Below are positions 1 to 64,000 of a DNA stretch of 64,000 nucleotides, in pieces (the stretch's first letter is position 1; every line of letters starts with the position of its first letter). The position numbers were made by a program, and so were the translations under genes. Under the pieces are notes generated by a model. That model had not been told where the DNA came from. It saw only the letters and a list, made by a program, of their open reading frames with translations, and did no database searches. Origin of the DNA: Siphonodentalium dalli (lineage: Eukaryota; Mollusca; Scaphopoda; Gadilida; Siphonodentaliidae); assembly GCA_032622095.1 (NCBI GenBank), contig CP136068.1, positions 159,545,465-159,609,464 of the forward strand, given 5' to 3'.

Positions 1-1190
1 TCTGAACGTACACTTAGTGTTGAATTGGCCACACAATAACTTGAGTGTGAATGCCATGGGCATTTTAATATTATCAGGTTCACATTTGTTCAAAATAATG
101 CTATGAAGAAGTACCTTTATATACAATTGCCTTTCAACTTCAAGTTATATTTTCAATAAATGTGACCTTTTTGTTTTCCAACTATTGTCATATTAATCTC
201 GACCGATAATACACAGAAATTATGGCTTTATGCCGGAATTAGATTTTGCAGAGTAAAGTCTAAAGATTCCCATTCACGCAATCACGGAATACTTTTTTGT
301 ATATAGCATTAGAAATTAAGCACAAATTAGAACTTAATAAAAACCGTTTTTGCAAAGTTTCCCAGTTTTGCGAATATTGTTGAGTGGTACATTGATATAT
401 GAATGATCAATGCGTATAATCATAGTCCATCAGATGTTACTATTTTAACATGATAAATCATAACATATGGCAACCCGATCATCGTTTTCTAAAATTTCGT
501 ACATATTTCACCCACAGTAAAATTCACGATCATTTCATTTGAAAAAACATGGATAAATCACGCAATTGTAATCGTAGTTCAATTAAGTATATCACTCGTA
601 ACAACATGTTCGTAAAGAGAAAACACTTCAACAGTTTACATATTAAGTTCACTTACCTGAATATAAATCATATCAAGCAAAGAGTTTATTTCCGACGTTG
701 AAAATAAGTTGTTGTCAAAATGGACGAACCGCGTGATTTGACGAGACACACTAAGAGTTGTAGTGCAATTCCGAGTCCAGTAAAATGTGTAGTTCGGATT
801 ATCAATTTCGTCCATACCAGAGATCTAGTATATTTTATAAAAGAGACATTTTCTGCACAGATCTATACCATTCGCATGGTCATAAAAGGTATCTAGGGAT
901 TACTCATATGGTGGGCCTATATAGACTTGAGTGATGTGTTTTGGCCTGTGCCATTTAAAATTAATTCAGGGGGGGTGGGAATCAATGCACATTATTTTTT
1001 GTTTGCAATTAAGCGCAAATGATTTACGCTTAAACATAAATATTTGCGCATAAGCCCAATTGGTAGAGGTTATTTGCACTTAAGCGAAAATATTTGTGCT
1101 CAAGTGTAAATAAATAATAAATGTGAAAAGGGCCTCCCATGTATATGACCATTGCGGGAATTCCGCTGGTGCAGCATTAAAGTCTTAACA
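1..1190. other. Non-coding, no gene seen
   Basis: AT-rich DNA without a long open frame or a convincing exon. Around 1000-1115 there is a cluster of related short words (GCGCAAAT, GCTTAAG, TATTTGCG) in both orientations, which looks like a degenerate inverted-repeat element. Missing 5' exons of the lectin/channel gene could lie here or before the window, but I could not identify any. Confidence 0.5.
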
Positions 1191-1197
1191 TACCATG

Positions 1198-1272
1198 TGC
1201 TAGAGCATTCTCTTATATGTGTGAGTCATCCATATGGAGCCTCGCATCATATATAAGAGAATGCACTGGCTT
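1198..1272. repeat. Degenerate copy of the 75-bp hairpin module
   Basis: An imperfect palindrome with the arms GCATTCTCTTATAT and ATATAAGAGAATGCA. It is a diverged relative of the hairpin found in the TTAA elements further right (for example at 34337-34410). It has no flanking TTAA ends and directly precedes the 382-bp tandem array. Confidence 0.7.
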
Positions 1273-1274
1273 AC

Positions 1275-4000
1275 AAGGCTTGCCAATAAACTAAACATTT
1301 CTCAGGTTATTGCATGCACTTTTAATACACAGGGCAAGGTAGATTACATCATTTGATAGATATTCTAGAATTTCTAGTTTGTGAAAACTAACTTAAAGCC
1401 ATATTTTATGCACCCTGCCTAGCCGACTGAACTATGAACTATAGACATGTTATTATTTTTATTTTCAGAGACATACCTTCTGCAAAGATATAGCCTTATA
1501 CATTATAAACATGCAAATAGTTGCTTCATTTGGGCTAACTTCCATCATTTAGCGAGTCAAATCTGAGGAAATTCTCTTAGTTTGAAAGTTGTAGCATGCC
1601 TGGCCCGCTGAATTGATGTCACAAACATAAAATGTTGGTACTTCTTGTCAGATGGACATTTCTGCCAATAAACTAAACATTTCTCATTGCAATTGTATGC
1701 ATTTTAATACACAGGGCAAGGTAGATTACATCATTTGATGGATATTTTACTTAAAATAGTCTGTGGAAACAACCTAAATGCCATATTGTATGCATCCATG
1801 TATAGAAAAATGAAATACAACTATGGATAGTTTATTGTTTTTTTCATCAGAGACATTCATTCTGCTAAGATATAGCCTTATACATGTTATAAACATACTA
1901 ATAGTGGCTTGATTGGGCTTTTTTCATCATTTAGACAGTTAAATCTGAAGAAATTCCCTTAGTTCAAAGTTTATAAGATCATAGTGCCCCATGAAATGGT
2001 GTCTTAAATCTCAAATGTTAGTACTTCTTTATCAGATGGATATCTCTGCCAATATATCAAACAATTCTCATGATCATTGCATGGATTTTAATGTACAGGG
2101 CAAGGTAGATTACATTATGTTTTGGATATTTTACTTAAAATATTTTGTGGAAACTACCTAAAAGCCATATTGTATGCATCCATGTATAGCCAAATGAAAT
2201 ACAACTATGGATATTTTATTGTTTATTTCATCAGAGACATGTATTCTGTTGAGATATAGCCTTATATATGTTATAAACATGCAAATAGTGGCCTCATTTG
2301 GGCTTTCTTCCATAATTTAGAGAGTCAAAGCTGCATAGATTCCCTTATTTCACATTTATAAGATGCCAAGCCAGCTGAAATGGTGTATCAAACCTCAAAT
2401 GGCAGGATTTCTTATCAGATGGACATCTCTACTAATAAATTAAACATTTATCATGGTCATTGCATGTATGTTAATGTACAGGGCAAGGTAGAAAACATCA
2501 TTTGATTGATATTTTACTCAAAATAGTCTGTGGAAAACTGGTGGAAACTACATAAAAGCAATATTGTATGCATCCCTGTATAGCCAAATGAAATTAAACT
2601 ATGGATATGTTATTGTATATTTCACCAGAGACATGTATTCTGTTGAGATATAGCCTTATATATGTTATAAACATACAAATAGTGGCTTCATTTGGGCTTT
2701 CTCCATAATTTAGAGAGTCAAAGCTGAAGAGATTCCCTTATTTCAAATTTATAAGATGCCAAGCCAGCTGAAATGGTGTATCAAACCTTAAATGGCAGTA
2801 TTTCTTATCAGATTGACATCTCTATCAATAAATTAAACATTTCTCATGGTCATTGCATGCACTTTAATATACAATGCAAGGTAGAAAACATCATTTGATG
2901 GATATTTTACTTAAAATAGTCTGTGGAAACTACATAAAAGCAACATTGTATGCATCCCTGTATAGCCAACTGAAATTAAACTATGGATATTTTATTGTTT
3001 ATTTCACCAGAGACATGTATTCTGTTGAGATATAACCTTATATATGTTATAAACATGCAAATAGTGGCCTCATTTGGGCTTTCTTCCATAATTTGGAGAG
3101 TCAAAGCTGAATAGATTCCCTTATTTCAAATTTATAAGATGCCAAGCCAGCTGAAATGGTGTATCAAACCTCAAATGGCAGTATTTCTTATCAGATGGAC
3201 ATCTCTACTAATAAATTAAACATTTCTCATGGTCATTGCATGCATTTTAATGTACAGGGCAAGGTAGAAAACATCATTTGATGGATATTTTACTTAAAAT
3301 AGTCTGTGGAAACTACCTATAAGCAATCCATGCATCCATGTATAGCCAAATGAAATTTAGCTATGGATATTTTATTGTTTATTTCACCAGAGACATGCAT
3401 TCTGCTGAGATATAGCCGTATTCATGTTTTAAACATGCAAATAATGGCTTCATTGGCCTTCCTTTCATCATTTAGAGAGTCAAATATAAAGAAATTCCAT
3501 TAGTTCTAAGATAACATGCTCCCTCTAATGGTGTCTCAGACCTCAAATGTTAGTACCTCTTATCAGATGAACATATCTGCCAATAAATTAACATTTCTTA
3601 TGGTCATTGTATGCATGTTTGTGTACAAAGCAAAGTAGATTACATCATTTGATGGATATTTTACTTAAAATAGTCTGGAAACTACCTAAAAGTCATATTG
3701 AATGCATCCCTGAAAGGCGAATGAAATGGATAAATTAGATATTTATTGTTTTATTGAGACATGCATTCTGCTAAGATATAGTCTTTTTCGTGTTATAAAC
3801 AAGCAATATGTGGCTTCATTGGGCTTCCTTTCATCATTCAAGAGAGTCAACTCTGAGAGGAAATGCCCTTGGTTTCAAATTTGTAGCATCTTCCAACCTT
3901 ATTGGAAGGGGTGCATGTCTGCCAGCTTGAGGTACCAGTTTAAATGGTTCAATGCAAGTGGGCATCAGAGAGATTTGTCTAGTTCTGGGGGAGGGGAGAC
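1275..4000. repeat. Tandem array, about 7 copies of a 382-bp unit
   Basis: The landmark CAGGGCAAGGTAGA recurs near 1331, 1713, 2097, 2480, 2873 (altered), 3256 and 3627 (altered), a period of 371-393 bp. Each unit also contains a conserved TCAGAGACAT...ATATAGCCTTATA block and a CATTTGGGCTTTCTTCCAT block. Copies differ by substitutions and small indels, and the last unit is the most diverged. A 116-residue open frame at 3726-4076 lies in this last unit and shows no coding features. Function unknown. Confidence 0.9.
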
Positions 4001-4384
4001 ATACCGTCAACTGCTTGAGATTTCAAGGGACGACCTCCTCAATGGAACCCACTATAATGTGCCAAAATTATTTTAATAAAATTGTATATTGGTCACCATC
4101 CACTAAGAACATTGAGAAATAGATAAAAACTGGCTGACAGTTCTCCAATAAGAAAATTACATCTGATTGTTATGTAAATATAACTGTTACAGTGATTTGT
4201 CAACAAAAGTATATAATCCTAGCTGTAGTATTAGTTCAAATAATTAAGTATGAATATGATTTTCAGAATATTTAATCAACATGTTGGACCTTTTCCAATG
4301 TTTACCATAAAGTTTTGATCACAATTGTGATCCCATTGCACTTTAACAGTTATTCCAATACAGCAGTAATTTGTACATAACAAT

Positions 4385-4720
4385 TAGTTCTTGGTTTAGA
4401 AATATTTTCTATTATTTCTTTAAATATTTCTTAACTTAGAAAAACAATCTTGAAACAAGAAATATATATTATATTTTTGAAGCCATTTTCTTAGTAAAGA
4501 AATTGTTTCTCAAACGAAATAATTATTTCTTAATTGTTTCTTGTTTCAAGACTAAAATCTTTCTTATTTGAGAAAACTATCTCTTGTCTAGTGGGAGTTT
4601 CTTAAATTTTCTTGATGTAGCAGACTTGAGGGGTATATTTCTCAAAATAAGATTTTTTTTCCTGTTTCAAGAAATTGTTTTTCTTGTTTCAAGTAACTAT
4701 TTCTTATTAAGAAATTATCT
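4385..4720. repeat. Low-complexity TTTCTTGTTTCAAG region
   Basis: Short words TTTCTT, TTGTTTCAAG and AAGAAA recur in both orientations, so the region can fold back on itself locally. No open frame or splice-bounded exon is visible. Confidence 0.6.
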
Positions 4721-5203
4721 GAAGTTCATGAACTGTGTCTGAACATTGGTAATGATCCGCGGTTAAATAAAAGGATAGGGGATGCGCAGTTAATACTTAT
4801 AACATAGACATGTATAGCACGTAAGCGTATTTGTCTCGTATTCATGTCAATGCTCAGGAGATAACTTAGATATTGGTAATGTGGAGTCAAAATTGTGTAA
4901 CATGCGATGGAATTATTTGTAATTCTAAAGTAATACATACGTATAAACCAGAATTGTTTATCCATGGACAAAATGGATGTGTATGCCTTCTGCATCATGA
5001 CTATATCTTTTGAATCATGTGATTATCTTCTGAAGCATATGGTTATATTCCGAAGCATTTGCATATTTATATTCGATGAATGTTCATAGCTATCCATTCG
5101 GCCCTAATTATACTATAGTTTGCACAACTATAGAGAGACAGTCAAATACGTGTACTATTACTTTTACAATGATTTTCATTGCTATTTAATTTGCTTTTAA
5201 AAG

Positions 5204-5350
5204 CTGACCCACAACCAAACCTGATAGGACACTACAATCCGCCCACGAAAGGATGGAATGCTGACTGCGGCGTTGTAGATCTCACACAAGCTGGTCTATT
5301 TGACGAATGCTGTAACCGGAACGACTACCACTATGTTCTGTGCGAAATGC
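5204..5350 (+). CDS. C-type lectin-like domain, C-terminal half (exon)
   Basis: A 147-bp exon bounded by a polypyrimidine/AAAAG acceptor and a C|GTGAGT donor, phase 1 at both ends. It encodes 49 residues ending ...GWNADCGVVDL...GLFDECCN...YHYVLCEM. This matches the end of a C-type lectin-like domain: a WN-containing calcium/sugar loop region, a Cys, and the closing (V/I)LCE motif. The WND-type pattern is altered to WNAD, so calcium-dependent sugar binding is uncertain. The first half of the domain (first Cys, WIGL) is not visible upstream and may lie before the window or be absent. Junction phases fit the following linker and EGF exons, so I infer that this is the N-terminal ectodomain module of the channel gene ending at 32368. 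A separate lectin gene sharing the strand remains possible. Confidence 0.75.
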
Positions 5351-6470
5351 GTGAGTATTAAACTATTACCAACGTTAACGCTGGTCGATCTCTTTCGATA
5401 ATGAGTTGTTTATAGTTTCGTAGGTTAGTATACACACAAACCATGTTATGGCCCGCGTTCGTTTGGGTCGGATCGTGTGGGATAACTGTATTAAACAAAT
5501 ATGAACAATAATAGCGATGAGCGAGAAAAATATCAATTAATATTAAGTGATATAAGAATTTATGCACAGGTGTATTGGACTCCAATGTATTAGTGTATAC
5601 ACTGAACACTATATAAAACGTATTTATGGAGAGATATATCATACATAATACTTGCACATGGTGTGAATATCGTGTAAACGGACATGACTATTTTGAACCT
5701 CAACATTCATGCATAAATAAGTTGGTAGCTGTAGAAATATAGGTCGATCAATATGCGTACTATTGGTATAATATATTATACATACATGGAAATATACTAA
5801 GGTCTCAACACTGTTCCAACTGTTCGACCCGAAAATATGTCATGTAATAATTAGAATTCAAAATATAACTATGCAAAGGAACTGTTTGTCCATTTCCGTA
5901 CGTCAGTCACTCCAGGTGGTGCCAAATCAGCCAATATCTCCGATTTAGAAGAGTCGTTGATATCGCAGGTTCCATAACTGTTCTGCTACTATTCTAAGAT
6001 ATGTGACGAGCAGCCGTGACAGGTGTTTGTGTAATAGCTGCTAATTCCAACAAGGCATCAGATTGAACTTGACTTTGCACATTTAATCAGGAGAGAGCCA
6101 TTCATTGGCCCGGCCTTGATCGGTTTGACATTCAGTTGTCCAGCAATACTTTGTCTTAGTGTCTTATCAAGAGTTGTATAAATGATAAATACGAGTTGGA
6201 TCGAAGCTTAGAACCAAGTACTTGGGGAATACCACAGCAACATTGGAACTTAGTAAGTCATCATTCGTATGACCAGTATTGGATTTTTGCTTTGAATTGC
6301 CATAAACAATGCAAACATCGAAAACTAGCCAAGCGATGGATTAAGTCGGGTCAACTTAACCACCCGTCTTGAAGAGATGTACGGCCAAAGTGGGCCATGC
6401 GCCGTACCCACAGGTCGATGCCTGACGTGGTACGGACGCGATATTGCCACTATAAATCGTATACCATGCC
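5351..6470. other. Intron sequence, nothing recognised
   Basis: AT-rich, begins with the GTGAGT donor of the lectin exon. No further exon or repeat family was identified. Confidence 0.5.
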
Positions 6471-6560
6471 TTGATTGATTGATTGGGGGGTTAACGTCGT
6501 TTTAGCAGTAAAGCCATATCACGACGAGGACATAAGGCCAGGGAACATATGCCATTCACG
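6471..6560 (-). mobile_element. Short retroelement (SINE-like) 3' end
   Basis: On the minus strand this ends in a (TCAA)n/(AATC)n tail, seen on the plus strand as TTGATTGATTGATTGGGGGG. It is preceded by a block ...GTCGTGATATGGCTTTA. The same block and tail recur on the plus strand at 45715-45797, so these are two copies of one family with a simple-repeat 3' tail, as in many SINEs and their LINE partners. The 5' end was not located. Confidence 0.5.
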
Positions 6561-7149
6561 AACACAATATGCACTGTTGCATCACGTTCGTTGTAATGAG
6601 CACATTTTGGCTGCCATATCTAGGGATAGCAAATATTTGTAGTTTTAATGACATCACATAATGTAGAAGTGGGCGGAAAACGATCGTCACTGGGCGCCCT
6701 TTTGTGGAGCTTTCGTCTAATATGTGGGGTTAATACTGCCATTTAAAAAAAAGGCAATTATGGTAGTCAAGGATGTTTTAATCATACAGCTATTACTTTT
6801 GAAAATAGTTGGAGTGCTGTCCTGTTAGTAATTATTATTTTAAGTGACCTACAACTGGGCGCCATTTTAACTCAACCAACTAATTTTCTGCAATATATAG
6901 CTTTACCATGCTCAAATTATTTGTTAATAACCTATTTAACTTTGGAAATAATATGATAGCTCTTAGCATCGTTTTATATTGATCAAATCGTTTTTCGAGC
7001 CCATTTTATATTATTGGCTCGTTGAAAATGGTGGCCGTCTTTAAAACGGCGGCGATCTTGTATTTTAAGTGGATTGTCGAAAACTATTGTTTATTGGTAC
7101 ATACTGAACACATTTGCCAAAGTTCATGCTTGTATCACCACGATACCGA

Positions 7150-7310
7150 TTTTCGAGTTAGCTGCCCTACTATGATATCAGCCTACATGTACACTCTTAA
7201 CTCATCGAGTTAGCCGCCCTACTAATATATCAGCCTACATGCACCCTCTTATAAATCAGCCGCCCTACTAATATATCAGCCTACATGCACCCTCTTATAA
7301 TTACAACTAC
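7150..7310. repeat. Minisatellite, 47-bp unit (left part)
   Basis: About three units containing GCCGCCCTACTA, TATCAGCCTACATG and CACTCTTA, with a period of 46-47 bp. The same unit resumes at 8299, so the array is now split by about 1 kb that includes a palindromic element. Confidence 0.8.
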
Positions 7311-8139
7311 TTTCGCTTTGACTAAAATGCGTGCATTTGATTGGTCAAGGCCCTTAGATACGCTTGGTAGCGACAATATCTATCAGTGGAGGGAAGTGTC
7401 GTTTCCCGCATCACTGGGGGTAGTGATACCTTAAACAGTTCGCAAACCAAGTCGAATATCTATGGGGCGAATTTACCCGGAATTTTATTTTGTCCACCAA
7501 TCAAATCGCAAGAAATCACTTCCGTTTCTAGTGGTAGCGCAAGACGCCAAATATCAGCGAAAAATTATCGCCGATTAAACAGCAAAATAGTACATTAATT
7601 TATTTGGGGATAAAAGAATGTATTACATAACTATTCCACCATTAGTATTAGCATTTATCCAGCTTCGTGCCAATAACAATATGACATGGCAGTGGTCATG
7701 AGAGCATAGAATGCACCTTTGTAGCGACTGTTTACTTTTCGAGTCGCCGGAGACCACAAATTCGGTGGCGAAGTTTGGGAACACCGCTTCGGAATCGCTA
7801 TCGAATCGGACTGCCTTTATGACAATACATGTTCTAGAATCGTTTTAAATAAGTGAAATTTACACCAGCAAGTACAGTTTAATAGTTTACGGGTGTGGTC
7901 TCTTGCCTTTGTGTAGTTGGAATGTCGGAAACAGCGATCGAATTGTGTGTGTTCATCTCTAACTTCCGGTCGGTCGCCCAATTTATTCTCGACCCAATTT
8001 CCCATTTCGGTTAAAAGAGCAGCTGAGTCCAGACACAAATATCACTTGGGTATTTTTACTATTTTAGTGTTTTTAATATAGTTTCTTTAAAAAGAACTTG
8101 TTTAATCACCAACTAATATGCGGATTGTCGTAATTATAA

Positions 8140-8298
8140 GCAATCAACGTCGTTTTCGATGCATCTGTCGGCGTATAGAAGTGTCGGATGCCGAACTACA
8201 TACTTTGTATAATTTCGCTTCGCGAAATTATACAGTATGTAATTCGCCATCCGACACTTCTATACGCCGACAGATGCATCGAAAACGACGTTGATTGC
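8140..8298. mobile_element. Foldback MITE, 159 bp, near-perfect palindrome
   Basis: Outer arms GCAATCAACGTCG and CGACGTTGATTGC pair over almost the whole length. The centre is AATTTCGC|TTCGCGAAATT. The arms contain CGATGCATCTGTCGGCGTAT and its complement. There is no coding capacity. The near-identity of the arms suggests recent origin or repair by copying. Confidence 0.85.
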
Positions 8299-8725
8299 AT
8301 ATATAAATCAGCCGCCCTACTAATATATCAGCCTACATGCACCCTCTTACAAATCAGCCGCCCTACTAGTATATCAGTCTACATGGACACTCTTATAAAT
8401 CAGCCGCCCTACTAGTATATCAGACTACATGCACACTCTTACAAATGATCCGCCCTACTATTATATCAGCCTAGATGCACACTCCTATACAAACCATCGC
8501 CTTATATGCATACTCTGACACATCATCGCCTACACGCACACTGTTGCAAATCGTCTCCTACATGCACACTCTTACAAATCATCGCCTATATGCACTCTTA
8601 CAAATCATCGCCTACATGCAAACTCTTACAAATCATCGCCTACATGTACACTCTTAGAAATCAGCGCCTGCATGCAGACTCTTACAAATCATCGCCTACA
8701 GGCACACTCTTACAAATCGTCTCTT
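8299..8725. repeat. Minisatellite, 47-bp units passing into 27-30-bp units
   Basis: Starts with the same GCCGCCCTACTA...ATATCAG unit seen at 7150-7310. From about 8480 it degenerates into shorter units of the type CATCGCCTACATGCACACTC + TTACAAAT. Several open frames of 60-79 residues here exist only because the repeat lacks stops. This lies inside the intron between the lectin and linker exons. Confidence 0.85.
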
Positions 8726-9128
8726 TTTCTGACAGCCATCCTTGAAGCAGAATCAATAAACAATGCGTACATCATTGTAAGTATGTGTTGTCAACTGTGT
8801 AGGTATGTTGATGATTTTCGCAGGCGCTTGAAGAAAATAAAAACTAACTTGCCCACTGTTTTGCAAAATAACAAAATTTGTCAAATATAATTGTATTGTT
8901 GCCATTGTAAATTATGGCAAGTGGCAGCGCGAACTCTTATCCTGTATAAATAATTAGCTAAAAATATAGTTAGGCTATCTGCAACAGTACAGTAATGGTT
9001 TATTTAAAGTTCACATACACTAACTACGGTATCCAATTTAACGTACGCGTATCGAGGGTTGCATTAACGTTAACCTTAACTCTCGAAATGAACGCACCGT
9101 TAATAAAATGATTTGTGTTATTTTAAAG

Positions 9129-9197
9129 GAGACGGTGGGATTACGCCTCAGTATGATGATTCGTTTCTCGTGGACAATACATGCTATCCGTACGTTG
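9129..9197 (+). CDS. Linker exon between lectin and EGF modules
   Basis: A 69-bp exon (acceptor TATTTTAAAG, donor G|GTGAGT), phase 1 at both ends. It encodes about 23 residues, GDGGITPQYDDSF...TCYPYV, with a single Cys. It resembles no domain I know. The support is the pair of good splice sites, the open frame, and phases that fit the lectin exon upstream and the EGF exon downstream. It could be alternatively used. Confidence 0.55.
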
Positions 9198-9584
9198 GTG
9201 AGTGTTATGTGGATAAAGGTAACGCACATGTATGCTAGATGTGGTGATTGTGGGACACGCCTACACATTGCGTGACTTCATACAACGTTTTAATTCGATC
9301 GAGTCTTCAACATGGGTAAACGAACTTAATCGACACATAACAGATTACTTTAACGAATTATTGTTCGAATTATTTGTTGCGCATGTTTGCCTGAAATAAG
9401 CAAGATTTTCCATTAATTTTGTGCAAACAATTTGTATTCGTCTCCATTACAAACGGTTTGAGTCGATATCCCAATTTGTAATCCATGAGCAATTGTGTTA
9501 ATATGCCCCAGCGTTGAACATAGGGAATTCCACATATGTATCTCCTCTTATGTAAACTTTCCTATTTTACACCAAAATATTCAG

Positions 9585-9638
9585 AGTGTGACAATGGTCA
9601 GATTGCCAGGCAAAAGAAAAGTGAATATACATGTACTT
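9585..9638 (+). CDS. Possible half-EGF exon (weak)
   Basis: A 54-bp candidate exon (acceptor ATATTCAG, donor CTT|GTAAAC), phase 1 at both ends. It encodes about 18 residues, ECDNGQIARQ...YTCT. The Cys spacing resembles the middle of an EGF-like repeat, but the donor is not strong and the module is incomplete. It would fit between the linker exon and the complete EGF exon without breaking the frame. It may equally be a chance open segment. Confidence 0.25.
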
Positions 9639-9801
9639 GTAAACAACATTAAGTGTACGGCGCAAATATCACAGAAGCCTTCCACCAAAACTGTCCACAT
9701 ACAGAGATAGGCTAACTACATTGTCCTCCAAACACACAGTCGTTATATTCTATGTTGCAATTAACATACGTTTAATTCAAGCAATACCTTATGTTTTGCA
9801 G

Positions 9802-9912
9802 GTACGGCGTGCTTGACGAACCCTTGCATGAATGGCGCTAATTGTTTAGTTGACGGAGCCATCGCGGGTTGTGTGTGTGCCGACGGGTTCTCGGGTGAAT
9901 TCTGCGATACGG
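9802..9912 (+). CDS. EGF-like domain exon
   Basis: A 111-bp exon (acceptor TTTTGCAG, donor CGG|GTATGG), phase 1 at both ends, the usual phase for mobile EGF modules. It encodes 37 residues with the pattern ACLTNPCMNGANCLV...GCVCADGFSGEFCDT. The spacing is C-x4-C-x5-C-x8-C-x-C-x8-C with the G-F-S-G motif before the last Cys, so this is one complete EGF-like domain with six cysteines. There is no calcium-binding D-x-(D/N)-E consensus. It follows the lectin and linker exons and precedes the mucin-like exons in the same phase, which places it in an extracellular stalk. Confidence 0.9.
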
Positions 9913-10162
9913 GTATGGGTTGAATTGTATCTCACATTTATAACAACTTCACTCCCAGAGAAATGCAAAATCCGAAGAAAACAAAATGATAATAATAGAA
10001 TATATAACAGTTCAACTTCCAAATGTCACACAATCCTTGGTTATGAATGTAAATGTAATATACTGCAAATGTTTTCACATAATCATGCATGTATTTGAAA
10101 TACTATACTTATACAGACCTAATTTGTACGGTCTGATTACTTCTGACTATAGTTTACATACA

Positions 10163-10298
10163 TGTTGCCATTCATCCGAGAGCTCTCGGGGAGAGCTTTC
10201 TGATGAACGACAACAAGCCATATTTCCGACTAAATCCTGAAAAGTTACCCATAATTCTGCTGTGGTTAAGGAGTGGATTACTTAGAGCATTACTGTAC
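10163..10298. mobile_element. MITE family 1, copy A (5' truncated)
   Basis: Shares AAGCCATATTTCCGACTAAA, GTTACCCATAATTCTGCTG and a terminal ATTACTTAGAGCATTACTGTA with copies at 23050-23216 and 29837-29999. The inner arms CGAGAGCTCTCGGGGAGAGCTTTC form a hairpin. The left terminal repeat is missing. Confidence 0.75.
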
Positions 10299-10604
10299 GT
10301 GAGCCCGCACATAACACATTTCGCGGGGTCGGGGGTATTGATGTTCAAACAGTGATCTCCAGCACGATTCTTAATTAAAAGCCTGTGACATCACATTATT
10401 CTATATCCTGTGATAAGCCAATCAATTATATAATACGATAATATTGACCTCCATGTTAAGTGTGGTATGCCACAAACACTTGACAGCAATAGAAGACATC
10501 ACTTAAACACTTGTTCTATCTCCACCGCTAAAATAATAATTTTACGAAAGTGTGCTAATTGTCATGATGAGCGACCACCAATCACACGTCAAAAGTTATG
10601 ATGC

Positions 10605-11095
10605 GCATCCATTATATATTCTGTAACTTCTGTCTGTATGTATGTGTGTATATATGTGTGTTATAGACTCGAAAACTGCTCGACGATCCGACTCAAATTT
10701 GGTATGTAGCCCTACTTTGATCCGGGGAACAATATGGGCTGGTCCAATTTCACGTGCGACCATGTCCTTACCTCGCTCATAAACGCTCATATAGTCATAT
10801 GTCTAGATCGATCGACCGATCCGACTAAAATTTGGTATGTAGGCATACTTTGATCCCGGGAACAATATGGGCGGGTTCAATGTAACGTGCGACCGTATCT
10901 TTGACCTTGACCTCGCTCATAGAGGCATATTTCTGGACCTCGACCGATCCGACTCAAATTTGGTATGTATATACGCCTATTTTTATCCCGGGAACAATAT
11001 GGGCAGGTCCAATTTCGAGTGCGACCGTGTACTTTACATTGGACTAGCTCACATACGCTCATATAGGCATGTTTCTGAACCGATCAAACTTTATT
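10605..11095. repeat. Degenerate tandem repeat with AAATTTGGTATGT motif
   Basis: Three to four units of about 125-145 bp, each with CGATCCGACTCAAATTTGG, GGGAACAATATGGGC, GTGCGACC and CTCGCTCATA. The first unit follows a TCTGTCTGTATGTATGTG stretch and GACTCGAAAACTG. That layout also occurs in the Helitron-like elements at 62319-63717, so this is probably a remnant of a related element. No 3' hairpin with CTAG was found here. Confidence 0.6.
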
Positions 11096-11539
11096 AGATT
11101 AGATTTATCCTAAAACTCTTCAACGTTGATAGCTCAGTATTAAAAGCCCGGGCGATAACCACAACACACATGTATGACAATTAGATTTCAGACCATTCAG
11201 CAGCACGGTCGTACAGGACAATCACACGTCACGTACATGTACACCGTTACTGCGAAGAGGTTGATATTGTCAGTCACATGCATTGCATTACACATATTAA
11301 GGGTACGACCATGCACGCGTGAGTTTACACATGTTTTTGCAGGCATTTCGATGTTGAAAACGATATGGTGCCAGACATTGAATTGCATCCTTACCAAAAG
11401 CTAACGACATGAGAAGTAGCACTGATGCAGTTTCACATGTGACGATCCTATCTAAACTTCCCTTTAAATGCACGTATTCTTCTCTGAAAATGCGCAATCC
11501 AGCGTCATCGCTGGATCATCCCGCATTTTCCAAGATGCC

Positions 11540-11650
11540 GAGACAATGTCAAGGCAAAGGCAAAGATCAAGGCAAAGATCAAGGCATATACCAAGGCAAA
11601 AGTACAAGGCAAAGACCAAGTGAAGATTCTCAAGACAAGATTCGAGACAC
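11540..11650. repeat. CAAGGCAAAGAT short tandem repeat
   Basis: Irregular copies of a 12-bp unit CAAGGCAAAGAT, within introns of the channel gene. The frames crossing it on both strands (11409-11705 +, 11505-11795 -) are repeat-driven and not supported as genes. Confidence 0.6.
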
Positions 11651-12197
11651 ATACGACGGTGACCAATCCCGGCCTCAAGACTTCTCCACCCGATCCGCGG
11701 CCTGACTGTTGAAGATTAAAGACTCCAGAAGATTCAAGACAATCTTCGGATGAGTCCACCAGCGTCCTCGTGCCGCCCTTCGAGCGGGCACGCAAATCCT
11801 TTCGCTGCTGCTCTTGTCAGATACTTGCATGCTTTGTATAGACAAATGTCGGTATAAGCTCTACGTGTGGAACTACTGATATTTCATTTATCACATAGTT
11901 GCCTGTGGTACAGTGGCATTGTGTGTGCATGTTTCCGTTCATATCATGGCAACATATCGTTTTCTGTGAAATGCTTGCAAACATACCGGTAAAACTTGCA
12001 AGTGGATGAGCGTAGCGTGACATGTCTACAATAAAATCTAAATCATAATCATGAGAACACTACATGTCCTTGTTGTCTTGTTAGTCCATGTTCATCCAGT
12101 TGTCAATATATATCTTTAATAACCTCCAAAATGCCCGTGTTGCTATGATCATATACATATTGGCATAGCATACATTTCATTTCTCTCAAATTCACAG

Positions 12198-12266
12198 CAA
12201 CAGCAAAGTCGACACAGATAACAATGGTAACATATGCGACGTCTGCGATGATAACAACATCGTCAC
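12198..12266 (+). CDS. Mucin-like stalk exon 1 (Thr/Ser-rich)
   Basis: A 69-bp exon (acceptor TTCACAG, donor C|GTGAGT), phase 1 at both ends. It encodes about 23 residues rich in Thr, Ser and Ala, ATAKSTQITMVTYATSAM + ITTSS. This composition is typical of O-glycosylated stalks. It is the best-preserved member of a family of duplicated exons. The intron that follows begins with a block (GTTGTTAACATTAC) shared with the next copies, so exon and intron were duplicated together. It continues the EGF frame: the G left by the EGF exon is completed by CA. Confidence 0.7.
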
Positions 12267-13182
12267 GTGAGTTGTTAACATTACATAACCCTCAGAGAGT
12301 ACGTGCACTTTATTGTGAACTATATGAACTCAATGTCCTTGAATGTGTAATGTGGAAGAACATGTACCGAAATATACAACACGTTCATTATATTAATGTG
12401 TAACTTGAAATATCATTTTCATTTCCTACCATAATAAGTGTACATTATGCCGGGAGGGTTATACACAATAACTTGTTTACAATTGGTCAAATACAAACAT
12501 CGCCACGAAATTAAGTGAATTTAGACAAGTACTATAATCGTCTGTCTCGGAATTACATTTCCATCCAAGATTCAATGCTGTGTTTTGATTGTGATGGTAC
12601 TGTCCACTCTTGTTTCCATTAGAAACAAAACACTAAACTTAGAACGTAGATGTGACTACACCATACAGTTATATCGTTTACCTTAAAGGCACGTGCGGCC
12701 TTAATTGTCGAAAATATTCATATTTGTTCCAAACACCGTAAACAGTAAAACGCATACAGTTCCGTTCATATATACCATGACCATCGCGTAAACAGCATGT
12801 TATCATAAAGACCTACTATATTTTACCTAAGCAAGAGCCTGATTGTGTTACAGAAGACAGCACAATGCTACTGGCTAATCACACAAATGGCATAAACGCT
12901 CTTTATTAGTTCCATATCAGGTATTCACCAACAAAGAACGCTCTTTATGTTTACCATCATAATATAAACAAACACCAGAAAAATAACTGTTTACGCCTTT
13001 TTTTACATAACAATGGTCAAACATATGACCATAACATACTGTTTATGCGATATTTCTTATTTGTATACGGACAAAGTATATCTACATTTTGATGTTCTTT
13101 CTGTTTGTGGCGGTTTTTGACGGGTGGAGATATTTTCACAGGATACCCACCGCTAAGGCCAACCGTGTCTTTAAATTTACAG

Positions 13183-13251
13183 TAACATCGCAGTCGATAC
13201 AGATAACACAGGTAACAATTTCGACTTCCGCGATGACAACACAGCCCTCAT
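13183..13251 (+). CDS. Mucin-like stalk exon 2
   Basis: 69 bp, phase 1 at both ends (acceptor AATTTACAG, donor T|GTAAGT). Encodes VTSQSIQITQVTISTSAM + TTQPS, clearly related to exon 1 at 12198 with the same length. The following intron starts GTAAGTTGTTAACATTAC, as at 12267. Only 3-fold changes separate the two copies, so the reading frame has been kept, which argues for use. Confidence 0.7.
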
Positions 13252-13351
13252 GTAAGTTGTTAACATTACAGCACTCTCAGCTAGTACGTGTACTTTGTGA
13301 ATAATACAAGCTCAGTTTCCTTGCGTGTGTAATTAGTAATAATTTTTTAGT

Positions 13352-13734
13352 TTAACCCTTTACCCAACAGAACGGCCCTGTGCCAATGCATTCTCTTATA
13401 TATGCGAGTCGACCATAGGTCGCCTCGCATATATAAGAGAATGCATTGGCTTAACACATTACAAATTATAAAATTGTTAAAGAATGTAAGAAAAAATGGT
13501 AAAAAAAAGATTTTTTTTAGCCCAATGCATTCTCTTATATATGCGAGGCGACCTATGGTCGACTCGCATATATAAGAGAATGCATTGGCACAGGGCATAA
13601 CTGTAACTATCACAATGTGGTCAAGGAGCCGGTTCCAATGATATCCATATTTGTATGGTTCTATTGAGACAGACCGAAGATATTTTAGGCTGTTGAAGCT
13701 TTATTTGGCCGGTTTTCCTTGCGTGTGTAATTAG
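13352..13734. mobile_element. piggyBac-like MITE, right end lost, flanked by 21-bp direct repeat
   Basis: Begins TTAA + CCCTTTACCCAACAGAA and contains two outward copies of the 75-bp hairpin (13382-13450 and 13520-13590). It then has the shared block GTGGTCAAGGAGCCGGTTCC...TTATTTGGCCGG. The right terminus seen in full copies (ends at 34707, 43811, 53670) is missing. Where it should be, the sequence TTTCCTTGCGTGTGTAATT resumes, the same as immediately left of the insertion (13316 and 13714). It sits in the intron after mucin exon 2. Confidence 0.85.
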
Positions 13735-14381
13735 GAATATAATATGGAGTTAAAGGCACCCATTAATTGGCCATTGAGTTTAGGCGCGACAAAATAATAG
13801 TTCTTGATGGTCATTGCCGCGTAGCATATTTCATCAGTGTGCATCACTGTTATGGTATTATCCATGTGTTTCTTGTAAATACCATTATCCTGTCCAACCT
13901 TATTGTGTGACTTGCCCAGGTCGTTCCACACATTTGTATATAACATGTTTAATATCATTATATACATCAATCGCGACTGAATCAAGTGAACCTCCCAAAT
14001 GACGACCCTTCTGTTTTTCCTTTTTTATCCATTTCATTTGACGTTTATTTTCGGGTTTTGCATTACTCGCTCGTTGTGCCACTAGAACTAGAAACAACAA
14101 TACCATGTAAACACGAGCCTGGCATTTCTCTTAAATTAACAGCAAAAGGCAAGTACGAACTTCGCCGTCGGAAACGCCAGAACAACAACAACGGCCATTT
14201 GAATTTGTTATCAGTTGATATACTGTTTTCAAGAACGACTTATACCATATATTTACCACATGTCACGTGTATGTCCGTATTCCAATTTTCAAACACGGCT
14301 CATTTTGTGATCAAAACACTAACAATTAGAACACACATATGAACATGGCATATATTTAAACCATTTATCTAACATTTACAG

Positions 14382-14450
14382 CAGCAACGGATGCGACAGA
14401 GACACCACAGGCAACAATTGTGACGTCCTCGATGACAACATCATTGCCTT
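14382..14450 (+). CDS. Mucin-like stalk exon 3
   Basis: 69 bp, phase 1 at both ends (acceptor CATTTACAG, donor T|GTGAGT). Encodes AATDATETPQATIVTSSM + TTSLP. It has the same length and layout as exons 1 and 2, ending in ...S(A/S)MTT. High Thr content, no Cys. Confidence 0.65.
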
Positions 14451-15678
14451 GTGAGTGTTAAACATGACCACAGCATCATATACATGTAGTGTGTGTACTT
14501 TACCACCGCCTCAGATACATGTAATAGGTGCAGATTGCCGCGCCATCGGATACGTGTACATGTAATACACTTACATGTAGCACCTTCTTAAAGGTGAAGA
14601 TGGTATCATCTTTCTAAAGACGAGTTATATATAGTTTCTGGTGTATAACATATTCGATATGAGTCGAAGAACTTTATACGGAGACGTTTCTATTGTTTAA
14701 TGTCGAATATATTTATAATATTTTCTAGTGTGATTTAGCTGACGATCGATACTGTTTAATGTTATCTGAGACCAGAAATATTATTGTGTAATTTTGTCAC
14801 AAAATAAAGTGACAATTGGACACATTATCGCTAATAGCTATGGAATGAAAACATACACTCAACATGGGACGTTCGAATTGTAGCAATCGGACAACTTTAA
14901 TAATATATATCGTTATCTAATATCGACTGCACTGTATGGGCTAAACTAGTACCAATATTATTATGTCTCATTGTATCAGCTTACTATATCAGAACATATA
15001 TCCAGAACATCGAGAGATAACCCATCTTTAAGCACTAAAACAACTGCATACGTTATTAGGAGTAAACTGTCTAGTATTACTTAAAGGCACTGCATAATTA
15101 ACCGTTATCCTCGTATTACTTGAGAGGATACAGGAAACAGACGCGTGGGGTTGTGCCACCCCAGCCCTTACAACATTTTCATTTGTATATAGTACTGTCA
15201 CGGTATTATTCATGTATTCTTGTAAATAACATTATACTTTTAAACCCATTAAGTTAATTTACAAGGGAGTTATGCAGACTACCATATTTGTAATTTCCTA
15301 CATACAAACGATATGTATGGAATCAAGTGACACTTGCCAATTATGATCATTGTGGTTCTCCTTATTCTGTGTTCATTCAAGATTCAATTTTGAGATTTCC
15401 ATTATCCGCTCTGTGTGCTACTATAAATCAGTGACAACGGCAAAACATAAATACGCTCATACGATTTTTCTAAAAAGAAAACAGCGATAAGGGCACATTG
15501 GAGTATGCACGGAATATTGGCTTTCCGCTAAGGTTTATTAATTGTCTCATTTGGCTCAATTCTAAAATATTAATCTGGCCTGTGATGACTGAACAAATCA
15601 AAAGCACTAACATTAGAACATGAATTATGGACATAGCACATTTAAATCGTTTATCTTAAATAAATATCAACATTGCAG

Positions 15679-15715
15679 TTGCCACGGACGTCTGCGATGA
15701 TAACACAATCGTCGT
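15679..15715 (+). pseudogene. Mucin-like exon 4, shortened and out of frame
   Basis: Homologous to exons 1-3: it keeps GGACGTCTGCGATGATAACA and the following intron block GTAAGTTGCTAACAGTAC. It has lost about 32 bp from its 5' half and is now 37 bp, not a multiple of three. Including it would shift the frame of everything downstream, so it is either skipped or a dead copy. Confidence 0.6.
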
Positions 15716-16109
15716 GTAAGTTGCTAACAGTACAAAAACCTCAGACAGTACGTGCACATTCTTGATAACTATAGAAAATTACTCCACCACATGCATGCAC
15801 ACTTGGCAATAAACTTAGCAGTTTAGCTTAAAGGCACTCACTAATTCACAATTATTATCGTATTATTTTCCAGACAGGATGTTAGTAGCATAATTTTCGG
15901 GGGGAATTAATTCTACTACAGTGCGTCGGTTTTTGTTACAACGGTTGTTTGAATGCAGAACAAATGATGCTCGAATGTTATGTCCATGAGAAATACTCGA
16001 TTGAAGATCATGTCTGCGTATATAACCATATCTATATCAACGAATATTCCATTGTTTCTCAAACTCATATCAACTCCTTTTGCTAAACTCATTTCTCTCA
16101 TTTGAACAG

Positions 16110-16175
16110 CCACACCACAGTCAACGCAGACAATGCAACTAACAGCGTTGCTGCCGACGCCAGCAGCATCTTTAA
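16110..16175 (+). CDS. Mucin-like stalk exon 5
   Basis: 66 bp, phase 1 at both ends (acceptor TTGAACAG, donor A|GTGCGT). Encodes TPQSTQTMQLTALLPTPAAS + L, a Thr/Pro/Ala-rich segment with the STQT core shared by exons 1 and 8. One codon shorter than exons 1-3, frame preserved. Confidence 0.6.
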
Positions 16176-16857
16176 GTGCGTACATTATATATACACATGT
16201 TCATGCTAGTTATGTACTGAACAGAATAATTGTGGCGAATGATTAGGGAGTCAAACATCAAGCAGTAGCGACTGAACACGCTATTCGGTGTCACAAAATA
16301 GCAGTTTAGCCATTCCATAATATTGGTCTTGGCTATTTTAACTACACGTTCAGATATAGTTTCCAAATATGTCTCGACCACTCGTGGATCCTGCTTCACA
16401 GTGTTCATCATGGTGGACAGAAAACCAGTGCCTGTACAACTTGTTTTATTCTTAACATGCGAGCAATTAATTATATATATGACGATACAAATATCAGTCA
16501 TTATTCTGTATATGATCGTATATGTCAACAGTTCGCCTTTCAGTTACCAGACTCATCTCCCTGGTATTTACCCGTCAGTTTGTCGAGCTGATATATTGTC
16601 GGTGCATCCTGTTTTATGTTAATGGAACCGACATATTCTTTGCCATAATTGGCAAAACAAGTAAACAATACGGGCGATATATGCCACACATATACATAAT
16701 AGTAACTTGAAAAGTGCGTTCCACAAAGTGTTACATAAATACTGTCAATGGATATATGTCTTCAGTTTAATTACTCCTTGATACATATATAATATCAGTA
16801 TCCTCAAATTTGTGTTGACAAACCTCATTGTTTAAATTTCCTTTATTACATTAACAG

Positions 16858-16899
16858 CAGTAGCATGCGGAAGAGAATGTCAGATAAACTTGAACATAC
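16858..16899 (+). CDS. Possible degenerate stalk exon 6 (weak)
   Basis: A 42-bp segment after TTACATTAACAG, an acceptor region homologous to those at 17881 and 18505. It ends C|GTGAAA, phase 1 at both ends. It encodes AVACGRECQINLNI, which has lost the Thr-rich character and gained two Cys. It is probably a decayed duplicate of the stalk exon. The upstream intron (TTCTTCAGTTTAATTACTCC) is clearly shared with exons 7 and 8. Confidence 0.25.
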
Positions 16900-17880
16900 G
16901 TGAAATGTATAAAATTTTAGCAGTAGTACATTCTGGCTTATATCGATTTAGAGTCACAAATGGTACACTAAATTGGTTGTATGATCCTCTACTATATCTT
17001 ACTGGATTTATACCTATTCTAGCTACTTAAAATGGTGACATGATATTTAAAAAAACAGCACACGACATCTGTTGGGATAACGATATCACCTTCGCTGTGA
17101 CCATGGTCTTGTTGCTAATTTTAAGAGGAGGCGTTAGCTCCGGTCGGGTCACCGTTTGATTGATACACGGTCTTGCACCTTCGTTCCGAAAACGATAATT
17201 GTGGCGACCGCCTAGGGAGTCACACATAAAGCGGCAGCAACTGATGACGTTATCAATTGTCATTTGGACCTTTTATAAAATATAAGTAACACTGTTATCT
17301 GTTCAAAATTATTGGTCTTGACTATTTTATCTTTACTATGGTATATAAGTCCAAATATATTTTCCAAATGCGGTAAGCCGCTCGTTGACCATACCTCACA
17401 ACTGTTATCACGATGAAAGCGGAAGCCAGTGTATGTACCTGAACAAACCGTAAAAATATTCCCACTACTTTACTGTTATACAGATATATTCAACTCCCGT
17501 TGCGATATACAAACACCTATTTTATTATCATAGCATGTGAACAATTATTGATATGACGACATAACAACCAGCCAATTTACTATGCTGCAATTATTTCCTG
17601 ACTTACCTCATCTTGTTGGTGTTTATCTCTCATACCGTCGAGCTGGTGTGGTGTCGGTGCATCCAGTTGTAAGAGTTATTTGATCCGACATCCACTTTTC
17701 CATTATTGGCATAAAACACAAACAATATGGGCGATATCTTGCGTTCCACATTATTGTCCTAAACAATGTCATCGGATATCTTTCTTCAGGTTAGATGCTC
17801 ATTGATACGTATATAATACCAGTATCTTCAACTTGATGTTGACGAAACATCGTTGTTTTAATTTGTCTTTATTACATTAG

Positions 17881-17952
17881 GTGAAGCACTATCTATGCAG
17901 ACACCTCAAGTATCGACACCGATTTTGCCGACGACAGCATCGCAAACTTCAC
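17881..17952 (+). CDS. Mucin-like stalk exon 7
   Basis: 72 bp, phase 1 at both ends (acceptor TTACATTAG, donor C|GTACGT). Encodes GEALSMQTPQVSTPILPTTA + SQTS. It pairs residue by residue with exon 8 at 18505 and shares about 100 bp of upstream intron with it, so the two arose by tandem duplication of an exon with its intron. Confidence 0.65.
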
Positions 17953-18504
17953 GTACGTGATTCACGTTATAATTTACACGGGACTACTATCCAAGTCCCC
18001 AATATCTCCGACCAGTGGTCACTATCACATACATTACAAGTGCTGGACATGCGGCCTAGTATTTCATCTAGGCATGTATAGTCACAACAAAATAAAGTAC
18101 TGTCCAGAAGTGTAGTTCTAAATGTTTGGGTTTCTGGTTCTTGCGTCTGTTATGTGGCAGTATTATCGCCCAAGTTCATACACGTATATGCCCGCAGAGC
18201 ATTTCTGCATATAGCCTCAAACGTCCATTTTACTCCACGCAGGTACGCCAGTCAAAATTATATCGAGATCCGACGGCATATTGCATTAATCCCATTCATA
18301 ATGGCCGTTTATAGTAAATACCGACGTTATGTTGCATAAACCTGTTATTAGTAACTTGAAAAAGAAGTGTGTCCCTCAACACAGTGACTGGCATGGCATA
18401 TCTTTCTTCAGTTTAGTGAATCATTGATAAATATATCATAGCATTATCTTCCATTTCTGGAGACGAAACGCCGCTGTTTTAAATGGTATTTATTGCATTA
18501 ACAG

Positions 18505-18576
18505 CGGAAATACAGTCGACACAGACAAACCAAGTATCAACGCCGATCCTGACAACGACAACTTCACAAACTTCAA
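18505..18576 (+). CDS. Mucin-like stalk exon 8
   Basis: 72 bp, phase 1 at both ends (acceptor CATTAACAG, donor A|GTACGT). Encodes AEIQSTQTNQVSTPILTTTT + SQTS. Its final A joins AT of the first channel exon to make Asn, so the stalk runs directly into the ligand-binding domain. Thr/Ser/Pro-rich, predicted extracellular and heavily O-glycosylated. Confidence 0.7.
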
Positions 18577-19041
18577 GTACGTTATTCATGTTATAACTAT
18601 GCGCAAACACAATCCCCGACGCCAATGTCACAGAGGGACATTTTTCAGTAGCGATCCGGTTAACCTGCGTTGTCAGTTTTCCGTCGAAAGTTAGTCTTGA
18701 AACGCACAATTCCATATATATGTCGCTACTGACATGAGCAGCGGATTTGAAAAACAGTCAGTTTTGCTAACATTTATCGTATGAATATTATGGTATATTA
18801 ATGTTGATGGTTTGTGGGCTATATTTGATATATCAAACATGTCCAAAATAATATTTTACTATTTACTGTTCATCCGTACGGCTCTATCTGGAGAGGCATT
18901 AAACTAAACGAGTAAGGGCGAAACATATACAATTGCCTACTATAATGCGTACTTCCATCGCTGCTCAAATAAAAATAATAAAGACCAAACAGTTGTGTTA
19001 ACCTAAAAACCTGAGTACATGTGCATAATTATGTTATGCAG

Positions 19042-19202
19042 ATCCGTCCACGATGGTACCAGGAAACACAACTGACCCAGTGGCCGCCGAGATGGCCTTG
19101 CGTGCTCAGCTATTCAGCTTATCCACCTACGCCAACGAAGTGAAACCAGCCGACACGAGCACCGTCACTATAACCGTTGATCTACGGGTGCTCTTCGATG
19201 TG
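19042..19202 (+). CDS. Channel exon 1: start of ligand-binding domain
   Basis: 161 bp, enters in phase 1 after TTATGCAG and ends in phase 0 (GATGTG|GTGAGC). Encodes ...GNTTDPVAAEMALRAQLFSL, STYANEVKPAD and VTITVDLRVLFDV. These are the N-terminal helix and beta1-beta2 strands of a nicotinic-type subunit. An N-glycosylation sequon (NTT) lies just before the helix. There is no Met/signal peptide, so this is not a first coding exon. Confidence 0.85.
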
Positions 19203-22200
19203 GTGAGCTAATGGAATCAGACAACAATTACAAATCCAGTACATTATATCAGCACCGGTTATGTTAGAATGTTACAACTGCTTCTATGTGTTGGAAATTT
19301 TAGAACCGAACGCATCTATATGGCTTGACCGAAGATAATATTAATCCTACTCTGCGGTCTGTTCTCCCGAAAACCCGCACATTATCTGCTCATAATAAAA
19401 CTGATTTTATGTAGATAATCTACTTATAATCGCATCATTTTGAGTCGTTATTGTACTGAAAATGAGAGCGTTTTGTCGCATTATTCGACTCACACTGAAG
19501 CATTTCTAAGCAGATTATGTGCGGACAATGACACAAATAAGCCAACTCACGACTCTTCAGGTGTACGCTCTTTGACAAGTGTGGCCCTCGTCACAAAACG
19601 AAATAGCGGATATGATTCCAGTGTCTGCTTCTTTCAGAATCATGTACGTATTTCACATTATAGGTAGATTATGTGCGTAATTTAACACTCATTCCTGCCT
19701 GCAACTACACGTATGCTAATCTCGGCCATAACTTGCGGCAACACAAGTTTTTCATTGCACACCTATTCGATTATGTTTGTGAAATACAGTTAACGAAGTG
19801 GCTAAAGAACGGTATACCGCTCTTTAGTACTGAGAGCTAAAGAACGGTATACCGCTCTTTGGTGATGAGGGCTAAAGAGCGGTACGGATTATAACGTTAT
19901 GTGTTGGCGCAATGCGCAACATATCTTGGCAACGCACGTGCCGCTCATCCAACCTGGACCGCTCGTTAGCACCGAGGGCTAAAGAGCAGTATACCGTTCT
20001 TTAGCACCAAACGCTAAAGAGTGGTATACCGTTCATTAGCGTATCAGGTCCATATAGCTAAAGCGCGGTATACCGCTCTTTAGCGTTTGTCACTAAAGAG
20101 CAGTATACCATTCTTTAGCACCAAACGCTAAAGAGCGGTATACCGTTAATTAGCGTATCAGGCCCATGTAGCTAAAGCGCGGTATACCGCTCGTTAGCGT
20201 TTGGTACTAATGAGCGGTATACCGTACTTTAGCCACGGCCTACAGTTAAATACGGTTGATAAATTATGTTGTATTGTCCTTAAATACAAACCGATTACGT
20301 CAGTAACGTACGTCATTGGCGACGTCAACTTTTACAAACAAATATTGTAGTTTATCGTTTCGCGATGTAAAACGCATGCTTCTCGTTTTATCATTCCGCC
20401 ACAACAAATCAGTTCGCAGATTTGTAGCGTTCTAGCTATGTTTAGAATAATACAGAATGGCTTAATCTTAACCTACTTTCACGCATGGTGTGCGGTGCTC
20501 AATGTTCGCTCTCCCAGTTAGTATGTATGTATGTTGCAATATGTTACGATTACTACTGGGATATCTTTGGGCCCATAACTAAATTAAATGTGATCGCGGT
20601 CACTTGATATACTGTTGTATATATCAGAACAAGGTTATCGTTCATTGCCCGTTGATATTCCGCCGGGATTAAATTATTCCAAGGAAATGCACGACCATGG
20701 CCGGAATCCCAAGCGAAAATCCCGGTGTTATTTCCGAAGGGGTGGTGTATAACATGATTATATGTCTGCCTTATTTCAAAACTAGTTTGTCCACACGCCG
20801 ACACTGTCTGTCTCTCGCCCAAGCAATCATCGTTCTAAAGGAAACTAGACGTTATGCATAATGAAGCATAGACGTGTGAAATTGCATGGATGTATCCGCC
20901 AAATATGTATTCGCACAATAACATAAGCAATATTATATGTAAATATAAATTTTAAAAACATTGGATGTGTACAATTATTGTATAATTTCTACATTTTTAT
21001 TGTATTGGTGTATCACGACGTCAGACAAAAACTTGCAATATGTTATCGTTAACATTATTTACAGGACATAGAACAACAAGTTGTGAAGTTCCAAGCGTTC
21101 ATTGGTCTGGTGAGTATCTGAATCGCGTAAAGGTCACCGCAATTTATCGGTGAAATAAAGATAAACTTACATCTGTAGTTTGGGTCATCAGTTTCCAAAA
21201 TCGCTTTCGCTATGTTTGTCATTCTCACACTATTGATACGTGCGTAGCAGATTCAACGAATGTAAAAGTCAAATGGTAGATGGGATCTCAGAAATACTGA
21301 ATAGTGAAAGTGAGCAATGTAATAATTATGGAACTGAGTCTCTGTTAAGTAGTGAACGTTCCCAATGTTATATTTATCGAACCGAGTCTCTACTAAAGTA
21401 AAATGCTAGTAAAAGTATATATTACAATAGTATTATCTCCTACAACAAGTGTGAAAACATAAATTATTGAAGAGAACTTGGGGCTATAACTGTTGCCCGT
21501 AGATACATGTTTGTCCAATTTCTGTTCCTTGATTATTGATTCTTATATTTACCACCATGGACAAGTATGCAGTGTCTGACTCCATTTGTCTTACATAATG
21601 TGCTTTCCTCACTCCCATTGCGTTATAATGCAATACAGTATGTTTACACTTATGCATTAATATGGCTTCATCATATTCCCGAGACAATCGTATTGTGATA
21701 TATATTGGTCATATTGGTACGGTCTTACGTCCAGATTAATGTCTTAGCAGACGGCATAGCCATGTATATACATATACATGTAGTGTAGCCCTCCCCTGGT
21801 AGTATATGTATTTATTAATCAGATATGAAAGTTCTGCACAGAATGGCTTGTTATCGAGTTAGGTGAATATCGCTTCAATCTGGCACTAAACCGAGTAATA
21901 TCATGTTATGACATCACAACTCCGATTAATATCAATTTACGATATCACAAATCCGAGTAATATGGTATTACGATATGAGTAGTATGGGGGGCTTGTTACA
22001 TCCACATCTAAAAATAGATTTTTTGGGTCTAAAATTGTTTGTACTAAAATATTCCCAAAAAAAAAATTCAAAACCCAAATTTTTTTTTCAAAATTTTCAA
22101 CAAAAAAAGTTTTAATCTCAAAAATTTATAATGAGTTTTCGGTTTCGGATAATCTCGGTATTAATTTTTTTTTAATTATTTGAGTGTAATATCTTTCGGT

Positions 22201-25200
22201 ATTTTTGTTCAACCAAATTTTGAATATTTTTCATGAAATAGCTTTATACCAATTATATGTGTATGGACAGGTCCGAGTCGCTGTAATTTTGGACATTGTG
22301 ACCATCGGTATGAATGCATACATTCCAGTGTTTATCAATCAGACACAACCCATACATCATATAATTGTCATACCTGAAATAATTTGACACCATTACTCTT
22401 ACATGAATAATAAAGAGCGTTTATTCTTTACTTCTCTATCACGATGAAGTTATTGAGTATATGACAGGTGTGTATTATCGCGAATTATTGGAAGTATTGA
22501 GATGTACTATGTTGAATCATGAGCGGACGAAGAGGGTGATGCGAAATTACAACCCCAGAATGAACTGACATATTCGATGGAACAAATTTTCAAGTATGTA
22601 CACACACACATAATCACCAAAAAATTTCAAAAACTTCCAAAACTTCCAAAATTTCAAAAACTTCAAATATTTCAAAAATTTCAAAAACTTCAAAAATTTC
22701 AAAAATTTCAAAAACTTTCAAAACTTTCAAAAAATTCAAAAAATTAAAAAATTTCCAAAACTTCCAAAACTTCAAAAATTTCAATATAATGGTGGACAAT
22801 ACACTCACGATGTGACAACATATATAGACATAGGCATAGTGTTATATAGTCTTCTATGTACCAACGCTATGACATAATTAAAGGGGGATAATACACGCAC
22901 GGTGTGGAATGTTAAAGTGACACGAGGTAAGGGACGTTATGTAATATTGGTGTGTGAATATTAAAGGAGCACAATGCGCTCTAAAGGGACACACGGCACT
23001 CATTTTGAATGATTGTTAAAGAAACACAATACACACGCAGTGGGTGAAAGTTTCTCGCTTTTCAGGATTTAGTCGGAAATATGGCTTGTTGCCATTCATC
23101 GGAAAGCTCTCAGTGAGAGCTTTCCGATGCAAGCCATATTTCCGACTAAATCCTGAAAAGTTACCTATAATTCTGCTGTGGTTAAGCAGTCCATTTTTAG
23201 GGCATTACTGTATGTAGGCCTACCAGTGGATGAATAGTCTGCCGGAGAAGCACTGTGTAGACGGGGAATCAACAGGTCTTGTCGGTAAGAGAGTCAGACG
23301 AGAAGTGAAGTCTCGGCTATTGAAACATAGTAATGCGATAGCGAACATCAAACGAGTCTGCGCACGCATATCTGTCAAAGGATACAATAGCAGTCATTGG
23401 TCAATTTATCCACGGTGTCAGCTCAGTATATAGGTGCATAGAAGAACGCTCGATTTCACTGATTATATAGGAAAATGAAGTATCAATGTGAAGAGTGCTC
23501 AAGTGTCTATGCTTGGCAAGATAGTTTGAAACGTCATATCAAAGTTAAACACAAGCCTTCAGAACAACAACAACAACAGTATCATCAGCCACAACAACAA
23601 CAACACTCATTTGCTCATTTTTTTTGCCCATTTGCTCATTTTTTTTGCTCATTTGCTCATTTTTCTCACCCCCTTTGAATATACTTTGTGTGATATTCTG
23701 TGTCATTGTTAATTGATTGGTGCATACTCAATCAAGATCTCAACGAAACGCATTATTGAAATCGATAACTATCATGGTGCATTTGGCATTCATGGCCAGA
23801 CAAATTTAATTCATGGATTTTAGAGTCTGATGTCGCCAGATATCAAAATTAATAAGAGTAAGTTGTACACGAGAACAATCATGGATAATAGAACAAGTAC
23901 CTTGGCGAATACGTTTCAAACAGAACGTGGTCGTCTACAGGTGAATCTCCTTAAATGGATAGGAATTACTATTATGGTAATCAGTGTGTCACTACCATTT
24001 ATTTTAGTTCCAAAGAAGATACCGCGTGAGTCGGTTGACTATGAATTACTTCATACTAATATGTCACACCCCAATGATTACGAACAACACCCGTGTGTTT
24101 TCGTGAAAAAGTGGACAATACGATCAAACATTACTGTTACATTATGTAATAATCAAGGACACATTTATACAGACATTAGGCGAGTTGTGAATAACACTCC
24201 GACGATTATAGGTATTCCGTTAAATTTGAACCAGTGGTCAATCTTCAAGCATATATTCAGTGATATCAATAAAACTATAAGAGAAGAAGAATAATGATTC
24301 TCTTTGAATTGTTTTATTTTAGAAACTATAGTCATATGGATAATTATTATCTGTACCTGACTAGCGACGATTCGATTAATAAATATCCAGATAATCGATT
24401 TTTATAAGAGGCGATAAATTTTCTAAAATAAAATGCAGAAAAAAGAGTGACTTGTACACTACATTTGAAGAAACATGTCGATCCCGTATATTCCAGCAGA
24501 TATTAAAACGTGGAAAAACATTTCAGAGACATGCTTGATGGGAAGTTAATACCAGATAATAAGGGTCGATACTTTATTGACATAACTAAAAATAGTGATA
24601 GTGAAGAAGACGTTCTAAAACCACATATTAACGTAGTGACGCCCATCGCTCAAGCGATTGAAATGGCTAAGGCCGAAGTTGCAGCAAATAAGTTGACAAA
24701 CACACGTAAAGCGTCCAAACAAACCAACAAGAGAGTGTTAGTTGGAGGTTTGTCTAATAATAAGAAGAAAATGAAAAGAAAAGTGTCATACGATTAGCCA
24801 AATCATGAATGAATACATAGAGTACCATACTGATAAATTAGCATTAATTGAATCACCGGCGGTCAAATATCTATACCCTAGCCCCGGGACGAACGTACTC
24901 TTAACGCGACGGTTGTATACCACACCTTATTCTCTCTTTTTATCGATACTTATAAGAGTGATCGTTCTTCCAATAATTCGCGATAATGCACGGGTGTCAT
25001 TTATGCGGAATTATTTTATCGACCAACTACAATCTACAAAGACATAAACAGATTAAACACGGAGTTATGTCCGAGACAAAAACAACTCTCTTCAGAGAAG
25101 ATACCGATGACCTAGAATCTGACGAAGCAGTTCTAGATTCAGATGAAGATGAACGGGGAACGATATCAGATTCAGAAGATGATAATGTCGTCGGTAGTAG

Positions 25201-28200
25201 AACGGTATTCGGTCTTAAGAAATCTGCGCGATGTGTCAACGAGATGGACACATTCAAAAGTATGATGAAACGCGTCACCAGTGATGCGAAAGGAGAAGAG
25301 AGCATGTCGGGAGATGAGAGCATGTCGGGAAAAGAGGCTACCATCGACACAGAGTTTGCTCTGTTTCTCAAAAGTTATAGACGATTAATAGAATACCAGT
25401 ATCGATTGAAAACATCACCCATACATAACATGATCATGAAGAAAATGGTCAAACTGACCAAACACGGATATAATAATGAATGGGCTGCAGATGAAGCGAT
25501 GAGAAAATTCAAGAAACTCTTAGAAATAAATCTAACGGTCGAAGATTCAGACAATGATTAAATTTCAATAAACTTCATCAACATGTTATTCTCGTCTTCG
25601 TTATATATCTATAAGTGGGGAGGGGAGATTGTAGAGCGAGAAACGATACATAAATGGTACATTACGAGCCCTAAAATTTGAAGTTTAAATATTGTTCTGT
25701 GTCTTTTTAATTTTCACCCACTGCGTGTGTATTGTGTTTCTTTAACAATCATTCAAAATGAGTGCCGTGTGTCCCTTTAGAGCGCATTGTGCTCCTTTAA
25801 TATTCACACACCAATATTACATAACGTCCCTTACCTCGTGTCACTTTAACATTCCACACCGTGCGTGTATTATCCCCCTTTAATTATGTCATAGCGTTGG
25901 TACATAGAAGACTGTATAACACTATGCCTATGTCTATATATGTTGTCACATCGTGAGTGTATTGTCCACCATTATATTGAAATTTTTGAAATTTTGGAAG
26001 TTTTTGAATTTTTTGAAATTTTTGAATTTTTTGAATTTTTTGAAAGTTTTGAAAGTTTTGGAAATTTTTGAAATTTTTGAAGTTTTTGAAATTTTTGAAA
26101 TATTTGAAGTTTTTGAAATTTTGGAAGTTTTGGAAGTTTTTGAAATTTTTTGGTGATTATGTGTGTGTGTACATACTTGAAAATTTGTTCCATCGAATAT
26201 GTCAGTTAATTCTGGGGTTGTAATTTCGCATCACCCTCTTCGTCCGCTCATGATTCAACATAGTACATCTCAATACTTCCAATAATTCGCGATAATACTC
26301 ACCTGTCATATACTCAATAACTTCATCGTGATAGAGAAGTAAAGAATAAACGCTCTTTATTATTCATGTAAGAGTAATGGTGACGAATTATTTCAGGTAT
26401 GACAATTATATGATGTATGGGTTGTGTCTGATTGATAAACACTGGAATGTATGCATTCATACCGATGGTCACAATGTCCAAAATTACAGCAACTCGGACC
26501 TGTCCATACACATATAATTGGTATAAAGCTATTTCATGAACAATATTTAAAATTTGGTTGAACAAAAATACCGAAAGATATTACACTCAAATAATTTAAA
26601 AAATTTTAATACCGAGATTATCCGAAACCGAAAACTCATTATAAATTTTTTAGATTAAAACTTTTTTTTTTGAAAATTTTGAAAAAAATATTTTGGGTTT
26701 TGAATTTTTTTTTTGGGAATATTTTATTACAACCAATTTTAGACCCAACAAATCTATTTTTAGATGTGGATGTAACAAGCCCCCCATACTACTGATGTGA
26801 CGTAACTCTATTTAACTGCTAACCAATTTGTATATATGGATTATGTGGCGTCGCTTATATGTCAGATTTATAGGTATTAGACTGTCACTAAGATGCGGTT
26901 TAATTAATAACTATGATATTATTTGGTTGGTTTGATGTTAAACCCCTGTCACACTCAGACCGGCGCTTGCAGGAGGAGCGCCGAAAACTGTCCCAAATTG
27001 TCAAACTTTTAAAACAAACTATGCTCATATTGAGTAACACGGAGGAGGAGCGCCGAAAACTGTCCCAAATTGTCAAACTTTTAAAACAAACTATGCTCCT
27101 ATTGCGTTCCTACTTTGTCAAGTCTCACGCTCTTATTGCGTTCAAGTCGCTGTCATTGTGATGCTAGTACGTTCTCAATACGTTTGCAAAACGCTCTCTG
27201 CGCGGGCGCGGAGAGTATAAATAGCGTCTCCTGCGTTCTCCAGTCATAGTCAGTTTTTAGTTTGTGGGGAATATACCCAACAATCCGCAATAGATTAGCT
27301 GTCCGATTAAATCACTATCAAACTCCGCTGCGATCAGACCGGGGCTTGAATTGCGCTGTAAAATTATCATAGCGCCGAGCAAAGCGCACTAAGGTATCTA
27401 AGAACCGATTGGTGACGCAGTAACGTCGCAGTTGACACTGGCTAGGACGGGATAGGGTCCCCGTGATCGCCTCTGAGCGCCAGAGTGCCGCGTTTGTTTT
27501 GTGCATGCACAAAACAAGCGCAGATGTTCGGCGTTCTGACCAGGCGCAGTACCGTCGCCACGACAGCTCAACGCGAACGACATGAGCGCCCCGTTGACGT
27601 AGCAAGGACTGATACAAGCTACTCGTGGTCATAGCAAGAATTCATCTGCAACTGCAGTAAGCTTACTACGCCTTGGGCAGAACGCAGAGCCTCTGCGCTT
27701 GTTTTGTGCATACACAAAACAAGCGCGGCGCTCTGGTGCATGTGGGCGACCATGGATACCCTCGCCTGTCGTAGCCAGTGTCCACTGCGTCACCAATCGG
27801 TTCTTGGATACCTTAGTGCGTTTAGGTGTGCGCTTTGATACTTTTGCAGCGCAATGCAAGCGCCGACCTTAGTGTGACAGGGGTTTTACAGGCCTAATCT
27901 CAGCGCTCGTAACATCATCTCTGTCCTTCGGTATAAAACCAACCAAGCAATAGCCTCTATGTACTGCTGACACTTGCCCCATCCATATGTTGTATCTACT
28001 CCAGGAGTGGGAGGACGCACGGCTAAAGTGGGATGCAAATAACTCGGTAGATGTCATCTATGATTCGCAGGGTCAGACATGGACACCGCCAATCATCCAT
28101 AGCAACAGGTTAGAGTTATATCAACCAATGGTTCGTTAAGTTTGGGCTTTCACGCCACGACAGTGTTAGAATACCAAGATACCATCATTTATAAGGACTA

Positions 28201-31200
28201 ACCCCATTAATGGTCGCGTGCGATCAGATACAGTGATGCTTATGTTTGTGGTCATGTCATATATGTTTTTCGATACATTTAGCTGATTGTAACATGTGTA
28301 CTTTATTAAAGATGTTCGTGTACAATTGCAAATTCAAATTCAAATTCATCACAAATTACGAACGATACGAATGATAGCAATATATTTATTTCAGTTCTCC
28401 CGAAAATCAGCACGTTCTGAACGTTTAATATATGTTTTAGGTTCCTAATCGGCTCAGAATTGCCTCATTCGGCGTCCATAACGAACTGATAATGAGATTG
28501 TTTCCGCGCCATAGTCGACTCATAATGATTTTGTATAAGTTCATTATGGGCCAAAATAACACGACTAAACCAACTCACGACTTGCCAGATGTAGGCTCTT
28601 TCAAATGTGTTTCACTGTGGCCCGCAAAACAGACAGGAATAACGGATATAAGTCCAATATGGGTTTATTTAAGAATAAAATAAACCTATGTGTATATTAT
28701 AAGTCGCTCGAGGATTTGTTGTATATTTATTGTATTCTCATCAACTGTTTACGCCACTATATAGACCATATCCTCACGCACATATAACAGAATGTGTTAC
28801 TCCACTCTCAAGATGTTAATCTAATTTCAGCACGACGTCATGACATCATAAGTATGTTTGGGTCATTCTGCTTGTGTTTGTTGTTTTTTGTCATCCCTGT
28901 GTCATATTGATTTAACTAAGTATGAACTAGGGTAGTGATACAGTGGTATAGATAGGAAAATAAGGGTTCTAAATTTGAACAAAATCTCCTTTTGGTAGGG
29001 GTATATCAAGTGTAGTGAGGCGTAGAACTATATCGTTGAGTTTTTCGTATATACATATTATTGGCTTATTTCATGGTTACTTATATCATTCGCAATGAAT
29101 TAAAATTGACGAAAATTCCAAAATATATCGATTGTACCATTTCAGAAAACACTGTGGCTGAATTACGCACACACTATTTATTACATTTTCGGGAGAGATA
29201 GAGGGAGGGAGGGATATAGAGAGATGATTTATTGACAAAGAGCAATTCCAACAATATATGCACACATAATAGTGAAGATAATGAGGTTCATACATATTAA
29301 AAGAGAAAAAAACTAAATTTATGCTAACCCATTTGGGATAACGATCCACCAGACGGGCTGAGTGCTCCTTGTCTGGGGAGGGCATAGCCATGAATTGGCT
29401 CTCTTGCTGCCCACCCCAACTAGTCATTAAAATAATACTCTGCTCTGTGTGGAAGCTGCGTGGCCGTTGGCACATTGTATAGAATAACTGTGGTCAATTA
29501 TAGGATATACAATTTGGTGTATTGGATCATTTGGAAACTAATTGGGAATCAAGGGAACATACGGATGAGCAACCACGCGAGTTTAACTGATATATGTATA
29601 TGTAATGATTGATTGGTCATATCACGCAATACTCTTTATGTATTAGTTTTATTTACACTCATTAATTAGAAGAGCCAGGGTCAGAGAATAAGGTGAATAA
29701 CTCGCGAGGTTCGATTGGATGAGATCCAGTCAGAACGTCACACTTTACCTGAAGCAATGTATGACGGGAAATGTCTTTGGCGTAGTTGAATACTATATGC
29801 CACGAGAGCCATATATATTTATATAATATATACATATACATTAATACCCTAAGTAATCGACACTTTATCTACGGCAGAATTATGGGTAAGGGGAGAGCTT
29901 TCCGATGAATGGCAAAAAGCCATATTTCCGACTAAATCCTGAAAAGTTACCCATAATTCTGCTGTAGTTAAATAGTCGATTACTTAGGGCATTACTGTAT
30001 ATGATAGGGACGCATTGTTGGGCAAAACATGACGACAACGTTTCAATGGGAGACTCGCATATATGAGAGAATGCACTGATATTGAATGATGCACCATCGC
30101 AGCTCACACCATGAAACCCACTTGAAAGAGTTAATTCTTACGTTCCAGTCATGGATCGATGACATTGCTTCGATCACCCGATGTTCCAATACAGATCAGC
30201 TCGACCGGAAAACTTAACTGGAGATTCCTGGGTAATATCATGACGTCATGTGAAATGACCGCCGATAATTTTCCATTTGACGAACACCAGTGTAAAATCA
30301 AATTCGAAGTTGTCGGGTATACAGCTGAGTTCGTCCGGATCGCTGTTCCCAACGGGTTGGTGACTGCCAACTTAAGGTACGCAAGTAGTCTGTATATATA
30401 CCCATTCTAGATAACGTGTGGAATTTCTCACACAAACAATCACCTATCGCGCGGCTTAATCTCGAAAGTGTCGTAGATTGAGGCGCGATATGCAGTCACG
30501 GTTAGATTGGCTGTCAGCGTGAGGTGGACCGTAATGACAGCTGTTCCATCATATGTGTTTTTGTTTTATTATTGTATTATTTATTATTTTATATAGTTTT
30601 GTATTCCGCATTAGTGTTATACAGTGCAGGAAAAGGCGTTCAAAATAAATTGAACAGAAATACAATAAGTATATGTCCCTGCCGCTGATGAATGCGGCAC
30701 ATTGGAACAATGCATGCTATAGTCTTACAATGTTTACCAACTCCTCTTGTTATGATAATGGATAACATGCCAAATCATTTGTAAATGTGCTTGATACAGT
30801 ACCAGTGTTTGTACTGTCGTATAATAATGTATCGTGTTTTTCTTAAGCAAAAACAAGGACTGGGTTCTTGCAACAGGCGACACAGACACCAGTAGTCTGC
30901 CTGAAACGGTATCCTACGCAGTCCTGCCATTCACAGTAACCAGACAGCCAATGTCCTTCCTCGTCGCCAATGTTATACCTGCCATTGTCGCAGCGCACAT
31001 GGGGCCGTTGGTATTCTACCTACCGCCAAGCTCTGGAGAACGCATGGGGTACATCGTCACGGTGTTCCTCGCTTTCGTGTTCATGAACACTTCTGTGAAT
31101 ACAATGCTACCAGCTCAGTCGGGAACACTATCATCACTGGGTATGTGCATTTGATTAATCAAAATTATCATAAATCACTATTGTACGCGAAGGTCTATAC

Positions 31201-32368
31201 ACTCAACAATTACCCAACGGCGGTGTAATTGTATATGTAGCTACGCTTACTGAATTGTATAATTGGTTCTACTCAACGTGTTGGGTAAACTTTCTGCAAC
31301 ACTTTGAAGTGAAGTCTGCCCACAACATATAGCAACCGGGGAGCGGCGGTCCATCTAACTTTCAAGAATTTGTCATCAAATCCCCTATTCTCTATATATT
31401 AATATACTATTCAATATGTTGATATATGTTAAAACAATACATTACATATAAGGGATTTGGGGACAAGTTATGTAAAACTTACATACATGGAGTTCCGATA
31501 TTAAAGATGATACCTAGACGCAATCATGAATATAACAAGTTATGTATTGATTTATTTTCGATTTCTAGCAGGTGTTGGTAGAATGGGTAGAGCATATATA
31601 TAACGTACGTGAATATAACGGATATAGCATGAGGAGTGTTAGCGATAGTCTATTTTAAATCCATGATTGTGTGTGGGGGACTGAAGAGTAGTTATATACA
31701 TATATATATATATGGAAATTATAACAACTGACAGCACACATGTAAATGGTGAGAAAGGTATAGTTGGTGGTTTTGGGAAATAGTAAATAGGAAGGGGTCG
31801 CAATGTTTGCGCCGGCCTAATGCGACGGAATTACCGATGCTCCACATGTTACTCGCTTGTTCGTTAAACATCAGTGTAAAGGTAAATAGATGTATTCTGA
31901 ACTATTCTTCCGTGTTTCCCTTGTTCTTAAGACACAGTTGCGGAAATGCAACGCAATTACACATCGCATCTACAACGTGCCTTTCATTGTATTACAGCCT
32001 TATACCTTCAACTACTGGGTTTGAATGGCGTGCTATGCATTCTGTTCTCAATGTGGAACATGGTAGTCAGTAACCGTGGTGACAAACCCGTTCCAAGTGT
32101 AACGCAACTCATCATCCGGCTGATCAAAACACCTTCACAGCAAACAAGTGAGAGAAAAGTACAACCGATCCCTGATATCGATATAATCATCAAACCGGAC
32201 CAATACACCAATAATATGATCATCAAACCGGACCAATACGATACACACGTCGGAAACGTATCATGGAAACAGGTGGCGGAGCTATATGACGTGATATGTT
32301 TAGTAATATTATCTGTGTACAACATTTGCCTCACGCTTGTGTTTGCTGGGAAAATGAACTTAATCTGA
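19042..32368 (+). CDS. Cys-loop ligand-gated ion channel, six exons (composite)
   Basis: Exons 19042-19202, 21065-21109, 28005-28108, 30149-30376, 30848-31140 and 31998-32368 join in consistent phases (0, 0, 2, 2, 1). They encode about 400 residues of a nicotinic-type pentameric channel subunit. The ligand-binding domain has a 13-residue Cys-loop with FPFD. M1-M3 follow the nicotinic pattern, the M3-M4 loop is short (about 75 residues) and M4 ends close to the C-terminus. M2 carries Glu at -1' (SGERMG...), predicting a cation channel. The binding site is not that of an acetylcholine receptor: against the alpha7 pattern, W55 is Phe, Y93 is Ser, W149 is Val, and loop C lacks paired Cys. There is no signal peptide at the start. 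The phase-1 entry continues from the mucin-like, EGF and lectin exons, so the product is inferred to be a chimeric adhesion-type channel. Confidence 0.88.
19365..19680. repeat. Dispersed repeat family 3, copy 1
   Basis: Contains TGTTCTCCCGAAAACCCGCA near the left end, ACAAATAAGCCAACTCACGA, and repeated GCAGATTATGTGCGG words. Related copies lie at 28385-28665 (same strand) and 48510-48765 (opposite strand). Probably a non-autonomous element. Its termini are not resolved. Confidence 0.65.
19797..20232. repeat. Array of short palindromes (CTAAAGAGCGGTATACC dyads)
   Basis: About ten copies of the dyad AGAGCGGTATACCGCTCT, each flanked by CTAA/TTAG, spaced 20-60 bp and partly degraded. Because the unit is itself a palindrome, the array can form a row of cruciforms or hairpins. 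It lies in the intron between channel exons 1 and 2. Confidence 0.85.
21065..21109 (+). CDS. Channel exon 2: loop D strand
   Basis: 45 bp in phase 0 at both ends (acceptor TTTACAG, donor CTG|GTGAGT). Encodes DIEQQVVKFQAFIGL. This is the beta2 strand of the ligand-binding domain. The residue at the nicotinic W55 position, counted back from the conserved Trp starting the next exon, is Phe. A 45-bp microexon for this segment is typical of nicotinic receptor genes. Confidence 0.85.
21972..21977. repeat. Left target-site duplication of the Polinton-like element
   Basis: GATATG immediately outside the left terminal inverted repeat. The matching position at the right end (26794-26799) is GATGTG, identical at 5 of 6 bases. 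A 6-bp duplication is what Polinton integrases generate. Confidence 0.7.
21978..23049 (+). repeat. Left terminal inverted repeat
   Basis: Matches the complement of 25712-26793 with scattered substitutions and small length differences in A/T runs. It contains an AT-rich tip, a block around GGACAGGTCCGAGTCGCTGT, a low-complexity TTTCAAAAACTTC tract (22618-22780) and a series of CACTTTAAC/TTAAAG(G/T) words toward the inner edge. The match ends at GTGGGTGAAA. Frames inside it (22205-22387, 22614-22808) are mirrored at the right end and look non-functional. Confidence 0.88.
23050..23216. mobile_element. MITE family 1, copy B (inside the Polinton-like element)
   Basis: A long hairpin with arms TTTTCAGGATTTAGTCGGAA and its complement around CGGAAAGCTCTCAGTGAGAG. 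The right half continues to TTAGGGCATTACTGTA. The left outer third is missing, and the copy starts exactly where the left inverted repeat ends. Because the right inverted repeat has no copy, this MITE is not part of the element's ends and probably inserted later. Confidence 0.8.
23475..23678 (+). CDS. Single C2H2 zinc-finger protein, 67 aa
   Basis: Residues 5-25 form a classical finger YQCEECSSVYAW...LKRHIKVKH with spacing C-x2-C-x12-H-x4-H. A Gln-rich tract follows (about residues 34-48), then the frame runs into a TTTGCTCATTTTTT minisatellite that gives FAHFFCPFAHFFCSFAHF and a stop. The C-terminus is therefore probably not original, and this may be a truncated version of a longer protein. 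It lies just inside the left end of the Polinton-like element. A second finger of identical spacing is encoded at 24986. Likely role: DNA binding for the element. The exact family is unknown to me. Confidence 0.6.
   Translation: MKYQCEECSSVYAWQDSLKRHIKVKHKPSEQQQQQYHQPQQQQHSFAHFFCPFAHFFCSFAHFSHPL
23612..23668. repeat. TTTGCTCATTTTTT minisatellite
   Basis: Four copies of a 14-15-bp unit TTTGCTCATTTTTT(T)GC at the 3' end of the zinc-finger frame. Probably a slippage expansion that altered the protein's C-terminus. Confidence 0.7.
23830..24294 (+). CDS. Membrane-anchored protein with PC4-like C-terminal domain
   Basis: 154 residues, the longest plausible protein start in the element (an internal Met at residue 18 is an alternative). 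Residues 42-60 are hydrophobic (WIGITIMVISVSLPFILV), a single predicted membrane segment. Residues 96-150 read WTIRSNITVTL...IYTDIRRVV...IGIPLNLNQWSIFKHIFSDI + NKTI. This follows the PC4/Sub1 ssDNA-binding core: beta-strands, a D-I-R motif, a G-I-x-L-x-x-x-Q-W turn, then an amphipathic helix ending D-I. I recognised this by motif only. A membrane anchor joined to a PC4 fold is unusual. Codons are intact with no stop. Possible roles are genome or virion-membrane association. If the PC4 reading is wrong, it is an unknown single-pass membrane protein. Confidence 0.5.
   Translation: MSPDIKINKSKLYTRTIMDNRTSTLANTFQTERGRLQVNLLKWIGITIMVISVSLPFILVPKKIPRESVDYELLHTNMSHPNDYEQHPCVFVKKWTIRSNITVTLCNNQGHIYTDIRRVVNNTPTIIGIPLNLNQWSIFKHIFSDINKTIREEE
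24475..24797 (+). pseudogene. Frame-disrupted Lys-rich protein of the element
   Basis: An ATG at 24475 opens a frame that stops after about 24 codons. A second frame, one step over, runs from 24510 to 24797 without its own ATG and encodes 95 residues with acidic (NSDSEED) then basic (NNKKKMKRKVSYD) segments. The frames overlap at an A-run, which suggests a 1-base indel in one ancestral gene. The basic C-terminus could be a nuclear-localisation or DNA-binding tail. Family not recognised. Confidence 0.4.
24966..24987 (+). promoter_or_regulatory. Copy of a 21-bp terminal-repeat motif before the second zinc-finger gene
   Basis: CTTCCAATAATTCGCGATAA + T ends at the ATG of the zinc-finger frame at 24986. 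The same 21 bases occur in both terminal inverted repeats (26275-26296 in this orientation, complement near 22473-22495). A shared site within the two ends and one gene start suggests a promoter element or protein-binding site of the element. The function is inferred only from recurrence. Confidence 0.35.
24986..25561 (+). CDS. C2H2 zinc-finger protein with acidic region, 191 aa
   Basis: Residues 4-24 form one finger HGCHLCGIILST...LQRHKQIKH with C-x2-C-x12-H-x4-H, the same spacing as the frame at 23475. It is followed by a long acidic Asp/Glu/Ser segment (about residues 38-70, 98-118) and a C-terminal region with helices (FLKSYRRLIEYQYRLKTS, MRKFKKLLEIN). Layout: N-terminal DNA binding plus acidic tail, as in regulators or in DNA-binding proteins of large DNA elements. 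It overlaps an 80-residue frame (24805-25047) in another phase, which may be the displaced 5' part of the same gene. The frame is uninterrupted, so it could be functional. Confidence 0.55.
   Translation: MHGCHLCGIILSTNYNLQRHKQIKHGVMSETKTTLFREDTDDLESDEAVLDSDEDERGTISDSEDDNVVGSRTVFGLKKSARCVNEMDTFKSMMKRVTSDAKGEESMSGDESMSGKEATIDTEFALFLKSYRRLIEYQYRLKTSPIHNMIMKKMVKLTKHGYNNEWAADEAMRKFKKLLEINLTVEDSDND
25712..26793 (-). repeat. Right terminal inverted repeat
   Basis: Complement of 21978-23049. It begins TTTCACCCACTGCGTGTG at its inner edge and ends CAAGCCCCCCATACTACT. It includes the low-complexity GAAATTTTTGAAG tract (25978-26150), the source of a spurious Phe/Glu-rich open frame. Differences from the left copy are few, so either the insertion is young or the ends have been homogenised. 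Confidence 0.88.
26794..26799. repeat. Right target-site duplication of the Polinton-like element
   Basis: GATGTG directly after the right inverted repeat, differing from GATATG at the left end by one A/G transition. Confidence 0.7.
26972..27105. repeat. 69-bp direct duplication inside the TTA element
   Basis: Two consecutive copies of a segment starting GGAGGAGCGCCGAAAACTG and ending AACAAACTATGCTC. They produce a short open frame (26913-27161) that I do not consider a gene. Confidence 0.8.
27216..27256 (+). promoter_or_regulatory. Core promoter: TATA box plus initiator
   Basis: TATAAATAG at 27216-27224 in a GC-rich context (GCGCGGAGAG upstream) is followed 34 bp later by TCAGTT (27250-27255), an initiator-like start. 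The spacing is normal for RNA polymerase II core promoters. No obvious gene follows, so the element may carry a promoter captured from a host gene or drive a non-coding transcript. Confidence 0.45.
28005..28108 (+). CDS. Channel exon 3: WxD and loop A region
   Basis: 104 bp, enters in phase 0 (acceptor CTACTCCAG) and leaves in phase 2 (AACAG|GTTAGA). Encodes EWEDARLKWDANNSVDVIYD and TWTPPIIHSN. The W-x-D-x-R-L-x-W signature is conserved in nicotinic-type subunits. In loop A, the usual W-x-P-D-x-x-x-Y-N is changed: P for D, and Ser where Tyr93 contacts acetylcholine. Confidence 0.88.
28385..28665. repeat. Dispersed repeat family 3, copy 2
   Basis: Shares TCTCCCGAAAATCAGCAC, ACTAAACCAACTCACGACTT and GTAGGCTCTTTCAAA with 19365-19680. 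Diverged. Lies in the intron after channel exon 3. Confidence 0.6.
29837..29999. mobile_element. MITE family 1, copy C (complete, 163 bp)
   Basis: Both terminal repeats are present: TACATTAATACCCTAAGTAA at the left, and at the right the complement of TACAGTAATGCCCTAAGTAA. The inner halves also pair (GCAGAATTATGGGTAA with TTACCCATAATTCTGC). This copy defines the family ends for the truncated copies at 10163 and 23050. No coding capacity. Located in the intron before channel exon 4. Confidence 0.85.
30053..30080. repeat. Fragment of the 75-bp hairpin module
   Basis: ACTCGCATATATGAGAGAAT + GCACTG matches one arm of the hairpin carried by the TTAA elements. The other arm is absent. Confidence 0.6.
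30149..30376 (+). CDS. Channel exon 4: Cys-loop and loop B
   Basis: 228 bp, phase 2 at both ends (acceptor CGTTCCAG, donor TTAAG|GTACGC). Encodes the central ligand-binding domain including CEMTADNFPFDEHQC. These are the two Cys-loop cysteines exactly 13 residues apart with the diagnostic F-P-F-D. It continues KIKFEVVGYTAEFVRIAV. Seven residues after the second Cys, where acetylcholine receptors have Trp149 of loop B, there is Val. Confidence 0.93.
30848..31140 (+). CDS. Channel exon 5: end of binding domain, M1, M2
   Basis: 293 bp, enters in phase 2 after TTTTTCTTAAG and leaves in phase 1 (CTGG|GTATGT). The acceptor CTTAAG rather than the ACAAG ten bases later is chosen because only it keeps the frame. 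The loop C stretch (DWVLATGDTDTSSLPE) has no vicinal Cys. M1 is SFLVANVIPAIV...LVFYLP. M2 begins SGERMGYIVTVFLAFVFMNT: Glu at -1', Thr at 6', Leu at 9' and Thr at 20' where alpha7 has Glu. Confidence 0.92.
31998..32368 (+). CDS. Channel exon 6: M3, cytoplasmic loop, M4, stop
   Basis: 371 bp from acceptor GTATTACAG (phase 1) to a TGA at 32366-32368. M3 is LYLQLLGLNGVLCILFSMWN. The cytoplasmic loop (about 75 residues) contains a direct internal duplication IIKPDQY...IIKPDQY made by a 30-bp tandem repeat near 32190-32247. M4 is LYDVICLVILSVYNICLTLV and ends six or seven residues before the C-terminus (AGKMNLI). The loop is short compared with vertebrate nicotinic subunits. Confidence 0.92.
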
Positions 32369-32644
32369 TCAGATTTTAAAAGGTGACACCTAAGGAACAT
32401 CATGATCATGCACATGTATGTCACACAGAGTAATCAGACTCTCGCGATACTTATGTGCACACTGAAGTACTGACCTGAGTACTACATATTATATGTTGAC
32501 GTGATTTTTCTTATATTATCGCGCCAGCGGCATTATCAACGGGGAGAGACTTAGCATTCAGCAAATGACAGATTCGTTTGCAATGAAGCGTATTCCTATA
32601 CATCGCACTTATATACTTTCAGAATTTAAGAACGCTCTGTCTTA

Positions 32645-32650
32645 ATTAAA
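32645..32650 (+). terminator. Candidate poly(A) signal (ATTAAA) of the channel gene
   Basis: ATTAAA lies 277 bases after the stop codon. No AATAAA was seen between the stop and the next mobile element at 32704. The choice is tentative. Confidence 0.3.
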
Positions 32651-32703
32651 AAAAGGTATTAACTAACTTCCTGCTTTGTTGAAATACCGATAAAATCAAT
32701 ACA

Positions 32704-33174
32704 ATATGTGACCCGCCATATCCAATCCAGTCGTAAGTCGGGAATTTATTTTACCCTGTGCCAATGCATGCTCTTATATATGCGAGTCGACCATAGGTCG
32801 CCTCGCATATATAAGAGAATGCATTGGCCTAACAATTTTTTTACAATTTTAATAATTTTTTCTTGTATTCTTTAACAATTTTATAATTTCACCCATACAG
32901 ATCCCCAGACAAACATGAGCAGACGACACTCTTCTATATGCTTCTATATATGTGTGGGGCTCCCTGCATGGTAATGGGTGGTTTTTTTTATTTTATGTCC
33001 TAACAATTGTAAGAAACATTTATTTAAAAAAAAATGATACAAAATTGTTAGGCCAATGCATTATCTTATATATGCGAGGCGACCTATGGTCGACTCCCAT
33101 ATATAAGAGAATGCATTGGCACAGGGTAAAAAAAATCCCGACTTACGACTGGATTTGATATGGCGGGTCACATA
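32704..33174. mobile_element. MITE with hairpin module and ATATGTGACCCGCC ends, 471 bp
   Basis: Terminal inverted repeats ATATGTGACCCGCCATATC + CAATCCAGTCGTAAGTCGGGA at the left and the complement at the right. Inside are two outward copies of the 75-bp hairpin (32758-32827 and 33053-33119), each bordered by ACCCTGTG/CACAGGGT, separated by an AT-rich spacer. The ends differ from those of the TTAA elements although the core is the same. Confidence 0.85.
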
Positions 33175-34307
33175 TATCCAAAGAAGATAGTGTATCGTTT
33201 TTGTTCTGACTGTGTAATTGACATAATTTGCTTTCATTTGACAATACAACTATGAACAATACTATTATGACATTACACGATATATATTGACTCATACTAC
33301 ATCGGAACACAGCAAACATGTCATACACAAACGAAACAACAGCCAACAATGATTGTCGGTAAGCCGAATACTTATTGTAAAATATGGTCCAATCATGATG
33401 AATTATAATTGTTATTACTGTGCTTATCATATATTTAATATTCATGAAAGCAGATATTTGTTTGAACTAGTGTGAAGTCAGAAATATGATGCATACATGT
33501 AAGGGGGAGAACTTATTAATAAATGTCAGTAGGTTTTGTTATCTTGTGTTCATGTAATTCCCCGGGAAGAAAATCATACGGACACGACGTTCAAATGAAT
33601 CTCTTCACGTACGATGGCGTGTGCGTAAAATGTCCGTTGGAGCATACATGTATAACATGATACAATTTGTGTCACATTATGGCGTGGTTTCGTGGATCAA
33701 ACACAATATTATGTCGAAACATAGTGTACTTGTTATGTATGTAATTGTTGTGTTTGTCACGGAACGAATTACTTTAGTAATATGTCGCCTTGCAAAGAAT
33801 CAATGACCACGCATTTGTACATAAGCATGAAGCAATATAGTGTAATCTTTATCAAGACGGATTGGTTCTTAAAGAGAAATAAAGTGAACTTGTTCGCTTC
33901 TGAACGATAACATGCTGATGCTTGGGGTTTGGTTAATTCGAGATTATTGTTGTTTAAGACGTCATGGGATCTCATTATACTACTTATTTATGTGGGCAGT
34001 AGCCTCTATACGGGCGCCTGTGGCGCATAAGATACTATGGGTGGCGGGATGGGGTGGTGGGTGGGATCTCATTATACTACCACAAAGTTGTCAGTTATGT
34101 GGGTGGATGGAATACCGTCCAGAGGGTTAATTTTACCCTGATATAAATATGGTGTACATCGAAACCACCGACCCCCGGAAAGCAATTGCCAAACATGCAC
34201 AGGTACATAAACCAGAATAGCCACCAAATTAACGAACATTTCAAAATTGTCTCAGGTCATACAAATCGGATTAATAACGGTAATTTGCCGTCACAGAGAC
34301 ATCACAA
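33175..34307. other. No gene recognised
   Basis: AT-rich. Short frames (for example 33912-34130 +) show no domain, splice or promoter support. A short duplication GGGTGGTGGGTGGGATCTCA / GGGATCTCATTATACTAC is present near 33965-34080. Confidence 0.4.
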
Positions 34308-34707
34308 TTAACCCTTTACCCAACAGAAGGGCCCTGTGCCAATGCATTCTCTTATATATGCGAGTCGACCATAGGTCGCCTCACATATATAATAGAATGC
34401 ATTGGCTTAACACATTAAAAATTATAAAATTGTTAAAGAATGTAAGAAAAAATGGTAAAAAGTGTTAAAAAAAGATTTTTTTTAGCCCAATGCATTCTCT
34501 TATATATGCGAGGCGACATATGGTCGACTCGCATATATAAGAGAATGCATTGGTACAGGGCATAACTGTAACCATCACAATGTGGTCAATGAGCCGGTTC
34601 CAATGATAACCATATTTGTATGGTTTTATTGAGACAGACCCAAGATAATTTAGGCTGTTGCAGCTTTATTTGGCCGTTTTTGGCCGGTTTGTTTGGTAAA
34701 GGGTTAA
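34308..34707. mobile_element. piggyBac-like MITE, complete copy 1 (400 bp)
   Basis: TTAA duplications (34308-34311, 34704-34707) flank ends CCCTTTACCCAACA(G) and TTTGGTAAAGGG. A TTAA target and CCC-terminal ends are hallmarks of piggyBac elements. Inside are two hairpin modules (34337-34407, 34487-34555) in opposite orientation separated by a TTAAAGAATGTAAGAAAAAA spacer. Then comes the block AACCATCACAATGTGGTCAA...TTATTTGGCCG. No coding capacity. Confidence 0.88.
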
Positions 34708-37700
34708 CCATCATAGTGCCTTTGTACAACTTATACATAACAACTATTCGGCCCAGTCAATTAGCCTCTTTCTAAAAAAAAAGGTATGGTGTTCTGAATC
34801 ATGAAACGTCATCCTAAGTTTGTCAATCAGGTCCCATATAGTAGTCCGTATGTCGTCAACTCCACGTTGTGATACGCTTACTAATAAAACAAATAAAATT
34901 GCTCAGACTGGTCCGAAATAGGGAACATAACTTACTCTAAACGCCGTGAAAGGAAAGAGTGAATTGCAATAGTTAACATGAAACAATGACCAGGCAGACA
35001 TGACATATATAAAGTGGTCTTATAAGACAAATTATTCACACACATGCAGCTTCAAATAATAATGTGTAATAAACAAGTGGGTGATCGAGGAATTAGAACC
35101 TTATCTGATACTGTATTCCAGTGCTTTAATCTTACGTTGTTGGATATATACATAAAAACAGTGAAGACCATAACAGAACCGTTCAAATAGATATCCAGTA
35201 TACTAGTAGATAATCAATGTTGTAAATTTTGCAAGTGGCTTCGCGAATAATGTGCATAAATGCCAATGCATGTCACATGTATCATAATGTTAGCTTTGCA
35301 TCAATTCGCCAACATTCCGGTAATCATTGGGATTTATTCTCTCGACTTCGGTCTTGAATAAACTTACATATTTACGAGCATTTACAAGCAACATCAATGT
35401 CATTAAATTTTGAAATATATCCAGGTTTATGCTATATATAAATTGTGATGGACTGCACCCACGTCGATACATTTAGACGTTTATTAAATTGTCATCGTTG
35501 ATAAATTTCAAGATGTATTCCCCCAGAGAGATTCTGATAATATTATGATTATGAAATTTAAATTACCTGAATTATATAATCCATCACACCAGGTGGTTTT
35601 TGTTTTACAGAAACACTCTGCATGCTCCATGTCATATTTAACGGTCCATATTTGGAGCCTTGAGTGCGAATGTCGACCGAAATCCGCCCGCAATTATTGT
35701 AAAAACCGAAAACGGACAGCGAATATCAACACGTTACTATTATGTGTCGGCGTTGACATATCCGGCTGCACCCTAGATGAATCAGTCACTAGCAGTGCAG
35801 TATTAAAAACCTTTAGACACACAAACTCATCTAAAATCAATCAATAATTAGAGCCAGCAGACATTTTTATTTGGTAAACCAGGACCCACATGTCAATCCG
35901 AGGTATGAACATATATTAAACGCAAAAGCTCGCGATCGGGTAAATTGGGGCAAATAACTCCGTCTTAACAGGTCATGCAATTGACAGTTCGCTGTTGTTG
36001 ATTAAGGCAACACAGTGCCGCAATGGTGGTAGTTACCCTTCAAATTTGGGGAACATAACCCGTGTATTGTCATTGTAGATAACAAAACATAACACGGCCA
36101 CACCCGCCCCACCATGAGGACTAGCCTATACACACATCTATGTTGTGTAATTGATTAGTCGTAGTTCAACACAAATGCAGAACCCAAAACTTGTCCCGAT
36201 CAATTGTATATGCACAATGCACATAGTATGTGCATTAGTAGAATCGTTATTACTATTTAATTTTTGACTTAAAATAAAAAAATATTATTTTTATCAATTC
36301 CACCCAGAAATGTTTGAAAATTCTAAAAAAAATTGCACGTCCGCACATTTCTTTAAAACTATTGCTATAACATCGGAATATATTTTTGACAAAATGCTAT
36401 AATTCGGTTGTCTAACGTGGATTTTTGACAGATCGAACAGGTTGTGGGCAATACAATTATTGCGCTACATCGCTGAAGCAATAAGTTAATACTCACAATT
36501 CGCAGTCGCCACCGAATGGAATGTTATTTACGAGAGATATTTGAAAATCGCAAATTTGTTGATTTGGTGTGCCGTTTTGGCAGCCATCTTTGACTGGAAT
36601 AACATTTTCAATTGAATTTTGGTAAAGCATTCTAAAAACTGCTATTGATGAATTCCTCTTTACAGTTGTAAACTGAGCAAGCGTTTATACCAAAAAACAG
36701 ACAAACTTGAAACATTATTGATAACCAAAATTGGCGTCCTGGCGGATTGACAAAATTACGTTTTGAAGCGTTAACTAAAGGGGTACTAAATCCGACCAGT
36801 TATCGTCTTCTTTTATTGTCAATAAAATATATTTCCAGAAATGAATGAAGTTGTGCCATGCATTAGTGCAAAATACACGCATGCGCTCTATAATTAAAAT
36901 GAATTTATGATTCCGTTATAATCCGGATTTATTTACAGTCCCCTTTAAGCAACGCGTTATAATTTTGACAACAATTTTACTGTCCAATGAAGAACAAACG
37001 AGTCATCACTATAATATAGCTTGTTAATTTCTACATGACAAGTATAAACCGATTTGACTAAATAAACAACACGAACAGAAGATACAATAGAGATTGACGT
37101 TTGAAGATAATATTCATAATTATTATTCTTACTGAATATAAATTATATTCGTATTAAAGCTATTAGTTGTTGATTAAAACATGGTATGTTCACTGTACGC
37201 AACGCCAATTTCTAGCTTCTAGCCGACGTGAATGTATTCGATGCACATTTAAACTCAAAATGGCGTGAAAAACAAGAGATACTAATACACTCAACAACGA
37301 ACTAACTTAAAGCATAAACATATGATTTGATATCGATTTAAAATGTATAGCCAATCTTCCTTCGCGATAATACATATATGGTTCACCGGCCGATAGACAC
37401 ATGATATTTAACAGTCCACATTAAAATCAACGACATTTTATCCGATTACAGATCAATTTATGTCATTTAAGTTTGTGCATTAAGTTACATGGCTGGTGGA
37501 TGGTTACACAATATGCATCCGCATTCCGTGAGACGCTCATATCCACAAAACAAATACAGAACCATGTTTATGCCACCCCGATTAAATCACTGTATAGTGC
37601 ACGGTGAAACAAGCGATGGAAGCGAAATAAGAAAACGAAATTTCGTTTGATAATTTCGTTTCCTTCGCCTGTCTTGTTGTAATTGTTTGCATTTACATCG

Positions 37701-37880
37701 CGAAATACAAAATACTACCCATGCACGTGGTTTCCATAATAATAGCTGCTCGTATTTATGTTGTAATGTGAGAAATTTCGCTTTCTAATTTTGCTTGCTT
37801 TGTTTGTTTTGCGTACAGTGAACATACACTTGACGTTTTGTCGTGTTCATCAGTCACATATAATTTTGAGAACAAATACT
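34708..37880. other. No gene recognised
   Basis: About 3.2 kb of AT-rich DNA without an exon or open frame I can support. The frame at 35545-35847 (+) has no recognisable domain and no splice or promoter signals. Confidence 0.45.
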
Positions 37881-38110
37881 GCAAAACAACCGACAAAATC
37901 AAACGAAATTTCGTTTGGTTATTTCGTTCCATCGATTTCGTCGGTTATTTGGCATGGCAGCTTACGTGCGCGTTTGATCTTATTTCGTGTTCGTCGCTTA
38001 TTTCGCATGGCAGCTTACGTGCGCGTTTGATCTAATTTCGTGTTCGTCGCTTATTTCGTTTTCTAATTTCTATTCCGTCACTTGTTTCGGCTTCGAATTT
38101 ACGCACGCGT
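37880..38110. repeat. Short tandem repeat, TTTCGTGTTCGTCGCTTATT units
   Basis: Two nearly identical 54-56-bp units containing GGCATGGCAGCTTACGTGCG + CGTTTGATCT, within a longer zone rich in ATTTCGTTT and TTCGTC words starting near 37620. The overlapping frames in this zone are repeat-driven. Confidence 0.7.
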
Positions 38111-38259
38111 TCGACATTTTTCGCTTTTATCGCTTGTTTACACACATCGGTAGTGGTAAAAACGAGATTCCATAGGAAATTTTAACCTGAGAATATGTCC
38201 GTATCACGGAGATTCGTTCAAGAAAATAAGTTCTTCAGTTGTTCATCTCGCTGAAACGC

Positions 38260-38570
38260 GGATTTAATATATGAAACGTGATGTATATATTTAAAGTGAT
38301 GTGGAACACTCCGGTATGGTGATCAAATAGAAATGAATAATTTTGGAGTAATTGTTGCAAATAGTACATCAACATAGACAGCACATATGAATCAAATGCA
38401 GCGACTCTTGATGGCGAAATCGTTTCCGTTAGTTTATCGCCGATAGATGCGTCCCGAATCGAGTAGTAACTATTTACAATTCAGCGTATTTCTGACGATG
38501 TTTTCTATGGATTGGTACGGTCGAGTTGTTCAATGTTGTCGGCGATGTTAGTATAATGGTACATTTCTCC
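38260..38570 (-). repeat. Dispersed repeat family 4, copy 1
   Basis: The complement contains GGGACGCATCTATCGGCGAT, TTTCGCCATCAAGAGTC and CACATCACTTTAAATAT. All have close counterparts on the plus strand at 45390-45640. Probably an old mobile element. The ends are not resolved. Confidence 0.6.
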
Positions 38571-39216
38571 AGTTGTCATGGCGCCTGAACACTAGCTCAT
38601 CAGTTTCAGGCACCCGAACAAGTACATATTATGTCTTTAACAGTGTTCCAGTTCAAGGGATCAATATACATGTAGGTCGATAAATGCGCTAAGCATTCTT
38701 ATATGGCATAGGGAGACTAAATCACATGATCGAGTTTCATAATGAAACAACATAGAGTATTCTGTGTTAGTCTATTCCTGACAACGGTAAACTAAACAAC
38801 ATTTGTTTCACTTCTGCATGCTCGAAAACATGAACACAGCTGCGTGTATTTATCACCCTATATAGTACGCATCCGTCCATATTACGCTAACATAATTTTC
38901 GACCGAGGCATGTCCGTTTATTCCTTTCTATTATAATGCATCATTGACGAGTAGTTATCCTTTACATCCATGCCGATTATTACTAGACACATTCAAGTGC
39001 ATCCTTGTTTAACTGAGTGGGAGGATATATTTAGAAATGACAGTATTAACATAGCTGTCAGTATTCGAAGTGCTGTACTTGACATATCATGTATGCAATA
39101 CAATATTATTACGTCAACCTTAAGTGTGACATGTTGTTGTTATTATCATACCAACCTATATTTGAATTGTTACTGGGAACGGAACGTCGATAGATATAAT
39201 CGTCACCCCGTGTCTG

Positions 39217-39616
39217 TTAACCCTTTACCCAACAAACCGGCCAAAACCGGCCAAATAAAGCTTCACCAGCCTAAAATATCTTCGGTCTGTCTCAATAGAA
39301 CCATACAAATATGGATATCATTGGAACTGGCTCCTTGACCACATTGTGATGGTTACAGTTATGCCCTGTGCCAATGCATTCTCTTATATATGCGAGTCGA
39401 CCATAGGTCGCCTCGCATATATAAGATAATGCATTGGCCTAACAAAAATCTTTTTTTCACACTTTTTACCATTTTTTCTTACATTCTTTAACAATTTTAT
39501 AATTTTTAATGTGTTAAGCCAATGCATTCTCTTATATATGCGAGGCGACCTATGGTCGACTCGCATATATAAGAGAATGCATTGGCACAGGGCCCTTCTG
39601 TTGGGCAAATGGTTAA
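39217..39616. mobile_element. piggyBac-like MITE, complete copy 2 (inverted)
   Basis: TTAA at 39217-39220 and 39613-39616, ends CCCTTTACCCAACAAACC and CTGTTGGGCAAATGG. Same content as the copy at 34308 but in the opposite orientation: the TTTGGCCGG block is at the left here. Two hairpin modules at 39370-39435 and 39518-39585. Confidence 0.88.
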
Positions 39617-39734
39617 ATGCACGTAGTACGTGTTTTACATACTCAATCAGCCGTTTCACATGATGCCGATGATGAATTCGCCCTCTTGTGACATGTTGGA
39701 CTTCGACTACATATAACATATAATACTATTTGGG

Positions 39735-40165
39735 TCTCTTGCTGAAGGTGCTTCTGGTGCTCGCCAAAAGCGACAAATATGCGGCTTGTGTCATTTTCCG
39801 CAGACGCCAAAGCATGCGATAACGTCGCATGTGTTGGCCCTCCCGAAAGCGACAAAATCCAAAAGATGTGCGCCGTAGTATTGCACATTTCGCCGCTTTT
39901 GTCGCATGTTTTGTCGCTTTCGGCGCTCGCCAAATGTCTCATGGTTTGGGGCGCTGGAAGCAATACAAGCGCCAAATTATGCCACATTATATTTTGTCGC
40001 TTTCGGCGCGTGCCAAAACATGCGATATTTTCATTTTTTGGCGCGCGCCGAAAGCAACACAACATGCGATATTAGTCGCACTGTTTGTCGCGTTTTGCTC
40101 GCACCAGAACATGCGACATTTTTAAATCTACATTACGTCGTAGATATTTTCGATTTCGGCGTGCA
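39735..40165. repeat. Degenerate tandem repeat with CGAAAGCGACAAAA / CATGCGAT words
   Basis: Irregular 55-70-bp units containing (G)CGCTCGCC, TTTTGTCGCTTTCGGCG and ACATGCGA(T), in both orientations. Frames on both strands (39643-40065 -, 39779-40075 +, 39829-40125 +, 39906-40223 +) all read through the same repeat and are not supported as genes. Confidence 0.7.
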
Positions 40166-40662
40166 ACCGAATCGCCACACTAGATACAAACCCGTATTAA
40201 GTGAGCAGACACGGATCAACTGATAATTTATTGATTAGGTGTATTAATCTTGTGTATGATTGGTCGATATCTACACGAAATGGATGCGTCGTCATTGAAA
40301 CTCACTATCATTTTCCCCGAACCAATGGACTATTTCGTTCCGGAAATTATAGACCGACCAAGAACTTGTCATGGTAGTAGCCTCGTTTAGGAAAATAAAT
40401 GTCCCAGTTGCACATCGCTCTGAAGCGTGCATTGTGGGTCAGGTTTCATTGGATTGATGTTACAATTTGACAGTTAATATATTTGAGGTGTCGCTGGGAA
40501 CTAAATACTAATAGCAAAAATCGGTACAGCTTGTCTACCTCATGGCATAGTGATACGAAAGGGATTGCAAAAATCCGAAATCGAGGTTCCCAATGGGAGT
40601 ACATCAAAATATTAACCATTTGGGAATTCAATCTGAGTCTATGTCTCCCATAGCAGATGAGG

Positions 40663-40762
40663 AAATGCAGAATGAGGTCCCCAGAGGGTGAATTTGGTGA
40701 TTCTAGACCGCTATGCAGGATAGCGCCACTAAATTCACCTTATGTGGACCTCATTCTGCAAA
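40663..40762. repeat. Imperfect 100-bp palindrome
   Basis: Arms GCAGAATGAGGTCC...GGTGAATTT and AAATTCACC...GGACCTCATTCTGC, with a short centre GCTATGCAGGATAGC that is itself a hairpin. A MITE-like foldback without clear target duplications. Confidence 0.65.
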
Positions 40763-40884
40763 TGACAGGCACACTAAACTCAGGTATGATCATCATCATT
40801 AACTTTTCAAAAGAAGCATCATCATCATTAACCCTTTCTTTAATAATTCCAATGATCTTACAAGTGTCCCGTGGTTGTTAACCA

Positions 40885-41440
40885 GTGTATTCCCGCCCAA
40901 CCACAATTGATGTTATGACTCCTATGAGATTCGATGACATTCCCGCCCAACCACCCTTTATGTTATGGCTCCTAGATGATTCGATGACATTCCCGCCCAA
41001 CCACCCTTTATGTTATGGCTCCTAGAGGATTCGATGACATTCCCCCCCAAACCACTCTTTATATTATGGCTCCTAGATGATTCCATGTCATCCCCGCCCA
41101 ACCACTCTTTATATTATGGTTCCTAGAGGATTCGGTGACATTCCCGCCCAACCACTCTTTATATTATGGCTCCTAGAGGATTCCATGTCATCCCCGCCCA
41201 ACCACTCTTTATATTATGGCTCCTAGAGGATTCCATATCATCCCCACACAACCACTCTTTATATTATGGTTCCTAGAGGATTCGATGCCATTCCCGCCCA
41301 ACCACTCTTTATATTATGGATCCCAGGAAATCCGTTGTCTTTCTCGAAAAACTATTCTTTATGTTATGGTTCCGTGTGTATTCGAAGTCATTCATGCCCA
41401 GCCACTCCTTAGTGTATGGCTTCGTGGATATTCGATGTCG
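40885..41440. repeat. Minisatellite, 50-bp unit, about 11 copies
   Basis: Unit contains CATTCCCGCCCAACCACTCT, TTATATTATGGCTCCTAGAG and GATTCGATGA. The period is 50 bp (for example TCGATGACAT at 40931 and 40981). Variants alternate between GATTCGATGACAT and GATTCCATGTCAT. The last three units are diverged. Short frames across it are repeat-driven. Confidence 0.9.
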
Positions 41441-43368
41441 TGCCATTTTTACAGCGGCTGGCATCAATATATTTAAATTAACTTTCGTATTTATTAATAT
41501 AGGCTGCACCACGGCCCGAAACTAGTTCAATATCACATACACACATTTGGTTGCCGACGAATAGTTACTTGACTTCAGTGATTGAATTGTAGAAATATTC
41601 AGCCAATAAGTTCGACTAGCAATCTATCTTCGTTGGACATATTGGCTGAACATTCGTACCAATGTATCACACAATGCATATATTGTGTCTGCTTATAGTA
41701 TTGTCCATAATTGAAAACAATAGATAACCCCAATGTAGATGTCAATAATTGAATGGATTGAATGAAATCGATTCAGTTGTGAAAGCAGGACATTTATTGT
41801 AAGATTTCCAGTGGTACAATGGCAACGACGAATATGATTTTCCAGCTCCATTCACATTTTCACGCGGATGTGAACCTTGTATCATATCAGATTGATATGT
41901 GTGGTAGTTAGCAGTGCTATATATACTAAATTGTCAGGAAGTTCTGGATGAACTTCAATGAATAGCAACTTCGAAATAGCTATGAATTTTATGTGTATTT
42001 TGGCTAAGTAATATCAACTTTGATAGATTTCTCAAGGAAACATGTTACGTATCTTATCGATCTGAGGTAAATATGTTTTCATTTTTTTCGACATATAAAT
42101 TTGTTGTCAATACTATCGGTAAGTATTATGAGGTATGTTCGGTAAACAAAATGATTGACTGTTCATTTCTTTAATCAGTGACGTTTGCAGTAAACAATAT
42201 TGTTTACCAAGGCTTGATTATACGTTCTGCTCTATAATTTGAGTATCTATATTCTTTAACGTCCGCTCTTATTTGATATTTGATGTCCCTTGTTCTGTTC
42301 CACGAAGTAATCTGGAGTTATGTAATATGTCAGTGGTGTTGGTCGGTTTCTAACTCCTGAAAATAAATGAACATGTATGTGACGGTGTGGAGTTTACACC
42401 CATTATCATTATTAGCATTTCTCTGGATAAATCCAGCAAAAGGACGTGTATTTCATATAGCACCATCTTCATTCCAAATACAATCTAAATGGATACATTA
42501 GTAGGATAAATCAGTAGACCAAAACATTGATTCTGATACATCAATGTGGTCAAAATATAATTTATTTTGTATATCTCTGCGACCATGAACTGCTTGTATA
42601 ATAAATAATATTCTAAAACAAGTAAATCGCAAGGGTTCACGCTGGCCCAAAAACTGACTTTGGAGAATGATTTTGCCACAACAATCTGACTGTTTTAACC
42701 AATTTTCCGAAACTTTCGCAACATTGAAAAAAAAATATTGGATCACCAAGAAATTCGAAACTAAAACAAAAGAAAATGTTGTTGTTAAGAAACAAAATCC
42801 ACGAAGCTGTAAAATTTGTTGTCACTTTATCAAGAAAATACACCGTTCTAACAGCTAATCATCATTATTGTTTTATATAAATAAGCATTGTGTGGCTTTT
42901 GATAAATTGGTATTTATACGCAGGAGACATACTGCTGATTAACTGTTACCGCATTACGGGTTTCATTGAGATCAGATGATAATTTGCGAGGTGATGTTTT
43001 ACAATAACCTTGAAACTGTTTTGCCAAAATAAATGATTAAACAAATGTCAATTTGGCCACCGATAGCGGGAGCTATGTAAAGCACCAACTAGCTTATTGT
43101 CTTTTCTCAATGTGATGAGGCGTCTGTTGTGTCATAATGCTGAATTAAATTCCAACTGCATAATGCAACATGATGATTTGAATTAAACTCCCAACAAGCT
43201 AACACCATCTTCTAAATTTAACTATAAGCCAATATCGCTTGACGAGAGACCATTGCGTGACATGCCAAACGATGGTACAAATTATGTTGCATTCGATTGT
43301 GTATAGTTACTAAACTGTGCACATTATCACACAACCTGTATACCATGCATGTAGCTATGCATCATAAT
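41441..43368. other. No gene recognised
   Basis: AT-rich DNA. A minus-strand frame near 42485-42843 has no domain I recognise. Further 3' exons of the minus-strand secreted-protein gene at 43844-47275 may lie here, but none could be picked out. Confidence 0.4.
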
Positions 43369-43811
43369 TTAACCCTTTACCCAACAGAACGGCCCTGTGC
43401 CAATGCATTCTCCTATATATGCTAGTCGACCATAGGTCGCCTCGCATATATAAGAGAATGCATTGGCTTAACACATATTAAAAATGATAAAATTGTCAAA
43501 GATTGTAGAAAAATATTATAAAAATTGTTAAAAAATGTAAGAAAACATTCTAAAATTGTTAAAGAAAGTAAGAAAACATGATTTTTTAGGCCAATGCATT
43601 CTCTTATATATGCGAGGCGACCTATGGTCGACTCGCATATATAAGAGAATGCATTGGCACAGGGCATAACTGTAACCATCACAATGTGGTCAATGAACCG
43701 GTTCCAATGATATCAATATTTGTATGGTGTTATTGAGACAGACGGAAGATATTTTAGGCTGTTGAAGCTTTATTTGGGCATTTTTGGCCGGTTTGTTGGG
43801 TAAAGGGTTAA
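43369..43811. mobile_element. piggyBac-like MITE, complete copy 3 (443 bp)
   Basis: TTAA at 43369-43372 and 43808-43811, with ends CCCTTTACCCAACAGAACGG and GGTTTGTTGGGTAAAGGG. Hairpin modules at 43398-43467 and 43590-43658. Longer than the 400-bp copies because the A/T spacer between the hairpins is expanded by partial duplication. It lies 32 bp beyond the 3' border of the exon at 43844. Confidence 0.88.
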
Positions 43812-43843
43812 TAAGGGAGTTAATTAGTAATACTTTAACTAAC

Positions 43844-43924
43844 CTTTGTCCCACACATATTGCAAACTTGTCACCAATCCTGAGCAGTAAGCATCTACAT
43901 GGTTGGCATCCCTTTTCCGTATGT
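43844..43924 (-). CDS. Second exon of a small secreted Cys-rich protein
   Basis: An 81-bp exon on the minus strand (acceptor TTTTTTGTGTAG, donor AAAG|GTTAGT), phase 2 at both ends. It joins exon 1 (46992-47275) exactly in frame. It encodes HTEKGCQPCRC, then LLLRIGDKFAICVGQR. This repeats the end of exon 1 (GCPCDCKLLRIGDDFERC), so the exon appears to be a duplicated module G-C-x-(P)-C-x-C-x-L-L-R-I-G-D-x-F-x-x-C. The next exon must start in phase 2 and was not found. Function unknown. The LLRIGDxF core resembles a BH3 motif (see findings). Confidence 0.6.
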
Positions 43925-44494
43925 CTACACAAAAAAGTTTAATTCAATTAACATACTTATTATATTCAATTTGTGTTGGGTTATTTAATGTTGACTGTGA
44001 GATAACATGGGAGATAAGGTGGTTAAACAAATCCGTCAACATGAACAGAGACATTTAAATGGAACTATATTTTTTCTTGAATGTGCGTTACTTCCTCTTT
44101 GGTTGTGGTAAGGAAATCAATATTAGTGTTTTCAACCCCAACCTTTTCGAGGACGTTTTACTTTGGTCAAAAGTGATTATGTAATAAATAGGAATAAAAT
44201 TCATCGCAGTTATATACGAAATGTATTAACCTCGTCCATTAAATGCGAATTTATTGGACTCGGTTAACGAACTTCGTATGGAATTGCGACTCATTAGATA
44301 TCGTCCATATACACACGACACAATGTTATGTGGTCATTAATCCGAGGGTTGCGGTCGGTTTGATATAGGACTATTGGTTTGCCTCAATAGTTCATTATTA
44401 TTGCATGATTGGGCCCTCTCCATAAATAATGCGAGATTAGTAAGCATTCGTTGATTAGTGCTACTGTACAGGTCGGATAGCTTCAATGTGTTGT

Positions 44495-44578
44495 ATATTT
44501 TATAGTGTGTCTTTTATAGTGTGTCTTTTATGGTGTGTCTGTTATAGTGTGTCTTTTATAGTGTGTCTTTTATGGCTT
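44495..44578. repeat. 14-bp tandem repeat TTTTATAGTGTGTC
   Basis: Five to six copies of (T)TTATAGTGTGTCTT with single-base variants. Confidence 0.85.
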
Positions 44579-45389
44579 TAAGTGATGTGTCTTGGTCTCA
44601 ACAATTTCAAGTTGTGGAACGCTTAAATAAACAACATTATCGTGGAAACAGGTTCACACTGAACCTAAATATTCATATAGGTTCATATTGGACTAATTTG
44701 ATTCTGAAATAAACCCAAGTGAACTTACAGTAATACACCAGTTATTCCTTCGAATGACATAGACCGCAGTGAATCCAAATTACTGCACAGTAAATAGGCT
44801 ATTTTTGCACTTAATACTAAAATAGTGTGATTTCGGGCCTACGTTGTTTTGCAATACGTTCATATTGGACATATCGTAAACTCCAAATAGGTTCATAGTG
44901 AACTCATGATCGAGCGAAAAGGTTGAACATAAATGGAAATTCGTCGCCGATTCCCTCTCGATATAACGAGCATAATATATTAGTATACGCGGTGTTTCTG
45001 GACCTGAACCTCGATGATGGCAAACAATATTGCTGTTGTCGATACCGAGGAAATTATGGAGGATAAATGTGTTCCAATGCGCCTATAAAAGTACTTATTT
45101 TGGATTGAAACACAGTTTACACATTTACACACATCTCTCGTTGTTTACCCGACGTTGTCCAACATTGGATTAGCACGCCACCACCACTGCTTGGAGTGAA
45201 CTCGATCGAGATGTGAAGGAGAATATCTATATCTAACGGAGCAATTATTATTTTTGGTGACAGCATAATTGAAAATATATTAAGGACTTGTTCGTTCTTT
45301 GTGAAACCGAGAAGTTAGTACTCAGGTGCTGTGTCAACTGGAGGAAGGTGGCATTCCATTACCATCGAAAATCTGAAATAAATCGACCC

Positions 45390-45640
45390 TGCCACTCCAT
45401 AGAATAGATTGTCTGAACTACGTTCAAATGCAAATATTTACTTCTCGATTTGGGACGCAACTATCGGCGATACACTAACGAAAACAATTTCGCCATCGAG
45501 AGTCACTGCATTTATTTAATAAATACAAATCACTGTGCGTGTTGTCAATTTGGAGCCATCGTTATTTGATCATACAAGAGGAGTGTTTCACACCACTTTA
45601 AATATTCAACTGTACTGACAATCCAGAAGAACAGCACATA
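45390..45640 (+). repeat. Dispersed repeat family 4, copy 2
   Basis: Plus-strand counterpart of 38260-38570, with GGGACGCAACTATCGGCGAT, AATTTCGCCATCGAGAGTCA and CACACCACTTTAAATAT in the same order. Confidence 0.6.
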
Positions 45641-45714
45641 TATTTTCGCTCAGTCGACGAATTTATCGGCCATTCAAATCGCTGTTAATTTAGCCGTAAG
45701 TCTGCGGATTTCAT

Positions 45715-45797
45715 CCACCACTAAAACTGGCAATGTCGTGATATGTCATCTGTTGCTGAAAGCGACATAAAAACCCCAAATCAATCAATCAATCAAG
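45715..45797 (+). mobile_element. Short retroelement (SINE-like) 3' end
   Basis: A block ACTGGCAATGTCGTGATATG + TCAT...GCGACATAAAAACCCC ends in TCAATCAATCAATCAA. The same 3' region is present in the opposite orientation at 6471-6560. The simple tail and absence of coding sequence fit a SINE. The 5' boundary is unknown. Confidence 0.55.
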
Positions 45798-45928
45798 TTC
45801 GCCCAGCGTCGATCTCTGCCATTGGCGAACTTGACCAGCCCAGTAAAATGTCATGCCATAAATATAGGCAAGTATATATACACAAGTGTGAGAGATAATG
45901 AAGTAAATGAACATGAATTCATAGATAA

Positions 45929-46037
45929 TATCTACACTTTTTGGTTGGATATGGTAATTATCTCATGAGTGGAAATTCAGTTAATTGTTGTCATCACGAT
46001 TGAGATAATAACCATATCCAACCAAAAAGTGGAGATG
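45929..46037. mobile_element. Small MITE or palindrome, about 109 bp
   Basis: Arms CTACACTTTTTGGTTGGATA + TGGT and the complement ACCATATCCAACCAAAAAGT + GGAG, followed inward by ATTATCTCA and TGAGATAAT. No target duplication evident. Confidence 0.75.
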
Positions 46038-46991
46038 TTCTGTTTATTATATGCTCCGCTCAGTTGACCCATGGGTCAACTGGAAAGAAGAGTAAAACGT
46101 ACGCATTTGTATACCCAAGCACAGCCATGGTAATGAGCTTGTGCATATAAATAGTTCCATTTTTCAGACAGATTTGTTGAGGGATAAAGAGGCTAACATC
46201 AGTATGTTTAACAGACACATATAATTGATCACATATTACAATTTGTTCAACCCCAACATGAACATTTAGCACTGCCTTCCACCAACAAAACCGAATCACT
46301 TTTAATTTTAGCGCGGATGGATACGAGGGAGATATCGATACCTACTAGACGGATAACGGTTTTTATCTGATGCAAAAATACTACTATTTGATAGCTTAGT
46401 ATATAATAAAAAATTTACTTGAACACATCGTAGATAGATCAACATTACGTACGACAAATACTAACATGTATATGCGTGGTGATGCAAACGTGGTTGTAGA
46501 CATGAATTGTATATCTGTTATTCTTTATCTAAAATGTTTAATATATGTAGGACAATAAAGATGTTGATGTTGTAGGTTGGTAAATGTGTGGCGTCAGGAT
46601 GATAACGTGCGGTGTGTGTACATATTTAGTGTAATTCAAATTCGGCCCACATCTGTTTTGTGTTAAGTGTTGTTTATTCTCCGTTCTTCAATGTTGACAG
46701 GTTAATTGTTTTTATCAGCTTGTTCGTTATGGTGTTGTGTTTTTGTTTTTTTTCTCAATGATGATTTAGCTTTTTCAAACTTGGCAATTTGTTTTATAAA
46801 CACAGTCCAACCAAATTGGAAACAACAACTTTCTGCCCAGATCAGGCCCGGCACATACCAATGCGTGCAAATTACGAAGCGGTAAGCATGAGAAAATATG
46901 GTGCATTAAAAGGCGGCAGACATGATAAATACGGTTTATAAGACAGTAAATATGAGCACCAATGGTATAATATTGATCACAGTCTACTCAC

Positions 46992-47275
46992 ACGTTTAGT
47001 AAACATCTTTCAAAGTCGTCACCAATCCTCAACAGTTTACAGTCGCATGGGCATCCCTCTGGGTCCACTTTTGGATTAATCCCTACCGAGTTCCAATCCC
47101 TCTCATTTAATTCTTGGCCGATCTGAGCCGGCATCAACATCCTCTTAAGTTCATTTATCCGTTCTCCGTTCATCCGAGTCTGCCATTTGACGTCGGGTTT
47201 CCGAGAATTGTGGCAGTCGACCGATTGTTCAGCCATAACCAGACACACGCACACAACAAGAAATAACTTCGCCAT
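46992..47275 (-). CDS. First exon of a small secreted Cys-rich protein
   Basis: On the minus strand an ATG at 47275-47273 with a good start context (CAAATGG) begins 94 codons. The first 20 residues are a clear signal peptide (MAKLFLVVCVCLVMAEQSVD), then comes a Lys/Arg-rich region with possible basic processing sites. The C-terminus is GCPCDCKLLRIGDDFERC. The donor GT|GTGAGT (phase 2) joins exon 43844-43924 without a frame break after a 3.07-kb intron. Upstream on this strand TATATATCATATATACC (about 47405-47425) could act as TATA region. I do not recognise the family. Secretion as a small peptide precursor is the plain reading. Confidence 0.65.
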
Positions 47276-48509
47276 TTGACCGCAGATAATATGAACGTCC
47301 GGGACTCAATGCAAGTAATTTACAAATAACTTATGGGTGATAGACGCAGTGCATTTATGTCTACTAGAATGTGCGCTGAGTGTTCCGGAAATGGAATAGT
47401 TGGTATATATGATATATAAGGAAGTAGTGTTTGTCATAAACTAAATGTCCATGTCGTTTGCATTGTGCATACGGTAAATAACTAAATTCGTGCATTTGTT
47501 GCATATATTATGTTGAGTATAAAATTAGATGGTCCAATAAATGGCTGGTCATTACACATTAAAGATTTGTCGACATAATTATGATAAATCTCAATGAACA
47601 ATGAAAGAAACACAGTAATTAAATCATTTGAATACTATAAAACACTAATGGTTACTACAGTAAAATACAAAGGAACGTTCATTTTACGATATGTGTATTA
47701 AACATAGTATATTGTGTTATGGTTTATGTCAGCATGGCAAAGTGGATATCAGACCTAATAACTTCAAACTGGGTGCATAGCACCACACCGACCCCCGGAC
47801 TAGCAGGAAAATACTAGTATGAAGGATCGACTGGTAACCGAGAGTCGCCCCTCGGCTATCTACAAGTCAACAAAGGATACAGGATAGTAAAATGGCAGAT
47901 CATTCTGCCGTTTTACATGTACTTTTTCACGTGATATGTGTATAACATAGTTGTTTGCATATCATGACGGAAAATGAACTTAGCTGTAGGACACATTCAA
48001 GATATGGGGCTATTGCCCAATGTGTACAGGTACAGGTTTCCCCGTCCATAATGATACAAAATTTGTGAGGCATGATCATCCAGGAAATGATTAACTGAAC
48101 GCTCTTCATTTAGCATCAGCCAATGATATTGCGTGTGGTTTGTTTAGATTATAGATTATAATTTTGTATCTGATCCTTTAAAATATATCAATTTATAGTG
48201 TACATAATATTTCCAGTAAATGAACGCATAGGCGAGTATGCCACTAACATAGGGGTGATCGCAATTAAGGTGAGATAAAGTACTGTAGTCAAACAACAGG
48301 TACAGCTAAATTCGATACAATATGTATTAACCTTGTCCACAAAAGCCATTCTAAACATTAAACTTTACAACAAACGTTGATAAGTTGCGGCGACCTCCCA
48401 CCTGTCTGGGAATTGAAGAAGTCATATGGTAATAATTAATTGGTCCAGTTAAGTGTTACGATATGACATCTCCAATGACAAATGCTTAGCTATACAACTT
48501 TCGCTTTCG
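47276..48509. other. No gene recognised
   Basis: Contains the presumed 5' region of the minus-strand secreted-protein gene. A segment near 47499-47565 (GAGTATAAAATTAGATGGTC + CAATAAATGGC) has a diverged relative at 60478-60545, indicating another dispersed repeat. Confidence 0.4.
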
Positions 48510-48765
48510 AGATTTGCATGGACATCTCTCTCCAAGATGGTCGCTTGACTTATTTCTACTTATCTTAACACACACACTGTCGTGAGTTGGCTCATTTGTG
48601 TAATTGTCCGCAAACATCCTGCTTAGAATCGCCTCATTATGAGTCGATAATTTGAATGAAGCGCCCTCATTTTCAGCACATTTTCGACTCAAAATGAAGA
48701 GATTCTAACAGATTATCGACCTAAAATACTTAAGCAGATAATGTGCGGGTTTCGGAGAACAGGCT
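48510..48765 (-). repeat. Dispersed repeat family 3, copy 3
   Basis: Inverted relative of 19365-19680: contains CGTGAGTTGGCTCATTTGTG, ATTATGAGTCGATAAT, and near its right end GCAGATAATGTGCGGGTTTC + GGAGAACAG. Confidence 0.65.
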
Positions 48766-50570
48766 GAAATTACATCCAAGGGTTGCATTGTCAATATACT
48801 GTCAACAAGCTGAGTCTTCGAAGATCAACTAGCAGATAAATACTTGAGCGAATGATATTGTATCGTCGTATATCAACCAGCGACATGCATGTAGCTGCTT
48901 CTCGTTGTCTCCATATTTCCTGTTGGATGTTTAATATGTTAATCATAACGCCTGACATATTTGAGTGGTCACTATTGAGAAATAAGACCCCATGTTTTCC
49001 GGCGTTGAAAGCACATCACGCAATCTTTACCCTATATATAATAGCTACCAGTTTCATGTCAAACGTTGACCATGCATGTAGTTATTTATTGTTTATGAAA
49101 TCTGCACGTGATAAATCCATTAGCCTGTATTAAGGGACCAATACGTTGAGCATTGTTTATACACACTATTATAGAAGGGATCAGATGATCAGCATATGCA
49201 TTTTGTATTCGGTGAATGAACGACATACATGTATCGAAAACAGACGTACTGCCCGTTCTCCATTTCTATCTCCTATACTGGTATTCGGTCATTCAACACA
49301 GGAGTCAATTATTTCGTTAGATGTTGATTTCGTGTTTGAGACAAACCACAAAATCAACGAATAACGGACGCCCCACGAATTAAAAAGGATTGTACAGTAA
49401 TCACGGGGTCGCACCTGCCCCGTGAGGACTGGTTCACATTCAGTTTTGGACTTGGTGCGTATTCGCCAATGTCACGGTGCGCTCTTGCATTTTCGGAAAC
49501 GGACAAGACATTGCAGAAAATGCTAAACATTTCTATCGTTATCAGGAATACTATATATGTGTGAGCGTTCATCGATAGCTGTTGCTATGGATAACAATAC
49601 TAGCCATTTATTTTATCATTGTTCGTTGACCATAATATCGAACCGATCAGTAAGATTTGTTGATTATATTCCCAATGTGTTTTAAATGTTCGCTACAAAA
49701 GCAGACTTTCCAAGCTGATTTTCGGTAATATTTCATCGAGACGATTCCTGCTTGTCCTAATCCGATATGAAATGTCATATTCCAAAGGTATTCGCAGCAC
49801 ATGCGTCTTTTATGTGTAAGTCAAGCATGCCCCAGTGCGAATTTTCGATGCTAAGGTTCGCATTCTGCAAAATTTGATAGGCACCGGTGCGCATTTTGAA
49901 TAGCTCGAGCGATCAATTGCGGACATACTTGTTACTAAGCGGATACCATGCACCTCATGCATTTATTGTTGTTATATTAGCTATTGTATGTAGAGTGTAT
50001 GTATTTGTCCGGCAGATAAAAAAGCCTCTTTATGTCCAGAATATAACCACAATTATGGCCCGTGGCGTTAGAACGTTGTCCCGAAGATTCACTGATTGGA
50101 GGTAGACAGTAAGACCAGTAAGGGGTAACAACTGAGGGTTTCTTGAGTTGTGTGCATTATTCCTATTTCGAGGTGTATAGTTTCGTACATTTTAGATATG
50201 TGCACGTTCCTGTCGATATGTTAAAATGTGTTTAAATATGTTATAAAATGGCTCATTTCCCCCCTTTTACCAATTCCTGTCTTGCTTATTTTTTAGAGCA
50301 AATTCAGTTGTTCTTATTGGCAACATTTATATTTTTTATCCGAGTCTGTAGTATCTTCAATATGCTTGACTCTCATTTGAGAGCGCTTTCCACACCTGGT
50401 TTTGAATTTGCTGGCCCATAGATCACAGAGAAAGAGACACTCTCGGCTCCGTGTCTCGTGTTGTGATTTAATTTTTTGCTCATAGGCGTCGCCGAACTGT
50501 TTATCACATTGGTCAACACTCAATACTCAACACGACGAAATTTCCCCTCGTGGAAAAGTACTACTTCGCT
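48766..50570. other. No gene recognised
   Basis: Only short frames without recognisable domains or splice support. Positions 50521-50560 are the complement of 53165-53210, part of the fragment duplications around the satellite. Confidence 0.4.
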
Positions 50571-50578
50571 GATTTTAT

Positions 50579-50661
50579 ACGTGTGTTTATTTTTGGGCGT
50601 ACGGCGAGTTTCTTATTATTCCTAAATCTCATACCACCCGGCTTGATCATAGTTACATGGG
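50579..50661 (+). repeat. Left copy of inverted flank, with progenitor of the 31-bp satellite
   Basis: TTTTTGGGCGTACGGCGAGT, TTCTTATTATTCCTAAA and CTCATACCACCCGGCTTG match the complement of 54190-54255. The last part, CCACCCGGCTTGATCATAGT + TACATGGGG, is one complete satellite unit standing about 270 bp before the array. Confidence 0.8.
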
Positions 50662-50699
50662 GGCATTAACCCTTTCAGTGCCAGGTCCGATTTTTGTAT

Positions 50700-50790
50700 C
50701 AACCCATATACCCTGTGCCAATGCATTCCCTTATATATGCGAGTCGACCATAGGTCGCCTCGCATATATAAGAGAATGCATTGGCCTAAC
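50700..50790. repeat. Solitary 75-bp hairpin module
   Basis: CCCTGTGCCAATGCATTCCC + TTATATATGCGAG... and the complementary arm ending GAGAATGCATTGGCC. Preceded by TTAACCCTTTCAGTGCCAGG at 50667, a TTAA/CCCTTT start reminiscent of the piggyBac-like ends. A matching right end was not found. Confidence 0.75.
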
Positions 50791-50927
50791 AATTTTTCAT
50801 CATTTGTTATTATGTTTTACAATTTTAATAAATTTTAATAAATTTGTTCTTATATTCTTTAACATACTTATCTTGTAGGTTTAGTGCCAGGGAATCTTAC
50901 GTTTTTCATGGGCATCAAAATTATTAC

Positions 50928-52940
50928 TATACCACCCGGCTTGATCATAGTTACATGGGGTACCACCCGGCTTGATCATAGTTACATGGGGTACACCCGG
51001 CTTGATCATAGTTACATGGGGTACCACCCGGCTTGATCATAGTTGCATGGGGTACCACCCGGCTTGATCATAGTTACATGGGGTACCACCGGCTTGATCA
51101 TAGTTACATGGGGTACCACCGGCTTGATCATAGTTACATGGGGTACCACCCGGTTTGATCATAGTTACATGGGGTACCACCGGCTTGATCATAGTTACAT
51201 GGGGTACCACCCGGTTTGATCATAGTTACATGGGGTACCACCCGGTTTGATCATAGTTACATGGGGTACCACCCGGTTTGATCATAGTTACATGGGGAAC
51301 CACCCGGTTTGATCAAAGTTGCATGGGGTACCACCCGGTTTGATCATAGTTACATGGGGTACCACCCGGCTTGATCATAGTTACATGGGGTACCACCCGG
51401 CTTGATCATAGTTACATGGGGTACCACCGGGCTTGATCATAGTTACATGGGGTACCACCCGGCTTGATCATAGTTACATGGGGTACCACCCGGCTTGATC
51501 ATAGTTACATGGGGTACCACCCGACTTGATCATAGTTATATGGGGTACCACCCGGTTTGATCATAGTTACATGGTGTACCACCCGGTTTGATCATAGTTA
51601 CATGGGGAACACCCGGCTTGATCATAGTTACATGGGGTACCTCCCGGCTTGATCATAGTTACATGGGGTACCACCGGATTGATCATAGTTACAAGGGGTA
51701 CCACCCGGCTTGATCATAGTTACATGGGGTACCACCCGGCTTGATCATAGTTACATGGTGTACCACCCGGCTTGATCATACTTACATGGGGTACCACCCG
51801 GCTTGATAATAGTTACATGGGGTACCACCCGGCTTGATCATAGTTACATGGGGTACCACCCGGCTTGATCATAGTTACATGGTGTACCACCCGGCTTGAT
51901 CATAGTTACATGGGGTACCACCCGGTTTGATCATAGTTACATGGGGTACCACCCTGCTTGATCATAGTTACATGGGGTACCACCCGGCTTGATCATAGTT
52001 ACATGGGGTACCACCGGGCTTGATCATAGTTACATGGGGTACCACCCGGCTTGATCATAGTTACATGGGGTACCACCCGGCTTGATCATAGTTACATGGG
52101 GTACCACCCGGTTTGATCATAGTTACATGGGGTACCACCCGGCTTGATCATAGTTACATGGGGTACCACCCGGCTTGATCATAGTTACATGGGGTACCAC
52201 CGGCTTGGTCATAGTTACATGGGGTACCACCCGGCTTGATCATAGTTACATGGGGTACTACCCGGTTTGATCATAGTTACATGGGGTACCACCCGGTTTG
52301 ATCATAGTTATATGGGGTACCACCCGGTTTGATCATAGTTACATGGGGTACCACCCGGCTTGATCATAGTTACATGGGGTACCACCCGGTTTGATCATAG
52401 TTACATGGGGTACCACCCGGTTTGATCATAGTTACATGGGGTACCACCCGGTTTGATCATAGTTACATGGGGTACCACCCGGTTTGATCATAGTTAAATG
52501 GGGTACCACCCAGCTTGATCATAGTTACATGGGGTACCACCCGGCTTGATCATAGTTATATGGGGTACCACCCGGTTTGATCATAGTTATATGGGGTACC
52601 ACCCGGCTTGATCATAGTTACATGGGGTACCACCCGGTTTGATCATAGTTATATGGGGTACCACCCGGCTTGATCATAGTTACATGGGGTACCACCCGGC
52701 TTGATCATAGTTACATGGGGTACCACCCGGTTTGATCATATTTACATGGGGTACCACCCGGTTTGATCATAGTTACATGGGGTACCACCCGGTTTGATCA
52801 TAGTTATATGGGGTACCACCCGGCTTGATCATAGTTACATGGAGTACCACCCGGTTGTTTATCATAGTTACATGGGGTACCACCCGGCTGGATCATAGTT
52901 ACATGGGGTACCACCCGGTTTGATCATATTTATATGGGGG
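50928..52940. repeat. Minisatellite, 31-bp unit, about 65 copies (2.0 kb)
   Basis: Unit TACCACCCGGCTTGATCATA + GTTACATGGGG, containing the palindromes TGATCA and GGTACC. Variants (GGTTTGATC for GGCTTGATC, TATATGG for TACATGG, loss of one C in CCACCCGG) are interspersed in runs, as expected from unequal exchange. No spacers separate the units, so this is not a CRISPR array. Confidence 0.97.
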
Positions 52941-53215
52941 CATATTTTGAAATAGTTTATTACGTCATGCTTGGAATGCCGCGTCGTTGTAGAAATGAAA
53001 TACAACATTATTATTATTATTTATCGATGGTGATGAATTACAAAGACCTATTATCTGAATGTGGAGGTTCTTTGGAGCGTTTGGTGGTCGAAGGTAATTG
53101 GTTATCAATAGCTCTGCATTATGCTAACACACACTTTAAAATCGCGACTAAAAATCAGCGAAGTAATACTTTTCCACGTGGGGAATTTTCGTCGTGTTGA
53201 GTATTGAGTGGTGAG
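52941..53215 (+). pseudogene. Fused fragments of a sequence at 54532-55362
   Basis: 52941-52996 matches 54534-54590 (TTATTACGTCATGCTTGGAA + TGCCGCGTCG). The rest (53035-53215) matches 55190-55362 (GAGCGTTTGGTGGTCGA, ATAGCTCTGCATTATGCTAA, TTCGTCGTGTTGAGTAT), with the part in between deleted. The 88-residue open frame 52934-53200 results from this fusion and has no known domain. Confidence 0.55.
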
Positions 53216-53269
53216 TATCCTCTACTCTGCATGTGTGAATTGGGGGTTCGTGTGCCCTCTTGTGTCAGT

Positions 53270-53670
53270 TTAACCCTTTACACAACAGAAGGGCCCTGTG
53301 CCAATGCATTCTCTTATATAAGCGAGTCGACCATAGATCGCCTCGCATATATAAGAGAATGCATTGGCTTAACACATTAAAAATTATAAAATTGTTAAAG
53401 AATGTAAGAAAAAATGGTAAAAAGTGTTAAAAAAAGATTTTTTTTTAGGCCAATGCATTCTCTTATATATGCGAGGCGACCTATGGTCGACTCGCATATA
53501 TAAGAGAATGCATTGGCACAGGGCATAACTGTAACTATTACAATGTGGTCAAGGAGCCGGTTCCAATGATATCCATATTTGTATGGTTCTATTGAGACAG
53601 ACCGAAGATATTTTAGGCTGTTGAAGCTTTATTTGGCCGGTTTTGGCCGGTTTGTTGGGTAAATGGTTAA
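53270..53670. mobile_element. piggyBac-like MITE, complete copy 4 (401 bp)
   Basis: TTAA at 53270-53273 and 53667-53670, with ends CCCTTTACACAACAGAAGGG and GGTTTGTTGGGTAAATGG. Two hairpin modules at 53299-53368 and 53448-53517. Orientation as at 34308. Single-base decay in both terminal repeats. Confidence 0.88.
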
Positions 53671-54189
53671 GTTTACAATGCTTGGTGTAGTTTTGTAGTT
53701 TCATTCCTCACATGGAAACGCGGTTGCATATATTGGTGGCCAGGCACATGGGTTCGGTCAGGTGGAGATTCTGGTAGCCAGAGGAGAGGCGTTTGTTTCA
53801 GTTAATTGCCAATGGCGAGGATAGGTTCAAACATATTTCTGAATCCTCCATATAAATCGATGATACTTCCGCACTCCAGAATAAATTCTGAAAAGAGGAT
53901 ATATAAAAGTTTAGGTCAAATAAACTCTTAAATAGAAATGAAATTTATCACGAGTAATCCGTGATATGTGGTGTTGCTGTTACTGTACCACAACTAGCAA
54001 TAGGGAATGTGTCGAAATGACTGCGAAGAATGTGTTTACTGATACAGAATATGCAGCTAAATCACAATGCATCGGCTCGGAACTGGGGCATTTGATCGGG
54101 TGCGAACAAAAATGACAACATAAGATCAGAGGGGCACCATAGCATTTTCGACTCATTAAATGAAACGTCTCTTGTGACGTAGGCGTGAA

Positions 54190-54255
54190 GCCGGGTGGTA
54201 TGAGGTTTAGGAATAATAAGAAACGCGCCGTACGCCCAAAAAATGAACACACGTG
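54190..54255 (-). repeat. Right copy of inverted flank around the satellite region
   Basis: Complement of 50579-50643, with about 65 bp matching. The CCGGGTGGTATGAG here is the same border from which the satellite unit derives on the left side. Confidence 0.8.
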
Positions 54256-54718
54256 GTTGGTGTGTATTTTGCAATTAGTCGGAAAATGCATTGAGTAATC
54301 GATGTTTTGAAAATATGACGAGTACACATTTTTCAACTAAAACCTCAAATTAACTATTGGATCGATATATCCATAACTAATTTTACTCATCGCAATGTAG
54401 GAGACACCATCTTAGAGTTTGTATCAGTCAACGATATTCATACCTGATTATTCTTTCGCATCTTGTTGTATTTTTTACTATTTCTAAATACTACGATTCG
54501 CACGAACATTTACTACGGCAGGAATGCAGTGCATATTTTGAAATGGTTTATTACGTCATGCTTGGAATGCCGCGTCGTTGTAGAAATGAAATATAATGGA
54601 CACATTCAGAGACGTACATCCGTTAGGATTTTATCGTCGGCTTTTCAAAGAGACTAGGTCAGACTGTGATGGCAGTGATGGACCTATATTCATCTAGTCT
54701 ACTGCAGTAGCTACCTGG

Positions 54719-55018
54719 GTGACATCTGTCGGCATCTGCGGTTGTGGTCTGTCAGTGGACACGAGCGTGGAGGGCTATTCGTGGTCCATTCCGGAAGCAC
54801 AGTGGGAAGGAGATGGGCGTCTCTCCGCTCTCTTCTGGGTCCACTTGGCCCTCCAATCGAAGTCCTTGAGACGGCGTGACGGAACCCTTTTATTCCTCAA
54901 ACAATCGACCGAGTGGAAGCCGTTCAGAGCATGCAGTATTTGTTCTCGGTGGGGATTAAAGATGAACAAATTGTCCATCGAGGCCAGACAGAAAATCCGG
55001 ATTCACCCTGGCGGCTAA
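54719..55018 (+). other. Unassigned open segment
   Basis: 99 codons, GC-richer than the surroundings and open on the opposite strand as well (54775-54978). It contains CGCG and CSIC but no domain I recognise. It could be a remnant of a mobile-element gene or an exon of the same locus as 55394-55573. Weak. Confidence 0.2.
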
Positions 55019-55393
55019 GCTCTCTCGAGCGTCCACACGACCCAAGTACGGATCTGCACGGATTTTTAATTCAGATTTAGTATGTGTTTTCAAAGAATAA
55101 AACTGATGATTATTTATATTGTTTTCATTTTATCGACAGGCGAATCACCATCGAGTCTATTTACACTATTTCCCACGCGGACAATTTCGGGTTATCAATC
55201 ACGACCGGAATTTGGCCTATTATCTGAACGTGGAGCGTTTGGTGGTCGACGGTAATAGGTTATCAATAGCTCTGCATTATGCTAACAAACACTTTAAAAC
55301 TGATACTGAAAATCGGCGAATTAAAACTTGTCCACGCGGTGAATATTCGTCGTGTTGAGTATCCACTACAATTCCTAACCTTTTGCCCACCAG

Positions 55394-55573
55394 CCTCAAT
55401 TGTTTTTGAGTTGTCCAACCCCCGATGGAGACAAGCGAATCCTGGTATCTCGATTTCCCACAAAATGTGTCAATGTGAGATAGAACCTTTTGGTCAACAC
55501 GACGATGTGATGATATACCACTCAAGCCACGGGCGTCTATATGCGAGGGAAAATCAGGCTCCGTCGAATAAAG
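55394..55573 (+). CDS. Isolated exon of an extracellular (possibly CUB-like) domain
   Basis: A 180-bp exon (acceptor TTTTGCCCACCAG, donor AAAG|GTAATG), phase 1 at both ends, 60 codons. It encodes SIVFELSNPRWRQANPG, then KMCQCEIEPFGQHDDVMIYH, SSHGRLYARE. The pattern of alternating hydrophobic strands with C-x-C and a D-D-V-x-I-Y strand resembles half of a CUB-type beta-sandwich, but this is only a visual impression. Neighbouring sequence at 55134-55250 (after TTTTATCGACAG) may be a preceding exon. The rest of the gene is not identified. The LINE on the other strand begins 180 bp downstream. Confidence 0.45.
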
Positions 55574-55751
55574 GTAATGCGGATTGTATTACTACGACAT
55601 TTGAAACTATGTATATACAACAGTCTCAATCATCGTCTTCCCACCAGCATATTGGTTAATATCATATCAGATATATTTCTCAGACGTACATGTACGCCGC
55701 TCTGACCTTTGTCCGGCTATGAAATAAATATATATATGTGTATGTTCGATT

Positions 55752-57100
55752 GCTAATCATAGTCATAGCGCAGATGCGAAAACTTGGCGTCTAGTAGATT
55801 TTTTAAATCACTGATATGCTCTGCCTCTACGACAAACCGTGGTAGTATGTTTAATATGTTCAACACTCTCTGGGTAAAGTAGTGGAGCCTCACATCCATT
55901 GAGCGTATGTTTATCTGAAATTTGTATGTATGTACGTTCACGGTTTGTTGGTCTGAACAGTGTGTTCGTGTCTATTTTGTATGCTTGATTCGATATCTTG
56001 TACGTTTCGATCAGCCATACATGTACTTCATAGACATCAAACCCAGTTCCACTAATCTTTCTCTGTAAGATAGGCTGCGAGAGTTTGGTACCAGTCGGGT
56101 GGCTCTCATTTGAACGTTCTCTATTGCCTTTGGGTGTTTAATCAAGTTGGTAATTATTACGCCGTTGCCGTACTCCAGTATATGTCTAATGAGTGATCGA
56201 ATAAGAGGCACTATTATACCTTTCTCTAAGAATGTGAAGGATTTCCATACTCTGCCAAGTATTCGATTGGCTTTCTTCACAGCGTGGTAGATATAAGTAA
56301 CGATGGACAGTTTTTATCTATGTATATCTCAAGATCGTTTTCGTTTTTCCATGGTGCAGTCATGGGTCGGTCTGGATCATCAGTCATGTGTTACATTAAA
56401 TTTGGGTTATTGAAGCCGAAATGAATTACATTTTTTTTTTTGGAATTGAATTGCATTTGCCACTGTGATAATCATCGGCAAACGGAATCTATATCAGATT
56501 GTAGGCTGGGATTGCCTATTATCCTGGTATGATCTGCAAATATCTTACAGGGACTGATACTTCAGTTGGCAGGTCATTTATGAATGATATGAATAACACA
56601 TGTCCCAAAAAAACTTTGTGGAACGCCACTGGTTCCATCAGCCCATTCCACGAGAAATACCTTGATCCATTGTAGCACATTCCGCTTACCCAATAGGCTG
56701 CTATTTTCTTGAGTAAACGCTCGTGGGGAAAAGAATACACAACGGCACATTTAACTCGTTGGCACACTATTTCAGCACTCTTACTGGTATATCGTCGGGT
56801 CCGTGGCTTTTATATGGATTTGATCTCAGTAGGCTATTTCTAACGGCTTCCGGGGTTATTGCTAAATCCGTGATACATGTCTCGTGTTGTTTCTTGATGT
56901 TTGGTTGAGATAATTTGTCTTCTACTGTGAAGAATTTCGAGAAAAAATCATTGAATACTCCTGCCTTTTCGATATCGCTCGTTGCAATTTCATTCGTGGC
57001 TATGTCTCGTAAATCAGCAACTCCTTGTTTGTGTGCGGACTTGCTTCGAACATATGCCCAGAATGCTTTAGGGTTTGTTTTCGATGTTATTTGCTAAATT
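55752..57100 (-). pseudogene. CR1/Jockey-type LINE reverse transcriptase, decayed
   Basis: Read on the minus strand from 57100 down, with several frame changes. The N-terminal part (about 57090-56800) has KAFWAYVRSKHKQG and PDDIPVRVL-type motifs. The middle (56767-56519) reads LLKKIAAYWVSG...GHVLFISFINDLP. The catalytic box reads F-A-D-H instead of F-A-D-D. The 56280-56011 block reads KKANRILGRVWKSF...LIRSLIRHILEYGN...RATRLVP...LSYRERLVELGL. The C-terminus (55941-55753) reads YFTQRVLNILNILPRFVVEA. This is the reverse transcriptase and C-terminal region typical of CR1-like elements. The loss of a catalytic Asp and the frameshifts make it inactive. No endonuclease part is visible. Confidence 0.8.
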
Positions 57101-58330
57101 CAGAACAGTGATGTTGCCAAGGATGTGCCCTTTTCCAACGATGCATAGCACGACATCGTGTGTTAAGCCGGTGCTTAGTTATTGCGTTTTGTAATAACGC
57201 GCATGCTTTTGAGCGGCATTTAATTTCCCTCCAGACAAATGGCTTAACAAATATGCACCTAACAGGCGGACAGTTTCAATAAATTCCCACCCCGCAAAGA
57301 ATTGGCGGCACAAACATTTCAGCGGCATATCATTTCGCTCGAGATAAATAATTGAACCAGTTTAGCCTAACACGGCGAGATGCTTTCGCAGTTTGCGTCG
57401 CGCGAAAGGAATTGGTCGGCTGCCAGTTACTCCAATCAACATCACATTGCAAGGATGTTTTTGAAATCGTTTATCAGCGATGAAGTACGATTCGATGTCC
57501 ATCTTAACATGTGTCGACATGGTGGGAGAAGTCGAGATCGGACATCAACCAAATTTGTTGTCAAGTTGATGTGGGGGGGGGCTTATATGACCTTGACCTT
57601 GACCCTAAAATGACCTTGACCTTTGTTAAAAGACATCGCACTGAAAGGGCTATTTTGCTAGACATGTGTTGCGATGTACGCGCTTATGTCAATATTCAGA
57701 GGCCTCGTATAGCTATCCTTGATAAATATATCAAGGAGGCTCAGACAGACGAACAGATACATGGGACTACGATAACAATTTGACATTGACCTCCATATAG
57801 ACTAACATAGGAGACGAGTGAAATTGTGGGTAAAAATCGCGATTTGGAGATACTCATGTTAACAGGTGCTCTATATTGAATACAATGTGTTCTGTCCCGT
57901 GTCACACAGACCCGACCCAATGAACTATATAACGTACATAGTGCCACCGAGACCTGCCATATTCCACATATACAAGTAATTTGCACCATGCCCGTTCCAA
58001 CTGGGGTGATGCTTAATTTGGCATCGAGAATGTTCCCAGTGAATCACCTCCAAAACAAAGTAACTGGATCCGATTAAGCATCGTGTGTGGTTGCCCAGCT
58101 TCGTGTCATGTATGATCATATTATAAATAATTAAGTTTCTCTTCTTCTGGTGGGCATAGGAAAAGCGTCACGTCTTCTCTCCAAGCAACATTGTCACCAA
58201 CTCATCTAGAGCCTCCTCTGGTGATCTAATTGATCCCCATCTGGTGATTATTGATCGCATGATGAATCATCATTGATGTGTCATGTGCTGATGAGGTGAT
58301 CAGAAGTGCACAGGGCCAAATTTTCGAGTA
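57101..58330. other. No gene recognised
   Basis: Includes a short TGACCTTGACC repeat (57588-57622), similar to words in the Helitron-like elements, and small frames with no domain. Possible remnant of a TE at 57540-57800. Confidence 0.4.
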
Positions 58331-59225
58331 TTACACTGAAAATTAGTCGCATGTTTTTTAATACCCCGGATGTAGTTGAGGACATCTACCTACAAGACAG
58401 GACTATTGTATATATAACCACAGCTTTTGCGGGGTCATAATATGGCGGAAATCGTTATTAAAGTGATATATAGGCAGGATGAGAGGGGTAAAATTTGGGG
58501 AGTTATAGTCATATGCTGCAAGTTAGTCGCACGTTTTCTCGTAGACGGGATGCAGATGAGGTCATCTACACACAAGACAGGACTATTTTGCCCACGGTTG
58601 TTGCGCCTCCGGTGTCATAACTTGGCCGAAATCGTTAGTATAACGTTATATAGACAGGATGGGAAGGGTTTACAATTAGGGAGTTATAGTCATACGCTGA
58701 AAATTAGTCGCACGTTTTCTAGTGTCCAGGATGTAGTTGAGGACATCTAACCAAACACAGCACTATATTACCCACGGTTGTTGCGCCTCCAGTGTCATAA
58801 TATGCTTGGCCGAAATCGTCATTATAACGTTATATAGGCAGGGTGAGTAGGGGTTAACTTTTGGGAGTTACAGTCATTGTGCCGAAAACTAGTTGCACGT
58901 TTTATAATAGCCGGGTAGTAGTTGAGGACACGTACAAACCAGACAGGACTATATTGCCCACAGTTTTTGCGCCTCCGGGATCATAACATGACCGCAGTCG
59001 TTATTATAATAAATTTATATAGGCAGGGTGGGAGCGGTTAAATTTGGGGAGTTATAGTCATATGCTGAAAATTAGTCGCACGTTTTCTAGTAGCCGGGTA
59101 GCAGTTGAGGACAAGTACTCACGAGACAGGACATGACCGGAATCTTTATTATGGCGGTATATAGGCAGGGTGGGGATTGGTTACATTTAGGGAGTTATAG
59201 TCATATGCTGAACATTACTCGCTAT
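58330..59225 (+). repeat. Tandem array, 182-bp unit, five copies (forward)
   Basis: TTAGTCGCACGTTTTCTAGT recurs near 58342, 58523, 58704, 58888 and 59068. Each unit contains GTAGTTGAGGACATCTAC, GCCTCCGGTGTCATAA, CGAAATCGTTATTATAACG and GGGAGTTATAGTCATATGCT. The last unit is shortened. The array is repeated in inverted orientation at 60960-62290. Confidence 0.92.
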
Positions 59226-59229
59226 TTTC

Positions 59230-59365
59230 TAGGGATGCGGACCGGACCGCAAAAAAACCCATAAAAAACGGTCCAGTCCGCGGCCCAGAGCCGGACCGCG
59301 GACTGGACCAGACCCCGTACCGGACCAGACCGCGTCATTGCACTGCTTTGGACCGGTCCACACAT
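59230..59365. repeat. GC-rich GGACCGGACC repeat (left)
   Basis: Consists of CGGACCGC, GGTCCAGTCCGCGG and GGACCAGACC words with internal palindromes. A similar stretch lies at 60295-60395. The two mark the inside of the inverted 182-bp arrays. Overlapping minus frames are Gly/Pro/Arg low-complexity artefacts. Confidence 0.65.
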
Positions 59366-60189
59366 GGCGGTCGGGTACTGTATCTGTTCGCGAACTTGAA
59401 TACATACATGTACTAGAGACAATAGTTATAGTTTTATTGTCGTTGGGGCAAATGGGCAAGTGACGATGTAGTTTCAAATTTACATTATCGATTGCAATAA
59501 GCCCTTTTGTAAAGTCAGACATTGCCGCTTCAGAGGTAAGATGTTTTGCGGGACACTTTCTAAAAGGCGTTTTATACGGCCATCGTCTCGAACCATACAG
59601 CTTGAATCCAGAACAAAAATAACGAACCTTAATGTAACGAACACTTTAAATATTTATGAGCTCTTTAACCTTTGATATCTGAAATGACAATGTCTGAAAT
59701 AACAAAACCGCTTATACAACTGCCATGTTCTCGGGCCTATGCATGATACATTGGGTATACATATTGCTGGTGACAATGGCTGATGTCAGACAAGATAGCG
59801 AATTACCACCAATACATGTACCATGTCAACTACCCTCATCGATCTACATTTCAATGTACTGAACATAGGTCGCGAATCGCGATTAGCTTATAGTTGGCGA
59901 TATCTAACTCCAAGTAACTACATTCCATTCCGATAGGGCGGTACGCATACGCATACTGCCGGAAATTGCATGCCGCTGAAAGAATTGGAGCAATTGCAGT
60001 CAACTCAATCACAACATGGCGTGGGGGATGGGTAACGGAAACGTGAACTACAGACTCTACACTGAGTCATATTTAGTCACAAGTTTTAAGCACATGTATT
60101 CGTTCTCTAACTTCTATACATTGATGGAGATAAGAAAATACACTACACATTCCACAATGCGCATGCAATGTATTATATATGATTTCCAG

Positions 60190-60248
60190 AGTGTAATACA
60201 AGCTTGCCCGACAGCAACGCTTTCTACAACACAAACGCGTACCCCAAG
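60190..60248 (+). CDS. Candidate isolated exon (weak)
   Basis: 59 bp between a strong acceptor (TGATTTCCAG) and a strong donor (CCAAG|GTAAGA). In phase 1 it reads CNTSLPDSNAFYNTNAYPK and leaves in phase 0. In the other open phase it is Thr-rich (ACPTATLSTTQTRTP), resembling the stalk exons. No neighbouring exon found. Confidence 0.25.
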
Positions 60249-60294
60249 GTAAGATTTAACACATATCAATCGATTTAATTCATTTTTATAATGA

Positions 60295-60395
60295 TTGGAC
60301 CGGTCCGGACCGGTTCAGGCAAGAATACCGGACAACCGGAAGCTGGGCCGGACCGGACCGCCTCTTTGTTGGACCGTCCGGTCCGGTCTTATACC
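60295..60395. repeat. GC-rich GGACCGGTCC repeat (right)
   Basis: GGACCGGTCCGGACCGG, GGGCCGGACCGGACCGC and GACCGTCCGGTCCGG within AT-rich surroundings. Counterpart of 59230-59365. Confidence 0.65.
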
Positions 60396-60959
60396 TAATA
60401 ACCATGTCGTTTTCGTCGTCCATAGAACACACGAGTGTATTTTGCGCTAATCCATGGCTCAAAATCATACATTTGTTGAATATTTTCTGTCGAGTATAAA
60501 AGGAGATGGTCCAATAAATGACCGGATTTAGCGTAAAGCTCCCCTTTAACTTCCTGGCTCTGCATGGAGAATCTGAAAATATTGACTCTGTATGCACTTG
60601 CGAGTAGCCACCGGAACAAAACGTTCAATTACGAATGAATACAACAATATGTTGCACTATATTATCATGCGGACGCTCGCGCCGTGCGTGAAATCGTTTA
60701 CAATCTTACTCAAGTGCAATACTGCTTACACAACCCACATGGGTAAAACTGCATTCATAATAAAAACCACTCAAACGTAAATATGTACCCGTGAATACAC
60801 CGATTAATTCTCCCGGATTCGCTGTGTATGTGTGACGCGTCAAATATTTAGCTGTTAGTGTTGTGCTTTTGTTGTGATTGTTTTTGTTTTTTGGAACTTA
60901 TTGACCCGAAATCAGGTAAGAATTACATAAACAATTAACTTCACTAAATTATGAGGCCT

Positions 60960-62290
60960 CTTTTCGTCTACTAGAAAACGTGCGACTAATTTTCAGCATA
61001 ATGACTATAACTCTAAAATTTTAACACCTTCCCACCCTATATAACCTATACATGTGTACCTATAATAACGATACCACCATGTTATGACCCCGGATGCGCA
61101 AAAACAGAGGGTAATACAGTTCTGTCTTGTGGGTACCCGGATACTAGAAAACGTGCGACTTATTTTCAGCATATGACTACAACTCCCTAAATTTAACCCC
61201 TTCCCACCATGGCTATATATAAGGATTAACTGTCATGTGGACTGTTTTTATGGAGATGTAACCGTGAGGTAAGTGGACATAACTTGTGTAAAACCCGAAG
61301 GGTTTTACATACAAGTTATTTCCACTTACCTCACCGTTATATCTCCATAAAAATAGTCCACATGACAGTTAATCCTTATATTTATATACATTTAGCGAAA
61401 AAGCCACTTTTGTAAATATATTTAAATCGAAAAGTGTATCGTGACAAGATCAGCCCAAAATACCCAATAGCACCCTTGGCAAAAGTTAATAGGAACAATT
61501 TCTCTTCATGTTGAAACCCGATGATGTAATAAGTCAATCCTGCGCGAGTCAAAATTCGCCCAAAGCACTACGCGTTCGTCTTTCCAAACCTAATGACGTA
61601 TCGATGCTGTTATTAGCTTGGTGTTATTAGGCGTTGCGCAATAACTGCAACTAGCCACGTGGGCGCCGACCAATCAGAATGCTGGATTTAGTGATGACAA
61701 CACTTAGTGTGTAAATATAAAGTTATAATAACGATATCGGCCATGATATGACACCGGAGGCGCAAAAGCTGTGTGTAATATATTACAACATTGGGGACTT
61801 ATGTCCTCAACTATGTATACCGAATACTAGAAAACGTGCGACTAATTTTCGGTATATGATAATAACTCACCAACATTAACCCCTCCCCACCCTGCATATA
61901 TAACGCTATACTAACTATTTCCGCCATGCTATGACACAGGAGGCGCAAAAACTGTGGGTTATAAGGTCCTGTGTTGGGGGTAAATGGCCTCAACTACAAC
62001 CTGGATGCCAGAAAACGTGCGCGTAATTTTCAGTATACGACTATAACTCCATCACACCCTTCATAAATAATGATATAACGAGATTTCGGCCATGTTATGC
62101 TCCCGGAGGCACAACAGCTGGGGGTAAATTGTCCTGGCGTGTGGGTACGTGTCCCCCGCTAAATCCCAGATACTAGAAAACGTGCGAGTAATTTTCAGTA
62201 TATGATTATAACTCCCCAAATTTAACCCATCCCCATCCTGCCTATATCACGCTATAATAATAATTCCGGTCACGTTATGACTTCGGAGGA
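60960..62290 (-). repeat. Tandem array, 182-bp unit, five copies (inverted)
   Basis: The complement of the unit at 58330: ACTAGAAAACGTGCGACTAA recurs near 60966, 61142, 61826, 62003 (altered) and 62171. The copy-to-copy distance is 170-182 bp except where a 160-bp palindrome and about 300 bp of other sequence interrupt it (61219-61700). Confidence 0.92.
61219..61380. mobile_element. Foldback MITE, 162 bp, inserted in the inverted array
   Basis: Arms ATAAGGATTAACTGTCATGT + GGACT and the exact complement. The inner arms TAAGTGGA(C)ATAACTTGT pair as well, and the centre is AAAACCCGAAGGGTTTT. Nearly perfect over about 78 bp per arm. Confidence 0.88.
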
Positions 62291-62318
62291 GCAAAACCTA
62301 TATATATATATATATATA

Positions 62319-63082
62319 TCTCATATATATTTTGAAGACCTCTGTTTGTATGTCTGTCTGTATGTCTGTCTGTCTGTATGTCATTGATACAAATCTACGA
62401 TTCTCGACCGATCGAGACGAAACTTGGTACGTGCGTGTAGTTTGACCAGGCGGTGGACGTTGTCCTATTGGCGAGCCCGTGCGGCGCCCGCTTCGCGCAT
62501 GCGCAGACGAGATCTCGGAAACGGGTGGAGCTATCGACTTGAAATTTGGTATGTGTCAATGTATATTGCCCCGGATACGAATTATATCGGGTCGCCGAGC
62601 CCGTGCGACGCCAGCTTCGCGCATGCGCAGACGAGATCTCGGAAACAGGTGGAGCTATCGACTTGAAATTTGGTATGTGTCAATGTATATTGCCCCGGAT
62701 ACGAATTATATCGGGTCGCCGAGCCCGTGCGACGCCAGCTTCGCGCATGCGCAGACGAGATCTCGGAAATGGGTGGAGCTATCGACTTGAAATTTGGTAT
62801 GTGAATGTATCTTGCCCCGGATACGAATTTTATCGGGTCGCCGAGCCTGTGCGACGCCAGCTTCGCGCATGTGCAGACGAGATCTCGGAAACGGGTGGAG
62901 CTATCGACTTGAAATTTGGTATGTGTCAATGTATATTGCCCCGGATACGAATTATATCGGGTCGCCGAGCCCGTGCGACGCCAGCTTCGCGCATGCGCAG
63001 ACCAGATCTCGGAAACGGGAGGAGCTATCGACTTGAAATTTGGTTTTTGAATAGCCCGGACAACGTCGGGCTCATCGGCTAG
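62319..63082 (+). mobile_element. Helitron-like non-autonomous element 1
   Basis: Starts TC after A in an AT repeat (TCTCATATATATTTTGAAGA) and ends with a hairpin CCCGGAC-AAC-GTCGGGC, 10 bases, then CTAG followed by T. A 5'-TC start and a 3' hairpin with CTRR end inserted before T are Helitron signatures. After a TGTCTGTATGTCTG stretch it carries five copies of a 124-bp repeat (62440-63050). No Rep/helicase frame. Confidence 0.6.
62440..63050. repeat. 124-bp tandem repeat, five copies
   Basis: GATCTCGGAAACGGGTGGAG recurs at 62511, 62635, 62759, 62881 and 63005. Each unit includes ATCGACTTGAAATTTGGTAT and GCGACGCCAGCTTCGCGCAT. It is stop-poor in several frames, producing spurious open frames of up to 178 codons. 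Confidence 0.92.
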
Positions 63083-63717
63083 TCTATTATATATTTTGGG
63101 AAATCTGTGTGTGCGTCTGTCTGTCTGTGTGTTCGCGATGGACTCGAAAACGGCCGAGCCGATTTCGATGAAACTTGGTATGTGGTGAACTTTCGGCCGG
63201 GAAGTGGCATGGGCCTATTAATTTGTCCGTGCGACGTGACCTTGACCCTGAAATCGGGTCATTTCGAGGTCAAACGCCCGAGTATCACGGATTTCGATGA
63301 AAATTAGTGTCTAGTGATACTTTCGTATGGGGAGTGTCGTAAGCCTTATAGTTTGCCCGTGTGACGTGACCTTGACATTGAAATCGGGTCAATTCAAGGT
63401 CAAATTTTTATGGGATTTCGACGAAATTTGATACTTATGGTTACTTTTGTCCACTGAGTGTTTTGGACGGGTCAAATCGTGACCCCGACCAGACTTTGAC
63501 CTTCAAAATGATAAATTCGAGGTCAAATCGGGTAAAACCGGATGGATTTCGACGGGTACTTTTGTCCGGTACTTTTGTCCGGGCAGTGTTTTAGACGGGT
63601 CAAATCGTGACCCCAACTGACCTTGACCTTCAAAATGGACAATTCAAGGTCAAATCGCGCAATTCGCCGAAAAGCAGACGGAAAAACAGTCCGGACGAAG
63701 TCGGGTCCAGCAGCTAG
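63083..63717 (+). mobile_element. Helitron-like non-autonomous element 2
   Basis: Begins TCTATTATATATTTTGGGAA directly after the CTAG of element 1. It continues with GTCTGTCTGTCTGTGTG, GATTTCGATGAAACTTGGTA and repeated GTGACCTTGAC...AAATCGGGTCA blocks. It ends with a hairpin TCCGGAC-GAA-GTCGGGT, then CAGCAGCTAG and T of an AT microsatellite. Its organisation parallels element 1. Confidence 0.6.
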
Positions 63718-64000
63718 TATATATATATATATATATATATATTGATATTGCAAAATTATGCCTAACTTCGTTGCACTAACGAAAATAAGCAAAAAGACAG
63801 GAACATTGGGGGACAATATATTTCGTCGTCAGCCAGAGCTCGCAATACTGTCGTATACGTTTGTGAAACGTCCCAGCCAACGCCGAACATTTAGGCATTT
63901 TGCATGCACTTTCAATTGTTCAGCTTATTTTAAAGAATTTAATTTGTAGAAAAGGCATAACGCTCTAGTTTATTCATATGATATACACAATCTTCAACTC
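63718..64000. other. AT microsatellite and unassigned sequence
   Basis: (TA)n to about 63742, then AT-rich sequence. A 63-codon frame (63758-63949) has no recognisable domain. Confidence 0.4.

Follow-up and report, generated by a model that had tools for sequence, protein, structure and literature searches.

A predicted Cys-loop channel subunit with a lectin, EGF and stalk arm in the scaphopod Siphonodentalium dalli

We describe a gene of Siphonodentalium dalli that, judged from gene structure alone, very probably encodes a single subunit composed of a signal peptide, a C-type lectin domain, a linker, an EGF module, a Thr/Ser stalk and a complete, divergent Cys-loop channel of the nicotinic type. 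The stretch of 64,000 nucleotides analysed here (the window) belongs to contig C8 of a 2.23-Gb genome with nine large contigs. The conceptual gene reaches about 52 kb and about 762 residues because two lectin exons and a candidate signal exon sit upstream of the window. Two sister genes on other chromosomes, the copies on contigs C7 and C3, have the same arrangement, and therefore we consider that it would represent a real receptor design and not chance neighbours. Considered as a whole, the best explanation (a one-gene subunit, shuffling of the arm and a mechanism based on contact) is in our view probable.

Exon organization and predicted modules

The exons are listed below in window positions, with negative numbers upstream of the window. 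All of the intact exons listed within the window have AG/GT borders, and the stop is at 32368.

-19625 to -19559, plus strand: signal-peptide exon candidate, encoding MLYLVTNMHVILLLAVMITTNT and ending in phase 1
-14424 to -14264, plus strand: upstream lectin exon outside the window; completes Lectin_C with the other upstream exon
-11307 to -11193, plus strand: upstream lectin exon outside the window; its joint to the preceding lectin exon is in phase 0
5204 to 5350, plus strand: lectin exon; 56% identity to an exon in the contig C3 copy
9129 to 9197, plus strand: linker exon, phase 1-1; 62% identity in the contig C3 copy, match to the C7 copy with E 7.1e-4
9802 to 9912, plus strand: EGF-like exon, phase 1-1; identity 64% to the C7 copy and 67% to the contig C3 copy
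12198 to 12266, plus strand: stalk exon S1, Thr/Ser-rich; counterpart with splice sites in the C7 copy
13183 to 13251, plus strand: stalk exon S2, Thr/Ser-rich
14382 to 14450, plus strand: stalk exon S3, Thr/Ser-rich
15679 to 15715, plus strand: broken stalk exon copy of 37 nt; would shift the frame if used and is taken as skipped or dead
16110 to 16175, plus strand: stalk exon S5, Thr/Ser-rich
17881 to 17952, plus strand: stalk exon S7, Thr/Ser-rich; counterpart present in the C7 copy
18505 to 18576, plus strand: stalk exon S8, Thr/Ser-rich; counterpart with splice sites in the C7 copy
19042 to 19202, plus strand: channel exon C1, where the ligand-binding domain begins; phase-1 entry; fused to a 662-residue stalk in the contig C3 copy
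21065 to 21109, plus strand: channel exon C2
28005 to 28108, plus strand: channel exon C3
30149 to 30376, plus strand: channel exon C4, with the Cys-loop CEMTADNFPFDEHQC
30848 to 31140, plus strand: channel exon C5, end of the ligand-binding domain and M1-M2
31998 to 32368, plus strand: channel exon C6, M3, a short intracellular loop, M4 and the stop

A preliminary description of this DNA had proposed an ordered series from half a lectin domain, through a linker, an EGF exon and at least five stalk exons, to the channel. The exons do exist, in that order and in frame, and six intact stalk exons are present; the lectin, however, is not a half-domain, since two more of its exons lie upstream. 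The statement that every joint before the channel is in phase 1 holds for all joints within the window, and channel exon C1 at 19042 is likewise entered in that phase.

The signal candidate has the best hydrophobic core of those scanned (3.61, compared with at most 2.87 for other plus-strand candidates and at most 2.93 for minus-strand controls), although it had been missed by a stricter scan and the thresholds were loosened after the candidate had already been seen in the DNA. Its donor score of 2.0 is modest but inside the span of the gene's other donors (-0.2 to 6.1), and its phase-1 end fits the first lectin exon. No signal exon was found in the 10.9 kb scanned at the contig C3 copy, the first lectin exon of which lies farther upstream.

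With the three lectin exons joined, Lectin_C is matched at 26.0 bits (Pfam cut-off 22.6); the window lectin exon alone gives no Lectin_C match in Pfam, nor do two of the three lectin exons of the contig C3 copy when joined. The nearest solved domain to the window lectin is that of CD209-like B (E 1.7e-5 in the PDB). We take the Ca2+/sugar motifs of C-type lectins to be EPN or QPD plus WND. The window exon carries QPN and LFD instead, and the contig C3 copy QPN and ILD, so that sugar binding by the window lectin is putative. The window EGF falls below the cut-off of 21.5 for Pfam PF00008, scoring 15.1 in a 648-residue chain and 17.7 with the upstream exons added; the EGFs of the paralogs exceed it (22.2 for the C7 copy, 27.4 for the contig C3 copy and 36.5 for a second EGF of the latter).

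The interval from EGF to C1 holds five Ser/Thr-rich stretches on the plus strand and none on the minus strand. An alternative Asp/Asn-rich frame for the stalk was rejected because S7 contains a stop in that frame and the phases of the EGF exon and C1 need the Thr-rich one. We infer the splice from EGF to stalk from the order, strand and phase of the exons and from the lack of another end; the fused exon of the contig C3 copy is no proof of that joint. An excess at third positions is not consistent among the window stalk exons, which may keep composition and not sequence, or may escape selection. The stalk is probably O-glycosylated.

Pfam assigns the window channel to the Cys-loop subunits. 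Neur_chan_LBD scores 96.1 bits with the channel alone (cut-off 26), and Neur_chan_memb 29.1 with the channel alone (cut-off 28.1) but 23.7, under the cut-off, in the 648-residue chain. The NCBIfam model TIGR00860 LIC is matched at 112.2 bits (E 2.4e-32), under its curated cut-off of 280.2. The two cysteines of the Cys-loop are 13 residues apart, and M3 and M4 are placed by alignment only. The best solved match is octopus CRT1 (E 2.9e-28), with nicotinic alpha subunits close behind (E 6.5e-25, about 11 bits less) and CRB1 at E 3.2e-15 (PDB).

We assume that the acetylcholine site consists of the aromatic box of loops A, B and D together with the loop C YxCC of alpha subunits. Aligned with a hemichordate receptor and two from fish, the window channel has V for the loop B W, S for the loop A Y and F for the loop D W, and YxCC is absent. 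The glutamate adjoining the start of M2, presumably a cation-selectivity feature, is kept. We infer a cation channel with five stalked lectin arms.

Several repeats lie around these exons. The intron between C2 and C3 contains an element of about 4.8 kb (21975-26796) with inverted arms of about 1.1 kb, the main arm pairs being 95% complementary; within it are minisatellite-like repeats and a number of open frames, of which one weakly matches a zinc finger. By eye, the C1-C2 intron (19790-20230) shows repeats around the motif CTAAAGAGCGGTATACCG. A MITE-like palindromic repeat of about 67 bases occurs at 13376-13595, 32752-32841 and 1190-1273, with similar peptides near 34400 and 39500, and recurs in introns of the channel copies on contigs C7, C3 and C8; between the contig C3 copy and a copy on contig C8 (copy C, below) it is 96% identical over 375 bases. 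A tandem repeat at 62446-63214 is open on both strands.

Channel copies and the probable joining of arm to channel

The genome holds at least ten copies of the channel including that of the window, by our own grouping of the best 104 of 666 candidates scored; exon C5 of the nine others is 70-86% identical to that of the window. A full lectin-linker-EGF arm lies upstream and on the same strand at three channel loci, namely the window, C7:152.83-152.97 Mb and C3:58.56-58.63 Mb. The latter two are the closest copies to the window, and both have the EGF exon and channel exons C1-C3. The C7 copy has stalk exons of the window type. Reading upstream at the contig C3 copy revealed two lectin exons, the linker and the second EGF, and the arm search supplied the lectin and linker exons still missing from the two loci, with order and strand unchanged. 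The exon borders inspected in these paralogs have the same phases as in the window.

The contig C3 copy provides the closest link between the two parts. A single exon (C3:58602961-58605086), entered in phase 1 and free of stops over 708 residues, carries 662 stalk residues that lead straight into the ligand-binding domain; the window gene has its stalk and C1 on separate exons. The contig C3 stalk repeats a Thr-rich unit of some 18 residues, with 39% Ser plus Thr, 24 N-x-S/T sites and no cysteine. The second EGF of this copy would need a GC splice donor and is 92% identical to one EGF of a lectin family on contig C2.

In the genome-wide arm search the best 150 of 223 candidates were scored and 135 matches listed. 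Arm-exon matches with E<1e-5 numbered 63 among those best 150, comprising five at the window locus, four at the C7 locus, four at C3:58.6 Mb, 44 on contig C2 and six at C3:70.6 Mb. The 135 listed matches include none at the seven other channel copies, which have no recognisable arm. For copy C (C8:159.10-159.12 Mb) none was recognised in the 40 kb read, 27 kb of which is upstream of C1, and a piece of stalk repeat is retained at the start of its C1; copy D and five copies near C8:133 Mb are called arm-free from the arm search alone. Near exon C3 of copy C (C8:159.12 Mb, reverse complement), an exon end with its splice donor occurs in five tandem copies spaced by 55 bp; these donors are possibly alternative or dead.

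The same loci might instead hold two neighbouring genes, a membrane-bound or secreted lectin-EGF protein next to a conventional channel that has a signal exon of its own, duplicated as a block. Seven of the ten channel copies lack a recognisable arm, and genes with the arm only occur. The C7 copy has a gap of 73 kb separating its linker from its EGF; the reading covered the 28 kb adjoining the EGF, and therefore another gene could sit in the gap. Our confidence in the gene structure was lowered slightly on this account. The preliminary description had the parts separated by neither a signal peptide nor a poly(A) signal, of which the latter statement does not hold and the former needs qualifying. 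Weak stretches resembling a signal peptide occur twice in the interval from EGF to channel, at 11237 and at 16479 (MTIQISVIILYMIVYV, donor score 0.3), and positions 9913-19041 contain seven AATAAA and four ATTAAA. The window's own rate predicts 10.3 and 8.1, respectively; the counts are therefore uninformative either way on the separation of the parts.

Other observations count against neighbouring genes, which we regard as an improbable explanation. Stalk and channel are fused in one exon of the contig C3 copy, the splice phases are compatible, and the order is the same on three chromosomes even though the introns of the window and the contig C3 copy barely align outside repeats. We looked between EGF and C1 for a separate lectin gene that would end in a membrane tail, and found none. 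Open segments resembling transmembrane helices number two on the plus strand between EGF and C1 against six on the minus-strand control, so no terminal exon stands out in that interval. Finally, the membrane tail of the likely donor lectin, described below, was not found at any of the three channel loci.

Likely source and history of the arm

The arm of the one-gene subunit has a likely donor in a family of type I membrane lectins. At C3:70.66 Mb (C3:70660000-70663400) an intronless frame of 786 residues encodes a signal-like start (by eye), two lectin stretches, the linker, an EGF and a long Thr-rich stalk, followed by one membrane helix and a short tail (by eye). The EGF scores 21.3 bits, just short of the cut-off of 21.5. 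The frame is perhaps a retrocopy; two copies lie nearby, each with a stop inside the match. A large lectin-linker-EGF family, with at least 44 matches of E<1e-5, occupies C2:209.85-210.62 Mb and 214-218.8 Mb, and in the single stretch of it that was read, more EGF exons come after the EGF. Among the matches listed, neither C2:209.8-218.8 Mb nor C3:70.6 Mb has a channel or ligand-binding-domain match.

The membrane tail of the 786-residue lectin gave 14 matches with E<=1, three at C3:70.6 Mb, two on contig C2 and nine elsewhere, and none of the 14 at the three channel loci. The two on contig C2 lie below EGF matches of the arm family (tail E 9e-7 by EGF E 0.10, and tail E 0.48 by EGF E 9e-10).

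Between the window and the contig C3 copy, dN/dS was 0.23/1.26 for the arm (138 codons from two lectin exons, the linker and the EGF) and 0.148/0.61 for the channel (95 codons, exons C1-C3). Against the C7 copy the values were 0.29/1.69 for the EGF (36 codons) and 0.085/0.38 for the channel (152 codons). Synonymous sites were saturated in the comparison of lectin exon 3. Ratios of about 0.2 suggest that the arm and channel exons compared are under purifying selection. Synonymous divergence from the contig C3 copy is larger in the arm than in the channel, which may reflect separate histories or gene conversion.

These values also bear on the idea that the main product is a short channel, with the arm confined to some isoforms or the window copy in decay. 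Such a product would accord with the frame-breaking stalk copy at 15679-15715, with remnants of further stalk copies near 14143 and 16858, with the inconsistent third-position bias of the stalk and with the large inverted-repeat element in the C2-C3 intron. The arm and channel exons used are nevertheless intact with splice sites, and the exons compared appear to be under purifying selection between copies; we rate this alternative as improbable.

DNA matches between the window and the contig C3 copy are limited to lectin exon 2, the linker, exons C1-C3, dispersed repeats and one unexplained match of 102 bases, so that a recent block duplication can be dismissed. Around C1-C3 and around the stalk exons, the window and the C7 copy also have intron sequence in common. 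In a DNA tree of exon C5 (291 bases, ten copies) the window groups with the C7 copy (98/93) and the contig C3 copy with copies C and D (99/96), and these five are split from the five C8:133-Mb copies (100/100). The tree has a midpoint root only, and a protein tree with outgroups resolves few of the forks. Provided that this root is correct, the arm would be older than the split of the window, C7 and contig C3 copies, copies C and D would have lost it or it escaped detection there, and the C8:133-Mb copies may be the arm-free ancestral type.

The preliminary description had attributed the gene to exon shuffling onto a Cys-loop channel. This proposal is strengthened by the conserved order, strand and inspected phases at three loci, by the single exon that holds stalk and channel in the contig C3 copy, by the selection on the exons compared in both parts and by a likely arm source, no match to its membrane tail having been found at those three loci. 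In our model, phase-1 shuffling brought the arm of a type I membrane lectin into the intron that preceded the ligand-binding domain in an ancestral channel, and the channel would thereby have replaced the lectin's own membrane tail.

Possible mechanism and relation to known receptors

The assembled receptor would be a pentamer crowned by five stalked arms. We suggest that the arms bind glycans or the matrix of a touched surface, a microbe or a neighbouring cell, and hold the channel there, and that gating of the cation pore would be shifted by a contact-delivered ligand or by arm-bound Ca2+ or glycan. Given the loss of the aromatic box, the proposed ligand would be something other than acetylcholine. 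The preliminary description had suggested a contact or surface sensor, a role that is plausible; we put this contact-sensor mechanism forward tentatively, at somewhat less than an even chance. The more specific idea of a glycan-contact-gated family, in which an arm on a mucin stalk is joined to an acetylcholine-blind nicotinic channel and contact with a microbe, food or mate surface would open the pore directly, we consider unlikely.

Alternatively, the arm is real but just anchors or localizes the channel at matrix, mucus or a cell contact, with no role in gating. Coupling between binding and the pore would be poor across a long flexible stalk, and the same arm occurs on a plain type I membrane lectin. 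Against this there is, indirectly, the report that the N-terminal domain of the bacterial channel DeCLIC affects gating kinetics (in part of PMC9897478). Anchoring alone is a substantial possibility, though short of probable.

DeCLIC-type bacterial channels resemble the proposed subunit in being pentameric with extra N-terminal modules before the ligand-binding domain (part of PMC9897478). The likeness is one of layout alone. DeCLIC has two jelly-roll lobes and is bacterial (part of PMC9897478), whereas the window gene is from an animal and has a lectin, an EGF and a Thr/Ser stalk; its modules match Lectin_C and EGF, and it does not have the two beta-rich lobes. The type I lectins at C3:70.66 Mb and in the contig C2 cluster share the lectin-linker-EGF arm, and that at C3:70.66 Mb also the long Thr-rich stalk, but the latter ends in one membrane helix (by eye) and a short tail where the window gene ends in a channel.

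Among animal receptors, the octopus and squid proteins CRT1 and CRB1 belong to the same nicotinic superfamily of pentameric channels, the likeness being that of the best sequence match in the PDB. The matched CRT1 chain has 410 residues, with the match at 25-304, and leaves no room for such an arm. Cephalopod chemotactile receptors are described as contact-dependent sensors for hydrophobic molecules, without acetylcholine binding (in part of PMC11526382). The nicotinic receptors of molluscs, massively expanded and many of them intronless (part of PMC6896357), are of the same domain family, and the 150 ligand-binding-domain matches scored in this genome (of 822 candidates), most in long open frames, resemble that pattern. 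The window channel differs from them in its several exons, in the loss of the aromatic box and YxCC and in the added N-terminal arm. The terms lectin and EGF are absent from the main text of PMC6896357.

Searches of proteins with the joined chain returned 39, one and one matches with E<=0.001, all of them distant nicotinic channels (of fish, a hemichordate and fish, respectively) with no listed lectin or EGF. With 7990, 7996 and 1286 candidates scored, these results say little for a true absence, so that relatives could well be present but unnoticed in the annotated genomes of other species. Among the papers listed, none describes an animal channel with such an arm in its title or at the start of its abstract; names or accessions of the channel and lectin families co-occur in the listed papers PMC4529745, PMC4992803 and PMC10484617.

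Such N-terminal domains are said to be absent from eukaryotic pentameric channels in the abstract of PMC9897478, and an animal family at three loci with conserved exons would be a counter-example. Since a likely donor family, arm-free channels and the chimera occur in one genome, the shuffling would be directly open to study. The family may represent a route from lectin recognition to electrical signalling.
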